Part shown: positions 1 to 55,509 of the stretch, piece by piece
Layout: each line of letters starts with the position of its first letter
Numbering within the stretch: the stretch's first letter is position 1
Assembly: GCA_020860565.1 (NCBI GenBank)
Contig: JAJBUA010000077.1
Span: forward strand, 1-55,509
Reading direction: 5' to 3'
DNA: 55,509 bases
Source of the DNA: Clostridiales bacterium
GTDB taxonomy: Bacteria > Bacillota > Clostridia > Lachnospirales > Lachnospiraceae
The notes under the pieces: generated by a model
Database searches by the model: none
What the model was told of the DNA's origin: nothing
What the model saw: only the letters and a program-made list of their open reading frames with translations
Program-made: the position numbers and the translations under genes

Positions 1-23
1 GGAACCGGATGATTTGTAAAATA

Positions 24-66
24 TTGTTGTAGACTTTTCTGCTTCCAACAGATATAATTACAACAA
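24..66 (+). promoter_or_regulatory. Sigma-A promoter of the TRAP operon, flanked by an inverted repeat
   Basis: A TATAAT -10 at 53-58 lies 17 bases after TAGACT (30-35), a 4/6 match to the -35 consensus. The core is bracketed by inverted arms TTGTTGTA (24-31) and TACAACAA (59-66), which could be half-sites for a repressor. Promoter motifs are seen directly; operator function is inferred. Confidence 0.65.
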
Positions 67-70
67 CCAA

Positions 71-92
71 TCAAAATTAGGTCTAATTTTGA
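71..92 (+). promoter_or_regulatory. Perfect 9-bp inverted repeat in the leader of the TRAP operon (candidate operator)
   Basis: Arms TCAAAATTA (71-79) and TAATTTTGA (84-92) are perfectly complementary around a 4-base centre. The repeat starts 13 bases after the -10 box, a usual place for a roadblock operator. The GntR-type regulator encoded at 4532-5227 is the obvious candidate ligand, but this link is inference. Confidence 0.5.
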
Positions 93-139
93 GATGAAAC
101 TTAACGAACCCGCAGTAAAGAGAAAAGGAGAGGAAATTT

Positions 140-1231
140 ATGAAATCGAAAAAGTTAATTGCTTTGTTATGCTGTGCGTCTGTAATGGGAACGCTGGTTG
201 CGTGCGGCAGCTCAGGAAGTTCAGCAAATAGTGGAGATTCGGCAAATTCCGGAAGTACAAGTGCGGAGACAACGGCAGCAGCTTCGGAGGAGACCGCTGC
301 AGAAGAAGCCGCTGTGGATGAGGAAACATTCAATATTGATCTGGCGACTGCCTATGCTGCAGATGCTCCTGCCGGAATTGCACTTGAAAAGTTTGTTGAG
401 GATGTAGCTGAAAAGTCCGGAGGTACGATTAATATCAGCCTGTTTACCGATGGTACTTTGGGAACTGCTTCTGATAACTATTCGTCCGTGGCGAGCGGAG
501 ATCTGGATATGACGATGAGTGGCCTGGAAGGACTTGATCTCTATGCGCCGGAATATACTTTTCTGGATTCTCCGTTTCTGATTAAAAGTCAGGACCATTT
601 AAAGGCACTTTTGGAGAGTGGTATTGGTGAAAAGCTGAAAGAGAGATATGAGGAAAATGGCATTGTAACACTGGGATGGCATCAGCGTGATGTGCGTGTC
701 CTTGCATCTAATAAGGAAGTGACTTCACCGGCAGATGTATCTGGTATGAAGCTTCGTCTTCCGGGTATGACTGTGTATGTGGATACGTGGAGTGCTCTGA
801 ATGTAAGTTCCACGACAGTAGCGATGAGTGAACTTTATACTGCATTGCAGACTGGTGTTGCGGAGGCATGTGAAGGTGGTTACGAGCAGATGACTACCCT
901 GAAGCTTTATGAGGTTCAGAAGTATATCGCTGAAAGTGATCACGTTTATGAATTTGTTGGCTTGTTTATCAATAAAGACCTTTATGATTCCATGAGTGAA
1001 AATCAGCAGCAGATACTGAATGAATGTGCGGCAGAAGATCTGGCATATGCTGACGAGATGTCAGAGGAGAAACGTGCAGAGTACAAACAGGCCTGCCTGG
1101 ATGGAGGTATGACGCTGGCGGAAATTGACAAGGATGCGTTCCGTGATGCACTGCAGGATTTCTATAAGAGTCAGTTTGAATCGAAGTGGACGGTAACCAC
1201 TTATGACGAAGTTATGAGTTATGCAGAATAA
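140..1231 (+). CDS. TRAP transporter substrate-binding lipoprotein, DctP family
   Basis: This is the extracytoplasmic solute receptor of a TRAP transporter, which captures an organic acid and delivers it to the membrane permease. The 363-residue product starts with a lipoprotein signal peptide whose lipobox LVAC puts the lipidated Cys at residue 22. A low-complexity Ser/Ala/Glu linker follows to about residue 62, then a DctP-type fold. The segment around RDVRVLASNK and GMKLRLPG carries the Arg residues that usually bind the substrate carboxylate in this family. It heads an operon with the small and large permeases at 1321-3152, and the start follows an AGGAGAGGAAA-type ribosome site. The ligand cannot be predicted, but the adjacent enolase-superfamily enzyme suggests a sugar acid or similar carboxylate. 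Confidence 0.93.
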   Translation: MKSKKLIALLCCASVMGTLVACGSSGSSANSGDSANSGSTSAETTAAASEETAAEEAAVDEETFNIDLATAYAADAPAGIALEKFVEDVAEKSGGTINISLFTDGTLGTASDNYSSVASGDLDMTMSGLEGLDLYAPEYTFLDSPFLIKSQDHLKALLESGIGEKLKERYEENGIVTLGWHQRDVRVLASNKEVTSPADVSGMKLRLPGMTVYVDTWSALNVSSTTVAMSELYTALQTGVAEACEGGYEQMTTLKLYEVQKYIAESDHVYEFVGLFINKDLYDSMSENQQQILNECAAEDLAYADEMSEEKRAEYKQACLDGGMTLAEIDKDAFRDALQDFYKSQFESKWTVTTYDEVMSYAE

Positions 1232-1257
1232 TTTCGGCCTGAGTGATTCATAGGGAG

Positions 1258-1292
1258 CGGAGATGCCGCAGGATATATGCGGCATCTCTCCG
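1258..1292 (+). terminator. Stem-loop between the receptor and permease genes (partial terminator or mRNA stabiliser)
   Basis: An uninterrupted 10-bp stem (1261-1270 with 1278-1287) encloses a 7-base loop. An alternative register gives 13 pairs with a 2-base bulge, reaching 1258 and 1292. It is followed by a short T-rich stretch. It lies between dctP and dctQ, where attenuation would let the receptor outnumber the permease. Confidence 0.6.
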
Positions 1293-1320
1293 TTTATTAG
1301 AGAAGTCTGGGAGGTTTCCA

Positions 1321-1863
1321 ATGGTTAAAAAAATTGCTCACTGGTATTTAAAAATTGTAGAAACGATCAGTGTCTGTCTGCTTTTTTTAATTTTGATTTG
1401 TATGTGTATCCAGATTGTCTGCCGGTTGCTGACCATCGGTCAGAGCTTTACAGAAGAACTGGCACGGCTTGCGTTTAATGTAGTTGTTTATCTGAGTGCT
1501 CCGCTGGTGCTGGCGGAAGGGGCGGATATTTCTGTTGATATGGTGGTAAATCTGCTTCCTGCAGTTCTTCAAAAGGTCATCAGTATTTTTGTAAATGTTC
1601 TGATTGCGGTATTTGGAGTGTTGTGTGTGCGGAGTCTGATTACGTTAACGGCAAGTAATGTCGGAGTTACTGCAGTTTCTATGACATGGATAAAAATGAA
1701 CTGGCTGTATTACACATTTATGTTTTCATTTGGCTGTCTGTCAGTGGTATCCGTAATGAAAGCAATTGCCTGCATCATGGATAAGCCTCAGACGATCGAT
1801 ATTAATGCTGAAGAAAAAGAAAAACAGCGGTTGGAAGAAGAAGGGTTGGATTTGGGCATATGA
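1321..1863 (+). CDS. TRAP transporter small permease, DctQ family
   Basis: This is the small membrane subunit of the TRAP transporter, which pairs with the large DctM subunit. The 180-residue product has four hydrophobic segments, at about residues 13-35, 48-68, 85-107 and 125-150, as is usual for DctQ. I chose the ATG at 1321 because GGAGG sits just upstream and the product then begins with a basic stretch followed by the first membrane helix. An in-frame upstream start at 1243 would run through the intergenic hairpin. The C-terminal tail is charged (EEKEKQRLEEEG). The stop codon overlaps the start of the next gene (ATGA at 1860-1863), which suggests translational coupling. Confidence 0.9.
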   Translation: MVKKIAHWYLKIVETISVCLLFLILICMCIQIVCRLLTIGQSFTEELARLAFNVVVYLSAPLVLAEGADISVDMVVNLLPAVLQKVISIFVNVLIAVFGVLCVRSLITLTASNVGVTAVSMTWIKMNWLYYTFMFSFGCLSVVSVMKAIACIMDKPQTIDINAEEKEKQRLEEEGLDLGI

Positions 1864-3152
1864 AAACAATGATTGTTTTAATCTTAATCTGCATGCTGCT
1901 TTTGTTTTTACTGAAGGTTCCCGTGTATGTCAGTATGGCGTTGACCGGCTGTGCGCTTATGGTTGCTACTTCTGGTATGAAATGGAGCATTTTAAGCCAG
2001 TATTTGTATGCCGGTACGAATTCATTTACGCTTCTGTCCATTCCGCTTTTTCTGCTGGCAGCGAAACTGATGAATACGGGAAGTATTACCAAAAAACTGT
2101 TTGCACTGTGTATGAAGCTTGTCGGATGGCTGCCGGGCGGACTTGGTCATGTCAATGTGCTTTGCAGTGTTGTGTTTGCAGGTATGTCCGGAACGGCCGT
2201 ATCGGATGCGGGAGGACTGGGCAGTATCGAGATTAAAGCCATGAATGAAAATGGTTTCGATAATGATTTTGCCTGCTGTGTTACCGCAGCCTCGTCGACA
2301 CTGGGACCAATCATTCCTCCCAGCATCCCGCTGGTTGTGTATGCTACCGTGTCAGGAGCTTCGGTTGGGGCACTTTTTATGGCAGGTATTATACCGGGAA
2401 TTGTTATGGCGGCGATCATGATGATCCTGGTATCTGTGTTTGCCATTATCCGACATTATCCAAGGACGCCGTTTCCGACGGGGAGAGAGTTCTTCCATGC
2501 AGTCAAGGAAGGAATCCTTCCGGTTATGGCTCCGGTTATCCTGCTGGTTGGTATCTATGGGGGTGTTTTTACCCCAACGGAAAGCGCGGCAATCGTAGTA
2601 GTGTACAGCCTGTTTTTGGAGCTGGTTGTTTATCGAGAGTTGACGATTAAAAAATTTATTTATATACTGAAAGAAACGATTCGCGATTCTGTAACAATTG
2701 CACTGATTATTGCAGGCGCCACATTTTTTGGATATGTTGCTACCAGAGCGAAAATTCCGCAGATGATTTTGACATCTATGACTGCGATTGTTCATAACAA
2801 GGTTACGTTGCTGTTGATTATTAATGTATTCCTGCTGATTATCGGCTGTTTTCTGGAAACTGCATCAGCAATTACGATTGTTGTTCCGCTGATTTTGCCG
2901 CTGTTAACGGCATATGACGTGAATCTGACTCAATTTGGTATCGTAATGGTGTTAAACCTGATGATTGGCCTGCTGACACCACCGTTTGGACTGGTATTAT
3001 TTGTTATCAGTAAAATCGGACATATTTCAATAGGCAGGTTTTCGAGAGCATTGCTTCCGTGGTTATTTGCTTTGATTATCGCGCTGCTGCTGGTTACGTT
3101 TATCCCGGCTTTGAGTCTGTGGTTTCCGACATTTTTGGGCATGAGCGTATAA
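1860..3152 (+). CDS. TRAP transporter large permease, DctM family
   Basis: This is the large, ion-coupled membrane subunit that moves the substrate delivered by the DctP receptor. The 430-residue protein is hydrophobic throughout with about 11-12 membrane segments, the normal size for DctM. Family hallmarks are visible: the GMSGTAVSDAGGLG segment near residue 105, the ASSTLGPIIPPSIP stretch near residue 145, and the C-terminal MIGLLTPPFGLVLFV. The gene overlaps dctQ by four bases and ends 57 bases before the enolase-superfamily gene, so the four probably form one operon. Family assignment is secure; substrate is unknown. Confidence 0.94.
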   Translation: MKTMIVLILICMLLLFLLKVPVYVSMALTGCALMVATSGMKWSILSQYLYAGTNSFTLLSIPLFLLAAKLMNTGSITKKLFALCMKLVGWLPGGLGHVNVLCSVVFAGMSGTAVSDAGGLGSIEIKAMNENGFDNDFACCVTAASSTLGPIIPPSIPLVVYATVSGASVGALFMAGIIPGIVMAAIMMILVSVFAIIRHYPRTPFPTGREFFHAVKEGILPVMAPVILLVGIYGGVFTPTESAAIVVVYSLFLELVVYRELTIKKFIYILKETIRDSVTIALIIAGATFFGYVATRAKIPQMILTSMTAIVHNKVTLLLIINVFLLIIGCFLETASAITIVVPLILPLLTAYDVNLTQFGIVMVLNLMIGLLTPPFGLVLFVISKIGHISIGRFSRALLPWLFALIIALLLVTFIPALSLWFPTFLGMSV

Positions 3153-3209
3153 TGCAATGCTTACAGAATGTTATGAATGATGATATTTTAAGAAAGGCAG
3201 GGACATGAG

Positions 3210-4382
3210 ATGAAGATCACAGCAATTAAAGGGATTCCGCTGAGATGCAGCTGTTCTCCAATCAGCGATGCCCTTTCCACGTCGACAGCACGTCAGGCGT
3301 TGCTGGTTAAAATTGAAACTGATACGGAGCTTTATGGGATCGGTGAGGCATTTACCTTTGGAGCGCCGCTGGTGGTCATGAAGTATCTGGTGGAAAATCA
3401 GTTGGGACCGATGTTGGTGGGAGAAGATCCAACGAACATTGAAAAATGCTGGAATACCCTTTACATCCGGACGCTGGCTCACGGACGCCGCAGTATGACA
3501 ATGGGCGCGATCAGTGGGATTGATATTGCGTTATGGGATCTGTTTGGCAAGGCAGTGCATCTGCCTGTCAGCAGGATTCTGGGAGCAGTTTATGACCGAA
3601 TTCCAGCATATGCCAGTGGTGGATTTTATGCTCCGGGAAAGGATCTGGACGGACTTCGGGAAGAACTGGAAAACTATAAGAAACAGGGATATCGGGACAC
3701 AAAAATTAAGATAGGCCGCAATCTGGATCGGATTGGCCTTCCGCTCTCTTATATGGGAAATCAGGACTGCGCGGTTCGTGTGGAGGACGATTACCGCCGG
3801 GTTGAACTGGCAAAGAGTATTGTTGGTGAAGGACGGCTGATTGTCGATACAAACGCTTCCTGGGATTCTTTTACGGCGCTTTCACGGGGACGGGAATTGT
3901 CGCGGCTGGGTGTCGACTGGCTGGAAGAACCGATTCCCTTTGAAGATCTGGAGGGATTGCAGCGGATCTCGAGAGAACTACCGGAACTGCAGATTATCGG
4001 CTGTGAGACGCAGCAGGGTTCACGGAACTTTGAAACGATGATAAAAATGGACACTCTGGATATCGTGCAGCCGGATATCGGCTGGGCAGGCGGATTTACC
4101 GAATGCAGAAAGATCGGTGTGCTCGCGGAGGCGAGTGGGCGAAAGATTTCCCTGCATTGCTTTGGCTCTGCAGTGCTCTTTGCGGCCAGCCTCCAGCTTG
4201 CCGCATCGATGGCGAATACGGAAATGCTGGAGTCTGAGGAGAATCCGAATCCCCTCAAATCGGATATCTCTGTGAAGCCGTTTGAGGCGGATGAAAAAAT
4301 GAATTTCTATGTTCCGGATGGTGACGGCCTGGGAATCGAACTGGATTGGGAAAAGATGGAGAAGTATACGGTATCTCTGTAA
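3210..4382 (+). CDS. Mandelate racemase/muconate lactonizing enzyme family protein (enolase superfamily)
   Basis: Members of this superfamily abstract the proton next to a carboxylate and stabilise the enolate with Mg2+. The reaction here may be a racemisation, dehydration or cycloisomerisation. The 390-residue protein has the N-terminal capping domain (about 1-125) and the barrel domain. A KxK pair (K165, K167) forms the base motif. Probable metal ligands are D213, E239 or E240, and E266, and a D289/H316 dyad is present (QPD, SLHCFG). These are the mandelate-racemase-subgroup residues. It is the fourth gene of the TRAP operon, so its substrate is probably what the transporter imports, such as a sugar acid or hydroxy acid. 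The exact reaction is not assigned. Confidence 0.88.
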   Translation: MKITAIKGIPLRCSCSPISDALSTSTARQALLVKIETDTELYGIGEAFTFGAPLVVMKYLVENQLGPMLVGEDPTNIEKCWNTLYIRTLAHGRRSMTMGAISGIDIALWDLFGKAVHLPVSRILGAVYDRIPAYASGGFYAPGKDLDGLREELENYKKQGYRDTKIKIGRNLDRIGLPLSYMGNQDCAVRVEDDYRRVELAKSIVGEGRLIVDTNASWDSFTALSRGRELSRLGVDWLEEPIPFEDLEGLQRISRELPELQIIGCETQQGSRNFETMIKMDTLDIVQPDIGWAGGFTECRKIGVLAEASGRKISLHCFGSAVLFAASLQLAASMANTEMLESEENPNPLKSDISVKPFEADEKMNFYVPDGDGLGIELDWEKMEKYTVSL

Positions 4383-4459
4383 TTAAACGAAGAAATTTAA
4401 AATTCAGACTACGATTTCATTTTTTGGAAAATGAACTGTCCGTAACAGCGTTCATGTAG

Positions 4460-4529
4460 TATAATAATTGTGTCACGAACAAAATTTTATGGGAAATATA
4501 AGCTGCCTCCTGTTGTTGACGGGAGGCAG
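4460..4529 (+). promoter_or_regulatory. Putative promoter -10 and ribosome-site-sequestering hairpin of the GntR gene
   Basis: TATAAT lies at 4460-4465 without a convincing -35. Downstream, CTGCCTCC (4503-4510) and GGAGGCAG (4522-4529) can pair into an 8-bp stem around an 11-base loop. The 3' arm contains the GGGAGG ribosome site for the TTG start at 4532, so the fold would hide it. The pairing is seen; regulation is inferred. Confidence 0.4.
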
Positions 4530-4531
4530 AC

Positions 4532-5227
4532 TTGAATGGAGAAATCATGACTCAAAAATGCGTCGGTGCCGATCTTATGGCCAACGAAATCGCAATTAAA
4601 ATAAAAAATAAAATTCAAAATCAGGAATACCAGCCCGGAGAGCATCTGACAGTTCGGAAACTGTGTAAAGAATTCGGAACCAGTGAAACTCCGGTCAAAC
4701 AGGCACTGAATCAGCTGGTGACGACCGGTCTTGTTGTTGCGGTTCCTAAATGTGGTATGAAGGTTCGGACTTTTAATTTTCAGGATATGAAAAATAACTG
4801 GGAGGCTCGTCTGATGATTGAACAGTTCTGCGCACCGTTTGCTGTTGAGATGGGACGACGAAATGAGGATTTTATGCGCCAGAGTCAGAGCCTTCTTGAT
4901 CAGTCTAACGCGGAGCATGATGTCTGTATTCAGAATTATACTAAGGAAAATTTCAACATTTTGCATGAGAGTGATCGCAGATTTCATCTGGAACTGGTCA
5001 AATGTTGTGAGAATGACCAGATTCTGGAGATGTATGAGAATCTGAATGCTCATGCAGGAATGTTTGTCGGGTATCGGTATCATACGCCGGAATCTCTGAT
5101 GGAAGTAAAAAGGCAGCACAGCGAGATTGCCCGTCAGATCGCGCTGTGTGATGTGGAGGGAGTCCGGCATGCGATTGCCCAGCATATTTATACGACAATT
5201 CAGATTTACCGCCAGACCATGGTTTGA
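4532..5227 (+). CDS. GntR-family transcriptional regulator, FadR/FCD type
   Basis: This is a cytoplasmic DNA-binding regulator that senses a small acid or metabolite. The 231-residue protein has a GntR winged helix at about 20-85 (PGEHLTVRKLCKEFG, SETPVKQALNQL) and an all-helical FCD ligand domain after it (His-rich, for example at DRRFHLELV). FCD domains often bind a metal ion and a carboxylate. The open frame starts with TTG at 4532 behind GGGAGG, while an ATG at 4547 is an alternative start. It follows the TRAP/enolase-superfamily operon by about 150 bases in the same direction, so it probably regulates that operon and perhaps itself. Confidence 0.88.
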   Translation: MNGEIMTQKCVGADLMANEIAIKIKNKIQNQEYQPGEHLTVRKLCKEFGTSETPVKQALNQLVTTGLVVAVPKCGMKVRTFNFQDMKNNWEARLMIEQFCAPFAVEMGRRNEDFMRQSQSLLDQSNAEHDVCIQNYTKENFNILHESDRRFHLELVKCCENDQILEMYENLNAHAGMFVGYRYHTPESLMEVKRQHSEIARQIALCDVEGVRHAIAQHIYTTIQIYRQTMV

Positions 5228-5253
5228 CAATTTTGAAAATAATTGTTGCTTTA

Positions 5254-6147
5254 TTACTTTTTCCCATACCGTTTCCGGTATTTCAGCGGGGATAACCCAT
5301 AACTGCCGCGAAACTGCCGGATGAAGTGGCTGACCTGATGATATCCGACGGCCTCGCTGATCTCCGATACGGACTGGTCGGTAGACAGCAGCAGATTCTT
5401 CGCCTGATAGAGACGGTATTCATTCAGGTAGCGGATGGGGGACATGGCTGTGTATTTGTGAAAGAGGACAGTCAGTTTATTTTTATTAATCAGAGCCTGT
5501 TCGGTGATCTCTTTTACCGTCACGGGCTCGGAATAATGGCTGTGAACATAGTTTAAAATATCGTGAAATAATTCTGCCTCCTGCCGGTCTGTCGGCGCCG
5601 AGGCTTTTTCATTCTGATCTAAAATTTCTTCAAATATCTGAGAGATAAAATTCATGATCGAAAAATATCGCAGCGTTGTAGTTTGTGCATGGATCAATTC
5701 ATTCATGCGCGCTGCCTGATACGGCTGCAGCGGAAAAAGCGTATAAGAAAAAGACGGGCTGTCCAGAAGGGGAGCCAGACAATGTTCTAAAACCAGTGGG
5801 TGAAAAATTTCCGGACGGAAATTGATGCAGAGAGTTTCCACGTCGCCCCGGACCGTGCGGGAGCTGTGAAGCTGGCGCCCGGAGATTATGAGGATTCTGC
5901 TGCTGTCCAGATCAAAGGAGTCGCCGTTTACAGAATAGGCGAGTTTGCCCTCCGAGACCCAGATGAGCTGCATTTCGTTGTGCCAGTGTGGGGGAACATA
6001 GTCGGAAGCAGCGTGACTGTAATGCTGAGTATACATGGCGACGGGGAAATGATCGGATAAAAAAAGCACATTTTCCTGAAGGCTGTCATTGGTAGAAATG
6101 ACAAATTCGATACCGGCCTGATTACATTTGGGAAACGAATCACTCAT
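5254..6147 (-). CDS. AraC-family transcriptional regulator with N-terminal cupin domain
   Basis: This is a ligand-responsive regulator, usually an activator. The 297-residue product has a cupin-like sensing domain at about 35-150 (VPPHWHNEMQLIWV is the typical His-rich strand) and a pair of AraC helix-turn-helices at about 190-295. The second contains SVSEISEAVGYHQVSHFIRQF and SPLKYRKRYG. The start has a strong AAGGAGG site. It is transcribed away from the amidase gene at 6433, and a shared upstream region of about 285 bases holds a palindrome and a TATAAT box without a good -35, as expected for an activator-dependent promoter. The target operon is inferred from position. Confidence 0.92.
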   Translation of the reverse strand: MSDSFPKCNQAGIEFVISTNDSLQENVLFLSDHFPVAMYTQHYSHAASDYVPPHWHNEMQLIWVSEGKLAYSVNGDSFDLDSSRILIISGRQLHSSRTVRGDVETLCINFRPEIFHPLVLEHCLAPLLDSPSFSYTLFPLQPYQAARMNELIHAQTTTLRYFSIMNFISQIFEEILDQNEKASAPTDRQEAELFHDILNYVHSHYSEPVTVKEITEQALINKNKLTVLFHKYTAMSPIRYLNEYRLYQAKNLLLSTDQSVSEISEAVGYHQVSHFIRQFRGSYGLSPLKYRKRYGKK

Positions 6148-6178
6148 AGCAGAGCCTCCTTCGGTTATGGGATCAATA

Positions 6179-6218
6179 TCTCCCTGTTTGTATCCATATG
6201 GGTACTGGTTCAGGGAGA
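6179..6218 (-). promoter_or_regulatory. Two-part hairpin in the leader of the AraC gene
   Basis: Outer arms 6179-6186 and 6211-6218 pair over 8 bases, and inner arms 6190-6195 and 6200-6205 pair over 6 bases with one wobble, around an ATAT loop. The element lies 32-71 bases upstream of the AraC start codon. Function unknown; it could be an operator or an mRNA fold. Confidence 0.4.
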
Positions 6219-6275
6219 ATTTTTATCTTTTTATTGTATCATCCTGCGGCGGGAAAATGAAGCAGAAATGATCTG

Positions 6276-6352
6276 ATTTGTGACAAATGTGATAAAAATA
6301 AGTGGAATACAGATAGAAATTAAGAAGCCAGGCCGGTTATACTGAGTATAAT
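6276..6352 (+). promoter_or_regulatory. Putative regulated promoter of the amidase gene
   Basis: TATAAT at 6347-6352 has no convincing -35 at the right spacing. A palindrome with arms ATTTGT and ACAAAT (6276-6288) lies about 60 bases upstream, where an activator such as the divergent AraC protein could bind. Motifs are seen; function is inferred. Confidence 0.4.
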
Positions 6353-6432
6353 ACAGAGAAGACTGTCTGAATGAAAATTTATGAGAAAGAATATTCTTCG
6401 AAATGAACTCTGAGGAAAAGGGGAAGAAAATT

Positions 6433-7665
6433 ATGCTGACAATGAATCAGGAACGCCTGCTGGGCAGGATCCGGGCACTGGGCGCGACAGGAAAAGATGG
6501 AGAAGGAAGACGGACGAGGCTGGCAGCTTCCGATGAGGACCGGCAGGGCCGCGATCTGGTTGCCGGCTGGATGCGGGACGCCGGACTGGAAGTTGTGGTA
6601 GACCGGATCGGAAATCTGTTTGGTATCTGGAAAACACCGGATAACGAGGCAGAAGCGCCGCTGATGCTGGGTTCTCATATTGACACGGTGATTGATGCCG
6701 GTCAATACGACGGATGTTATGGAGTCCTGGCGGGAATCGAGGTCATAGAAACCTTAAAAGAGGCCGGTTACACGCCCGCAAGGCCGATTGTGATCGGTGC
6801 GTTTACCAATGAAGAAGGTGTGCGTTACGCGCCGGATATGATGGGCTCTTTGGTGTATGCGGGAGGACTTTCCGTGGAGGAGGCATTAGCCAGTGTGGGA
6901 ACCGACGGGACGATTTTAGGAGAGGAATTAAAACGGATCGGATACGAAGGAACGGTTGAGCCGGGATTTATCCGGCCGGCTGCATTTGTGGAACTTCATA
7001 TCGAACAGGGACCGATTATGGATGCGGAGAAAGTATCGATTGGCGCAGTGGAAAACCTGCAGGGGATCTCCTGGCAGAGAATTACCATCGAAGGAGCCGC
7101 CAATCATGCGGGGACGACTCCTACAGCCATGAGGATCGACGCGGGTCTGGCAGCGGCGAAGGTGATCACATTTCTGAGAGACCGCTGCGATCATTCAGAT
7201 GGCAGGACAGTTGCCACGGTTGGATGTATGGAATTTGAACCGAACGCAGTAAATGTGATTCCCTCCAGGGCTGTATTTACCGTGGATGTGAGAAATCCCG
7301 ATGAAGAGAAGCTGAAAGAGGAAGAAGAGGCACTGGCTGTTTATCTGAAACAACTGGAAGAAACGGACCGGGTAAAGATTTCAGCGGAGCGTATGGTGCG
7401 TTTCTCGCCGGTACTGTTCGATGAAAATATTGTCAGAATGGTGGCGCACGCCGCAGAAAACCGAGGACTTTCCTGGCGGAGAATGACCTCCGGGGCCGGA
7501 CAGGACGCGCAGATGATGGCAAGGATCTGCCCGACCGCGATGATCTTCGTCCCCAGTGTAAATGGCATCAGCCATAATCCGGAAGAATACACATCGGATC
7601 AGGATCTGGCTGCGGGAGCAAATGTGCTTCTGGATGTGGCGATAGAGCTTAGTGAGGCGAGATAG
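6433..7665 (+). CDS. Zn-dependent hydantoinase/carbamoylase-family amidase (M20)
   Basis: This family hydrolyses N-carbamoyl-L-amino acids, ureidoglycolate or allantoate-type amides using two metal ions. The 410-residue protein shows the family motifs in order: GSHIDTV with the downstream DGCYG giving the first His and Asp ligands, TNEEG with the bridging Glu, ELHIEQGP, NHAGTTP in the lid domain, and SGAGQDAQ with the late His in NGISHNPEEY. I chose the ATG at 6433, behind a GAGGAAAAGGGGAAG stretch; an upstream in-frame ATG at 6403 would add ten residues. It is followed by M20D hydrolases and an AbgT transporter, which suggests catabolism of conjugated amino acids. Substrate choice within the family is uncertain. 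Confidence 0.88.
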   Translation: MLTMNQERLLGRIRALGATGKDGEGRRTRLAASDEDRQGRDLVAGWMRDAGLEVVVDRIGNLFGIWKTPDNEAEAPLMLGSHIDTVIDAGQYDGCYGVLAGIEVIETLKEAGYTPARPIVIGAFTNEEGVRYAPDMMGSLVYAGGLSVEEALASVGTDGTILGEELKRIGYEGTVEPGFIRPAAFVELHIEQGPIMDAEKVSIGAVENLQGISWQRITIEGAANHAGTTPTAMRIDAGLAAAKVITFLRDRCDHSDGRTVATVGCMEFEPNAVNVIPSRAVFTVDVRNPDEEKLKEEEEALAVYLKQLEETDRVKISAERMVRFSPVLFDENIVRMVAHAAENRGLSWRRMTSGAGQDAQMMARICPTAMIFVPSVNGISHNPEEYTSDQDLAAGANVLLDVAIELSEAR

Positions 7666-7766
7666 CCGGGATTGCGTAAAAATCGGATTTTTATGGCGGG
7701 CGATATGGCCGCTAAAGCGGAAACAGAAAGCAGCATCGAGAATACCCAAAAAGGGGGTCAGAATAT

Positions 7767-8957
7767 ATGAATATAGAAAGAACGGCAAGAGAATTAAGCC
7801 CCATGATTATAGCCTGGAGGAGAGATCTGCATCAGATCCCGGAACCGGGGCTGTTCTGTCCCCGGACAGCCGCATATATCCGTGGGGAACTGGACAAGAT
7901 GGGGATCCCCTGGCAAACTTATGAAAACCATTCCGGTATCACCGCATTGATCGGAAAAAAGGAAGGCACCGTGATCGGACTGCGGGCAGATATGGATGCG
8001 TTGCCGGTAAGGGAAGAAAATCAGACGGAATATGCTTCTGTTAACGGCAATATGCATGCCTGCGGGCATGATGCGCATGTGGCGATCCTGCTGGGAGCGG
8101 CGAAGATTTTAAAAGAGCATGAGTGCGAACTGAACGGGCAGGTCAAGCTGATTTTCCAGCCGGATGAAGAAGAACTTGAGGGAGCCAAAACCATGCTCGC
8201 GGATGGAGTGCTGGAAAATCCAAAGGTAGATTATATGCTGGCGCTCCACGTAGGAGGCATCGCCGGAGCAGGAGGGGAAAAAGGAACTTTATTCTGGAAA
8301 ACAGGCGCCTTATTTGCCTCCAGCGACAATTTCAGGATCGTAATTCAGGGCAAAAGCGGACATGCCTCTACGCCATTCCTGGCGATTAATCCGATTTCTG
8401 TGGCGGTTCAGCTGATCGAAAATCTTCAGGGACTGGTGAGCAGAGAGGTTACCTACAATGTACCATCTGTCCTGACAGTCACCGGTATCACGGCGGGGAA
8501 CGGAGCGTACAATATTATCCCGGAGACCGCTGAGGTTGTAGGTGGAGTGCGGACTCAGGATCCGGAGGCGAGACAGTATCTGTTAAAGAGGATGAAAGAA
8601 GTCATGGATGCGTGCGCCGCAGAGTTCGGAGTGTCGGCGGAAATTGAGTTCCCCAACGGCTGTCCGCCGGTGATTAATGATGCGAAGGTCACAGAATATC
8701 TGGTCAATGCTGCCAGAAAGATCCTGCCGGAGGATCGGATAGAGGAGTTGAAATTTTCGACGATGGGAGGAGAAGACGTATCCTATTTCTTCACACAGGT
8801 ACCCGGATGTTATGCGCTCCTGTTTAATGCCTGTCCGTCCGATGACGGAGTGCAATATCCCCATCACAACGGACGGTTCAGTATCGATGATTCGGTGCTT
8901 TATCTGGGAACCGCGATATTCGTGCAGACCGTGCTGGACCAGATAGGCAGTTGCTGA
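7767..8957 (+). CDS. M20D-family amidohydrolase (N-acyl amino acid hydrolase type)
   Basis: This is a cytoplasmic binuclear metallohydrolase of the aminoacylase/hippurate hydrolase group that releases amino acids from N-acyl conjugates. The 396-residue product carries LRADMDALPV, the metal-binding MHACGHDAH (Cys and His ligands), FQPDEEE with the catalytic Glu pair, LHVGG, the lid motif GHASTP, and HHNGRFSIDD with the final His. All residues expected for activity are present. The start at 7767 follows AAAAAGGGGG. It lies 101 bases after the carbamoylase-type gene and only 14 bases before the next M20D gene, so the three are probably cotranscribed. The acyl group and amino acid handled are unknown. 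Confidence 0.9.
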   Translation: MNIERTARELSPMIIAWRRDLHQIPEPGLFCPRTAAYIRGELDKMGIPWQTYENHSGITALIGKKEGTVIGLRADMDALPVREENQTEYASVNGNMHACGHDAHVAILLGAAKILKEHECELNGQVKLIFQPDEEELEGAKTMLADGVLENPKVDYMLALHVGGIAGAGGEKGTLFWKTGALFASSDNFRIVIQGKSGHASTPFLAINPISVAVQLIENLQGLVSREVTYNVPSVLTVTGITAGNGAYNIIPETAEVVGGVRTQDPEARQYLLKRMKEVMDACAAEFGVSAEIEFPNGCPPVINDAKVTEYLVNAARKILPEDRIEELKFSTMGGEDVSYFFTQVPGCYALLFNACPSDDGVQYPHHNGRFSIDDSVLYLGTAIFVQTVLDQIGSC

Positions 8958-8971
8958 GAAAGGGGATTCGA

Positions 8972-10129
8972 ATGAACAGAGAACAATTAAAACACGAGCT
9001 GATCCAGTGGAGGCATGAACTCCACACACATCCGGAAAGTGCCTTTGAGGAAGTCCATACAGCAGCTTTTGTGGCGGAAAAACTGCGGGAAATGGGAATT
9101 GAGGTGTCGACAGGAATCGGGAAGACCGGTGTAGTGGGAACGCTGAAGGCGGGTGACGGTACACGGGTGATCGGGCTGCGGGCAGATATGGACTGTATCT
9201 GGATTCAGGAAGAGACGGGACTTCCCTGGCGGTCGGAAAATCCGGGACGAATGCATGCCTGCGGGCATGACGGTCATACGGTGACGCTTCTGGGTGCGGC
9301 AAAGCTCCTTTCTGAGAGCAGAGATTTCTCCGGCACGGTCCGTTTTGTTTTCCAGCCGGCGGAGGAGCCGGGGTATGGAAGCAGAGCCATGATTGAAGAT
9401 GGATTTTTTGAGCGGTTCCCGGTCGATGAGATGTATGGACTTCACAATATGCCGCAGTATCCGTCGGGAACGATCGCGCTGCGGGCAGGCGGGATCATGG
9501 CCGGAGAGGATAATTTTACCATCCGCATCAAAGGGAAGGGAGGACATGCCTCTGCTCCGGATATGGTGAGGGATCCGCTGGTAACGTCGGCACAGATCAT
9601 CTGTGCGCTTCAGACTATCGTAGCCAGGAATGTCACTCCGACAGATACGGCGGTGGTATCCTGCACGGAGATTGAGACAGACGGGGCTCATAATGCGATC
9701 CCATCCAATGTCGTGATCCGGGGAGATGCCAGAAGCTTCCGCCCGGAGGTATCGAGACTGATTGAAGAACGGATGCGGGCCGTCTGTGAGCATATCTGTC
9801 AGATGAATGGGGCAGAGTGCGAAGTTATCTATACGCATGAATTTGCACCGACCTTTAACTGGAAGGAGCAGGCGGGATACGCCGCAGAGGCGGCAAAAGC
9901 GGTTGTGGGAGCAGAACGAGTGATTGAGGAATGCGCTCCTCTGATGAGCTCTGAGGATTTTGGACGTTTTATTGAGGAGATCCCCGGCTGCTTTGTGTTT
10001 CTGGGAAACCGCAGAGAAGGGGAGGAACCGCTGCCCCTGCATAATTCAAAGTTTGACTATAATGACGGGCTCCTGATGGTGGGCGCTGAATTCTTTTCTG
10101 AGCTGGTGCGCCGCAGAATACCACGTTAA
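8972..10129 (+). CDS. M20D-family amidohydrolase (second copy)
   Basis: This is another N-acyl amino acid or indole-conjugate type hydrolase. The 385-residue protein has MHACGHDGHTVTLLGAA, FQPAEEPGYGS, GLHNMPQYPSG, GHASAPDMV and PLHNSKFDYND, so both metal sites look intact. The first conserved motif is unusual: LRADMDCIWI replaces the common LRADMDALPI, which may change the pocket. I chose the ATG at 8972 behind AAAGGGG; an in-frame TTG at 8951 overlaps the previous stop codon. It is clearly a divergent paralog rather than a recent copy of its neighbour, since the two differ through much of the lid domain. Confidence 0.9.
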   Translation: MNREQLKHELIQWRHELHTHPESAFEEVHTAAFVAEKLREMGIEVSTGIGKTGVVGTLKAGDGTRVIGLRADMDCIWIQEETGLPWRSENPGRMHACGHDGHTVTLLGAAKLLSESRDFSGTVRFVFQPAEEPGYGSRAMIEDGFFERFPVDEMYGLHNMPQYPSGTIALRAGGIMAGEDNFTIRIKGKGGHASAPDMVRDPLVTSAQIICALQTIVARNVTPTDTAVVSCTEIETDGAHNAIPSNVVIRGDARSFRPEVSRLIEERMRAVCEHICQMNGAECEVIYTHEFAPTFNWKEQAGYAAEAAKAVVGAERVIEECAPLMSSEDFGRFIEEIPGCFVFLGNRREGEEPLPLHNSKFDYNDGLLMVGAEFFSELVRRRIPR

Positions 10130-10153
10130 ATCGTTAAATAGTTAAATTCGATA

Positions 10154-10182
10154 TTGACATTCATTATAGAAACGAGTAGAAT
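10154..10182 (+). promoter_or_regulatory. Sigma-A promoter of the AbgT transporter gene
   Basis: A perfect TTGACA (10154-10159) and a TAGAAT -10 (10177-10182) are separated by 17 bases. This gives the AbgT gene, and possibly the downstream hydrolases, a promoter of its own, separate from the upstream M20 genes. Confidence 0.75.
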
Positions 10183-10308
10183 GAGTGAGGAACGAAGGCG
10201 TTCGGCAACAGAAAATAAAGTTTCCGTGCGCCTTTTTGCTATATTTGGGGATGAAAAAGATAAATAAATCCCTGTTGGGCAAAAGAAAATGAAGGGAGAA
10301 ACAAAAGT

Positions 10309-11859
10309 ATGAGTAATGAGGTAACAAAGAAATATCTGCTCGACCGGATTCTGGATGCTGTCGAGGTTGCCGGGAACAAGCTGCCGGATCCGATTACACT
10401 GTTTCTGGGACTGGCTGTAGTCGTTGCGGTGCTTTCCGCGATCTTCAGTGCGATGGGTCTGTCCGCGGTGAATCCGGCGAACGACACGGTGATTGAGGTA
10501 TTTAACCTGTGTTCGGTGGAAGGAATCCAGTATCTGTGGTCTAACGTTATCACCAATTTCTCCGGCTTTGCGCCTCTGGGCATGGTGCTGGTGGCTGTGA
10601 TTGGTTCGTCCGTTGCGGAGAAGAGCGGTTTCCTGATCGCGCTGATGGAGCGGTTCCTTGGCGGGAGCAAGGGCTGGATCGTTACGATGGTAGTGATTTT
10701 CCTTGGCATTAACTTAAATATCGCGGGTGACGCGGGCTTCATTGTATTGCCTCCGCTTTCCGCAATTTTGTATATGTCGCTCGGACGCAGTCCGCTGATG
10801 GGTATGTATGTCGGATTTGCTTCTGTGGCGGCCGGTTTCTGCGCGAACATTCTGCTTGGCTTGTCCGATGCGCTGGCTTATGGTTTTACCGAGATGGCGG
10901 CACAGATGATCGACCCGAACTATTCCGCATCGGTGGCAATCAACTGGTATTTCCTGATTGCTTCGTGTATCCTTCTTACGATTGCGGGTACGCTTCTGGT
11001 AGAGAAGGTGTTGATTCATCGTTTCCCGATGACTCCGGAGAAGCTGAAAGAGTACAATTTTGATCCGGAGGAAGCGGCCAGGATCACTCCGATTCAGAAT
11101 AAGGGCCTGAAGTGGGCCGGGATTGGTTTTGTCCTTTATGTTGCGCTGATTCTTGTCCTGAGCCTGCCGATCTTTGGATCGTCCGCGATTCTTGCAGATG
11201 AGAACGGAAGCATTACGGGCAGTACCGCACCGTTTACCAAAGGTATCGTATTTACGGTCAGTCTGGCTCTGATGGTTCCGGGTATCGTTTATGGTGTTGT
11301 AATCGGTAAATACAAAAATGATAAAGACGTATGGGCAGATATCAGCCAGGGATTTTCTGAGATGGGCAACTATGTATTTATGTGTTTCTTTATCTCGATT
11401 TTCACAAACTTCTTCTCAAAGTCGAATCTGGGTACGATTCTGGCAATCAAGGGAGCAGGCGGTCTGCAGGCGATCGGTTTCACCGGTATCCCGCTGCTGC
11501 TGGGTCTGATTTTCCTGTCCTGTATCGTCAACATCTTTATCGGATCTGCCTCGGCAAAGTGGGCGATTCTGGCGCCGGTTTATATCCCGATGCTGATGCT
11601 GCTGGGCTTTGATCCTGCGATTACACAGGTGGTTTACCGAATCGGCGATTCGATCACCAACCCGCTGTCGCCGCTCTTTACGTATATGCCGGTTATTCTG
11701 GGATTTGCACATAAGTATGACAAAAATGTCGGTCTTGGTACCGTCATTGCCAACATGCTGCCGTTTTCCGTTACCTTTGCCATCGTCTGGATTCTTCAGG
11801 TGATTGTATGGGTTACGCTCAACCTTCCGCTGGGACCGGGCGGAGGTATCTACCTGTAA
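10309..11859 (+). CDS. AbgT-family transporter (p-aminobenzoyl-glutamate transporter type)
   Basis: AbgT proteins are membrane permeases that, in studied members, carry p-aminobenzoyl-glutamate or export sulfonamides. The 516-residue product has a short basic N-terminus followed by the family stretch LPDPITLFLGLAVVV, then about 11-13 membrane segments. Other family-like segments are GDAGFIVLPPLSA near residue 140, GSASAKWAILAPVYIPM near residue 410, and YRIGDSITNPLSPLF near residue 445. It stands between two pairs of M20D hydrolases. In E. coli abgT is also grouped with M20 hydrolase genes (abgA, abgB), so import of an acylated or aminobenzoyl amino acid followed by hydrolysis is the natural reading. 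The actual substrate is inferred. Confidence 0.92.
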   Translation: MSNEVTKKYLLDRILDAVEVAGNKLPDPITLFLGLAVVVAVLSAIFSAMGLSAVNPANDTVIEVFNLCSVEGIQYLWSNVITNFSGFAPLGMVLVAVIGSSVAEKSGFLIALMERFLGGSKGWIVTMVVIFLGINLNIAGDAGFIVLPPLSAILYMSLGRSPLMGMYVGFASVAAGFCANILLGLSDALAYGFTEMAAQMIDPNYSASVAINWYFLIASCILLTIAGTLLVEKVLIHRFPMTPEKLKEYNFDPEEAARITPIQNKGLKWAGIGFVLYVALILVLSLPIFGSSAILADENGSITGSTAPFTKGIVFTVSLALMVPGIVYGVVIGKYKNDKDVWADISQGFSEMGNYVFMCFFISIFTNFFSKSNLGTILAIKGAGGLQAIGFTGIPLLLGLIFLSCIVNIFIGSASAKWAILAPVYIPMLMLLGFDPAITQVVYRIGDSITNPLSPLFTYMPVILGFAHKYDKNVGLGTVIANMLPFSVTFAIVWILQVIVWVTLNLPLGPGGGIYL

Positions 11860-11991
11860 GAAGGAGATACGGCTTTCGTGCGTGTATGGTCGTGTCGAAA
11901 TAAGAAGATAGTAACAGAAATGGGACAGATGCTTCCGCGTATCCGTGTTGTTTAAGATACGGTGATGTTTGCCGGACACTGTCTGAATACA

Positions 11992-12087
11992 GGGCCGGTT
12001 TTATGCGTGCAGATGTGCGCATGGAACCGGCCTGAATAAGATTTACGGCTGTCCGGAACCGCTTTGGTCTGAATCGTTCCGGACAGG
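11992..12087 (+). promoter_or_regulatory. Two strong stem-loops between the AbgT gene and an M20D gene
   Basis: The first hairpin pairs GGCCGGTT (11993-12000) with AACCGGCC (12025-12032), extended by inner ATGCG/CGCAT arms. The second pairs CTGTCCGGAAC (12049-12059) perfectly with 12076-12086 around a 16-base loop. Neither has a U tract, so they look like processing, stability or regulatory folds rather than intrinsic terminators. Confidence 0.5.
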
Positions 12088-12121
12088 ATGCTGAGAACAA
12101 CGGGAAAGGAGAAGGGATGAT

Positions 12122-13318
12122 ATGAATTACGCGAAACGGGCGGCTGAGATTCGGGATGAGATCGTATCCTGCCGCCATTATCTCCATCAGCACGCAGAAC
12201 TGTCGTTTAAAGAGTACGAGACGACAGATTTTCTGGTAAGCCGGCTGAAGGAGATGGGGATCCCGGTGCAGACTTTTGAGGATTATACGGGCTGTATCGC
12301 GACGATCCGGGGAGAAAAACCGGGAGATCACACGATCCTGCTGCGAGCGGATATTGATGCGCTGCCGATTACGGAATGCAGCGGGGTGCCGTTTGAGAGC
12401 GAGCATGCGGGTGTGATGCATGCCTGCGGACATGACTGCCACGCATCGATGCTGCTGGGAGCGGCGAAGCTTCTGTGGGAAAGCAGAGAGGAGCTTTGCG
12501 GGACAGTAAAGCTGTTATTTCAGGCGGCGGAGGAGGAGTTTATCGGAAGCCGTTATTATGCGGATAAGGGATATCTGTCTGATGTGAACGCGGCGGTCGG
12601 GAGGCATGTATGGGCGTCCGCGGAAAACGGGCGGATTGTGGTCCGGGACGGGGAACTGATGGCGAGCTGCGATAATTTTGTCATCACGGTTCACGGAGTT
12701 TCCGCGCACGGTTCGACGCCGCATGTGGGAAAGGACGCGATCGTGGCGGTCAGTGCGATTATCAATAATCTGCAGAGCATCGTCAGCCGCAGGCTGGATC
12801 CGCTGGAGATGCTGGTGGTAACGGTAGGAAAGGTTCGCGCCGGTACGCAGTTTAACATTATCGCGGATACCGCAGTGATTGAAGGTACGGTGCGTACTTA
12901 CTCTACAGCGACCCGTACACTTGCGGAGAAGGCGATCCGTGAGATTACGGAAGGTACGGCGGCTGTTTACGGATGTACGGCAGATATTGATTATCAGTGG
13001 CTGGAACCGCCGGTGCGCAATGATTCGCTGGAGTTAAATGAGATCGCGAGACAGGCCGCAAAGAAACTCTATGGAGAGGAAGTGCTGGAGGAGGTCGAAC
13101 CGGCGACGGGGAGCGAGGATTTTTCTTATATCATGGAACGTATCCCGGATTCGTTGTTTATCTTCCTGGGCTGTCATGACGAGGCGAGTGGTTCGGTCTA
13201 TCCGGTACACAATGAGAAATTCCGGATCAACGAGGATATCCTGCCGGTCGGAGCGGCCGAGTACGCACAGGTTGCAGCGGATTATCTGGAAAAAATGGCG
13301 GGAGGTGAGAAACGATGA
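12122..13318 (+). CDS. M20D-family amidohydrolase (third copy)
   Basis: This is a metallohydrolase of the N-acyl-L-amino acid amidohydrolase group. The 398-residue product shows LRADIDALPI, MHACGHDCHASMLLGAA, FQAAEEEFIGS, GRHVWA, AHGSTPHVG and PVHNEKFRINED, a full set of metal and catalytic residues. The start follows AAAGGAGAAGG. Its stop overlaps the start of the next hydrolase (ATGA at 13315-13318), so the two products are probably translated together and could act on related substrates or form hetero-oligomers. In E. coli, AbgA and AbgB form such a pair next to AbgT; whether that applies here is inference. Confidence 0.9.
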   Translation: MNYAKRAAEIRDEIVSCRHYLHQHAELSFKEYETTDFLVSRLKEMGIPVQTFEDYTGCIATIRGEKPGDHTILLRADIDALPITECSGVPFESEHAGVMHACGHDCHASMLLGAAKLLWESREELCGTVKLLFQAAEEEFIGSRYYADKGYLSDVNAAVGRHVWASAENGRIVVRDGELMASCDNFVITVHGVSAHGSTPHVGKDAIVAVSAIINNLQSIVSRRLDPLEMLVVTVGKVRAGTQFNIIADTAVIEGTVRTYSTATRTLAEKAIREITEGTAAVYGCTADIDYQWLEPPVRNDSLELNEIARQAAKKLYGEEVLEEVEPATGSEDFSYIMERIPDSLFIFLGCHDEASGSVYPVHNEKFRINEDILPVGAAEYAQVAADYLEKMAGGEKR

Positions 13319-14496
13319 GACCGATCAGGGAACTTGCCAGAGAACAGGAAGACTATGTGATCGGGATGAGGCGTCAGTTCCACGCACATCCGGAACTCGG
13401 AGAAAAGGAAGTGGAGACCACCCGTACCATTGTCAGAGAACTGGAAAGCATGGGGATCCCGGTACAGACCTTTGACGGGATTACCGGCTGTGTCGGTGTG
13501 ATTGAGGGCAGCGCACCGGGTGCAACTGTGATGCTGCGTGCCGATATTGACGCTCTGCCGATCCAGGAAGTAGAAGGCAGAAGCTATGGAAGTACATGTC
13601 CGGGCGTGATGCATGCCTGCGGGCACGACTGCCATACGGCGATGCTGCTGGGCGCGGCGCGGATCTTAAAGGAACACAGTAGTGAGTTTCATGGTACAGT
13701 GAAGCTGATTTTCCAGATGGCAGAGGAAATCGGCAGACGTTCGGAGGAATATGTCAAACGTGGTGCGCTCGAAGGCGTGGATGCCATCTTCGGGATGCAT
13801 GTATGGCCGGAGATGCCGACTGGTATTGCTAATTTTGAGCGAGGAGAACGCATGGCGTGCAGTGATCGTTTTATTATTCACGTCAAAGGGGTAAGCTCGC
13901 ATGGAAGCGCGCCTCATCTGGGACATGACGCGGTGCTTGCCGCGGCGGCAGTTGTGATGGCTTTGCAGACCATTCCCAGCCGGATCAATAATCCGCTGGA
14001 CAGCCTGGTTGTAACTGTGGGAATGATGAATGGGGGAACCAAGCAGAACATTATCGCAGATGATGTCGAACTGGTAGGTACGGTGCGTACCTTTAATAAA
14101 GCGTTCCGTGACAGTATGCCGGAGCGGATTGGCAGGATCGCGGCACAGGTGGCGGAAGGATATGGCTGCACGGCAGAGTCGGTTTATTACTTTGGGCCGA
14201 GCCCGCTGATCAATGAAGACGCTGATCTGGTGCGTCTGGCACAGGGCGCCGCGGAAAAGACGATCGGTGAAGGCTGCCTGGTACACAAGGATAAGGTAAC
14301 GGGCGCGGAGGATTTCAGCGTCTATATGGAAAAAGTTCCGGGTATTTACGGATATCTGGGCGTCGGCAACCGGGAAAAGGGCATTGACTGCGTTGTTCAT
14401 CATCCGGCGTTTGACGTGGATGAGTCGGCACTGCAGTACGGAACCGGGATATATGCGCAGTTTGCGCTGGATTATCTGCGGGGGCAGGAGAAGTAA
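13315..14496 (+). CDS. M20D-family amidohydrolase (fourth copy)
   Basis: This is the partner of the preceding gene, translationally coupled through a 4-base overlap. The 393-residue protein has LRADIDALPIQE, MHACGHDCHTAMLLGAA, FQMAEEIGRRSEE, GMHVWPEMPTG, SHGSAPHLGHDAV and VVHHPAFDVDES. The metal-binding Cys, His and Glu residues are conserved, and the final motif has a His-His. It shares the CGHDCH variant with the gene before it, which suggests that these two are closer to each other than to the upstream pair. A bidirectional terminator follows directly. Confidence 0.9.
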   Translation: MRPIRELAREQEDYVIGMRRQFHAHPELGEKEVETTRTIVRELESMGIPVQTFDGITGCVGVIEGSAPGATVMLRADIDALPIQEVEGRSYGSTCPGVMHACGHDCHTAMLLGAARILKEHSSEFHGTVKLIFQMAEEIGRRSEEYVKRGALEGVDAIFGMHVWPEMPTGIANFERGERMACSDRFIIHVKGVSSHGSAPHLGHDAVLAAAAVVMALQTIPSRINNPLDSLVVTVGMMNGGTKQNIIADDVELVGTVRTFNKAFRDSMPERIGRIAAQVAEGYGCTAESVYYFGPSPLINEDADLVRLAQGAAEKTIGEGCLVHKDKVTGAEDFSVYMEKVPGIYGYLGVGNREKGIDCVVHHPAFDVDESALQYGTGIYAQFALDYLRGQEK

Positions 14497-14501
14497 AAGC
14501 G

Positions 14502-14547
14502 AAAAGGATTCTCGCACCAGCGCAGCGGCTGGGTTGAGAATCCTTTT
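14502..14547. terminator. Bidirectional intrinsic terminator between convergent M20 genes
   Basis: Arms AAAAGGATTCTC (14502-14513) and GAGAATCCTTTT (14536-14547) pair perfectly over 12 bases with A-rich and T-rich flanks. The element ends the plus-strand M20D pair and the minus-strand gene at 14582. Confidence 0.88.
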
Positions 14548-14581
14548 TGCCTTATACGCACAGGCGGATATATTTCAATTA

Positions 14582-15898
14582 CTATTCCATATTGCTGATG
14601 TATTCGCGGTACTGCTCCGTCGTATAAGGCGCGTCGTAGTTCGCGATGATTTCACGGGCTTCGGCGGCCTGATTTTTGAGAAGATGATAGGCAGTGAGCG
14701 CCATCATTTTGGCCGGGATAATATGGGCGACGTTGGGATCGGAGACGGCGTAATCTTTGGAATGCAGGTCGCCGCTGCTGCCGCCGAAGGTAAAGTTTAA
14801 GACCGGCATGATGGCAAAGAGGTCGCCGACGTCAGTGCTGGCTGTGTTGCAGATGCAGGACGGGATCGGACAGATATGAAGATTGCCGTCGGCTTCCCGC
14901 AGCGTTGCGGCGGCTTCCAGCAGTGCCGGGTCTGGCTGGCGTTCCGGACAGGGCATATATCCCTGGGAATCTACGATCTCTGCTTCGCAGCCGATGCTGA
15001 GAGCGGCGCCCAGGAAACAGTTATCGACCTTTTTGCTGACCTTTTCGATGACGTCCTGATTATTAGCGCGAACCATCATGTCTACCACGACTTCGCTGGG
15101 AACGATATTGATCGCTTCACCGCCTTTGCGGATGTAGGGATGGACGCGGATACAGTCTTTTTCTTCAAAAGTCTCGCGGATCATACCGAGGGCGGACATC
15201 CCGAGGCAGGCGGCGTTTAAAGCGTTTACGCCAAGGTGCGGAGCGGCAGCGGCATGCGCGGCGCGGCCGTGCATATAGACGGTCTTGCCGATGAAGCCGG
15301 TGCACTTGCTGTTGCCCAGCATGAGGTCTGTGTCGCTGTCACGTCCGATCATCAGGGAATGTGTCGTGATGGCGAGATCGATATCGTCAAATTCGCCGCG
15401 GCGGATCAGTTCGCATTTGCCGCCGAGACAGTGTACATCATGAGTACGGAGAACTTCTTCGTGTACGGAGGCGTCCTGAAATTCTTCCGCGGGAACGGCG
15501 AAGATTGTCGCGGTGCCGCCCAGACTTGCGCAGACCTCCGGGTCGCTGAGTGCGAGAGCGGCGCCGAGCATACAGGTAATCTGAGCGTAATGGCCGCAGG
15601 AGTGAGCAAAACCGGCGGCAGTAGCGGCAGGATGAGAGGGGCATGAGAGAGCGTCCAGTTCACCGATCAGAGCGATGTTGGGGCCGTCCTCCCTACCGAT
15701 GGCAGCCTTGACACCAGTGATGGCGAGACCTTCTCTGGTAGCGAGTCCCAGATTTTTCAGAAAATCGGAGACGATTTTGGCGGTGCGGTATTCATGGTAT
15801 CCCTGCTCTCCATGCTGGTAGATATCCATGGCGAGTGCCTGCAGCTCGTCCGCGTGGCTGTCGATGATGGTAAGTATTTTCTTTTCTATCGCGTCCAT
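14582..15898 (-). CDS. M20-family amidohydrolase, AbgB-like branch
   Basis: This is a metallohydrolase more distant from the other M20D proteins here. The 438-residue product has GELDAL, the Cys/His motif AHSCGHYAQ instead of HACGHD, and VPAEEFQD with the Glu pair. It also has RAAHAAAAPHLGVNA in the lid and a final TFGGSSGDLHSKDYA carrying a His. These are features of the AbgB/amidohydrolase branch that cleaves p-aminobenzoyl-glutamate and related conjugates. The start follows CAGGAGG. It is transcribed toward the plus-strand hydrolases and away from the asparaginase gene. AbgB-like substrate use is suggested by the nearby AbgT gene but not proven. Confidence 0.85.
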   Translation of the reverse strand: MDAIEKKILTIIDSHADELQALAMDIYQHGEQGYHEYRTAKIVSDFLKNLGLATREGLAITGVKAAIGREDGPNIALIGELDALSCPSHPAATAAGFAHSCGHYAQITCMLGAALALSDPEVCASLGGTATIFAVPAEEFQDASVHEEVLRTHDVHCLGGKCELIRRGEFDDIDLAITTHSLMIGRDSDTDLMLGNSKCTGFIGKTVYMHGRAAHAAAAPHLGVNALNAACLGMSALGMIRETFEEKDCIRVHPYIRKGGEAINIVPSEVVVDMMVRANNQDVIEKVSKKVDNCFLGAALSIGCEAEIVDSQGYMPCPERQPDPALLEAAATLREADGNLHICPIPSCICNTASTDVGDLFAIMPVLNFTFGGSSGDLHSKDYAVSDPNVAHIIPAKMMALTAYHLLKNQAAEAREIIANYDAPYTTEQYREYISNME

Positions 15899-16038
15899 AA
15901 TAAAAGTAACCTCCTGAGTGATATTTCAATGTCATTCTCCTGCGAGCAGTCGATTAGCTTCTAACTGTTTTGGCACTGCTCATTGCCTTCGCGTACATTA
16001 TATATCATTCGGGGAAGAAAGGAAAGGTTCGTATTAAC

Positions 16039-17031
16039 ATGAAAAAATTATTAATCATCGCTACCGGCGGCACAATCGCGTCCGGTGAAGGGAAGGACGG
16101 GCTGACGCCTTCTCTGACCGGAGAGGAGCTGCTGGATTGTGTGCCGGAGGTCCGTCAGACCTGCGAACTGTCGGTTTTGCAGCTGATGAATATCGACAGT
16201 ACGAATATGCGGCCGTGTCATTGGGGACAGATACGCGATACGATAGCGGAACATTATGGGGAATATGATGGATTTATCGTGCTTCATGGTACGGATACGA
16301 TGGCTTATACAGCAGCAGCGCTGTCCTATATGCTGCAGGACAGTGTGAAACCGATCGTGCTGACCGGTTCCCAGAAGTCCATCCTTCATCCCTACACAGA
16401 CGCAAAGATCAATCTTTATCAGAGTATTCTGTATGCGCTGGACGACAACTCTCATGACGTAGTAGTGGTGTTTAACGGAAAAGCGATCGCAGGCACCCGC
16501 GCGCGCAAGCAGAGAACACGCAATATGAATGGCTTTGAGAGCATGAACTTTCCGCCGCTTGCGTATATTCAGGACAGCGAGATCATCCGCTATCTGCCGG
16601 AGCGCAGGCCGGGATCACCGGGACTCAGGGTATATCAGGAGTGGAATGAGCGGATCTTTGTCATCAAAATGACGCCGCTTCTGACGGCAGATATTTTCCG
16701 GGTGATTGAGCCTTATTATGACGCGCTCATCCTGGAGGCGTTCGGCATCGGAGGGATCCCGTCATTGGATGATTCCTTTGAAAAGGCTATTTTCGACTGG
16801 GTGGATTCAGGAAAGCTTCTTGCGATTACCACACAGGTGCCGGAGGATGGATGTGATCTGAGCGTTTATCAGGTCGGGAAGAAATACAGCGGTCGCTCCG
16901 GTATCCTGGAGACAGGGACCATGACCATTGAGGCGCTGATTGCAAAACTGGCGTGGATCCTTGGCCAGACCAGAGAGCGGGCGGAGGTTGAGGCGCTGTT
17001 TTATCAGACGATTAATTATGATCGGTATTAG
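16039..17031 (+). CDS. ansA: L-asparaginase, cytoplasmic type I-like
   Basis: It hydrolyses asparagine to aspartate and ammonia. The 330-residue protein begins with the catalytic Thr motif IATGGTIASG and has the second active-site motif VLHGTDTMAYTA near residue 85, then VLTGSQKS. There is no signal peptide, which fits the cytosolic type rather than the secreted type. I chose the ATG at 16039, because the start then falls directly before the conserved KKLLIIATGG strand; the open frame extends upstream to 15970 without support. The neighbours are amino-acid-conjugate hydrolases, consistent with a general amide-scavenging island. Confidence 0.9.
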   Translation: MKKLLIIATGGTIASGEGKDGLTPSLTGEELLDCVPEVRQTCELSVLQLMNIDSTNMRPCHWGQIRDTIAEHYGEYDGFIVLHGTDTMAYTAAALSYMLQDSVKPIVLTGSQKSILHPYTDAKINLYQSILYALDDNSHDVVVVFNGKAIAGTRARKQRTRNMNGFESMNFPPLAYIQDSEIIRYLPERRPGSPGLRVYQEWNERIFVIKMTPLLTADIFRVIEPYYDALILEAFGIGGIPSLDDSFEKAIFDWVDSGKLLAITTQVPEDGCDLSVYQVGKKYSGRSGILETGTMTIEALIAKLAWILGQTRERAEVEALFYQTINYDRY

Positions 17032-17062
17032 AAAATTGTGATATATTATGTGCGAAGCGTCC

Positions 17063-17206
17063 GTCTCTGCAAGGAAATCCTATCCTCCGAGGATCGCTTG
17101 CGCTCTGGTTTTCACGTAACGGTACTAAGTTCGCAGGAAAAGCATCCTGCTCACTAAGTGCCGACGTGAAAAATGTCCTCTACGGATAGGATTTCCTTGC
17201 AGAGAC
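17063..17206 (-). repeat. Structured interspersed repeat, copy 1 (inverted orientation)
   Basis: This 144-bp element is almost one long hairpin. Its terminal arms (17063-17085 and 17184-17206) are perfectly complementary over 23 bases. Inside are a second stem built from TTTTCACGT and ACGTGAAAA, an apical hairpin, and a conserved GCGCAAGC that can form a GNRA-type loop. The other copies are at 31259-31445 and 40248-40391. The inner core is nearly identical among copies, while the terminal arms differ at six positions from copy 3, all compensated. It fills most of the gap between the asparaginase gene and the M20 gene at 17282. There is no transposase gene nearby and no U tract. Confidence 0.85.
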
Positions 17207-17281
17207 TGGTTTATTGGCATGTATAACTTATTATAGATATTTGAGAAAAGTTGGATATAAAGACAAGGGGAGGATAGCATC

Positions 17282-18421
17282 ATGTTAGAAAGTAAAATTC
17301 TGGAGTACATCGAAAATCATGCGCAGGAAACGCTGGATCTGCTTTACACGATTGCGCAGATCCCGGCGCCGTCCAATCATGAGGAAAAGCGCATGGAGTT
17401 TTGCAGTAAATGGCTGACGGATATGGGCGCAGAGGGTGTTTATACGGATGAGGCGCTTAATGTTGTGTATCCGTATGGCGTGAGAGATGGCGTGCCGATT
17501 GTCGTATTTATGGCACACATGGATGTGGTATTTCCGGATACGACGCCGCTTCCGCTTAGCGAAGAGGACGGACGGATCTGTTGTCCGGGCATCGGTGACG
17601 ATACAGCCAATCTGGCGGCGTTGATGATGGTAGCAAAATATGTGACGCAGCAGGAGCTTATCCCGAAGGACTGCGGGATTTTATTTGTCTGCAATACCGG
17701 AGAAGAGGGCATGGGCAATCTGAAAGGTTCGCGAAAGATCTGCAAAGATTATGCCGGAAGGATCCGCAAGTTTTACAGCTTTGACGGGACGCTGAACAGT
17801 GTAGTAAACCGTGCGGTCGGCTCTGCGCGCTTCCGGGTGACGGTAAAGACGCCGGGAGGACATTCCTACGGTAAATTCGGTAATGAAAACGCGATTGCCA
17901 ATCTGGCTGCGATCATCAGCCGGATCTACGCAATCCAGGTGCCGAATGGCGGTAAGACCACCTATAATGTCGGAGTGATCGAGGGAGGTACGTCGGTCAA
18001 TACGATCGCGCAGAAGGCTTCGATGCTCTGTGAGTATCGGTCGGATTGTGAGGCGGATATGGCATATATGGAGGAGCGGTTCCGTGAGATCTTTGAAAAA
18101 CAGCGGAGTGATCAGGTCGAAGTGCAGGTGGAGATCGTCGGACTCCGGCCGTGTGAGCATCTGAATGAGGCGCAGCGGGCAGAGCGTGACCGCATGGTGG
18201 CAGAGGCACAGGAACTGCTGACCGGGATTACCGGGAAGGAGACTAGAACCGGCTCCGGTTCAACGGACTGCAATATCCCATTATCAGTGGGTATTCCCAG
18301 CGTGTGTTATGGCTGCTACATCGGAGACGGAGCACATACCCGCGAAGAATATATCGAGAAGGATTCGCTGAAGATGGGGTATCGGGCGGCGTTTGAGAGT
18401 GTGCTGAAATATTTGTTGTAA
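17282..18421 (+). CDS. M20-family metallopeptidase, PepT/CPG2-like
   Basis: This is a binuclear zinc peptidase, probably a di- or tripeptidase or carboxypeptidase. The 379-residue protein has AHMDVVFPD (first His and Asp), the bridging Asp in PGIGDDTANLAAL, the catalytic Glu pair in NTGEEGMGN, SFDGT, the lid motif GGHSYGKFGNENA, and a late GAHTREEYIE with the final His. This motif style matches the PepT/M20 peptidase branch rather than the M20D amidohydrolases upstream. The start at 17282 follows GGGGAGG. It is the last clear member of the hydrolase island. Confidence 0.88.
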   Translation: MLESKILEYIENHAQETLDLLYTIAQIPAPSNHEEKRMEFCSKWLTDMGAEGVYTDEALNVVYPYGVRDGVPIVVFMAHMDVVFPDTTPLPLSEEDGRICCPGIGDDTANLAALMMVAKYVTQQELIPKDCGILFVCNTGEEGMGNLKGSRKICKDYAGRIRKFYSFDGTLNSVVNRAVGSARFRVTVKTPGGHSYGKFGNENAIANLAAIISRIYAIQVPNGGKTTYNVGVIEGGTSVNTIAQKASMLCEYRSDCEADMAYMEERFREIFEKQRSDQVEVQVEIVGLRPCEHLNEAQRAERDRMVAEAQELLTGITGKETRTGSGSTDCNIPLSVGIPSVCYGCYIGDGAHTREEYIEKDSLKMGYRAAFESVLKYLL

Positions 18422-18505
18422 GTAGTTGAGAAATTTTTGAATTCATTGTATTTTTAAAAGGTAGAATCAGATTGGGGAAATGATTGAGAAAGAGGGTGAT
18501 TATAG

Positions 18506-19909
18506 ATGGCAGAAAGCCAGAATATCGAATGGAAAGAATCCTGGCGTGACGAATATTTGAAATGGATATGTGGCTTTGCTAATGCGCAGGGAGGCAGGAT
18601 TTATATTGGAACGAAAGATGACGGAACCGTTGTTGGAGTCAGAGATAGTAAGAAACTATTAGAGGAGATTCCGAATAAGATACAGACTACGATGGGGATT
18701 GTTGCGGATGTGAATCTCCTTACACAGGACGGTAGGGATTATATTGAGATTGTAGTTTCTCCAAGTTCCTATCCTGTCAATTATAAGGGAGAGTTTCATT
18801 ATCGCAGTGGGAGTACAAAACAACAATTAAAGGGAATTGCTTTAAATGAATTTCTGTCATCAAAATCTGGCATTCGATGGGAAGATGTGATAGTTCCTGG
18901 TGTTACAGCAGATGATCTGGATAAAGAAAGCTTTGATATTTTTCGACGGGAAGCACTCCGCAGCAAAAGAATGACAAAAGAAGATCTGCGGATGACAAAT
19001 GAGGAGCTTTTGGATAGTCTCAAACTTATGACAGAGTGGGGATTGAAACGTGCAGCGGTTATGCTATTTCATCGAAATCCAGAAAAATGGATTCCGGGAT
19101 GCTATACGAAGATTGGAAAGTTTGGTACTGGTTCCGATTTGCAATATCAGGATGAGGTACACGGTTCTCTTTTTATACAGGCAGATCGTATTGTTGATCT
19201 GATTTATCTGAAGTACCTGAAAGCACCAATTACTTACGATAACATGACCAGAGTCGAAACATATCCGTTTGCCAAAGCTGCTGTGAGGGAAGCTGTTTAT
19301 AATGCATTGATTCATTCATGCTGGTCCAGTGGGGTTCCGATTCAGATTCGCATTGAAGATGATGCGATGTATATCAGTAATGATTGCGTATTTCCGTCTG
19401 ACTGGACAGTGGAATCTTTGATGAAGAGGCATCGTTCCAGACCATATAATCCATGCATAGCAAACGCATTTTTTCGGGCGGGATATGTGGAGGTATGGGG
19501 ACGTGGCATTCAGAAAATATGTGAGACTTGTGAAGCATATGGAACAGAACCGCCGGAGTACGATATTCATTCAGAGGACATCATGCTGAAATTACCGGCA
19601 TTACGGAATGCGGTACAGCCCACCCAAACTACCCAAAGTCCCATCCAGTCTACCCAAAGTCCTACCCAAACTTCAGATGGCACACGGGACGATCAATCCC
19701 TTATGATAATTGGAGAATTTACGGATACAGAACAACAAATCCTTCAGTTAATAAAGGAACATCCGGAGTATTCACAACGAGACATGGCGCTTTCGCTAGG
19801 ATGGGAACTCAATCGAGTAAAATATTACTTGACGAAGTTTAGAAAAGCACAGTTGATAAAACATATTGGAACCAATCGGTTGGGATATTGGGAGATTCTG
19901 AGAAAATAA
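18506..19909 (+). CDS. AlbA_2/Schlafen-domain DNA-binding protein with RecG-like C-terminal domain
   Basis: The 467-residue product has an N-terminal AlbA_2 (Schlafen-type) domain, seen as IEWKESWRDEYLKWICGFAN and GGRIYIGTKDDG, to about residue 135. A GHKL-like domain of the RecG-related family follows (AVREAVYNALIHS, SNDCVFP, VWGRGIQKICE) to about residue 370. Next is a low-complexity linker of TQS/TQT repeats at about 374-395, then a C-terminal winged helix (SQRDMALSLGWELNRVKYYL). Such proteins are widespread, often annotated as regulators and sometimes found with mobile or defence genes; the role is not established. The DNA is visibly more A+T-rich than its neighbours, which suggests recent acquisition. 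Confidence 0.78.
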   Translation: MAESQNIEWKESWRDEYLKWICGFANAQGGRIYIGTKDDGTVVGVRDSKKLLEEIPNKIQTTMGIVADVNLLTQDGRDYIEIVVSPSSYPVNYKGEFHYRSGSTKQQLKGIALNEFLSSKSGIRWEDVIVPGVTADDLDKESFDIFRREALRSKRMTKEDLRMTNEELLDSLKLMTEWGLKRAAVMLFHRNPEKWIPGCYTKIGKFGTGSDLQYQDEVHGSLFIQADRIVDLIYLKYLKAPITYDNMTRVETYPFAKAAVREAVYNALIHSCWSSGVPIQIRIEDDAMYISNDCVFPSDWTVESLMKRHRSRPYNPCIANAFFRAGYVEVWGRGIQKICETCEAYGTEPPEYDIHSEDIMLKLPALRNAVQPTQTTQSPIQSTQSPTQTSDGTRDDQSLMIIGEFTDTEQQILQLIKEHPEYSQRDMALSLGWELNRVKYYLTKFRKAQLIKHIGTNRLGYWEILRK

Positions 19910-19915
19910 ATCTTT

Positions 19916-19964
19916 TAAGATGAATGAAAACTTTCGTTAACAGTACGAGTTTTCATTCATCTTA
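19916..19964. terminator. Bidirectional intrinsic terminator
   Basis: A perfect 16-bp stem (19916-19931 with 19949-19964) encloses a 17-base loop in the gap between the convergent AlbA_2 and flippase genes. It has A/T-rich sequence on both sides. Confidence 0.85.
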
Positions 19965-19970
19965 TAATAT

Positions 19971-21641
19971 TCACATCAGCCGCATTTTCCGCGCCAGCGC
20001 CAGCACTCTCGTCCCAAACGGCATGTCCGGCAGCTCCTCTGCTGTGACGGCGCGGAAGACAAGGATCAGTACCGCATAGATCACCATGGCGATCGGGACT
20101 GTGATGATCAGGCTGATCAGATTGACGGATAACGCCATATGGATCACCGTATAGATGCCACGGGCGGCGAGGCCCATGATAAGGGCGGCGCCGAGAGGCA
20201 GGAGGAAGGTTGTCCGGATCTCCTGCCGGTAGTGCTGTGCTTTGCCGATCGCGTGCCAGTTGAGGACGCAGACGACCAGAGCGAAGGTGACGTTGCCGAT
20301 CACCAGCCCATAGACGCCCAGATTCAGCCGGTCCAGCATGATATATACGAGAAAGATGTGGATCACCAGTGAGATCGCCGAGTGGGTCACGGATTTGCGC
20401 ATCAGGTCGATGCCCTGCAGCACAGAATTGGTAACGGTCGAGAGGGAGAAAAAGACCACGGCGGGAGCGCCGATCTCCATCAGTCTGGCGGTCAGCGGGC
20501 GGCTGTCACGGAAGATCAGCTGCATGATCGGACCCGCGAGGACGCCGAGGCCGACGGCGCAGGGAATCGCGATCAGCATATTAAACTTGATCGTCAGGCG
20601 GATCTTATCGTTGACTTCATCATTGAGCTTCTGCGCGCGTGAATGGACGATGCTGGGGATCATGGAGGTGCCCAGCGAGGAGGCGATTGCTACCGGCACA
20701 TTAGAGAGGAGGCGGTATTTGCCGCCGTAGATGCCGAGCAGGGACAGCCTTTCCTTTTCATTGAGCCCTTTGCTGCCCATGATGAGACCGAACATGGAGT
20801 TGTCTGTCGATCCGCTGAGCTGATAGACAAACTGGCTGAGGATAATCGGGGTCAGAGTCAGGAGCAGAGCTTTATAGATCTGAGCTGTGGTTTCCGGAGT
20901 ATCCAGCTGCCTGCGATGCAGGCGGCTTTTATTTTTCTTAAAATACAGCGAGATCAGGAGCGAGAGAAAGATCAGGGATGCCAGCGCGCCGGAGAGCGTG
21001 CCGAGCGTACCGCCGGCCGCGCCGTAGGACGCCGGGTTTTCTCTGGAGGCAAACCAGATCATAAAGGTATAGGATGCCGTGATACTGACGATCGCATTGA
21101 CGACCTGCTCGATGATCTGGGAGACCGAGGTGGGGACCATATTGCCGTGCCCCTGGAAGTATCCGCGGATCACACCCATGACGGAGAATACAAAAATGGT
21201 CGGCGACATGACTTTCAGCGGCAGCGCGCTGCTCGGACTGTTAAAAATATGCGTGGTGATCCAGTCCGCGCCAAGGAGCAGGAGCAGCGTCATTGCGCCT
21301 CCGGCGACCATGCCGAAGAGCAATCCGCTCAGAAAGACATGGCGGACGTCTTCATAACGGTCATGGACGCGTCGGGCTGCGATCAGCTTGGAAATCGCCA
21401 GCGGAAGACTGTAGGAAGAGAGGATCAGTCCGATATTGTAGATCTCGTAAGCAGTATTGTAATAACCGATGCCGTCGTCACCGAGGACAGTGGTCATCGG
21501 GATTTTATAGAGAAGACCGATAAAGCGGACGATGATTCCCGCCATCGCGAGGATGCTGCCCTGCACCAGAAATCCACCGGAATTATTCTCTTTTTTATTA
21601 TGGCGCTTCTGCCGGTCAGCCTTTTTTGCAATCGTTTTCAT
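19971..21641 (-). CDS. Polysaccharide/lipid II flippase-like membrane protein (SpoVB/MurJ, MOP superfamily)
   Basis: Proteins of this group flip lipid-linked cell-wall or polysaccharide precursors across the membrane. The 556-residue product begins with a basic, Lys-rich cytoplasmic tail (about 1-22) and then has about 14 membrane helices. Typical early motifs are SGGFLVQGSILAMAGIIVR and YKIPMTTVLGDDGIGYY, as in SpoVB-like proteins. The length is normal for SpoVB. It is convergent with the AlbA_2 gene and divergent from recJ. Whether it acts in sporulation cortex synthesis or in vegetative wall or polysaccharide export cannot be decided from sequence. Confidence 0.86.
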   Translation of the reverse strand: MKTIAKKADRQKRHNKKENNSGGFLVQGSILAMAGIIVRFIGLLYKIPMTTVLGDDGIGYYNTAYEIYNIGLILSSYSLPLAISKLIAARRVHDRYEDVRHVFLSGLLFGMVAGGAMTLLLLLGADWITTHIFNSPSSALPLKVMSPTIFVFSVMGVIRGYFQGHGNMVPTSVSQIIEQVVNAIVSITASYTFMIWFASRENPASYGAAGGTLGTLSGALASLIFLSLLISLYFKKNKSRLHRRQLDTPETTAQIYKALLLTLTPIILSQFVYQLSGSTDNSMFGLIMGSKGLNEKERLSLLGIYGGKYRLLSNVPVAIASSLGTSMIPSIVHSRAQKLNDEVNDKIRLTIKFNMLIAIPCAVGLGVLAGPIMQLIFRDSRPLTARLMEIGAPAVVFFSLSTVTNSVLQGIDLMRKSVTHSAISLVIHIFLVYIMLDRLNLGVYGLVIGNVTFALVVCVLNWHAIGKAQHYRQEIRTTFLLPLGAALIMGLAARGIYTVIHMALSVNLISLIITVPIAMVIYAVLILVFRAVTAEELPDMPFGTRVLALARKMRLM

Positions 21642-21769
21642 AAATAAGATTCTCCTGAATAATTATACCGTTTGATTATAGCACAATTAAGGGAAATGTG
21701 GTACAATGTTTATGTTTGACTGCCTGTGACTCAGTGATGGATATACGGGGAGCAGCGCAGGATTTATGA

Positions 21770-23533
21770 ATGAGGGCGGAGATTACTGTGAGGAGAAAAA
21801 AGGAAGAGCCGAGATGGATGCTCTACACAAAGAAGGCAGATTTTCAGGAGATTTCGTCACGGTTTGGCATCAGTCCGGTGACGGCACGGATCCTGCACAA
21901 CCGGGATGTGATCGGCGACCGGGAGATGGAGCGCTATCTTTACGGCACAGTGAAGGATCTGCATTCTCCGCATAAGCTAAAGGATATTGATTATGCTGCG
22001 GGGCTGATCCGTCAGAAGATCGGTCAGGGCAGGAAGATCCGTATTGTGGGTGATTATGATATTGACGGAGTGTGCGCGACCTATCTGCTGATCCGGGGGC
22101 TGCGCCGGTGCGGAGCCAATGTGGACCATCAGATCCCGGAGAGGATCCGGGACGGGTATGGGATCAATGAATCGATTATCCGCAAGGCAGCCGCGGATGG
22201 AGTGGATACGATTATCACCTGTGATAACGGCATATCTGCGTATGATCAGCTGCAGCTGGCACGGGAACTGGGACTCACGGTGATTGTGACCGATCATCAT
22301 GAGGTACCGCGGGACGCGGAGGGCAGGGAAAAACTCCCGCCGGCGGCCGCCGTAGTCAATCCGCATCAGGAGTCCTGCGGTTATCCTTATAAGGATATCT
22401 GCGGCGCTGTCGTCGCCTATAAGCTGATTCAGGTGTTATATGAGAATTTTGGCATCCGGGAGGCGGAATGGGCCGCGATGCTGGAGTTCGCGGCGATCGC
22501 GACGGTGGGAGATGTGATGCCGTTGAAAGATGAAAACCGTATCCTGGTCAAACATGGGTTAAAGCAGATGCCCAACACGCGCAGTATGGGCCTGCGCTGT
22601 CTGGTAGAAGCGTGCAATCTCGACATCTATCATCTGACTGCCTATCATATCGGTTTTGTGATCGGACCCTGCCTCAATGCCAGCGGACGGCTGCAGACAG
22701 CAGAACTGGCACTGGAACTTCTGCTGTGTGAAGAGGAGGAACCGGCCAGAGAGATGGCTGCCCGACTGCAGCAGCTCAATGAAGAACGCAAGCAGATGAC
22801 GCAGGCCGGTGTGGATCAGGCGCTGACACAGGTGGAAGAACGCTATGCGGAGGACAAGGTGCTGGTAATCTATCTGCCCGAATGTCACGAATCGATTGCA
22901 GGGATTATTGCCGGACGGGTGCGTGAGGCGTGGAACCGCCCGTCGATGGTGCTGACCAGAGGGGAAGGCTGCGTCAAGGGATCCGGGCGTTCGATCCGGG
23001 CATACTCCATGTACCAGAAGCTGTGTGAGGTGCAGGATCTGCTGCTCAAATTCGGCGGGCATCCGATGGCGGCCGGGTTTTCGTTAGAGGAAAAAGATAT
23101 TGACGAGTTCCGCCGCCGGTTAAACGAACAGTCCGGATTGACGCCGAAGGACTTTATCCCGGAGATATGGATTGATGTTGCGATGCCGTTGGGATATATC
23201 TCAGAAAGTCTGGTGCAGGAACTGAGCCTTTTGGAACCCTTTGGACAGGGAAATGAGAAACCGCAGTTTGCGCAGAGACGCCTGCGGATCCGTGGGGTCA
23301 GGGTACTCGGAAAACTGCGCAACGCGGTCCGCCTGTCGCTGGTGACAGAGAGCGGATTTGTGATGGAGGGGAGACTCTTTACGGAGGGCGACCGATTCTT
23401 AGAGGAACTGGGCAATAAAAAAATCATAGATATTATTTACTATCCGGAAATAAACGAATATAATGGAAACCGCAGTCTGCAGGTGGTAGTAAAAGAATAC
23501 CGTCTGCATGGCGGAGAACAGGAGGGAACATGA
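21770..23533 (+). CDS. recJ: Single-stranded-DNA-specific 5'-3' exonuclease RecJ
   Basis: RecJ degrades single-stranded DNA 5' to 3' in recombination and repair. The 587-residue product has the DHH phosphoesterase motifs GDYDIDG (about 94-100), TCDNGIS and VTDHHEVP (about 172-179). The DHHA1 domain contains AGIIAGRV, KGSGRS and GGHPMAAG at about residues 375-440, and a C-terminal OB-like domain follows. The start is uncertain: ATG at 21770, GTG at 21788 behind GGCGGAG, or ATG at 21818 just before the conserved LYTKKADF. Its stop overlaps the next gene by four bases. Confidence 0.93.
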   Translation: MRAEITVRRKKEEPRWMLYTKKADFQEISSRFGISPVTARILHNRDVIGDREMERYLYGTVKDLHSPHKLKDIDYAAGLIRQKIGQGRKIRIVGDYDIDGVCATYLLIRGLRRCGANVDHQIPERIRDGYGINESIIRKAAADGVDTIITCDNGISAYDQLQLARELGLTVIVTDHHEVPRDAEGREKLPPAAAVVNPHQESCGYPYKDICGAVVAYKLIQVLYENFGIREAEWAAMLEFAAIATVGDVMPLKDENRILVKHGLKQMPNTRSMGLRCLVEACNLDIYHLTAYHIGFVIGPCLNASGRLQTAELALELLLCEEEEPAREMAARLQQLNEERKQMTQAGVDQALTQVEERYAEDKVLVIYLPECHESIAGIIAGRVREAWNRPSMVLTRGEGCVKGSGRSIRAYSMYQKLCEVQDLLLKFGGHPMAAGFSLEEKDIDEFRRRLNEQSGLTPKDFIPEIWIDVAMPLGYISESLVQELSLLEPFGQGNEKPQFAQRRLRIRGVRVLGKLRNAVRLSLVTESGFVMEGRLFTEGDRFLEELGNKKIIDIIYYPEINEYNGNRSLQVVVKEYRLHGGEQEGT

Positions 23534-24675
23534 CCGATCATCTTCGAACAGTCGTTATTGGCTACGGAGGCATGGGGAGCCAGTACGCTCAGATGCTTTA
23601 TGACGGGAAAGTCGAGGGAATGACGCTGACCGGCGTCTGCTGCCGCAATGAGCCGGGCCAGCAGAAGATCCGTGAGCGGCACCCCGGAGTTGCGATTTAC
23701 CGGGATACGGAGGATACCTTCGCACACGCGTCTGATTTTGACGCGGTTGTGGTAGTGACGCCGCACGTGACGCATGTGCCGATCACAGCGGAGGCACTGG
23801 CACTGGGCAAGCATGTCCTCTGCGACAAGCCGGCCGGGATCTGCGCAGGCGAAGTCAGAGAGGTTCTGGCAAAGAAGCCGCAGGGGGCGGTCTGGGCGAT
23901 CATGTTTAATACCCGTATGGAACCCGCGTCTTTAAAGGCAAAGGAACTTCTGGACGCGGGAGAGCTGGGAGAGATCACGCGGGCAGTCTGGGTCTGCAAC
24001 AGTTGGTTCCGCACGCCGGCTTATCACCGGAGTTCTCCGTGGAGGAGCAGCTGGTCGGGAGAATACGGCGGTCTGTTAATTAATCAGTGTCAGCATTATC
24101 TGGACCTCTGGCAGTGGCTGCTGGGGATGCCGGACGAGGTGGACGCGGATATTGATTTTGGCAAGTATAATGATTTCACGGTGGACGACAGCGTGGATCT
24201 GCGTTTTCTCTATGGACCGGGTTCCGTACATCCGAAGCTGCGCGGCACCTTTATCAGCGCGACCGGCGAGTATCCCGGAGACAATCGTTTTGAGATCTGG
24301 GGCAAAAAGGGAAGGCTTACGCTGCTGGATGAGAAGAAGCTGATCCTTGACCGCAGTGAGCCGGATGTGGATACCTTCTGCCATACTAATACGGAGATTT
24401 ACGGGCAGCCGGAATATCACACGGAGGTACTGGTGGAGCCGCAGCCGGGCAAACAGTATCAGAAGGTATTTCAGAATTTCAGCGACCACATCCGTAAGGG
24501 GACGCCTCTTCTGGCGGATGCGGCAAACGGCGTCAACAGCCTGACTCTGGCCAACGCGGCGTATCTGTCCGCGTGGACGGGGATACGGATCGCGCTGCCG
24601 ATGGATGATGCACTTTATACAAGGCTCCTGCAAGACCGGGCGGCCATGGAATTAAAGGAAAAGAACAAAAAGTGA
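23530..24675 (+). CDS. Gfo/Idh/MocA-family NAD(P)-dependent oxidoreductase
   Basis: These enzymes oxidise or reduce sugars, inositols and related polyols with NAD(P). The 381-residue protein has an N-terminal Rossmann fold (VVIGYGGMGSQYAQML), the signature VLCDKPAGICAGE with the catalytic-site Lys near residue 99, and a C-terminal domain with GGLLINQCQHYLDL containing the usual His. The gene overlaps recJ by four bases and precedes glyA by 15, so it is in an operon with unrelated housekeeping genes. The substrate is unknown. Confidence 0.88.
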   Translation: MTDHLRTVVIGYGGMGSQYAQMLYDGKVEGMTLTGVCCRNEPGQQKIRERHPGVAIYRDTEDTFAHASDFDAVVVVTPHVTHVPITAEALALGKHVLCDKPAGICAGEVREVLAKKPQGAVWAIMFNTRMEPASLKAKELLDAGELGEITRAVWVCNSWFRTPAYHRSSPWRSSWSGEYGGLLINQCQHYLDLWQWLLGMPDEVDADIDFGKYNDFTVDDSVDLRFLYGPGSVHPKLRGTFISATGEYPGDNRFEIWGKKGRLTLLDEKKLILDRSEPDVDTFCHTNTEIYGQPEYHTEVLVEPQPGKQYQKVFQNFSDHIRKGTPLLADAANGVNSLTLANAAYLSAWTGIRIALPMDDALYTRLLQDRAAMELKEKNKK

Positions 24676-24690
24676 TGAGAGAGGAGAATC

Positions 24691-25941
24691 ATGATGGTAA
24701 ATGAGATCATGAAATTTATCACCGAGTATGATCCGGAAGTGGGTCAGGTGATCGAGAAAGAAGCTGCGCGCCAGAGAAGAAATCTGGAATTAATCGCGTC
24801 GGAAAATATCGTATCCGAGCCGGTTATGGCGGCGATGGGCACGGTTCTGACCAATAAATATGCCGAGGGCTATCCGGGAAAGCGTTATTACGGCGGCTGT
24901 GAGCATGTGGATGTGCTGGAGACGATTGCCATCGAGCGCGCGAAGAAGCTCTTTGGCTGTGATTATGCGAATGTGCAGCCCCATTCCGGCGCACAGGCTA
25001 ATATGGCGGTATTTATGGCGATGCTGGAGCATGGCGACACCGTACTCAGCATGAGTCTGGATCATGGCGGACATCTGTCTCACGGTAGCCCGGTAAACTT
25101 CTCCGGACGTTATTTCCATATCGTGCCTTACGGGGTAAATGACGATGGCCGGATTGATTATGACGAGGTGGAGCGTCTTGCGAAAGAGTGCAAACCGAAA
25201 CTGATTCTCGCCGGGGCGAGTGCCTATGCGAGAGAGATTGATTTTAAGCGTTTCCGCGAGATCGCGGACGAAGTGGGCGCTTATCTGATGGCGGATATCG
25301 CACATATCGCCGGTCTGGTGGCCGCGGGGCTTCATCCAAGCCCAATCCCTTATGCGGATGTTGTGACGACGACCACGCATAAGACACTGCGCGGACCGAG
25401 AGGCGGCCTGATCCTGGCAAATGAAGAGGCGGCAAAGAAGTTTAACTTTAATAAGGCGATCTTCCCCGGTTCCCAGGGCGGTCCGCTGGAGCATATCATC
25501 GCGGCCAAGGCAGTCTGCTTCGGCGAAGCGTTAAAACCGGAATTTAAAGAATATCAGCTGCAGGTAAAGAAAAACGCGGCGGCACTGGCGGCGGCGCTGC
25601 AGGAGCAGGGCTTCTCGATCGTCAGCGGCGGTACGGACAACCATCTGATGCTGGTCGATCTGCGCAGCCTTGACGTTTCCGGTAAAGAGCTGCAGAATCG
25701 CTGTGACGAGGTGTATATTACGCTCAATAAGAACACGGTTCCCAACGATCCCCGCAGTCCGTTTGTCACCTCCGGTGTCCGTATCGGTACCCCGGCTGTG
25801 ACCTCCAGAGGACTGAAGGAAGCTGACATGCCGAAGATCGCGGAGTGCATCTGGCTGGCAGCGACCGACTTTGAGAATCAGGCGGATTATATCCGTGCGG
25901 AAGTGACGAAGATGTGCGAGAAGTATCCGATTTATGAATAA
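24691..25941 (+). CDS. glyA: Serine hydroxymethyltransferase
   Basis: This PLP enzyme converts serine and tetrahydrofolate to glycine and methylene-tetrahydrofolate. The 416-residue product matches the family along its length: [11 protein letters not shown] near the N-terminus, [32 protein letters not shown], and the PLP-lysine motif [14 protein letters not shown] near residue 230. The C-terminal [15 protein letters not shown] is also typical. The open frame starts with two Met codons, and either is possible. It ends the recJ operon and is followed by a terminator. Confidence 0.96.
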
Positions 25942-25983
25942 GCAGGAGATACGAAGCAGAAGCAGTAAAAAATGATGAAAATA

Positions 25984-26027
25984 AACAGGTCATGAATCGC
26001 GCTGTGAAATCGGGTTCATGACCTGTT
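25984..26027. terminator. Intrinsic terminator after glyA (bidirectional)
   Basis: AACAGGTCATGAA (25984-25996) pairs perfectly with 26015-26027 over 13 bases. It is T-rich on both sides, more strongly in the minus direction, so it can stop both glyA and the minus-strand genes coming from 26143. Confidence 0.85.
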
Positions 26028-26041
26028 CCTTTATGTGCACA

Positions 26042-26123
26042 GGGCCGGGTGTAAGGTGTTTTGTGGTTGACACCGCACCCGGCCCGCGCAGGCGAGCAGG
26101 AGACGAAAAGCCGCCTCCTGCTC
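26042..26123 (-). terminator. Pair of G+C-rich hairpins downstream of the YhaN-like gene
   Basis: The stem 26042-26051/26076-26085 is 10 bp with an inner GGTGT/ACACC stem. A second stem pairs GAGCAGGA (26094-26101) with 26116-26123. They lie in the 200-base gap between convergent genes and probably help end the minus-strand operon; U tracts are weak. Confidence 0.5.
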
Positions 26124-26142
26124 GATTCTGGTTATTATTTTT

Positions 26143-28005
26143 TCAGATCTCAATCAGCCGATACGGGATCTGCTTTTCCGCCATCACCTGTTCCTCCCGC
26201 TTGTGACAGGTAAAGATCAGGATCTGTCCGTCATAGGCTCCGGCGAGCCACGTCAGAGCCGAACCCAGACGCTCATAGTCATACTGCACAAAGCTGTCGT
26301 CAAAGATCAGCGGCATCTGGTCATAGCCTTCCTGGATAAGTCTGGCCGCGGACAGGCGGAGTGCGAGATAGACCTGATCCATTGCGCCGCTGCTCAGCTG
26401 AGCGATGGGGACCAGCTTCTGCGGTGTGTTGAGATAGATGTCCAGATTATCGTCAACACTCATGCTGTCATAAGCGCCTCCGGTGATTTCACGGATCATA
26501 TCCGAAGCGGCTTTATTGAGATAAAGGCCAAACGAATCCCGGATGGTCGATGAGAGCGAGGTCATGGTCTCCAGCGCGAGATCGATTGCGTCAATTTCCT
26601 CGCGGAGCCGTTCATTTTCGGTAAGCTCCTGTTTGATGGATTCGATCCGGTCCTTGCAGACAGTCATGCGGTCAAGCTTCTTTTCCAGCTCCCACTGAGT
26701 TTTCTGCTGCTGCGAGATCGAGAGATCACAGGAGCGATCCTTTTCCTGCAGGGCAGAGATCTCATCCGACTGTGACTTTTCCGCAGCTTCGGCGTCTTTT
26801 AATGACCGGCTGATACGCTGATACTCGTCCATGCGGTTTTCAAACGCCTGGATTGCGTCCTCCGTGACGGAAGAATCACCGAGATGGCGGGAAAAGATTT
26901 CCTGCAGTACCTTATGGTTGGAGGCGACGGACCGTTTTAAAATCTTCCCTTCCTTTGAGAAGTCGACCGCCGCGTACAGAAAGATCAGGCAGGCGATGAG
27001 CGATCCGAAGAAGAGCCAGATCGATTTAAACGGCAGGATCGATTCCAGCGGATTGGAGGTGCCGGCGGTATAGCAGTAGACGGCAAGCGCGCCGCTTAAG
27101 AGAATGAGCACAAAAAAAACGGTCGACCAGATCGAATGACTTTTTTTGTCACAGATTGCCTTTTCATTCTGGTACTGCTTGTAGATGGAGATTGTCTCAT
27201 CGCGGTAGGAAGTGATCGACGCCTCATCGGTAAACTGGGCGCTGGCCAGAGTCTGTCGCTGTGCGGCGATTTTCTGGAGCAGCTCCTCGCGGTCTTTCTG
27301 TTTTTGCGCGAGTTGTCCGCGGATATTGTTCTGCCGGTTCTGCCAGGCAAGAAGCTGGTTTTCGTAAGCCGGATCGGCGATCTCCGCCTCGATTCCCTGG
27401 ATCTCCGCTGTCAGAGCGGCATAATCTCTCGCGGCGTCGGGGTGGAGCTGACGTTCAAACTGCCTGCGCCGGTTCTGCAGATACGAAGTCGCGCGCGTGA
27501 TATTGAGAGACAGGCTGCCGGTTGTGTTCATATTGGCAATGTAATTTTTCAGCTCATTTACCATGCCGCCGTCCGTCGCGCTCTTTAACTGGCCGATGCT
27601 GATCGTATTCAGGTAAGAGGTTTCCGAGAGGCCGCAGAGGAACTGATCCAGAAAGGCTTTGGTCGGTTCGACTTCGCTGCCATTTGTCTCATTGATAATC
27701 TGAAAAGATTTCTGATCCTTGCGGAAATTGCGTTCGATGCGGTAAACGATACCGTTCTGTTCGACGCGCATACGGCCACCGTAAAGGGCAGTCAGATCCC
27801 ACGGTTCATAGTGGGAAAAAAGGTCGTTTCTCGCGGCGCGCCCGCGGCCGCGTTCCAGTCCGAAGAGCATGCAGCGGATAAAGGTGTGCAGTGTCGATTT
27901 GCCGGCTTCGTTTTTGCCGTAGATAATATTGATGCCGTCATGAAAGGTGATGTCGCGGTCGTGAAACTTGCCGAATCCGCTGATGTGTAAATCCAGTAAT
28001 TTCAT
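26143..28005 (-). CDS. YhaN/SbcC-like AAA ATPase (short form)
   Basis: This is an SMC/Rad50-like ATPase predicted to work with the neighbouring SbcD/YhaO-type nuclease on DNA ends. The 620-residue product has Walker A GKNEAGKS (30-37) and coiled-coil segments at about 180-270 and 370-470. Between the coils are two hydrophobic stretches (about 295-315 and 328-348) that look like membrane helices. The C-terminal half of the ATPase has the signature LSSGAMDQVYLALRLS and Walker B LIFDDSF. B. subtilis YhaN is considerably longer, so this is a shortened form. The membrane-like insert resembles the hinge region of YhaN-type proteins. It overlaps the nuclease gene by four bases. Confidence 0.8.
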   Translation of the reverse strand: MKLLDLHISGFGKFHDRDITFHDGINIIYGKNEAGKSTLHTFIRCMLFGLERGRGRAARNDLFSHYEPWDLTALYGGRMRVEQNGIVYRIERNFRKDQKSFQIINETNGSEVEPTKAFLDQFLCGLSETSYLNTISIGQLKSATDGGMVNELKNYIANMNTTGSLSLNITRATSYLQNRRRQFERQLHPDAARDYAALTAEIQGIEAEIADPAYENQLLAWQNRQNNIRGQLAQKQKDREELLQKIAAQRQTLASAQFTDEASITSYRDETISIYKQYQNEKAICDKKSHSIWSTVFFVLILLSGALAVYCYTAGTSNPLESILPFKSIWLFFGSLIACLIFLYAAVDFSKEGKILKRSVASNHKVLQEIFSRHLGDSSVTEDAIQAFENRMDEYQRISRSLKDAEAAEKSQSDEISALQEKDRSCDLSISQQQKTQWELEKKLDRMTVCKDRIESIKQELTENERLREEIDAIDLALETMTSLSSTIRDSFGLYLNKAASDMIREITGGAYDSMSVDDNLDIYLNTPQKLVPIAQLSSGAMDQVYLALRLSAARLIQEGYDQMPLIFDDSFVQYDYERLGSALTWLAGAYDGQILIFTCHKREEQVMAEKQIPYRLIEI

Positions 28006-29078
28006 GTCGCGCTCCTTTCATCCGTGGTGTTCAGCAGGGCGTCGATGCCATAATACAGGGCCTTCTTCTCGACGGGAGTCATATCCTCTTTATCGAGCGC
28101 ACGGATATAAAATCCGATCATATCACAGGGATGCTCGGCAAAAAGCCGGCTGAAATCATACTGCGGTTCCGTCTCATCGATCACCTCAATGATCTGCAGG
28201 CGGTGCCCGAGTGAGTCGAGATCAAAGACAATGTCCGGATCACGGCGTCCCTGCAGCCGCAGCCGGTAGATATGATGGACTCCGCGTTTGCGGATCTCGT
28301 TGAAGATACGTTCGTTCAGCTCTGTGTTGGTTGTCTTCGGGATGACGCGGACGATCAGCGATATATACTGAGCCTGGCACAGCGGGACAAACTCCAGTGA
28401 GGTGACCTGACGGGTGGACGGGCTGATCTCTCCGACGATCATGCCGTGCCGGCCGGTTTCCGTGCGGTCCAGCGGTTCCGGCGACCCGGGAAATGCCCAG
28501 CGCTTATCCGGAGAGATTTCCGGCTTGTGGATATGTCCCAGAGCCGTATAGGAAAATCCGGACGCGGAGAGCAGATTTTTATCGATCGGCAGATGCTTCG
28601 GATCGCCGCCGTGCGCCAGCAGGATATGGATATAAGAACCGGCAGGCGGACGGATGTCGGTCAGCCGGGCGTCCGTGATCTCCGGCGTGTGATAGGAAAA
28701 GCCGGTGATATCCAGACCAAGCTCCGGAAATGTGACGACAGACGGTTCCTCCTTCATGAGCCATGTGACATTGGAACACCAGCGAAAACTCATGAGGGCG
28801 GAATTGATCCGCACACGGTCATGGTTTCCCGCGATGATGACGACTCTGGTTGCCGGAATCGTGGAAAAGAGATAATTCACTTCCTTGAGATCGCGCAGCA
28901 ATGGCTGCCGGTGAAAGAGATCACCGGCGATCAAAAGACAGTCAGCCTCCCGCTCTTTCACCTGACGGATGACCTCCGCAAACGTATCCTTAATCGCCTG
29001 TGCGCGGTCTCTGGCCCAGGGTTTATCGTTGTCCGGGTGCATGCCCCAATGGACGTCAGCAATATGAATGAATTTCAT
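28002..29078 (-). CDS. Metallophosphoesterase, SbcD/YhaO-type DNA nuclease
   Basis: This is a calcineurin-like phosphoesterase predicted to nick or degrade DNA together with the ATPase encoded downstream. The 358-residue protein has the metal motifs HIADVHWG (about 5-12), LIAGDLFH (about 48-55), IIAGNHDRVR (about 79-88), and then LLAHGG and ALGHIHKPE near residues 155-190, as in Mre11/SbcD. The C-terminal part (about 230-358) is the accessory domain. Coupling to the YhaN-like gene by a 4-base overlap supports a two-subunit complex. It lies just downstream of asnS in the same direction. Confidence 0.88.
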   Translation of the reverse strand: MKFIHIADVHWGMHPDNDKPWARDRAQAIKDTFAEVIRQVKEREADCLLIAGDLFHRQPLLRDLKEVNYLFSTIPATRVVIIAGNHDRVRINSALMSFRWCSNVTWLMKEEPSVVTFPELGLDITGFSYHTPEITDARLTDIRPPAGSYIHILLAHGGDPKHLPIDKNLLSASGFSYTALGHIHKPEISPDKRWAFPGSPEPLDRTETGRHGMIVGEISPSTRQVTSLEFVPLCQAQYISLIVRVIPKTTNTELNERIFNEIRKRGVHHIYRLRLQGRRDPDIVFDLDSLGHRLQIIEVIDETEPQYDFSRLFAEHPCDMIGFYIRALDKEDMTPVEKKALYYGIDALLNTTDERSAT

Positions 29079-29087
29079 GGATTTCTC

Positions 29088-30479
<1,392 letters not shown>

Positions 30480-30529
30480 GGCTATATCTCCTGTTAATTG
30501 TTAGTTCAATTTTGTTCATACTTCATTTC

Positions 30530-30558
30530 AGTATACTTTATTTTCGGACAAGATTCAA
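30530..30558 (-). promoter_or_regulatory. Sigma-A promoter of asnS
   Basis: On the minus strand TTGAAT (30553-30558) and TATACT (30530-30535) are separated by 17 bases and point toward asnS. Confidence 0.7.
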
Positions 30559-30579
30559 GAGGGGAGGGAAAGAATTCAG

Positions 30580-30816
30580 ACACCGGACCACTTGTGAAAT
30601 TGTAACGAAATATTAATAAACATTACGGAATCTTTTGTATACTATTTTGCCCGACTGTGTTATCATAGTAATAAGCGGATTCTGCCCTGCGACAGCGCCG
30701 CGAAGCCGGTAACCGGGCGGCATATCACAGGTGAGATTCAGAAATCATTGCCGCTTTCACCATGACACAACAAGCGAACAGAAATCAGGCTGACAAAATC
30801 AGGGGGACAAACAGTA
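30580..30816 (+). promoter_or_regulatory. spoVG upstream region with a foldable leader
   Basis: This is the remainder of the 338-base gap between asnS and spoVG. The first part is A+T-rich with TATACT- and TATCAT-like hexamers, but no promoter with good spacing. From about 30675 to 30760 the sequence turns G+C-rich and can fold: a closing helix between GCGGATTCTG and the CAGAAATC..GCCGC segment, a CCTG/CAGG helix, and a compact GCCG/CGGC hairpin containing CCGG-TAA-CCGG. No known riboswitch family is recognised. Confidence 0.3.
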
Positions 30817-31095
30817 GTGGAGATTACAGATGTGAGAGTGCGTACAGTTGAAAACGAGGGTAAGATGCGCGCGGTAGCTTCGATCACGATAGATAACGAA
30901 TTTGTCGTTCACGATATCAAGATCATCGAGGGTGACAAAGGACTGTTCATCGCGATGCCAAGCCGCCGGTCTCTGAGCGGAGAATTTCGCGACATCGCGC
31001 ACCCCATCAATACAAGCACCAGAGAACGGATTCAGGAAACGATCCTGCGCAAGTACGAAGTCACAGAGATGATGAGCTGCATGGCACACGATTGA
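30817..31095 (+). CDS. spoVG: Septation/sporulation regulator SpoVG
   Basis: SpoVG is a small RNA/DNA-binding regulator that affects septation, sporulation and virulence genes in Firmicutes. The 92-residue product matches the family from [12 protein letters not shown] through [17 protein letters not shown] and FIAMPSRR to [15 protein letters not shown]. It starts with GTG at 30817, ten bases after AGGGGG; the first residue is read as Met. It is a single-gene unit closed by a strong terminator at 31167-31198. Confidence 0.96.
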
Positions 31096-31166
31096 GGTGC
31101 GGCAGCATGAGGCAAAAATATTTACATTGCTTCAGATGCCTGTCATACAGACAAATCGTCATATAC

Positions 31167-31198
31167 AAAAAGCGCGTCGACCGGCTGACGCGCTTTTT
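31167..31198 (+). terminator. Intrinsic terminator of spoVG
   Basis: AAAAAGCGCGTC (31167-31178) pairs perfectly with GACGCGCTTTTT (31187-31198) around an 8-base loop. The 3' arm itself ends in five T. Confidence 0.93.
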
Positions 31199-31258
31199 GC
31201 AATCATAACTATTTCATTGCATAGACTTATTCTATGTATATGTTAATCCAACAAAGTA

Positions 31259-31445
31259 GTCCCTGAGAGGAACACATATCCGCAGAGAACATTTTTCACG
31301 TCGGCACTTAGTGAGCAGGACGCTTTTCCTGCGAACTTATACCTTAGTATCCATATGACGTGCCAGTGACACGTCATATGGAGTACCGTTACGTGAAAAC
31401 CAGAGCGCAAGCGGTCCTCGGAGGATATGTGTTCCTCTCAGGGAC
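31259..31445 (+). repeat. Structured interspersed repeat, copy 2 (with nested hairpin insertion)
   Basis: It has the same family core as the elements at 17063-17206 and 40248-40391. Terminal arms 31259-31281 and 31423-31445 are perfectly complementary over 23 bases. Compared with the other copies, about 43 extra bases lie after the apical hairpin. They form their own perfect 13-bp hairpin (31350-31362 with 31370-31382, loop CCAGTGA). A 16-bp tandem duplication (31443-31458 and 31459-31474) adjoins the 3' edge. Together with the spoVG terminator this accounts for most of the 517-base gap between spoVG and pth. Confidence 0.85.
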
Positions 31446-31612
31446 GGATGGTGCGTCAGACGGATGGTGCATCAATAAACACTCCTTTACATTTTCCGAT
31501 AATTCTGCTAAAATCTGACCAGACATCAGAAGAGTTGCAGTTTTGGCACATGCCGAAGCTGTAACATTTTTGCGTGTCCATTTCCGTTTTATTTATGAAT
31601 GAGGGAGAAATT

Positions 31613-32218
31613 ATGTTTATCATCGCGGGACTGGGAAACCCTACAAAAGAATATGCGAATACAAGACACAATGCGGGCTTCTGCTCCGTGGACGCCCTGG
31701 CAGACCGATACGGGATTGCGGTTACAGAGAAAAAACATAAGGCGCTGGTCGGCAAAGGCGTGATCGAAGGCCATAAGGTGATCCTGGTCAAGCCGCAGAC
31801 CTTTATGAACGCGAGCGGCGAGAGTCTGCGAGCGATTGTAGATTTTTACAAGGCAGATCCGACGGCCGATCTGATTGTCATTTTTGATGATGTGAGTCTG
31901 GAACCGGGACAGCTGCGGATCCGCAAGAAAGGCAGTGCCGGCGGTCATAACGGCGTCAAGAGCATCATTGCCCATCTGGGAACGCAGGAATTTGCCCGCA
32001 TAAAAGTAGGAGTGGGACAGAAGCCGGAACGGATGGATCTGGCGGATTATGTTCTGGGCCATTTCTCAGCAGGGGAGCAGAAAATGATGGACGAGGCATT
32101 CCGCAACGCCGCGTCAGCCGCTGTGATGATGATGGATGATATCGACCGGGCAATGAATATCTATAATACCAGGCAGGGGGCAGCGGAAAAACTGACAGGG
32201 GTGAGGGAGAGCATATGA
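31613..32218 (+). CDS. pth: Peptidyl-tRNA hydrolase
   Basis: Pth frees tRNA from peptidyl-tRNAs that drop off ribosomes. The 201-residue product begins with the family signature IIAGLGNPTKEYANTRHNAGF, which includes the catalytic His. It continues with PQTFMNASGES and FDDVSLEPGQLRIRKKGSAGGHNG. I chose the ATG at 31613, behind GAGGGAGAA and directly before the conserved strand; the open frame reaches 31574 without support. Its stop overlaps the mfd start by four bases, a conserved pth-mfd arrangement in Firmicutes. Confidence 0.96.
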   Translation: MFIIAGLGNPTKEYANTRHNAGFCSVDALADRYGIAVTEKKHKALVGKGVIEGHKVILVKPQTFMNASGESLRAIVDFYKADPTADLIVIFDDVSLEPGQLRIRKKGSAGGHNGVKSIIAHLGTQEFARIKVGVGQKPERMDLADYVLGHFSAGEQKMMDEAFRNAASAAVMMMDDIDRAMNIYNTRQGAAEKLTGVRESI

Positions 32219-35200
32219 GCGGGATATTTGCCAATCCTTTAACAGAATTAATTGAATATGAAGAACTCAGCCGCGATCTGAAGCAGCAAAAAGGACCGCT
32301 TCAGTTGTCCGGCTGCATGGAGTCTCAGAAGGTTCACCTGATGAGCGAGACGGCGACGGATACGCCATGGAAGCTGGTAGTGACTGCGGATGAGAGTCAT
32401 GCAAAGGAGATCTGCGAGGATTTTCGCTGCTTCCGTCCGGATGTCTGGCTGTATCCGGCAAAGGATCTGCTCTTTTACAGTGCGGATATCCATGGAAGCC
32501 TGATATCGCGGGAGCGGCTGGTGGCGCTCCGCCATCGCATGGAGGATGAGACCGGGGTCTTCGTAACAACCATTGACGGCCTGATGGACCGTCTTTTTCC
32601 GATGGAGCGATTCTATGAGGAAGTGCTTCATGCAAAAGCCGGCATGGAGCTGGATCTGGATGTCTGGAAAGAGAGTCTCGCCAGAATGGGTTACGAACGC
32701 CTCCCGCAGGTGGACGGGATGGGGCAGTTTTCCGTCCGCGGCGATATTCTGGATATCTTTCCCATGACACAGGAACAGCCGGTACGAATTGAATTATGGG
32801 ACAATGAGATCGATTCGATCCGGCTTTTCGACCCGGAGAGCCAGCGCTCGATCGAGCAGCTGGAGCAGGTGGATATCTACCCGGCAGCCGAGTTTGCGCC
32901 CGATTGGGAAGAGGAGGGCATGAGCGCGGAAAGGCTGGAGCGGGAAACCGTGTCGCTGCTGGATTATTTTGCGCCCGGAATCAGTATGATATTTCTGGAT
33001 GAACCGGTGCGCCTGAGGGAACGGGGCGAAGCCGTAGAGGAAGAATTTGCGGAGAGCATGAAGAACCGGCAGGAAGAGGGGTATGCCCTGTCTGCGCAGA
33101 TGCGGCTGCTGATTCCGGCAAAGGAGATCCTGACGCGCTGCGCGAGGCCGGATACCCTCTGCCTGACGGGACTGGATCAGAACATCCCGGAGATCGGGAT
33201 TACAAAGAGATACAGTATTCAGGGCAAAAGCGTCAGTTCTTATCAGAACAGTTTTGAACTGCTGATCGGTGATCTGACCCGCTGGAAGAAAAATAACTAC
33301 CGCGTGGTACTTCTGTCCGGTTCGCACACCAGAGCCAGCCGTCTGGCAAATGATCTGAGAGAGTATGGTCTGTCGGCATTTTGCCCGGACGAGGGGGAAA
33401 CGCAAGTGCGGCCGGGCCAGATCCTGGTGACCTATGGCAATCTGCACCGCGGATTTGAGTACCCGCAGATCCGCTTTGTGGTGATTACCGAGACGGATAT
33501 GTTCGGCGGGCGCAGGAAAAAGAACCGGCGCAGAAAGAAGAAGCGCAGCGGCAGCCAGATCCAGGGCTTTACCGAACTGTCGATCGGCGATTATGTGATT
33601 CATGAAGATCACGGCCTGGGCATTTACCGCGGGATAGAAAAGATCGAGCGTGACCATGCCCTGCGGGATTATCTCAAGATCGAGTACGCGGACGGAGGAT
33701 ATCTTTACCTGCCGGCGACCAAATTAGAAGTGATCCAGAAATATTCGAGTTCGGAGACGGATAAGAAGCTGACACTTGACCCGCTTGGCAGCGCACAATG
33801 GAAAAAGACCAAGAAAAAGGTAAAAAGCGCCGTTCAGGAGATCGCGAAAGATCTGGTCGAGCTTTATGCCGCGAGACAGCAGACGGACGGGTTTCCGTAT
33901 GGTCCGGACACGGTATGGCAGACGGAATTTGAAGAATTATTTCCTTTTGAAGAGACCGAGGATCAGCTGGCGGCCATTGAGGACACCAAGCGGGATATGG
34001 AGAGCACGAAGATCATGGATCGCCTGATCTGCGGCGACGTCGGCTACGGGAAGACGGAGATCGCTCTGCGCGCTGCTTTTAAGGCAGTTCAGGAGAGCAA
34101 ACAGGTCGTGTATCTGGTGCCGACGACGATCCTCGCGCAGCAGCATTATAATACGTTTGTGCAGCGGATGAAGGATTTTCCGGTGCGCGTGGCACTGATG
34201 TCCCGTTTCCGCAGCAGTGCGGAGATCCGCAGGACGGTGGAGGATCTGCAGAAGGGTCTGGTCGACATCGTGATCGGGACTCACCGCGTGTTGTCAAAGG
34301 ACGTAAAATTTAAGGATCTGGGACTACTGATTATCGATGAAGAGCAGCGTTTCGGCGTGACCCATAAAGAAAAAATCAAGAAATTAAAGGAAAATGTGGA
34401 TGTCCTGACGCTGACAGCGACGCCGATTCCCAGAACGCTCCATATGAGTCTGGTGGGAATCCGTGATATGAGTGTTCTGGAGGAGCCGCCGGTGGATCGC
34501 GTGCCGATCCAGACTTACGTGATGGAATATCATGATGAGATGGTCCGGGAGGCAATTGACCGGGAACTGGCCCGCGGCGGACAGGTGTATTTTGTCTATA
34601 ATCATGTAAAAGATATCGCGGAAATGGCGTCGCGCGTGCAGGCGCTCATACCGGAGGCGACAGTTGTTTACGCACATGGGCAGATGCGGGAACACGATCT
34701 GGAAGAGATCATGCTGGATTTTGTCAACGGGGAGATTGACGTACTGGTATCAACGACGATCATCGAGACCGGTCTGGATATCCCCAATGTCAACACGATC
34801 ATTATCCATGACGCAGACCGGATGGGGCTCTCACAGCTCTACCAGCTGCGTGGCCGGGTGGGGCGTTCGAGCCGGACTGCTTATGCGTTCCTGATGTACC
34901 GCAAGGATAAGATTCTTAAGGAAGAGGCGGAGAAGCGCCTGCGCGCAATCCGTGAGTTTACGGAACTTGGCTCCGGGATCCGGATTGCGATGCGCGATCT
35001 GGAGATCCGCGGCGCGGGAAATGTACTGGGAGCAGAACAGAGCGGACACATGGAAGCGGTCGGCTATGATCTCTACTGCAAGATGTTAAATCAGGCGGTG
35101 CAGGAATTAAAAGGAACCCGCAAAAAGGAAGAGGATTTCCAGACGGAGGTCAACTGCGATATCGACGCCTATCTGCCGGGACATTATATTAAAAATGAAT

Positions 35201-35598
35201 ATCAGAAGCTGGATGTCTATAAGCGGATCGCTTCGATTGAGAATCAGGAGGAGGTCCTGGATATGGAAGATGAGCTGATCGACCGTTTCGGCGAGATTCC
35301 GCGTCCGGCAGGCAATCTGCTGACTGTCGCGGCGATCCGTGCCGCGGCGCATCATGCCTGGGTCACTGAGGTGAGGATTAACCGTCAGGAGTTCCGGCTG
35401 ATGATGCATCCGCATGCCAGTCTGGACGTAACCGGGATCCCGGCACTGATGGAAAGCTTCGGCAGAAATATGAGATACGCTGCGGGAGAAACTCCGTATT
35501 TCCAGTATGTCGACAAAAAGACAAAATACCGGGACTGCACAGAAATGATGTCAGTGGCTCAGAAGTTTTTGGCAGAATTGGGCAAGCTTGCGATATGA
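32215..35598 (+). CDS. mfd: Transcription-repair coupling factor Mfd
   Basis: Mfd is an ATP-driven translocase that removes RNA polymerase stalled at DNA damage and recruits UvrA. The 1127-residue protein has all expected parts. The UvrB-like N-terminal region includes FSVRGDILDIFPM near residue 168. The RNA-polymerase-interacting domain is near residues 455-520 (SIGDYVIHEDHGLGIYRG). The helicase core has Walker A GDVGYGKTE, the DEEQ box in IIDEEQRFGV, TATPIPRT and the C-terminal GRVGRSSR, and a regulatory D7 domain ends the protein. A very basic linker (KKNRRRKKKRS) precedes the polymerase-binding domain. Length and order are normal. Confidence 0.97.
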   Translation: MSGIFANPLTELIEYEELSRDLKQQKGPLQLSGCMESQKVHLMSETATDTPWKLVVTADESHAKEICEDFRCFRPDVWLYPAKDLLFYSADIHGSLISRERLVALRHRMEDETGVFVTTIDGLMDRLFPMERFYEEVLHAKAGMELDLDVWKESLARMGYERLPQVDGMGQFSVRGDILDIFPMTQEQPVRIELWDNEIDSIRLFDPESQRSIEQLEQVDIYPAAEFAPDWEEEGMSAERLERETVSLLDYFAPGISMIFLDEPVRLRERGEAVEEEFAESMKNRQEEGYALSAQMRLLIPAKEILTRCARPDTLCLTGLDQNIPEIGITKRYSIQGKSVSSYQNSFELLIGDLTRWKKNNYRVVLLSGSHTRASRLANDLREYGLSAFCPDEGETQVRPGQILVTYGNLHRGFEYPQIRFVVITETDMFGGRRKKNRRRKKKRSGSQIQGFTELSIGDYVIHEDHGLGIYRGIEKIERDHALRDYLKIEYADGGYLYLPATKLEVIQKYSSSETDKKLTLDPLGSAQWKKTKKKVKSAVQEIAKDLVELYAARQQTDGFPYGPDTVWQTEFEELFPFEETEDQLAAIEDTKRDMESTKIMDRLICGDVGYGKTEIALRAAFKAVQESKQVVYLVPTTILAQQHYNTFVQRMKDFPVRVALMSRFRSSAEIRRTVEDLQKGLVDIVIGTHRVLSKDVKFKDLGLLIIDEEQRFGVTHKEKIKKLKENVDVLTLTATPIPRTLHMSLVGIRDMSVLEEPPVDRVPIQTYVMEYHDEMVREAIDRELARGGQVYFVYNHVKDIAEMASRVQALIPEATVVYAHGQMREHDLEEIMLDFVNGEIDVLVSTTIIETGLDIPNVNTIIIHDADRMGLSQLYQLRGRVGRSSRTAYAFLMYRKDKILKEEAEKRLRAIREFTELGSGIRIAMRDLEIRGAGNVLGAEQSGHMEAVGYDLYCKMLNQAVQELKGTRKKEEDFQTEVNCDIDAYLPGHYIKNEYQKLDVYKRIASIENQEEVLDMEDELIDRFGEIPRPAGNLLTVAAIRAAAHHAWVTEVRINRQEFRLMMHPHASLDVTGIPALMESFGRNMRYAAGETPYFQYVDKKTKYRDCTEMMSVAQKFLAELGKLAI

Positions 35599-35690
35599 GG
35601 CGGGGCAGATGAGCCAGATAGTTACAGGTCGCGCGCCGGCTGACCGGCCTGTGGCCTGCAATGTGAGGTACGGTTACAGGTTACACCCAT

Positions 35691-35712
35691 GCCACGCACT
35701 GCGCTGCGTGGC
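35691..35712 (+). terminator. Hairpin downstream of mfd
   Basis: GCCACGCA (35691-35698) pairs with TGCGTGGC (35705-35712) around a 6-base loop. There is no U tract, so it is a weak terminator candidate in the gap between mfd and rfbA. Confidence 0.35.
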
Positions 35713-35777
35713 GTGGGGCCAGATACGTAATGGAACGAGATACGCGGTACGCTTTGTGCTGTGGGGGATTCTGTCCG

Positions 35778-35806
35778 TTGCCAAAAGCGAGGTTCTGTGC
35801 TATAGT
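35778..35806 (+). promoter_or_regulatory. Sigma-A promoter of the dTDP-rhamnose genes
   Basis: TTGCCA (35778-35783) and TATAGT (35801-35806) are separated by exactly 17 bases. The -10 box ends 51 bases before the rfbA start codon. Confidence 0.75.
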
Positions 35807-35857
35807 ACAAGTTAGTAAAAACGGGCTTTTTGCTCATATCATAAAGGAGAACTACCG

Positions 35858-36751
35858 ATGAAAGGAATCATTCTCGCGGGCGGTTCCGGTACCCGCCTCT
35901 ATCCCTTAACCAAGGTCACATCGAAGCAGCTGCTGCCGATTTATGACAAACCCATGATTTATTATCCGTTGTCGGTGCTGATGAACGCGGGCATTCGCGA
36001 TATCCTGATTATCTCGACTCCGGATGATACGCCGCGTTTTGAAGCGCTGCTTGGTGACGGAGCCCAGTTCGGGATCCATCTGGAGTACCGGGTGCAGCCG
36101 AGCCCGGACGGACTGGCGCAGGCATTTATTATCGGAGCTGAATTTATCGGAGAGGATTCCGTCGCGATGGTTCTGGGAGATAATATTTTCCATGGCCACG
36201 GGCTGAGAAAACGTCTGCGCGCCGCGGCCGCCAAGGAGCAGGGCGCAACCGTATTCGGCTATTATGTAGACGACCCGGAACGGTTTGGCATCGTGGAGTT
36301 TGACGCGGAGGGCAAGGCGATATCCATCGAGGAAAAACCGGCCAGACCGAAGTCCAATTACTGCGTAACCGGCCTGTATTTCTATGATAACCGTGTTGTA
36401 GAGTATGCCAGGAACTTAAAGCCGTCCGCCCGCGGCGAACTGGAGATTACCGATCTGAACCGCATCTATCTGGAAAATGGCGAGCTTGAGGTAGCTCTTC
36501 TGGGACAGGGCTTTACCTGGCTGGATACGGGGACGCATGAATCTCTGGTAGACGCGACCAACTTTGTCAAGACCGTCGAGACTCATCAGCACAGAAAGAT
36601 CGCCTGCCTGGAAGAGATCGCGTACCTGAATGGCTGGATCACCAGAGAGCAGGTGCTTAAGACTTACGAAGTATTAAAGAAGAATCAGTACGGGCAGTAT
36701 CTGAAGGACGTGCTGGACGGCAAATATATTGACCGTCTGCATAATTTATAG
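35858..36751 (+). CDS. rfbA: Glucose-1-phosphate thymidylyltransferase
   Basis: It makes dTDP-glucose from glucose-1-phosphate and dTTP, the first step of dTDP-L-rhamnose synthesis. The 297-residue product begins with the nucleotide-binding signature [14 protein letters not shown] and has [16 protein letters not shown], the metal-binding VLGDNIFHG near residue 108, and [19 protein letters not shown]. Length and motifs are typical of RmlA. It starts a run with RmlB and RmlD genes behind its own promoter. Confidence 0.96.
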
Positions 36752-36844
36752 GAAGCGGCATAAAGTCGCTTACCATATGACCAGGATTCAGGATGGACGA
36801 TACGCGTCCTGAATAAAATCGCAGTCAGGAAAGGGAAGAAATTT

Positions 36845-37864
36845 ATGACTATCATTGTAACCGGCGGAGCCGGATTTATCGGAAGTAATTTTATCTTTCA
36901 TATGCTGGGAAAATATCCCGATTACCGTATCATCTGTCTGGATAAACTGACCTACGCGGGCAATCTGTCGACGCTTGCCCCCGTGATGGACAATGCGAAT
37001 TTCCGCTTTGTTAAAGCAGATATCTGCGACCGTGATGCCGTGAATCAGCTCTTTGAGGAGGAGCACCCGGATATCGTTGTGAACTTTGCGGCGGAGAGTC
37101 ATGTGGACCGCTCGATCGAAGATCCGGGGATCTTTTTACAGACCAATATTATGGGAACCGCGGTACTGATGGACGCCTGCCGCAAATACGGGATCACACG
37201 TTATCATCAGGTCTCTACGGATGAAGTATACGGCGATCTGCCGCTGGACCGGCCGGATCTGTTCTTTACGGAAGAGACTCCGATCCATACAAGCAGCCCG
37301 TATTCGTCATCGAAGGCATCCGCGGATCTGCTGGTGCTGGCTTATCACCGGACGTACGGACTGCCGGTGACGATCAGCCGCTGCTCCAATAACTACGGGC
37401 CGTATCATTTCCCGGAAAAACTGATCCCGCTGATGATCGCGAACTGTTTAAATGATAAGCCGCTCCCGGTATACGGGGAGGGACTGAATGTCCGCGACTG
37501 GCTGTATGTGGAAGACCACTGCCGCGCAATCGACCTGATCATTCACAAGGGACGCGAGGGAGAGGTTTACAATGTCGGCGGACATAATGAGATGAGAAAT
37601 ATCGACATCGTAAAACTGATCTGCAAGGCTTTAAACAAACCGGAATCACTGATTACGTATGTGACAGACCGCAAGGGGCATGATATGCGCTACGCGATCG
37701 ATCCGGCGAAGATTCACCGGGAACTGGGCTGGCTGCCGGAGACAAAGTTCGCGGACGGCATTCAGAAGACGATCCAGTGGTATCTGGATAACCGTGAGTG
37801 GTGGGAGACGATCATTTCCGGTGAGTATCAGAATTATTATGAGAAAATGTATGCCAATCGGTAA
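36845..37864 (+). CDS. rfbB: dTDP-glucose 4,6-dehydratase
   Basis: It converts dTDP-glucose to dTDP-4-keto-6-deoxyglucose. The 339-residue extended short-chain dehydrogenase has the NAD motif TGGAGFIGSNF at the N-terminus. It also has FAAESHVDRSI, STDEVYGDL with the catalytic Thr, Asp and Glu, and the YxxxK pair in SPYSSSKASADLL, followed by RCSNNYGPYHFPEKLIP. It lies 93 bases after rfbA; the gap holds no other gene. Confidence 0.96.
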   Translation: MTIIVTGGAGFIGSNFIFHMLGKYPDYRIICLDKLTYAGNLSTLAPVMDNANFRFVKADICDRDAVNQLFEEEHPDIVVNFAAESHVDRSIEDPGIFLQTNIMGTAVLMDACRKYGITRYHQVSTDEVYGDLPLDRPDLFFTEETPIHTSSPYSSSKASADLLVLAYHRTYGLPVTISRCSNNYGPYHFPEKLIPLMIANCLNDKPLPVYGEGLNVRDWLYVEDHCRAIDLIIHKGREGEVYNVGGHNEMRNIDIVKLICKALNKPESLITYVTDRKGHDMRYAIDPAKIHRELGWLPETKFADGIQKTIQWYLDNREWWETIISGEYQNYYEKMYANR

Positions 37865-37948
37865 GAAAGGGAAATCGTGAGAAAGCAGGCAGATCTTTCA
37901 GCACGATTGGTGCCGTCAACCAGAGGGCGGCGGAATGGAGATTAGAAA

Positions 37949-38797
37949 ATGAAGGTACTTGTAACCGGTGCCAAAGGACAGCTTGGCACGGATCTGATGA
38001 ATGAGCTGGCAAAACGCGGGATAGAGGGCGTCGGTGTGGACATTGACGAGATGGATATCACGGACGCGGAAGCGTGCAAAAAGGTAATTTCCGGGGCGAA
38101 TGTTGACGCAGTGATTCACTGCGCCGCATATACTGCAGTAGATGCGGCGGAGGATAACGAGGAACTCTGCCGCCGGATTAACGCGGAGGGTACCCGCAAT
38201 GTAGCGGCAGCCTGCCGCGAGGCCGGCGTTAAGATGATGTATATCAGCACAGACTATGTGTTCAACGGACAGGGGACCCGTCCATGGGAGCCGGATGACC
38301 ACAGAGAGCCGCTGAATGTCTACGGACAGACCAAGTATGAAGGCGAGCTTGCCGTGGAAGAACTGCTTGACGGACGGTATTTTATCGTGCGTATCGCCTG
38401 GGTATTTGGTGTGGCCGGCAAAAACTTTATCAAGACGATGCTGCGTCTGGGCAAAGACCATAAGAATCTGACAGTCGTAGCTGATCAGATCGGTTCACCG
38501 ACTTATACTTATGATCTGTCGCGCCTGCTGGTGGATATGATCCAGACAGAGCGCTACGGGCGTTATCACGCGACCAACGAGGGACTTTGCAGCTGGTATG
38601 AATTTGCCTGCGAGATCTTCCGTCAGGCCGGCATGAACGATGTGAAGGTCGCGCCTGTAACAAGTGCCGAGTATCCGGCAAAGGCAACCAGACCTTTTAA
38701 CAGCCGTATGAGCAAGGATAAATTATCCGAAAACGGCTTTGAGCGTCTGCCGTCCTGGCAGGACGCGCTCGCAAGATTTTTAAAAGAAGTTCAGTAA
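37949..38797 (+). CDS. rfbD: dTDP-4-dehydrorhamnose reductase
   Basis: It performs the final NAD(P)H-dependent step of dTDP-L-rhamnose synthesis. The 282-residue product begins with the Rossmann motif VTGAKGQLGTDL, and has INAEGTRNVAAAC, STDYVFNGQG and the catalytic YGQTKYEGE. The preceding step needs a 3,5-epimerase (RmlC), and no such gene lies between rfbA and glmM. It is 84 bases after rfbB and 14 before glmM, so all are probably cotranscribed. Confidence 0.94.
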   Translation: MKVLVTGAKGQLGTDLMNELAKRGIEGVGVDIDEMDITDAEACKKVISGANVDAVIHCAAYTAVDAAEDNEELCRRINAEGTRNVAAACREAGVKMMYISTDYVFNGQGTRPWEPDDHREPLNVYGQTKYEGELAVEELLDGRYFIVRIAWVFGVAGKNFIKTMLRLGKDHKNLTVVADQIGSPTYTYDLSRLLVDMIQTERYGRYHATNEGLCSWYEFACEIFRQAGMNDVKVAPVTSAEYPAKATRPFNSRMSKDKLSENGFERLPSWQDALARFLKEVQ

Positions 38798-38811
38798 AAC
38801 GAGGTTGAAAT

Positions 38812-40182
38812 ATGGGAAAATATTTCGGAACGGATGGGTTTCGCGGAGAAGCGAACGTTACGCTGACCGTAGAACACGCGTATCAGGTGGGGCGTTTCCT
38901 GGGCCATTATTACGCGCAGAAAAACTGCGGCTCATGCAGAGAGCCGGGAGGACACTGCCGCGTGGTGATCGGCAAGGACGCGCGCCGCTCCAGTTATATG
39001 TTTGAATATTCGCTGGTGGCAGGTCTGACAGCGTCCGGTGCGGACGTATACCTGCTCCATGTAACCACGACGCCCAGCGTATCGTATGTGGTGCGCACGG
39101 AGGGCTTTGACTGCGGCATTATGATTTCGGCGAGCCATAATCCTTATTATGACAATGGCCTGAAAGTCATCAACAGCAGAGGAGAAAAACTGGAAGAAGA
39201 AGTGATCGTACAGATCGAAGACTATCTGGACGGGAAGATCGGGGAATTTCCTTATGCTCTGAGAGGAGATATCGGACGAACCACCGATTATTCCGCCGGA
39301 CGCAACCGCTACATCGGTTATCTGATCGCAACCGCCACACGATCCTTTAAAGGAAAAAAGGTCGCGCTGGACTGCGCGAACGGCAGCGCCTCCGCGATTG
39401 CCAAAAGCGTATTTGACGCGCTGGGTGCGCGCACACTCGTGATTCATAATGAGCCGGACGGCCTGAATATCAACGCAGGCTGCGGTTCGACCCACATCGA
39501 AGAACTGCAGCGTTTTGTAAAGGAAAATGGCTGCGACGTCGGATTCGCTTACGACGGAGACGCAGACCGCTGCATCGCGGTAGATGAAAACGGAAACGAG
39601 GTCAACGGCGACCGGATCCTCTATATCTGCGGAAAATATATGAAAGAGACCGGCGCACTGCATCACAATACGGTAGTCACCACCGTAATGTCCAATCTGG
39701 GACTGTATAAGGCCTTTGAACGCGAGGGCATCTGTTACGAGAAGACAGCCGTAGGCGATAAATACGTCTATGAAAACATGTGCCAGTATGGGCATTGCCT
39801 CGGCGGAGAACAGTCCGGACACATCATATTCAGCAAACACGCGACGACCGGCGACGGTATCCTGACCTCCCTCAAAGTCATGGAAGTCATGCTTGAGAAA
39901 AAACAGCCCTTAAGCCGGCTCGCCTCTGAGGTAGAGATCTTCCCACAGGTGCTGATCAATGTCCCGGTAGCCGATAAACAGGCGGCAATCGACGATCCGG
40001 CCGTTCAGGCAGAAGCAGAGAAAGTCAGCACAGAACTGGGCGAGGACGGACGCCTCCTGCTGCGCCAGTCCGGCACAGAGCCATTGGTACGCGTCATGGT
40101 AGAAGCCGCGACAAAAGAACAGTGCGAGCACTACGCCAACTGCGTGGTGGAAGTGCTGAAAGCGCAGGGGCATGTGATCTGA
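38812..40182 (+). CDS. glmM: Phosphoglucosamine mutase
   Basis: GlmM interconverts glucosamine-6-phosphate and glucosamine-1-phosphate on the way to UDP-GlcNAc and peptidoglycan. The 456-residue protein begins MGKYFGTDGFRG, has the active phosphoserine loop ISASHNPYYDNG near residue 105, the metal-binding DGDADRC near residue 245, and the phosphate-binding RQSGTEPLVRVM near the C-terminus. An unusual Cys-containing insert (KNCGSCREPGGHC, about residues 38-50) lies in the first domain, where other GlmM proteins have a shorter loop. Phosphomannomutase is the alternative, but the start and serine loop favour GlmM. Confidence 0.9.
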   Translation: MGKYFGTDGFRGEANVTLTVEHAYQVGRFLGHYYAQKNCGSCREPGGHCRVVIGKDARRSSYMFEYSLVAGLTASGADVYLLHVTTTPSVSYVVRTEGFDCGIMISASHNPYYDNGLKVINSRGEKLEEEVIVQIEDYLDGKIGEFPYALRGDIGRTTDYSAGRNRYIGYLIATATRSFKGKKVALDCANGSASAIAKSVFDALGARTLVIHNEPDGLNINAGCGSTHIEELQRFVKENGCDVGFAYDGDADRCIAVDENGNEVNGDRILYICGKYMKETGALHHNTVVTTVMSNLGLYKAFEREGICYEKTAVGDKYVYENMCQYGHCLGGEQSGHIIFSKHATTGDGILTSLKVMEVMLEKKQPLSRLASEVEIFPQVLINVPVADKQAAIDDPAVQAEAEKVSTELGEDGRLLLRQSGTEPLVRVMVEAATKEQCEHYANCVVEVLKAQGHVI

Positions 40183-40247
40183 GTTAAAAAGAGGTACAAA
40201 GACGTATGAAATAAATGGTAGAGTTTAAAGACTTTGCCAATCAAGTA

Positions 40248-40391
40248 GTCCCTGAGAGGGAAACATATCCGCAGAGGACATTTTTCACGTCGGCACTTAA
40301 CGAACCGGATGCTTTTCCGGTGAGTTTAGTACCGTTACGTGAAAACCTAAGCGCAAGCGGTCCTCGGAGGATATGTTTCCCTCTCAGGGAC
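40248..40391 (+). repeat. Structured interspersed repeat, copy 3 (next to leuA)
   Basis: This is a 144-bp element with perfectly complementary 23-bp ends (40248-40270 with 40369-40391), an inner GAGGAC/GTCCTC helix, a TTTTCACGT/ACGTGAAAA helix, and an apical ACCGGA/TCCGGT hairpin. It shares its core with copies at 17063 and 31259 but has a different apical hairpin sequence, again self-complementary. It ends 29 bases before the leuA start codon, so it must lie in any leader transcribed from upstream. Confidence 0.85.
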
Positions 40392-40420
40392 GGACGGAAA
40401 AAATACAGCGAGGACAAGCC

Positions 40421-42094
40421 ATGTTAAATTATCACAGATATCAAAGAGTCCCGGTCATAGATTACCCGGAGCGCCAATGGCCGGGCAAAGAGATCACCAA
40501 AGCGCCGGTCTGGTGCAGTGTAGATCTGCGGGACGGCAACCAGGCGCTGGTAGAGCCAATGGTTGTAGAAGAAAAGATAGAATTCTTTAACTTACTGATC
40601 CGGATGGGATTTAAGGAGATCGAGATCGGATTCCCGTCCGCATCCCAGATCGAGTACGATTTCCTGCGCCAGTTAGTCGAGCGCCGGATGATCCCGGATG
40701 ACGTGCGGGTACAGGTGCTGGTGCAGTGCCGGGAGCATCTGATCAAGAGGACATTTGAGTCCATCCAGGGCATTAAAAAAGTAATCGTGCATATTTATAA
40801 CTCGACCTCCACGCTGCAGAGAGACGTGGTCTTTAACAAGAACCGCGAAGAAATAAAGGCGATCGCAGTCGAGGGAACCGAACTGGTAAAAAAATACGCG
40901 AAGGATTTTGACGGCGATCTGCTGCTGGAGTATTCTCCGGAGAGCTTTACCGAGACCGAACTGGATTACGCGCTGGAGGTCTGCACGGCAGTCCAGGATG
41001 CGTGGGGACAGGCGACTCCCGAACGCCCGATTATCTTTAATCTGCCGAGTACAGTAGAGAAAACGACGCCAAATGTGTACGCGGATCAGATCGAGTGGAT
41101 GAACCGCCATTTTAAAGATCGTGACAGTATTGTCCTGAGTGTCCATCCGCATAACGATCGGGGCACCGGGATCGCGGCGACGGAGCTGGCACTGCTGGCG
41201 GGCGCGGACCGTGTCGAAGGGACACTTTTCGGCAATGGCGAACGCACCGGCAATGTCGATATTATGACGCTGGCTTACAATATGTTCTCCCAGGGCATCG
41301 ATCCGAAGCTGGAGATCGAGAATGTACGCGAGATCGCGGAAATCTATGAGCGGTGTACCCGTATGGAGATCCATCCGCGCCATCCGTATGCCGGCAAGCT
41401 GGTCTTTACCGCGTTTTCCGGTTCTCATCAGGATGCCATTAACAAGGGCCTGCAGGCTCTGAAAGCCCGCGGCAGTGAATACTGGGAGGTCCCGTATCTG
41501 CCGATTGACCCGACGGATATCGGCAGAGTCTATGAGCCGATCGTGCGGATCAACAGCCAGTCCGGGAAGGGCGGCGTGGCCTTTGTTATGGATACGTTTT
41601 ACGGATTTAAGCTGCCGAAGGGTATGCACAAGGAGTTTGCGGATATCATTCAGAAGATCTCTGAGCGTCAGGGAGAGGTGGCGCCGGAGCAGATCATGAA
41701 TGAGTTCCGGGAAAATTATCTGGAAAAGAAGGAACCGATGCATTTCCGCAAGCTGCAGATCACCGATACCGAAGTGGAAGAGGACGTCTTCGCGACGCTG
41801 GCAAAGGTGGTTTATACCGATCATGGACTGGAAAAGACGATGGAGGGAGTAGGAAACGGACCGATCGATGCGGTGCAGCGTGGCCTGGAGGAAGCCCTCG
41901 GGATCCAGATCAAGGTGCTCGACTACAGCGAACACGCGCTCAGCTCCGGCTCGAACGCCCAGGCGGTTTCCTATATTCACCTGATGGACAAACGCAGCGC
42001 GCGCACGACCTACGGCGTGGGTATCAGCTCCAATATTACGAGAGCGTCGATCCGCGGGATTTTCAGTGCGGTGAACCGGCTGTTTTATTCGTAA
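40421..42094 (+). CDS. leuA: 2-isopropylmalate synthase (LeuA2 type)
   Basis: It condenses acetyl-CoA with 2-ketoisovalerate, the committed step of leucine synthesis. The 557-residue product has the HMGL-like catalytic signature VDLRDGNQALVEPM near the N-terminus, SVHPHNDRGTG with the metal-binding His pair, and GTLFGNGERTGNVD. A C-terminal leucine-sensing LeuA dimer domain starts at about residue 425. The length fits the longer LeuA form. I chose the ATG at 40421; the frame is open back into the repeat at 40373, but only 40421 follows GAGG. No other leucine genes are nearby and no T-box is seen. Confidence 0.95.
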   Translation: MLNYHRYQRVPVIDYPERQWPGKEITKAPVWCSVDLRDGNQALVEPMVVEEKIEFFNLLIRMGFKEIEIGFPSASQIEYDFLRQLVERRMIPDDVRVQVLVQCREHLIKRTFESIQGIKKVIVHIYNSTSTLQRDVVFNKNREEIKAIAVEGTELVKKYAKDFDGDLLLEYSPESFTETELDYALEVCTAVQDAWGQATPERPIIFNLPSTVEKTTPNVYADQIEWMNRHFKDRDSIVLSVHPHNDRGTGIAATELALLAGADRVEGTLFGNGERTGNVDIMTLAYNMFSQGIDPKLEIENVREIAEIYERCTRMEIHPRHPYAGKLVFTAFSGSHQDAINKGLQALKARGSEYWEVPYLPIDPTDIGRVYEPIVRINSQSGKGGVAFVMDTFYGFKLPKGMHKEFADIIQKISERQGEVAPEQIMNEFRENYLEKKEPMHFRKLQITDTEVEEDVFATLAKVVYTDHGLEKTMEGVGNGPIDAVQRGLEEALGIQIKVLDYSEHALSSGSNAQAVSYIHLMDKRSARTTYGVGISSNITRASIRGIFSAVNRLFYS

Positions 42095-42153
42095 GAAAAT
42101 AAGTATTTGTCCCAGAATTGTAATAAAAATGTTACCCTTTCTTCGACAGGTTA

Positions 42154-42162
42154 TGCTATAAT
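42154..42162 (+). promoter_or_regulatory. Extended -10 promoter of the choline-binding-repeat protein gene
   Basis: TGCTATAAT (42154-42162) is an extended -10 element, with a weak TTACCC -35 at 42132-42137. It lies 60 bases upstream of the start codon at 42223. Confidence 0.6.
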
Positions 42163-42222
42163 CAATAGCAGATGAAACCCGGTGGGGAGGGCCGCCGGGA
42201 GAATACAAGGAGGGGACAGAAA

Positions 42223-43383
42223 ATGAAACGCAGCAGATACCTCGCAGGTCTGGTTGTGACCGGCGCGATGGGCATAGCGGCGCTGGCGCCGACATTGACT
42301 TCGCTGGCCGCGACCGGCTGGGTGCAGACGGGAAGCACCTATACTTACTATGATTCGGATGGTTCTCTGCACAAAGGCTGGATCAGCACTTCCGATGGCT
42401 ATTATTACACAGATCTTTCTACCGGCCAGATGTGTATCGGATGGACGGAGATCGATGATAAATGGTATTACTTTCAGGCGGACGGGCTGATGGCGACCGG
42501 CTGGCTGACGGTCGACGGCAAATCCTATTATTTGCTGACGGACGGTACGATGGTGACCGGCTGGATCAAGATCGGCGATGATTATTATTACATGAGAGGC
42601 AATGGTACGATGGCGACCGGCTGGCGCGAGATGGACGACGCCTGGTATTATTTTGACCTGAGTACCGGCAAATGTACGATCGACAGTACCATCCAGATCG
42701 ATGGTCAGTGGTACATCTTTGGTTCGGACGGCAAAATGGTGACCGGCTGGCAGCAGATCGATGGATCTTATTATTATCTGAGTACGGATGGACAGATGTT
42801 GTCCGGCTGGCTGAGCGATGGGACCAACAGCTATTATATGAACACATCTACCGGTCAGATGTCGGTTGGATGGACGCAGATCGACGGTTATTATTACTAT
42901 TTCAATAACTCCGGACATTGTCAGACCGGATGGGTTCAGGTAGACGGCAATTATTATTATCTGGATCCGGACGAGGGCGGCAGGATGGTAGCGGGTACGA
43001 CAAAGACGATTGACGGTGTCAGTTATACATTTGCTGCCAACGGCGTATGCAGTTCCTCGGTAAATACCAGCAATGTCTACAGCAGTACGACCACTGCCAC
43101 GACTACGACCACAACGACCAGTCCGACCACGACGACTTCTTCGACAACGAGTATCGCGCCCGGTATCTCAGGCGGTCCGGATACCGTTACCTGGCCGAAT
43201 CAGGAAGAGGAAGACTCTGCGTATGGGCCGGGAACCGGTATCAGTGCGCCGGGAGTGCTTGCGACGCTGACCTCATCAAGCAGTTCGAGCAGTTCCAGCT
43301 CGAGCAGCTCCAGTACCTATTCCTCTCCGAATTCCAGCGATTATGATCTGGAGCCCGGACTCACTACCGGCCCGAAGCCGTGA
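42223..43383 (+). CDS. Secreted protein with choline-binding-type cell-wall repeats
   Basis: This is predicted to be an exported protein that binds the cell wall noncovalently. The 386-residue product has a signal peptide (about 1-28, cleavage near SLAA). About ten tandem repeats of roughly 20 residues follow, with the pattern GWxxxDGxxYYxxxDGxM, typical of CW_binding_1 repeats that hold choline between aromatic residues. From about residue 285 the sequence becomes Thr-rich, then acidic, then a run of Ser. No catalytic domain is seen, so it may be a structural or adhesion protein. The start at 42223 follows AAGGAGGGG. A lysozyme with the same repeat type follows, and a phosphocholine-activating enzyme lies about 5 kb downstream. 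Confidence 0.85.
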   Translation: MKRSRYLAGLVVTGAMGIAALAPTLTSLAATGWVQTGSTYTYYDSDGSLHKGWISTSDGYYYTDLSTGQMCIGWTEIDDKWYYFQADGLMATGWLTVDGKSYYLLTDGTMVTGWIKIGDDYYYMRGNGTMATGWREMDDAWYYFDLSTGKCTIDSTIQIDGQWYIFGSDGKMVTGWQQIDGSYYYLSTDGQMLSGWLSDGTNSYYMNTSTGQMSVGWTQIDGYYYYFNNSGHCQTGWVQVDGNYYYLDPDEGGRMVAGTTKTIDGVSYTFAANGVCSSSVNTSNVYSSTTTATTTTTTTSPTTTTSSTTSIAPGISGGPDTVTWPNQEEEDSAYGPGTGISAPGVLATLTSSSSSSSSSSSSSSTYSSPNSSDYDLEPGLTTGPKP

Positions 43384-43396
43384 TGATAAAGAAAGA

Positions 43397-45112
43397 ATGA
43401 CGAAAGAATACATATTTGATTTCATGAAGAATCCTGCTATGCAGGATTCTTCTCGTAAGACCGTTCATAATCGGAAACTTTCAGCCAATCCAATTAATAC
43501 CTGCCGAAAATCTTCCAAAAGAAAGATAATGAAATGTTGCAGCACAGTTCTCGCGGCGGCTCTGTCCTTTACGCAGATATGCGGCGGCATGACGGCTTTC
43601 GCGTCCACATATAGCAAAGTCAGGAATGGCGTCTATCAGCTGTCGGATGGCACGGAATTATCAGGCGTCTATGCCAGAGGTATTGATGTGTCGCACTGGC
43701 AGGGCGAGATCGACTGGGAAGAAGCTGCAGGTGATGATGTTACATTTGCCATGCTTGGCGTCCGCTATAGCGGAGATGTTGATCCGTATTTTCGTTCGTT
43801 CGCTTCGGAAGCGTCTGCCGCCGGGATTCAGCTTGGCGCATATATTTATTCTTATGCGCAGACCGTGGAAGAGGCAGAGGCAGAAGCAGATTTTGTACTG
43901 GATCTGGTCAAGGACTATCCGATCTCGTATCCGATCGCTTTTGATATGGAGGATTCCTCACAGGCATCTTTCACCTCAGATGAACTGGCAGATCTTGCCA
44001 ACGCGTTCTGTGCGAAGATAGAGGAGGCCGGCTATTATCCGATTATCTATGCCAATGACAACTGGCTGGCCAATAAACTCGACATGTCAAAGATGGATTA
44101 CGATGTGTGGGTTGCGCGGTATGAGACTATGTATGAATATTCCGACCCCGTTATGTGGCAGGCGACCAGCTCCGGCTCGGTAAACGGTGTGAGCGGAGGC
44201 TGTGACATCGACTTCCAGTTCCGCGATTTTTCCGATGTGATTTCCGCTGATCTCTGGCGAACCATTGACGGGGCAACCTATTATTATCAGAATTATACGA
44301 TGCAGAAAAGCACCTGGATCCATGACGGTACCGGCTGGTTTTATATGAATTCAGAGGGACATCCCTATACCGGCTGGCTGACGCAGAACGGAAAGACGTA
44401 TTATCTGGATCTGACAAGTGCGAGAATGGTAGAAGGATGGCAGGAAACAGCGAATGGCTGGATGTACTTTGGCACAGACGGTGCGATGCGTACCGGCTGG
44501 GTCAATGAGCAGAATACCTGGTATTATCTGAGCTCTGCCGGGGTGATGCAGACCGGCTGGATCAGCGATAACGGCGCCCGTTACTATCTGGACGGCAGCG
44601 GAGTGATGCAGGTGGGCTGGCTCAATGACGGCGGTTCGTGGTATTATCTGAATGGAAGCGGAGCAATGCAGACCGGCTGGCTGAATGACAGCGGCACCTG
44701 GTACTACCTGAACAGCAGCGGAGTAATGCAGACCGGCTGGCTGAATGATAACGGTACGTGGTATTATCTGAACAGCAGCGGAGCGATGCAGACCGGTTGG
44801 CTGAATGACAATGGCGTCCGGTACTATCTGGATCCGTCAAGCGGAGCAATGACAGCGAACACACAGATTACCGTGGACGGAGTGAATTATCAGGTAAGCG
44901 CAGATGGCAGCTGTACGGAGATCGTGGCTGAGAGCGCGGCGGAGGGCGAGATATCATCAGCAGCAAATACAGAGACGGCTGCGGGAACAACCGGAACTCT
45001 GCCAGGAAGCGGAGAGGCAGGAGCAGGAGAGAGCAGTACGGCTCCGACGGGCAGTGCATCGACAACGGCCTCTATAGCAGGCCTTCCACTGATAGCCGCA
45101 TTCCCATATTGA
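43397..45112 (+). CDS. GH25 lysozyme with C-terminal choline-binding-type repeats
   Basis: It hydrolyses peptidoglycan glycan strands, probably in wall remodelling. The 571-residue product has a GH25 domain at about 90-290: GIDVSHWQGEIDW with D97, IAFDMED with D183 and E185, and a terminal CDIDFQF. About nine tandem 20-residue repeats (GWLNDNGTWYYLNSSGAMQT type) follow to about residue 500, then an Ala/Gly/Thr/Ser-rich tail. The start is uncertain. ATG at 43397 gives a 45-residue basic extension before the signal-peptide-like MKCCSTVLAAALSF; ATG at 43529 starts there directly. A perfect 12-bp hairpin at 43426-43452 lies in the doubtful part. Both starts lack a strong ribosome site. Confidence 0.87.
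   Translation: MTKEYIFDFMKNPAMQDSSRKTVHNRKLSANPINTCRKSSKRKIMKCCSTVLAAALSFTQICGGMTAFASTYSKVRNGVYQLSDGTELSGVYARGIDVSHWQGEIDWEEAAGDDVTFAMLGVRYSGDVDPYFRSFASEASAAGIQLGAYIYSYAQTVEEAEAEADFVLDLVKDYPISYPIAFDMEDSSQASFTSDELADLANAFCAKIEEAGYYPIIYANDNWLANKLDMSKMDYDVWVARYETMYEYSDPVMWQATSSGSVNGVSGGCDIDFQFRDFSDVISADLWRTIDGATYYYQNYTMQKSTWIHDGTGWFYMNSEGHPYTGWLTQNGKTYYLDLTSARMVEGWQETANGWMYFGTDGAMRTGWVNEQNTWYYLSSAGVMQTGWISDNGARYYLDGSGVMQVGWLNDGGSWYYLNGSGAMQTGWLNDSGTWYYLNSSGVMQTGWLNDNGTWYYLNSSGAMQTGWLNDNGVRYYLDPSSGAMTANTQITVDGVNYQVSADGSCTEIVAESAAEGEISSAANTETAAGTTGTLPGSGEAGAGESSTAPTGSASTTASIAGLPLIAAFPY
43426..43452 (+). terminator. Perfect hairpin after the choline-binding protein gene, inside the doubtful lysozyme N-terminus
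   Basis: GAAGAATCCTGC (43426-43437) pairs perfectly with 43441-43452 around a 3-base loop, 43 bases after the upstream stop codon. It looks like a terminator without a clear U tract and favours the later lysozyme start at 43529. Confidence 0.5.
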
Positions 45113-45161
45113 TGGAAGAAGTAAGAGAAAGTTAGATGATTAAAAAGTTTATATGATGGCA

Positions 45162-45206
45162 GGAGCCGCTGCAAATCTGAGCAATCAGGATTGCAGCGGT
45201 TCTTTT
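45162..45206 (+). terminator. Terminator hairpin of the lysozyme gene (conserved hairpin family, member A)
   Basis: Arms 45162-45174 and 45191-45203 pair over 13 bases with two wobbles, followed by TTT. The loop region reads AAATCTGAGCAATCAG in the transcript, nearly identical to members at 45719 and 53861. It overlaps the end of the minus-strand TetR-like gene. Confidence 0.8.
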
Positions 45207-45424
45207 GTATGAGCAGATTCCGGTAAGGAATTTTGTGGTTTATCCTCTCTCTGTGAGATGATCCATTCGATGAGATCCGGTATGTCAGCGAAGTGATAGT
45301 AAAAAGCCTGTCGGGTGATGTGGCATTCGTCAACGATATCCTTTACTGTCAGTTTGGACTTCTTTTTTTCGAGCAGAATCGTTTTGGCGGCGTCTGCGAT
45401 GGTGCGTTTCATGTCAGTCGGCAT
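45185..45424 (-). CDS. Short TetR-type helix-turn-helix protein (probably truncated)
   Basis: The 79-residue product contains the TetR DNA-binding domain: IADAAKTILLEKK, then the helix-turn-helix LTVKDIVDECHITRQAFYYHF. It stops soon after DLIEWIISQRE, where a normal TetR protein (about 190 residues) would continue into its ligand domain. The start has a strong GAGGAGG site, so it is probably translated. The last codons lie inside the lysozyme terminator hairpin, suggesting that the 3' part was lost when this hairpin region was joined. A small stand-alone HTH protein is the alternative. Confidence 0.6.
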   Translation of the reverse strand: MPTDMKRTIADAAKTILLEKKKSKLTVKDIVDECHITRQAFYYHFADIPDLIEWIISQREDKPQNSLPESAHTKEPLQS

Positions 45425-45797
45425 GGGGATACCTCCTCAGGATAGTAATGGATCGGCTTATATATTCCCTTAGATAAGAATCAACAGGTGTAAGAGTGAA
45501 TCTTTATAATAAATAGACACAGTGACAGGGATTGCTGATATAATCTGATAAATTATAAAATAAATCGATATAACATGAAAACAATATAAAATTTCAAAAA
45601 AATCAGGCACTTTGAATCTCAAAGTGCTAAAATCATTCATGCGTGGGAATGGAAATTCCTCCTGCCAAATTCACAGAAAGGAAAATCAAAATAAAAAAAT
45701 AGGAAAACACGACGAAAGAAGAGCCGTTACTCTTCTGATTGCTCAGATTTGTAACGGCTCTTAAAATTATGATGCCGCCAGTGAATGTTCGCTGTAA
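45425..45797. other. A+T-rich gap with no gene seen
   Basis: No convincing reading frame lies in these 373 bases. A 9-bp hairpin (45607-45615 with 45619-45627, loop ATC) and the terminator at 45719-45762 are the only structures noticed. A strong ribosome site for the TetR-like gene lies at the left edge. Confidence 0.6.
45719..45762 (-). terminator. Terminator of the first Asp-rich protein gene (hairpin family, member B)
   Basis: A perfect 12-bp stem (45719-45730 with 45751-45762) encloses a 20-base loop containing CTGATTGCTCAGATTT on the plus strand. It lies 36 bases after the minus-strand stop codon and is the most regular member of the family. Confidence 0.85.
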
Positions 45798-47678
45798 TTA
45801 GTCCTCATCAGAACTGGTATCGGTATCGTCGGCTGCCACAACCACAAGGTCATCCCAATCGAAATCAGATGAGGTTATGCCGAGTTCTGCCTTAAGCTCT
45901 GCAAGGAGTTCAGCGTTCTGCGTGGTGTTATCAAAGATTTCATCGAAGTCCTTGGAGTTCGAGTAAGCAAGGATATTGCCCTTACCGCCGCTGCTCTTCT
46001 CCAGCCACCAGTACCAGTCATCGCCGTCCTTGGTGCCGGACTTCTTGCTGTCCTGAATCTTACCGGAGGTATTTACCAGATACATATTCTCGGTAAATCC
46101 GGTGATAAAGGTAACGAGTTCGTCGCCGTCCTTATTGTAGCCTTTGTACTTCTTGAGGTCCGCCTCGTTGATTGAACAGTTACGGATATCCGTGCTGTCG
46201 TAATCGAGAACCTTGACGCCGTCCTCACCGATATCGCCGTCCGCATAGACTACAATATATTTCTCATCGGAGTCAGCTTTGATCTTCTGACCGAAGTCAT
46301 AGATGTAATCGCCATCGTCGATACCTCTCTCACCACGTCCGCGGGATTCTTCGCCGCCGGTCTTCTTGAAGTAGAAGTTGAAGGTGTCGCCGTCCAGGTT
46401 AATCGTTACATTACCGGTCTTGGCTGCGCCGTCGGTATCAATGTCGTCGCTGTCTCCGAAGAAGTACATATAGACATTGTCAAGATAGTCAACATCATAG
46501 CTGGAATTGCCGGCATATACATCCTCTACGTCATCAAAGAAATCGTCGAGGTCGTCAGCATCCATATCAAGATAATCGCTGTTGCCGAACGCATAGCCAA
46601 CTACCTGGGAGCCATCTTCCGGATCCATCTCAATCGCGCACAGACCAACCATCATACGGCCGGCCTTGCTGCCTTCCGGATAGAAGCCATAATATTTGCC
46701 CTTGATCTTCTTGATCTCGCCTACAGCCAGTTCTCCGTCGCTGTCCGCGTAATACCATCTTTCGTCCTCATCCTCGGAGTCGCTGGTTGCGAATGTGTCA
46801 TCTTCTTCATAGTAGGAGTTGTCATCCGTCGGCGGAACTACCTTGAACCAGCCCTTGGTTGCACGAGCGCCATCCTCCGGACTGTTGAAGTATGCCCAAC
46901 CCTTGGTGGTTTCAGCGGTAGAAGCATCCGTTGTGGTGATGAACCACTGGTAAACCATAACGCCGTCTTCATCGAAGTGATAGTACTTGCCGCCGCTCTT
47001 CCAGGTATCATCCAGATTCTCTTTAGTACGCTTTTTACCGTTAGACTTGAAGTTGAACCAGTAGTCATAATCGTCGTCCTTCTCGGAAGTACGGTCATCA
47101 TGAACGGTGATCTTCTGCCAGCCGGTCTTCATGGAGCCATCCGTCCAGTCGCCGAAGTAGTACCAGCCGTCCATCCACTCGTCCTCAGCGTTGTGCATTT
47201 CGCCGTCCTCATCGACCCAGCCGTAGAGCATCTTGCCGTCTTCATCAAAAGCGTACTTCTTGCCGTTGATGGTCTTCTTGGATACGCTGTCGCCGGTCTG
47301 CTTGTAAGCTTTACCGTTGGACTGCATGTAGTAGTAGTTGTACTCTGCCGGATCGTCATCATCATCCTGATCCTCGTTGACTACCATAACCCAGGTGTTC
47401 TTGACCATGACGCCGTTTGCGTCAACGTAGTAGGTATCGTCGTCATCCTCAATCAGCTTGTCGACTGCCATTGCGCCGTTCTCTTCGCTGTCAAGCCAAT
47501 ACCAGTTGTCGCCGGACTTCTTCCATTCGTCCTCGACTCTGTTGCCGTCGCTGTCGTAATAATACCATACGCCATCTTCCTCTACCCAGCCGGCAGCTGC
47601 GAATGAGGTCATGGAAGCGCCGATTGCCAGCAGAGCTGCCGCAGATGCAACTGCGACGAGTTTTGTCTGTTTTCTCAT
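45798..47678 (-). CDS. Secreted Asp-rich cell-wall-repeat protein (first copy)
   Basis: This is predicted to be an exported, wall-bound surface protein; the function is unknown. The 626-residue product has a signal peptide (MRKQTKLVAVASAAALLAIGA..., cleavage near SFAA). Many CW-binding-type repeats follow (GWVEEDGVWYYYDSDG, GWYYFGDWTDGSMKTGWQ) over about residues 30-360. The rest is an acidic C-terminal region rich in Asp and Tyr (DDDDD, DMDADDLDDFFDDVED) with no recognised domain. I chose the ATG at 47678 because AAGGAGAG precedes it and the signal peptide then begins correctly; the open frame reaches 47732. A close paralog lies at 53942 to the window end in the same orientation. Such acidic proteins may bind Ca2+ or form a surface layer; this is inference. 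Confidence 0.82.
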   Translation of the reverse strand: MRKQTKLVAVASAAALLAIGASMTSFAAAGWVEEDGVWYYYDSDGNRVEDEWKKSGDNWYWLDSEENGAMAVDKLIEDDDDTYYVDANGVMVKNTWVMVVNEDQDDDDDPAEYNYYYMQSNGKAYKQTGDSVSKKTINGKKYAFDEDGKMLYGWVDEDGEMHNAEDEWMDGWYYFGDWTDGSMKTGWQKITVHDDRTSEKDDDYDYWFNFKSNGKKRTKENLDDTWKSGGKYYHFDEDGVMVYQWFITTTDASTAETTKGWAYFNSPEDGARATKGWFKVVPPTDDNSYYEEDDTFATSDSEDEDERWYYADSDGELAVGEIKKIKGKYYGFYPEGSKAGRMMVGLCAIEMDPEDGSQVVGYAFGNSDYLDMDADDLDDFFDDVEDVYAGNSSYDVDYLDNVYMYFFGDSDDIDTDGAAKTGNVTINLDGDTFNFYFKKTGGEESRGRGERGIDDGDYIYDFGQKIKADSDEKYIVVYADGDIGEDGVKVLDYDSTDIRNCSINEADLKKYKGYNKDGDELVTFITGFTENMYLVNTSGKIQDSKKSGTKDGDDWYWWLEKSSGGKGNILAYSNSKDFDEIFDNTTQNAELLAELKAELGITSSDFDWDDLVVVAADDTDTSSDED

Positions 47679-47744
47679 TTTTAATGCACTCTCCTTTTTG
47701 ATTTTGAATTTCGTTTGAAATTCCGTCAGCACTTTAACATAGCA

Positions 47745-47773
47745 ATTATACTTCTCTTAAGAGAAATTATCAA
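47745..47773 (-). promoter_or_regulatory. Sigma-A promoter with palindromic operator inside the spacer
   Basis: On the minus strand TTGATA (47768-47773) and TATAAT (47745-47750) are 17 bases apart. The spacer holds a perfect 14-base palindrome, TTCTCTTAAGAGAA (47752-47765). Ten bases of the same motif, TTCTCTTAAG, recur at 47955-47964 in the same intergenic region. Repressor control is inferred. Confidence 0.75.
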
Positions 47774-47954
47774 TCCTTTTTTACAAAATTTGTAACATTT
47801 TTGTAATCTCTCTGAGGGGAAGTCACCTCTCCATCACGATGATAGTATAATCCATTTTTTTGTGAAATGCTATAACAAAACCCTAAGCGTTTTCTTACGA
47901 AAAACTTACGGAGAACGGATTTTTTACGAAAATTGTTTTAATATTAATACAATC

Positions 47955-48064
47955 TTCTCTTAAGCCGGGTTTAACTGCCGTCTTGTTATGCGGATGACTC
48001 GTTAATCGCACCTGATCAAATTTCGTATTTTCCTACTGGTATTTCCCCTTGTTTGTGCTATAAT
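47955..48064 (+). promoter_or_regulatory. Upstream region and extended -10 promoter of the LicC/LicA fusion gene
   Basis: TGCTATAAT (48056-48064) forms an extended -10 element 36 bases before the start codon at 48101, with a poor -35 (CTGGTA). The half-palindrome TTCTCTTAAG at 47955-47964 matches the operator in the divergent promoter. The 422-base divergent gap holds no other gene; much of it is T-rich. Confidence 0.5.
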
Positions 48065-48100
48065 GTTCACGAACTCATTATTTTTGGAGGTTTTGAACAC

Positions 48101-49894
48101 ATGGACCGCATCGGATTGATTTGCCGAACTATCCGGGAGCACCCCGAATCCACTCAGCGGGATTTGGCCGCTGAGATGAATCTGTCAGTAGGAAGTGTAA
48201 ATTCATATATTAAAGAAGCCATTGCTCTGGGATATCTGGAGACGGGAGCTGATAAACACGGATATTCTCTCTCCAAGAGCGGACTGGCCTATCTGGAACA
48301 GTTCCGGGTTGACGGCGCGCTGCTTCTCGCGGCCGGGTTCGGCTCGCGTTTTGTACCGTTGACTTTTGAAACTCCCAAGGGGCTCCTGGAGGTCTTTGGG
48401 GAGCGCATGATCGAGCGGCAGATCCGGCAGCTTCACGAGGTCGGAATCACGGATATCACGATCGTTGTCGGTTATCTCAAGGAAAAGTTTGAATATCTGA
48501 CCGATAAGTACGGCGTTAAGCTCTTATACAATCCGGAATACTCGCATAAAAATACCATTGCGACCGTTTATCACGCGCGGGAGCTGCTGCGCGGCCGCAA
48601 TATGTATGTCCTCGCCTCAGATAACTGGATGAGGAACAACCTGTATCACACCTGGGAATGTGGTTCGTGGTACGCCTCTTCTTATATGAAAGGGGAGACT
48701 TCGGAATGGGTTCTTACTTATAATAAGAAAGGACGCATTACCAATGTCACTGTCGGCGGCAGCGACGCCTGGGTCATGTATGGTCCGGCTTTCTTTTCGC
48801 GTACTTTCTCTGATCGCTTTCTTCCTATGATAGAAGAGGCCTATCAGACGCCCGGAACCGAACAATTTTACTGGGAAACGGTACTCATGCATCATATTGG
48901 CGAACTTGAGATTGATATCAACCGTCAGCCGCCCAGACAGATTTATGAATTTGAAAATCTGGAAGAGCTGCGTGAATTTGACCCCCGGTATCAGAAACAC
49001 TCTGATAATCAGGCTCTGGAACTGGTTGCGCAGGTCTTTCAGATCCCGGAATCTGACATCCATGATATCCGCTGTCTCAAGTCCGGCATGACAAACCAGT
49101 CCTTTTTATTCCGGGCGGGAGAAAAGCACTATATCTGCCGCATTCCCGGCAAAGGGACTTCTCTTCTGATCAACCGGAAACAGGAAGCGGCTGTTTACGA
49201 TGTGATTCAGCCGCTCGGTCTGGCAGAGCAGATTCTCTATCTTGATCCTGAGACCGGATACAAAATCTCGGAATATTATGAAGGTTCCCGCAACGCCGAC
49301 GCCGCCAACTGGGATGATATGGCAAAGTGTATGTCCGCGCTGCACCATTTCCATGACGCTGCGCTCACGGTCGGACACAGCTTTGATATCCGGGAGCGAA
49401 TTGATTTCTATGAAAAGCTTTGCATGGCACATCACGGTACGCTCTTTGAAGATTACCACATGGTACGCGGATGGATGAATGAGCTGATGGATCATCTGGA
49501 TGAGCTGCATCGTCCGCAGGTGCTTTCCCACATCGACAGCAACGTTGACAATTTTCTCTTCCTGCCGGACGGCACGGTAAAACTGATTGACTGGGAATAC
49601 TCCGGTATGTGCGACCCGCTGATGGATATCGGCATGTGCGCGATCTATTCTTATTATAATGAGGCGAACGCTGACCGTCTGCTGCGCGTCTATCTCGGAC
49701 GGGAGCCGGAGCCGGAAGAAACCTTCGTCACTTATGCCTGCATGGCGCTCGGCGGCTTCCTCTGGAGTCTCTGGGCCGTCTATAAGAGCGCGCTGGGAGT
49801 GGAATTTGGCGATTATACGCTGGTGATGTATCGATACGCGAAGAAATATTATCGCAAGATTCAGTCGCAATTTAATGATCATATCAGACAGTGA
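48101..49894 (+). CDS. Fusion of winged helix, LicC-type phosphocholine cytidylyltransferase and LicA-type choline kinase
   Basis: The 597-residue protein would phosphorylate choline and activate it as CDP-choline for attachment to cell-surface polymers. Residues 1-66 form a winged helix (STQRDLAAEMNLSVGSVNSYI). Residues 72-300 are a nucleotidyltransferase with LAAGFGSRF and TPKG near 75-93 and LASDNW with D174. Residues 310-595 are an aminoglycoside-phosphotransferase/choline-kinase fold with H477, D479 and N484 (HIDSNVDN) and D497 (LIDWEYSG). Both catalytic sites look intact. Start 48101 follows GGAGG. Neighbouring choline-binding-repeat proteins support choline as substrate. Ethanolamine or another amino alcohol is possible. 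The winged helix may make it self-regulating. Confidence 0.85.
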   Translation: MDRIGLICRTIREHPESTQRDLAAEMNLSVGSVNSYIKEAIALGYLETGADKHGYSLSKSGLAYLEQFRVDGALLLAAGFGSRFVPLTFETPKGLLEVFGERMIERQIRQLHEVGITDITIVVGYLKEKFEYLTDKYGVKLLYNPEYSHKNTIATVYHARELLRGRNMYVLASDNWMRNNLYHTWECGSWYASSYMKGETSEWVLTYNKKGRITNVTVGGSDAWVMYGPAFFSRTFSDRFLPMIEEAYQTPGTEQFYWETVLMHHIGELEIDINRQPPRQIYEFENLEELREFDPRYQKHSDNQALELVAQVFQIPESDIHDIRCLKSGMTNQSFLFRAGEKHYICRIPGKGTSLLINRKQEAAVYDVIQPLGLAEQILYLDPETGYKISEYYEGSRNADAANWDDMAKCMSALHHFHDAALTVGHSFDIRERIDFYEKLCMAHHGTLFEDYHMVRGWMNELMDHLDELHRPQVLSHIDSNVDNFLFLPDGTVKLIDWEYSGMCDPLMDIGMCAIYSYYNEANADRLLRVYLGREPEPEETFVTYACMALGGFLWSLWAVYKSALGVEFGDYTLVMYRYAKKYYRKIQSQFNDHIRQ

Positions 49895-49919
49895 TAGTCC
49901 CTTTTACAGGTTGCAAAAA

Positions 49920-49961
49920 AGAGCCGCTGCAATTCTGAATTTTCGAATTTGCAGTGGCTCT
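49920..49961 (+). terminator. Terminator of the LicC/LicA fusion gene (hairpin family, member C)
   Basis: Stem 49920-49930 with 49951-49961 (one wobble) is extended by AATTC/GAATT inside. The outer arm GAGCCGCTGCAA matches member A, but the loop has diverged. It lies 25 bases after the stop codon. Confidence 0.75.
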
Positions 49962-49986
49962 GCTATTATATTACAAAATCATCCTG

Positions 49987-51479
49987 TCAATTTTCACTAT
50001 CTCTTCCCTTCGCAACGACCTGCACCTGACCGTTCTCAAACAAAAGAATTCTTTCAATCAGCCCCCGACAGAGAATTTTCTTATTTTCCTCACTTAAATC
50101 CCGGTATAAAAGCCGGTGTCCCTCCACCTGTTTCTGATCAAATACTTCTTTTACGATGCCGTTTGCTGTTTCAAAGGACAATTCAAGATTCACCTCATTG
50201 AGTTCTTTCTGACGCATTTCAACGTCTTTGACAGCCGCTGCAGAAAACGACTCATTGACCGCAGCCAGATTAACCAGACGATGAATCTCTGTCTCCAGGG
50301 AAGCAGCTCTGGTTTTCAGCATTTCCCGCTTTTTTTCATCCTGCGCCATCTTGTGGCAGCTGTCATCCAGCCAGGCCTGACAATATTCTTCAACCTGCTT
50401 CTGGATCGCTTCCAGCCGGATTCCGCGGAAGGAAGCGTCGCAGATATGCAGACGGCTTCGTCCGTCGCAGGAAAGGGTAGGATACTGACTTTTCATCTTG
50501 ACTGCATACCCGCATTTCGCACATTTTACCAGCCCGGATAACTCCTTCATCTTCGTATTTGCCGGGTTTGCTCGGCCAAACGATCGGTTCCGGCTCAGCC
50601 GCTCCTGTACCAGAATAAAGGAACTGCTGTCAATAATTCCTTTGATATTCGTCAGATAGATGGTATGTTGTTCCTCTTTTACACGCTTTTTGCTTTTGGT
50701 TTTGCCCACAATTGCCGCGCTGGTTTCCCCATTCCAGCACGTCTGGTCATTCAGGAAATGGATCTGTTTTCCTTTGTAATAGGTATAAAGCAGGTCATCC
50801 GCTACGGCGTAGACCGGATTGTGAAATATCCTCGACAGGGTACCGGCCCAGCAGTTCTTTCCGTTGAGCTGGTATCCTTCCTGCGTGAGCACACGGGAAA
50901 CTCCGGTCAGTGACATCGAGGGTTCTCCTGCATATAATTCAAAGGCGCGCTTTACCACCGCAAGGTCGTCATTTGCTTTCAGCGTTGCCTGTTTGCTTCA
51001 TTTTTTGCGTTATCGTATCCGATGGGTGCAGGGCCGCCCGCCCATCTGCCGTCGGTAATGCGAAAGTAATAATTATCTGTCACTCTCTGCTGGATTGTCT
51101 CTCTCTCCATCTGCGCAAAGACGGCAATAATCCCCATCATCGCCCGTCCCATAGCACCATTCGTATCAAAGGATTCGGATACGCTGACAAATTCACAGCC
51201 ATTTTCACTCATCATCTCATACAGGCTGTAAAAATCTGTAATATTGCGGCTGATTCGATCCAGTCGATAAACGATCACCCGGCTGATCCCGCCATATTGA
51301 ATGTCCCGCAGAAGATGCTGCAGCGCCGGACGGGACGTGTTTTTCCCGCTGTAGCCCCGGTCGGTATATACTGTAAACTCTCCTTTGAGAAGCTTTTCGC
51401 ATTCCGCCTGCTGTGTCTCAATGCTGACAGAATCTTTTTTATCGATACTTTGTCTGGTATAAATGGCTTCCTTTTTCAT
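49987..51479 (-). pseudogene. Large serine recombinase, frameshifted
   Basis: This is a site-specific recombinase of the large serine family, now broken. The 5' part (51479 to about 50979) encodes the complete catalytic domain, with the nucleophile in IYTRQS, VYRLDRISRNITD and GRAMMGIIAVFAQMERE, and stops after NEANRQR. The rest continues in another frame from about 50985 to 49987: the Recombinase domain (LNGKNCWAGTLSRIFHNPVYAV), the zinc ribbon (CAKCGY) and a coiled coil. Compared with the intact paralog at 51762-53267, about four bases are missing around 50995. The start has AGGGAG. Apart from the frameshift the sequence is well preserved, so the break looks recent. Confidence 0.85.
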
Positions 51480-51761
51480 ACTCGCTCCCTGTGAAGTATT
51501 ACTAACCACGAACCGCCTGATTTTTATTTACTTTCGATCAATATCTCTCATAAAATTCAGAACGATTGATTCTTCTCTGGGAAAGTATTTTAACACTTTG
51601 AATTTCAAAATCTTTGATTTTTAGGAATATTTTATAATATTTTAATTTATGTCAGATTTTATAGTCAATTTCTGTCATTTTGTTTATTTTCCGGACATTT
51701 TCGCAATCCTGATCTCCAGATTTACATGGATTTTTCTCATCCAGCTGATTTTTCGGGCACT
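51480..51761. other. A+T-rich gap between the two recombinase genes
   Basis: These 282 bases hold no reading frame of note. The minus strand has TATAAA-like hexamers suitable for a promoter of the left recombinase gene. No attachment site or clear inverted repeat was recognised. Confidence 0.5.
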
Positions 51762-53267
51762 TTAGATCACATCTTCTCTGGGAATGATCTGCACCGTTCC
51801 GTCCTCAAACAACAAGATCTGCCGGATCAGCTTCCTGCACAGCCTTTTCTTATTTTCAGAACTCAGATCCCGGTATAAAAGCTGGTGTTCCCGGATCTCA
51901 TCCGGGTCAAACATTTCCTGTACTACTTCATCTGTGGTTTCCAGAGACAGAACCAGATTCAGGTTATGTAATTCCTGCTGGCGGTTCTCGATCTGGTGGA
52001 CGGCAGCGGCGGCAAACAGTTCATTGGAGGCGGAGGTATTGACCAGCCTCGTGATCTCACGCTCGATCATATTTGCCCGGTCCTGCATCAGCGTGCGTTT
52101 TTCTTCGTCCTGTGCCGCTTTGTGACACCGGTCATCGAGAAAAGCCTGACAGTATTCTGCCACCTGTTCCTGGATCTGTGATAATCTTACTCCGCGGAAG
52201 GAAGCGCCGCAGGAATGCAGCCGGCTGCGCCCGGTGCATGTCAGCGTCGGATAACGGCTGTGCCTGCGGACCGCGTAACCACATTCCGCGCATTTCACCA
52301 ACCCCGCCAGCTCTTCCATCCTCGTAGAGGAAGGGTTCGCTCTGCGAAATGACTGATTCCTGCTCAGACGCTCCTGTACCAGAAGGAAGGACTTGCTGTC
52401 GATGATTCCCCGGATATTGGTCAGATAGATACTGTACTCCTGTTCCTTTGCCCGCCGTTTCCCCTGTGTTTTCCCAACGATGGAGGCGCTGGTCTCACCG
52501 GTCCAGTCCTTTTTCTGATTTAAAAAGTTTAGCTGCTTTCCCCTGTAATAGGTATACAGTGCTTCATCCGCCACCGCATAAACCGGATTACGGAATATTC
52601 TCGACAACGTTCCGGCCCACAGATTTTTCCCGTTAATCTGGTATCCCTCGTCCGTCAGGATGCGGGATACCTGCGACAGGGAAATCCCGTTTTCATTGAT
52701 ATACAGATCAAACGCGCGCTTTACCACGTCCAGATCATCATTGGCCCGCAGGGTCGCCTGCCTGTCGATGGTTTTTGCGTTATCGTAACCGATCGGCGCG
52801 GGGCCTCCCGCCCACCGCCCGTCGGTAATGCGGAAATAATAATTATCCCGGATCCTCTGCTGGATTGTCTCCCTCTCCATCTGCGCAAAGACAGCGATGA
52901 TCCCCATCATCGCCCGGCCCATGACGCCGTTGGTATCAAAGGATTCCGATACACTGACGAACTCACAGCCGTATATCTTCATCGTCTCATACAGATTGTA
53001 AAAATCGGTAATGTTGCGGCTGATCCGGTCGAGCCGGTAGACGACGACCCGGCTGACCCGGCCGAGCTGAATATCTTTTAACAGCCGCTGCAGCGACGGG
53101 CGGGAGGTATTCTTGCCGCTGTATCCCCGATCGGTATAGACGGCAAATTCCCCTCTGACAATCTTCCGGCACTCGGCCTCCTGTGTCTCGATGCTTACGG
53201 AGTCCTTCTTGTCGATACTCTGCCTGGTGTAAATGGCTTCTTTCTTGCTTAACGTTCCTTTTTTCAT
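51762..53267 (-). CDS. Large serine recombinase (intact)
   Basis: It cuts and rejoins DNA at specific sites through a serine-DNA intermediate. The 501-residue protein has the N-terminal resolvase domain with S17 in YTRQS, the Arg-containing VVYRLDRISRNITD, and QMERETIQQR. The Recombinase domain (about 160-290) includes QINGKNLWAGTLSRIFRNPVYAV. A zinc ribbon (CAECGY ... CGASF, about 340-375) and a coiled coil (about 385-460) follow. The start follows GAAAGGAACC. It resembles integrases and transposases of mobile elements and also recombinases that invert surface genes. No companion mobile-element genes are seen. It lies 282 bases from the frameshifted paralog, to which it is clearly similar throughout. 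Confidence 0.9.
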   Translation of the reverse strand: MKKGTLSKKEAIYTRQSIDKKDSVSIETQEAECRKIVRGEFAVYTDRGYSGKNTSRPSLQRLLKDIQLGRVSRVVVYRLDRISRNITDFYNLYETMKIYGCEFVSVSESFDTNGVMGRAMMGIIAVFAQMERETIQQRIRDNYYFRITDGRWAGGPAPIGYDNAKTIDRQATLRANDDLDVVKRAFDLYINENGISLSQVSRILTDEGYQINGKNLWAGTLSRIFRNPVYAVADEALYTYYRGKQLNFLNQKKDWTGETSASIVGKTQGKRRAKEQEYSIYLTNIRGIIDSKSFLLVQERLSRNQSFRRANPSSTRMEELAGLVKCAECGYAVRRHSRYPTLTCTGRSRLHSCGASFRGVRLSQIQEQVAEYCQAFLDDRCHKAAQDEEKRTLMQDRANMIEREITRLVNTSASNELFAAAAVHQIENRQQELHNLNLVLSLETTDEVVQEMFDPDEIREHQLLYRDLSSENKKRLCRKLIRQILLFEDGTVQIIPREDVI

Positions 53268-53365
53268 GATGGTTCCTTTCTAAATGTTACAAACTTATTA
53301 CGGCTATGACTTATGAAACCGACGGGTAATCATCTTGTGATGCTAATTTTAAAGGATTTCAAAAA

Positions 53366-53704
53366 TCTGCAGCGGCTCTGCTGGCAATCGGCGCTTCCAT
53401 GCCCTCCTTCGCAGCTGCCGGCTGGGTAGAGGAAGATGGCGTATGGTATTATTACGACAGCGACGGCGTTATTGTTCGCAATACCTGGGTTATGGTAGTA
53501 AACGAGGATCAGGATGATGATGACGATCCGGCTAAGTACAATTACTACTATATGCAGTCCAACGGTAAAGCCTATAAGCAGACTGGCAACAGCATCAGCA
53601 AGAAGACTATCAACGGCAAAATGCTACTGGTAGGGATCAATTATGATAAGGACGCGAAGGGCGCAGATTCCAAAAAACATACTTGTTTGATTGAAAAGAT
53701 CTAG
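53366..53704 (+). pseudogene. Inverted 5'-truncated fragment of the Asp-rich protein gene, fused to a foreign tail
   Basis: From 53366 the sequence encodes SAALLAIGAS-like signal-peptide residues, then GWVEEDGVWYYYDSDG and NTWVMVVNEDQDDDDDP, and on to SKKTING (about 53619). It matches the start of the Asp-rich genes but lies on the opposite strand and lacks their first 12 codons and start. About 40 residues between YYYDSDG and RNTWVMVV are deleted relative to the first copy. After 53623 the frame continues as LLVGINYDKDAKG...KKHTCLIEKI, which resembles the C-terminal end of AAA-ATPase/PD-(D/E)XK proteins common in gut Clostridia. It is a chimera of two gene remnants. An internal ATG at 53399 is probably not a true start. 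Confidence 0.75.
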
Positions 53705-53860
53705 CAAATGCAGGAGAGTTCTACAGATCTTTTTCGGCTGATACTGAACCGTAGCACGAGATGGACGAGCAAGTTCATCAAGCATATTCTTTTTGGATGT
53801 ACGGAAAACCATTTAGCGTCTTTGCTATAATTAATTTTGACAGTGAGTTGATATAAAAAG

Positions 53861-53904
53861 AAGAGCCATTACTCCTCTGATTACTCAGATTTGTAATGAC
53901 TCTT
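53861..53904 (-). terminator. Terminator of the second Asp-rich protein gene (hairpin family, member D)
   Basis: Stem 53861-53872 with 53893-53904 (12 pairs, one a G-U in the minus-strand transcript) and a 20-base loop differ from member B at few positions. The 237-base gap around it (53705-53941) shows no gene. Confidence 0.8.
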
Positions 53905-53941
53905 TTGGTCTTTTTTGACAGGATAAGATAATTGTCAGCGA

Positions 53942-55509
53942 TTAATTTTCATCAGAATTTACTTTCACCACTTCAATATCTTCCCAGTCATCGCTTTCAA
54001 TGCCGAGGACTTCGCTAAGTTTAATTTCGTCAAAATCCTTGTCGTTTGCATAAGCCAGAATGTTTCCTCCGCCAGCGTAACCATTTCCTTTCTTCAGGAA
54101 CCAGTACCAGTCATCACCGTCTTTGGTTCCAGATTTCTTACTGGTCTGAATCTTGCCGGAGGTATTTACAAGGAACATGTTATCGTTAAATCCGGTAATA
54201 AAGGTGATTGTATCGCCATCCTTATTCTGACCAGTGTACTTTCTCAGTGTATCACAATATTCAGGGATACTGCTGGCATCTTTTGTCGTCTTCCGGATAT
54301 CACTGCTGTCAAAGTCTACGACTTTTACGTTATCATCACCGATTTCACCGTCTGCGTAAACTACGATATACTTCTCGTCGGAATCAGCTTTGATCTTCTG
54401 ACCGAAGTTATAAATGTAATCACCGTCGTCGGTACCTCTTTCACCACGGCCACGGGATTCTTCGCCGCCGCTTTTCTTGAAGTAGAAGGAGTACGAGTCG
54501 CCATCCAGTCTGACAGTTACATTACCAGTTTTGAGTGCACCGTCGGTATCAATGTCATCGGGATCACCGAAGTAATACATATAGACATTGTCAAGATAGT
54601 GCGGGTCTTCGTCAATACTATATTCTGTATCTCCGCGGCTAATTGTCTTTCCGGCATAGAAATCTTCTACATCGTCAAAGAAATCGTCGAGGTCATCGCC
54701 GTCCATATCGAGGTAATCACCGTAGTCAAAAGCATAACCTGCAACCTGAGAACCATCATCCGGATCCATTTCCAGAGCGCACAGACCAACCATCATACGG
54801 CCAGCCTTCTTACCTTCCGGGTAGAAACCATAGTATTTGCCTTTGATCTTCTTGATCTCGCCTACAGCCAGCTCACCGTCGCTGTCTGCATAATACCATC
54901 TCTCGGACTCATCATCAGAGTCGCTGCTTGCAAAGGTGTCATCTTCTTCATAGTAGGTGTTATCTTCCGTGGGAGGAACAACCTTGAACCAGCCTTTGGT
55001 CGCGCGTGCACCATCCTCCGGGCTATTGAAGTATGCCCAGCCCTTGGTCGCGTTAGTGCTGGAAGCTGCGCTCTCCGATGTGATAAACCATTCGTAAACC
55101 ATGACGCCGTCTTCATCGAAGTGATAATATTTACCGCCGCTCTTCCAAGTAGCATCTGTGTCACTGTGGCTACGTTTCTTACCATTGGACTTGAAGTTAA
55201 ACCAGTAATCATAATCGTCATCCTTCTCAGAGGTACGATCATCATGAACGGTGATCTTCTGCCAGCCGGTCTTCATGGAGCCATCGGTCCAGTCACCAAA
55301 ATAGTACAGGCCATCCGCCCACTCGTCCTCAGCATTATGCATCTCGCCGTCCTCATCAACCCAGCCATAAAGCATCTTGCCGTCGTCATCAAAAGCATAT
55401 TTTTTGCCATTGATGGTCTTCTTGCTGATACTGTTGCCAGTCTGCTTATAGGCTTTACCGTTGGACTGCATATAGTAGTAATTGTACTCAGCCGGATCGT
55501 CATCATCAT
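53942..55509 (-). CDS. Secreted Asp-rich cell-wall-repeat protein (second copy, 5' end beyond the window)
   Basis: This is a close paralog of the product of 45798-47678. The visible 522 residues align with it from the YNYYYMQSNGKAYKQ region to near the C-terminus. The conserved parts are CW-binding-type repeats (GWVDEDGEMHNAEDEW, GDWTDGSMKTGWQ) and the acidic block DMDGDDLDDFFDDVED. The two differ in a short insert (KTISRGDTEYSIDEDPH) and in the final 40 residues, where this copy ends LGIESDDWEDIEVVKVNSDEN. The coding frame runs off the right edge, so the signal peptide and first repeats are not seen. Function unknown; surface-layer or Ca2+-binding roles are speculation. Confidence 0.82.
   Translation of the reverse strand, partial: DDDDPAEYNYYYMQSNGKAYKQTGNSISKKTINGKKYAFDDDGKMLYGWVDEDGEMHNAEDEWADGLYYFGDWTDGSMKTGWQKITVHDDRTSEKDDDYDYWFNFKSNGKKRSHSDTDATWKSGGKYYHFDEDGVMVYEWFITSESAASSTNATKGWAYFNSPEDGARATKGWFKVVPPTEDNTYYEEDDTFASSDSDDESERWYYADSDGELAVGEIKKIKGKYYGFYPEGKKAGRMMVGLCALEMDPDDGSQVAGYAFDYGDYLDMDGDDLDDFFDDVEDFYAGKTISRGDTEYSIDEDPHYLDNVYMYYFGDPDDIDTDGALKTGNVTVRLDGDSYSFYFKKSGGEESRGRGERGTDDGDYIYNFGQKIKADSDEKYIVVYADGEIGDDNVKVVDFDSSDIRKTTKDASSIPEYCDTLRKYTGQNKDGDTITFITGFNDNMFLVNTSGKIQTSKKSGTKDGDDWYWFLKKGNGYAGGGNILAYANDKDFDEIKLSEVLGIESDDWEDIEVVKVNSDEN

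What the first reader, a model, noticed from the sequence alone, without database searches (positions are those of the whole stretch)
17063..40391. Three-copy structured repeat whose terminal arms covary
Elements at 17063-17206 (minus), 31259-31445 (plus) and 40248-40391 (plus) share a nearly constant core, with TTTTCACGT..ACGTGAAAA helix strands and a GCGCAAGC motif. Their 23-bp terminal arms are perfectly complementary within each copy. Copies 1 and 3 differ at six arm positions and copies 2 and 3 at two, and every change is matched on the opposite arm. Ordinary transposon ends are conserved by sequence, not by pairing. This pattern points to selection on a folded RNA or single-stranded DNA, or to arm-templated copying. 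All copies lie between genes, and I know of no named family with this core.
Basis: partly seen in the sequence, partly recalled or inferred. Interest (0 to 1): 0.85.

Follow-up and report, generated by a model that had tools for sequence, protein, structure and literature searches.

The report
Mobile RNA hairpin repeat with self-matching arms
The bacterium of this window and many of its relatives carry scattered copies of a small DNA element that folds into one elaborate RNA-like hairpin, and its long outer arms change sequence freely from copy to copy while staying almost perfectly matched to each other, which makes it a natural test case for how hairpins keep their pairing as they evolve.

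Summary
The three window copies belong to a family with at least 51 copies in this genome. It occurs in 61 of 150 sampled genomes of the same family but only 3 of 199 sampled across the phylum, one of them borderline. No Rfam 15 family reaches its threshold.

The + strand folds as arms P1, a bulged helix P2 and a mini-hairpin P3. The P3 loop is GNRA in 196 of 201 hairpins and GNYA in none, which points to RNA. Arms are mostly 23 bp here, up to 54 bp elsewhere. In two genomes 1893 of 1955 arm cells are Watson-Crick and 22 are G-U. In 12 orthologous copy pairs, 30 arm sites changed on both sides (15 transversions) and 7 on one.

Best reading: a non-autonomous, BOX/MITE-like dispersed element whose transcript folds, with arms kept matched by template switching plus selection on the fold. 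Neither transcription nor a mobilising enzyme was shown. In one relative it lies inside a terminal-repeat unit. A Y1-transposase (REP) origin and a fixed gene-regulatory role are not supported. New variant of a known kind.

The parts
17063..17206 (-). Copy 1: arm (17184-17206), P2/P3 core, arm (17063-17085)
   Evidence: E 2.8e-35
31259..31445 (+). Copy 2: arms 31259-31281 and 31423-31445, core with extra hairpin module
   Evidence: E 8.5e-26
31340..31382 (+). Extra ~43-nt hairpin module inserted in the 3' side of P2 of copy 2; also in other G000 copies (boundaries approximate)
40248..40391 (+). Copy 3: whole hairpin element
   Evidence: E 5.4e-38
40248..40270 (+). P1 5' arm of copy 3
40369..40391 (+). 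P1 3' arm of copy 3, perfect complement of the 5' arm
40274..40279 (+). P1b 5' strand GAGGAC, pairs with 40360-40365
40282..40345 (+). P2: TTTTCACGT..ACGTGAAAA helix with conserved bulges and a variable tip
40351..40358 (+). P3: GC-GCAA-GC mini-hairpin with GNRA loop
40236..40247 (+). Conserved 5' flank motif (here GCCAATCAAGTA) just outside the arm
40392..40396 (+). Conserved 3' flank motif (here GGACG) just outside the arm

Best explanation
It is a short, non-autonomous dispersed element (about 145-190 bp here) whose + strand, when transcribed, folds into one defined RNA: P1 arms of free sequence, a short P1b, a long P2 with conserved bulges, and a GNRA-capped P3. SHOWN: the family, its copy number, the conserved structure, the GNRA rule and the matched arm changes. 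INFERRED: copies spread as DNA with the help of some enzyme acting in trans. Because the arms form a long hairpin in replicating DNA, the polymerase can copy one arm from the other (template switching), so a mutation in one arm is written into the other, transversions included. Selection on the folded RNA keeps the core and removes broken copies. The folded RNA probably acts for the element (protein binding, or shielding or processing of transcripts that cross it), not for a particular neighbouring gene.
For: Covariation beyond shuffles and slides. Arm cells in 85 distinct arm pairs of two genomes: 1893 Watson-Crick, 22 G-U, 40 mismatched. Twelve orthologous copy pairs between G000 and G019: 30 both-sided changes (15 transversions) against 7 one-sided in 275 sites. 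In the G023 family 34 matched change cells against 11 others. P3 loop GNRA 196 of 201, GNYA 0; outside the G000/G019 subfamily 102 of 106, GNYA 0. Across 41 loci (one per accession prefix or genome handle) an invariant or nearly invariant CGG/CACUUA/UUAGUACCG core and covarying helices. The same kind of fold with different arms in genomes with 1-3 copies. High copy number in some genomes and no match in 10 of 23 others of the same genus. G023 unit with terminal inverted repeats. Published precedent: template switching can create and maintain RNA hairpins (PMC8794818: abstract, start of the introduction and one results section read) and homogenises inverted-repeat arms (PMC8604942: passages read).
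Against: No transcript is shown. Adjacent double changes are not significantly clustered (7 observed, 4.7 expected, p 0.14), which copying of multi-base tracts might have produced. G-U is just as rare in the lower P2 helix (0.7-2.6%) as in the arms, and only 3-7% in tips, so strong selection for Watson-Crick pairs alone is possible. Of the two G023 element types, type a shows only transitions (3 types). One orthologous copy (L234) has an unmatched 1-nt deletion in an arm. Copying of whole elements between genome copies could also move both arms at once. No clean pre-insertion site or target duplication was demonstrated. No mobilising gene was identified.
Confidence: 0.58

Rival explanations
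1. Selection on a folded RNA alone: the arms are complementary because unpaired copies lose function; no template copying is needed.
For: GNRA rule; conserved bulged core with covariation across genera; lower P2 and tips also have few G-U; no significant clustering of double changes.
Against: Half of the matched in-place changes are transversions and only 7 of 275 sites are one-sided; G-U is 1.2-1.3% of arm pairs in G000 and G019 against 2.9-4.5% in tips. No consistent gene context or orientation.
Confidence: 0.24
2. A REP/REPIN-like single-stranded DNA element moved by a Y1 HUH (RAYT/TnpA-IS200-like) transposase.
For: GTAG at the 5' foot of many copies; pairs within 700 bp are nearly always head to head, as in REPINs: 7 of 7, 17 of 18 in G023, 12 of 13; the sets overlap in part.
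Against: Y1_Tnp does not track copy number: G000 has one fragment and G019 only broken pieces with about 50 or more elements each; G004, G005, G013, G018, G025 and G034 have elements and no match. No strand bias against local GC skew in G395 (14 of 30). GNRA-only loops are an RNA signature (recalled rule).
Confidence: 0.06
3. An ordinary DDE-type MITE: the hairpin is passive filler between terminal repeats.
For: 13 of 20 G023 units are 455-464 bp with TACCTTGTCGTGC-type repeats at both ends; outer inverted repeats of score 10 or more in 26 of 120 elements of other loci against 1.8% in the control.
Against: The interior, not the ends, is what is conserved across the family; no outer repeat of that score in G000 (1 of 43) or G019 (0 of 43); passive filler would not keep a GNRA loop and bulges.
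Confidence: 0.08
4. A cis-acting mRNA element (leader or 3' end) that regulates specific genes.
For: Copy 3 lies before leuA (Pfam HMGL-like and LeuA_dimer) and a copy in G030, another genus, lies before a homologue. Co-directional contexts in G000 and G019 lean to sense (20:11 and 22:8, many shared by descent).
Against: Among 25 copies in 15 low-copy genomes few neighbours within 1.5 kb are shared in the 15 largest clusters shown; in G395 co-directional contexts are 11 sense and 11 antisense.
Confidence: 0.04

Closest known systems
BOX elements of Streptococcus pneumoniae (PMC3049150: abstract and one results section read)
   Same: Short interspersed repeats, 125 in one genome, predicted to fold as RNA, with an internal module (boxB) that may be absent or repeated, as the 43-nt hairpin here is optional; mostly past proliferation.
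   Different: Different hosts; no boxA/B/C sequence was compared; BOX has TIRs and TSDs, the window's subfamily shows no TIR; nothing seen there about arms that vary freely yet match.
NEMIS/Correia elements of Neisseria (PMC2649163: start of abstract in the listing)
   Same: Short repeat with inverted repeat and conserved core that can bind RNase III.
   Different: Their inverted repeats are conserved by sequence (recalled); here the arms are not.
REP/REPIN elements with RAYT transposases (recalled; PMC6006769 seen in listing only)
   Same: Dispersed hairpins, inverted pairs, GTAG at the foot.
   Different: Several times longer, GNRA mini-hairpin, no co-occurring Y1 transposase, no strand bias.
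Template-switch maintained RNA hairpins (PMC8794818)
   Same: Arms kept complementary by copying of one arm from the other.
   Different: Described there for RNA genes by ancestral reconstruction; here a dispersed multi-copy element with long arms.

Membership tests
Rfam 15 families | Score at or above a family's gathering threshold | tested here: not met
   0 matches for the window; with E-value limits only sub-threshold hits: HgcF 9.2 bits, and on 8 loci microRNA models and sbcD (23.5 bits against 40, minus strand over the L133 element)
BOX element | RNA-like stem-loop in multiple interspersed copies | tested here: met
BOX element | boxA-boxB-boxC modules | not tested
   no BOX sequence was compared
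BOX element | Terminal inverted repeats | tested here: not met
   outer inverted repeat (score 10 or more) in 1 of 43 G000 and 0 of 43 G019 copies
BOX element | Target-site duplication | tested here: inconclusive
   no clean empty site found
MITE | Short, multi-copy, no coding capacity | tested here: met
MITE | Terminal inverted repeats | tested here: inconclusive
   clear in 13 of 20 G023 units and in 26 of 120 elements of other loci; absent in the window's genome
MITE | Target-site duplication at a clean insertion | tested here: inconclusive
   no clean empty site; the 13 full G023 units are flanked by A on the left and T on the right, compatible with TA
MITE | Mobilised by an identifiable transposase | tested here: inconclusive
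   no transposase among representatives of 7 recurrent ORF clusters near copies; no longer unit seen among the G023 terminal-repeat sites
REP/RAYT | Y1 transposase present in genomes with many copies | tested here: not met
REP/RAYT | Inverted pairs | tested here: met
Retron or group II-type RNA | Reverse transcriptase with the RNA | tested here: not met
   no RVT_1 match at E <= 0.001 in G004, G020, G031 and G034, which have 3, 2, 11 and 20 elements

The most novel reading that the evidence does not exclude
The element is a bacterial counterpart of a SINE: its folded RNA, recognised through the GNRA hairpin and bulged P2, is the form that is copied or carried by a trans-acting protein, and snap-back synthesis on the P1 hairpin rewrites both arms together at each round, so that free arm sequence with perfect pairing is a by-product of its replication cycle.
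Probability: 0.1. Interest if true: 0.88.

Novelty: new variant of a known kind. Interest (0 to 1): 0.62.

Why it matters
Compensatory change is the standard proof of RNA structure, yet how two mutations get fixed together is disputed. Here dozens of copies per genome, about two thousand arm base pairs in two genomes and orthologous copies in sister species give a natural experiment on whether arm pairing is kept by selection or by copying in DNA. It also adds an apparently unnamed, RNA-like repeat to a large bacterial family: it was found in 61 of 150 genomes sampled nearly one per genus.

Tried and rejected
Conserved partner gene: ORFs of 115 loci (812 kb) clustered; nine representatives of 7 recurrent clusters were scanned and are histidine kinases, an ABC transporter, an AAA-ATPase/PDDEXK protein, a GGDEF protein, an AraC-type regulator, an NlpC/P60 protein and a penicillin-binding protein; four others were only read by eye, one of them non-coding repeat DNA. 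Not every cluster was identified. Y1 transposase and reverse transcriptase as mobilisers: no co-occurrence. Autonomous long form: looked for between close pairs (L128 holds a panC-like gene, named by eye) and by terminal repeat in G023; none seen. Phage or plasmid carriage: no match in IMG/VR for the core pattern, nor in the phage and plasmid collections. Strand preference against GC skew: none (30 of 37 copies of one genome). Papers: searches listed nothing that names this repeat; only openly licensed papers were searched and only titles and abstract starts were seen.

Rows dropped or weak., 73 used 30 of 37 copies (see observation check). Of 51 G000 copies, 23 could be placed in the held part of G019: 15 present and 8 flagged empty; 28 could not be placed. 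The first G019 fetch was centred on its own copies, so presence is over-represented. Of the 15, 12 entered the count; L008, one of the two L016 elements and L234 (a 1-nt deletion shifts one arm) did not; L029 was re-paired by hand with its correct partner. One search, which keeps L234 and also L011 (placed by one flank only) and skips L029, gives 33 both-sided and 19 one-sided of 299 sites in 13 pairs; 12 of the 19 come from the L234 shift. In one search, 10 of 211 elements gave no P3, and the finder required a stem starting AG. The 'other' group held 11 elements of the G000/G019 subfamily under other names; one search repeats the counts without them (one search was not repeated). Flank divergences are inflated by indels. 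Zero matches come from a narrow model with strict filters (G036 had 0 there and 1).
Full report
What is there. The three elements are at the stated coordinates and each has 23 of 23 Watson-Crick arm pairs. The whole element folds far better than shuffles (z -12). The window is one contig of a 2.8-Mb draft genome, G000. A search with copy 3 found several dozen more copies. Removing duplicates left 51 distinct copies in the G000 sequence held.

Breadth. A model from 41 loci, R2, matched 61 of 150 genomes of the family, drawn nearly one per genus. Across the phylum it matched only 3 of 199: G000 itself, one of the same family and one borderline hit at E 8.7e-5. No match in IMG/VR, the phage collection or the plasmid collection. 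No Rfam family reaches its threshold in the window (weaker limits gave only sub-threshold hits).

Anatomy. From outside in: a conserved 5' flank RCCAAYAAAGTA or RCCAAYACACA and a 3' flank GGACC or GTCC; P1 arms; an internal loop; P1b; P2, with ACGY-CGG-C-ACU-U-A opposite U-AGU-A-CCG-CU-RCGU, whose core is invariant or nearly so in 41 loci that were found by a pattern containing part of it; a variable tip; and P3, a two-pair hairpin with a four-base loop. Arms are 23 bp in 79 of 96 G000 and G019 copies and 14-54 pairs, median 26, in 111 elements elsewhere. Some copies, window copy 2 among them, carry an extra 43-nt hairpin in P2. In low-copy genomes found with R2 rather than the pattern, the fold is kept with different arms, and the C.A mismatch of P2 can become a pair (CGGUUCUUA with UUAGAACCG).

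RNA or DNA. The P3 loop is GNRA in 196 of 201 hairpins, with all eight GNRA variants seen, and GNYA in none; 102 of 106 and none outside the G000/G019 subfamily. GNRA with a purine at the third place is an RNA rule (recalled). This is the best sign that the + strand acts as RNA. No transcript was seen, and orientation to genes is not fixed: 11 sense and 11 antisense among co-directional contexts in G395. Copies between convergent genes outnumber those between divergent genes: 9 to 3 in G000, 15 to 5 in G019, 8 to 0 in G395, as if insertions near promoters are lost. In G000 and G019 co-directional contexts lean to sense (20:11 and 22:8), but many of these copies are shared by descent.

Arms. 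Among 30 copies, 18 of 23 arm pairs have matched changes; shuffles and slid structures fall far short. Among 85 distinct arm pairs from G000 and G019, 1893 of 1955 cells are Watson-Crick, 22 G-U and 40 mismatched. Alternative Watson-Crick types seen are 20 of 23 possible transitions and 32 of 46 possible transversions. G-U makes 1.2-1.3% of arm pairs and 2.9-4.5% of tip pairs in these genomes, and 2.8% and 7.2% elsewhere. The lower P2 helix is as poor in G-U (0.7-2.6%), so rarity of G-U alone does not single out the arms.

In-place change. Orthologous copies in G000 and G019 give the cleanest test. In 12 pairs, 275 sites, 30 changed on both sides and 7 on one; of the 30, half are transversions, which cannot pass through G-U. 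With the rows kept that I dropped, the figures are 33 and 19 of 299, 12 of the 19 due to a single-base deletion that shifts one arm. In the G023 family there are 34 matched change cells (10 types, 4 transversional) against 11 others (8 types); its type a has transitions only. This fits template switching between arms, a known process (PMC8794818; PMC8604942). Against it, adjacent double changes are not clustered beyond chance (p 0.14), and copying of whole elements between genome copies could also transfer both arms at once.

Mobility. By eye, copies of one genome share a lineage-specific P2 helix, and copy number jumps between relatives, so the element seems to disperse; no tree was built. 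In G023 the hairpins come as a head-to-head pair of two types, 52-60 bp apart in 15 of 17 pairs, and 13 of 20 units found are 455-464 bp with terminal repeats like TACCTTGTCGTGCAG..CTGCACGACAAGGTA. Pairs within 700 bp are head to head in 7 of 7, 17 of 18 (G023; the exception is the junction of two abutting units in L329) and 12 of 13 (L081 is the exception) cases; the sets overlap in part. At 700-1500 bp one search has two head-to-head and two same-strand pairs. Outer inverted repeats occur in 26 of 120 elements of other loci but in 1 of 43 G000 and 0 of 43 G019 copies. Of 51 G000 copies, 23 could be placed in the held part of G019: 15 present and 8 flagged empty. Six of the 8 keep arm, core or flank remnants, so they look like deletions rather than pre-insertion sites; L009 and L007:273 are unclear. 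One copy is inverted as a whole with its flanks between the two genomes (L006 and L208). No enzyme was identified: none among the recurrent genes scanned, no co-occurrence of Y1 transposase or reverse transcriptase, no strand bias, no longer unit with the G023 ends.

Verdict. A real, widespread, apparently unnamed dispersed RNA-like hairpin element; in kind it stands with BOX, NEMIS and REP repeats, but its arms, free in sequence and near-perfect in pairing, and its GNRA-bulge core set it apart.

Noticed in passing
L033 (end of G000:C34) and L038 (start of G000:C97): Two copies run, after the same base (..GAAAACCTGA), into the same foreign sequence beginning TATGTAATGACTTTTGT at a contig end: perhaps an insertion sequence that targets this element at one site. 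Only the C97 copy is long enough for the 40-base pattern.
   Followed up: partly
L058/L375 (G030) and window 40248-40391: In G030, of another genus with two copies, one copy also lies just before a leuA homologue, as window copy 3 does; chance or an old shared site.
   Followed up: partly
L209, L195 and L200 (G019): Extra 3' halves of the element (from the GNRA hairpin to the 3' flank) follow whole copies, several in tandem in L209, a pattern suggestive of template switching or slippage across P2; part of L209 reads N.
   Followed up: no
L199 around 3912-4212 and flanks of several G019 copies: A second repeat family, AACTTCCGATAAGTTATATTATGGG.., often abuts the hairpin elements.
   Followed up: no
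G023 terminal-repeat sites: Many terminal-repeat matches come in same-strand pairs exactly 72 bp apart.
   Followed up: no
window 42419-42962 and 44362-44833: Tandem 60-bp coding repeats (GW..YY type), like cell-wall or glucan-binding repeats; the type is recalled, not searched.
   Followed up: no
window 46000-47330 and 54090-55470: Long direct duplications at 81-88% identity about 8.1 kb apart.
   Followed up: no
window 45163-45204 and 45719-45760: A 42-nt inverted repeat pair, 81% complementary, 514 nt apart.
   Followed up: no
L128 3908-5139: Two elements flank a panC-like gene within a panB-panC-panD-like run (names by eye).
   Followed up: no
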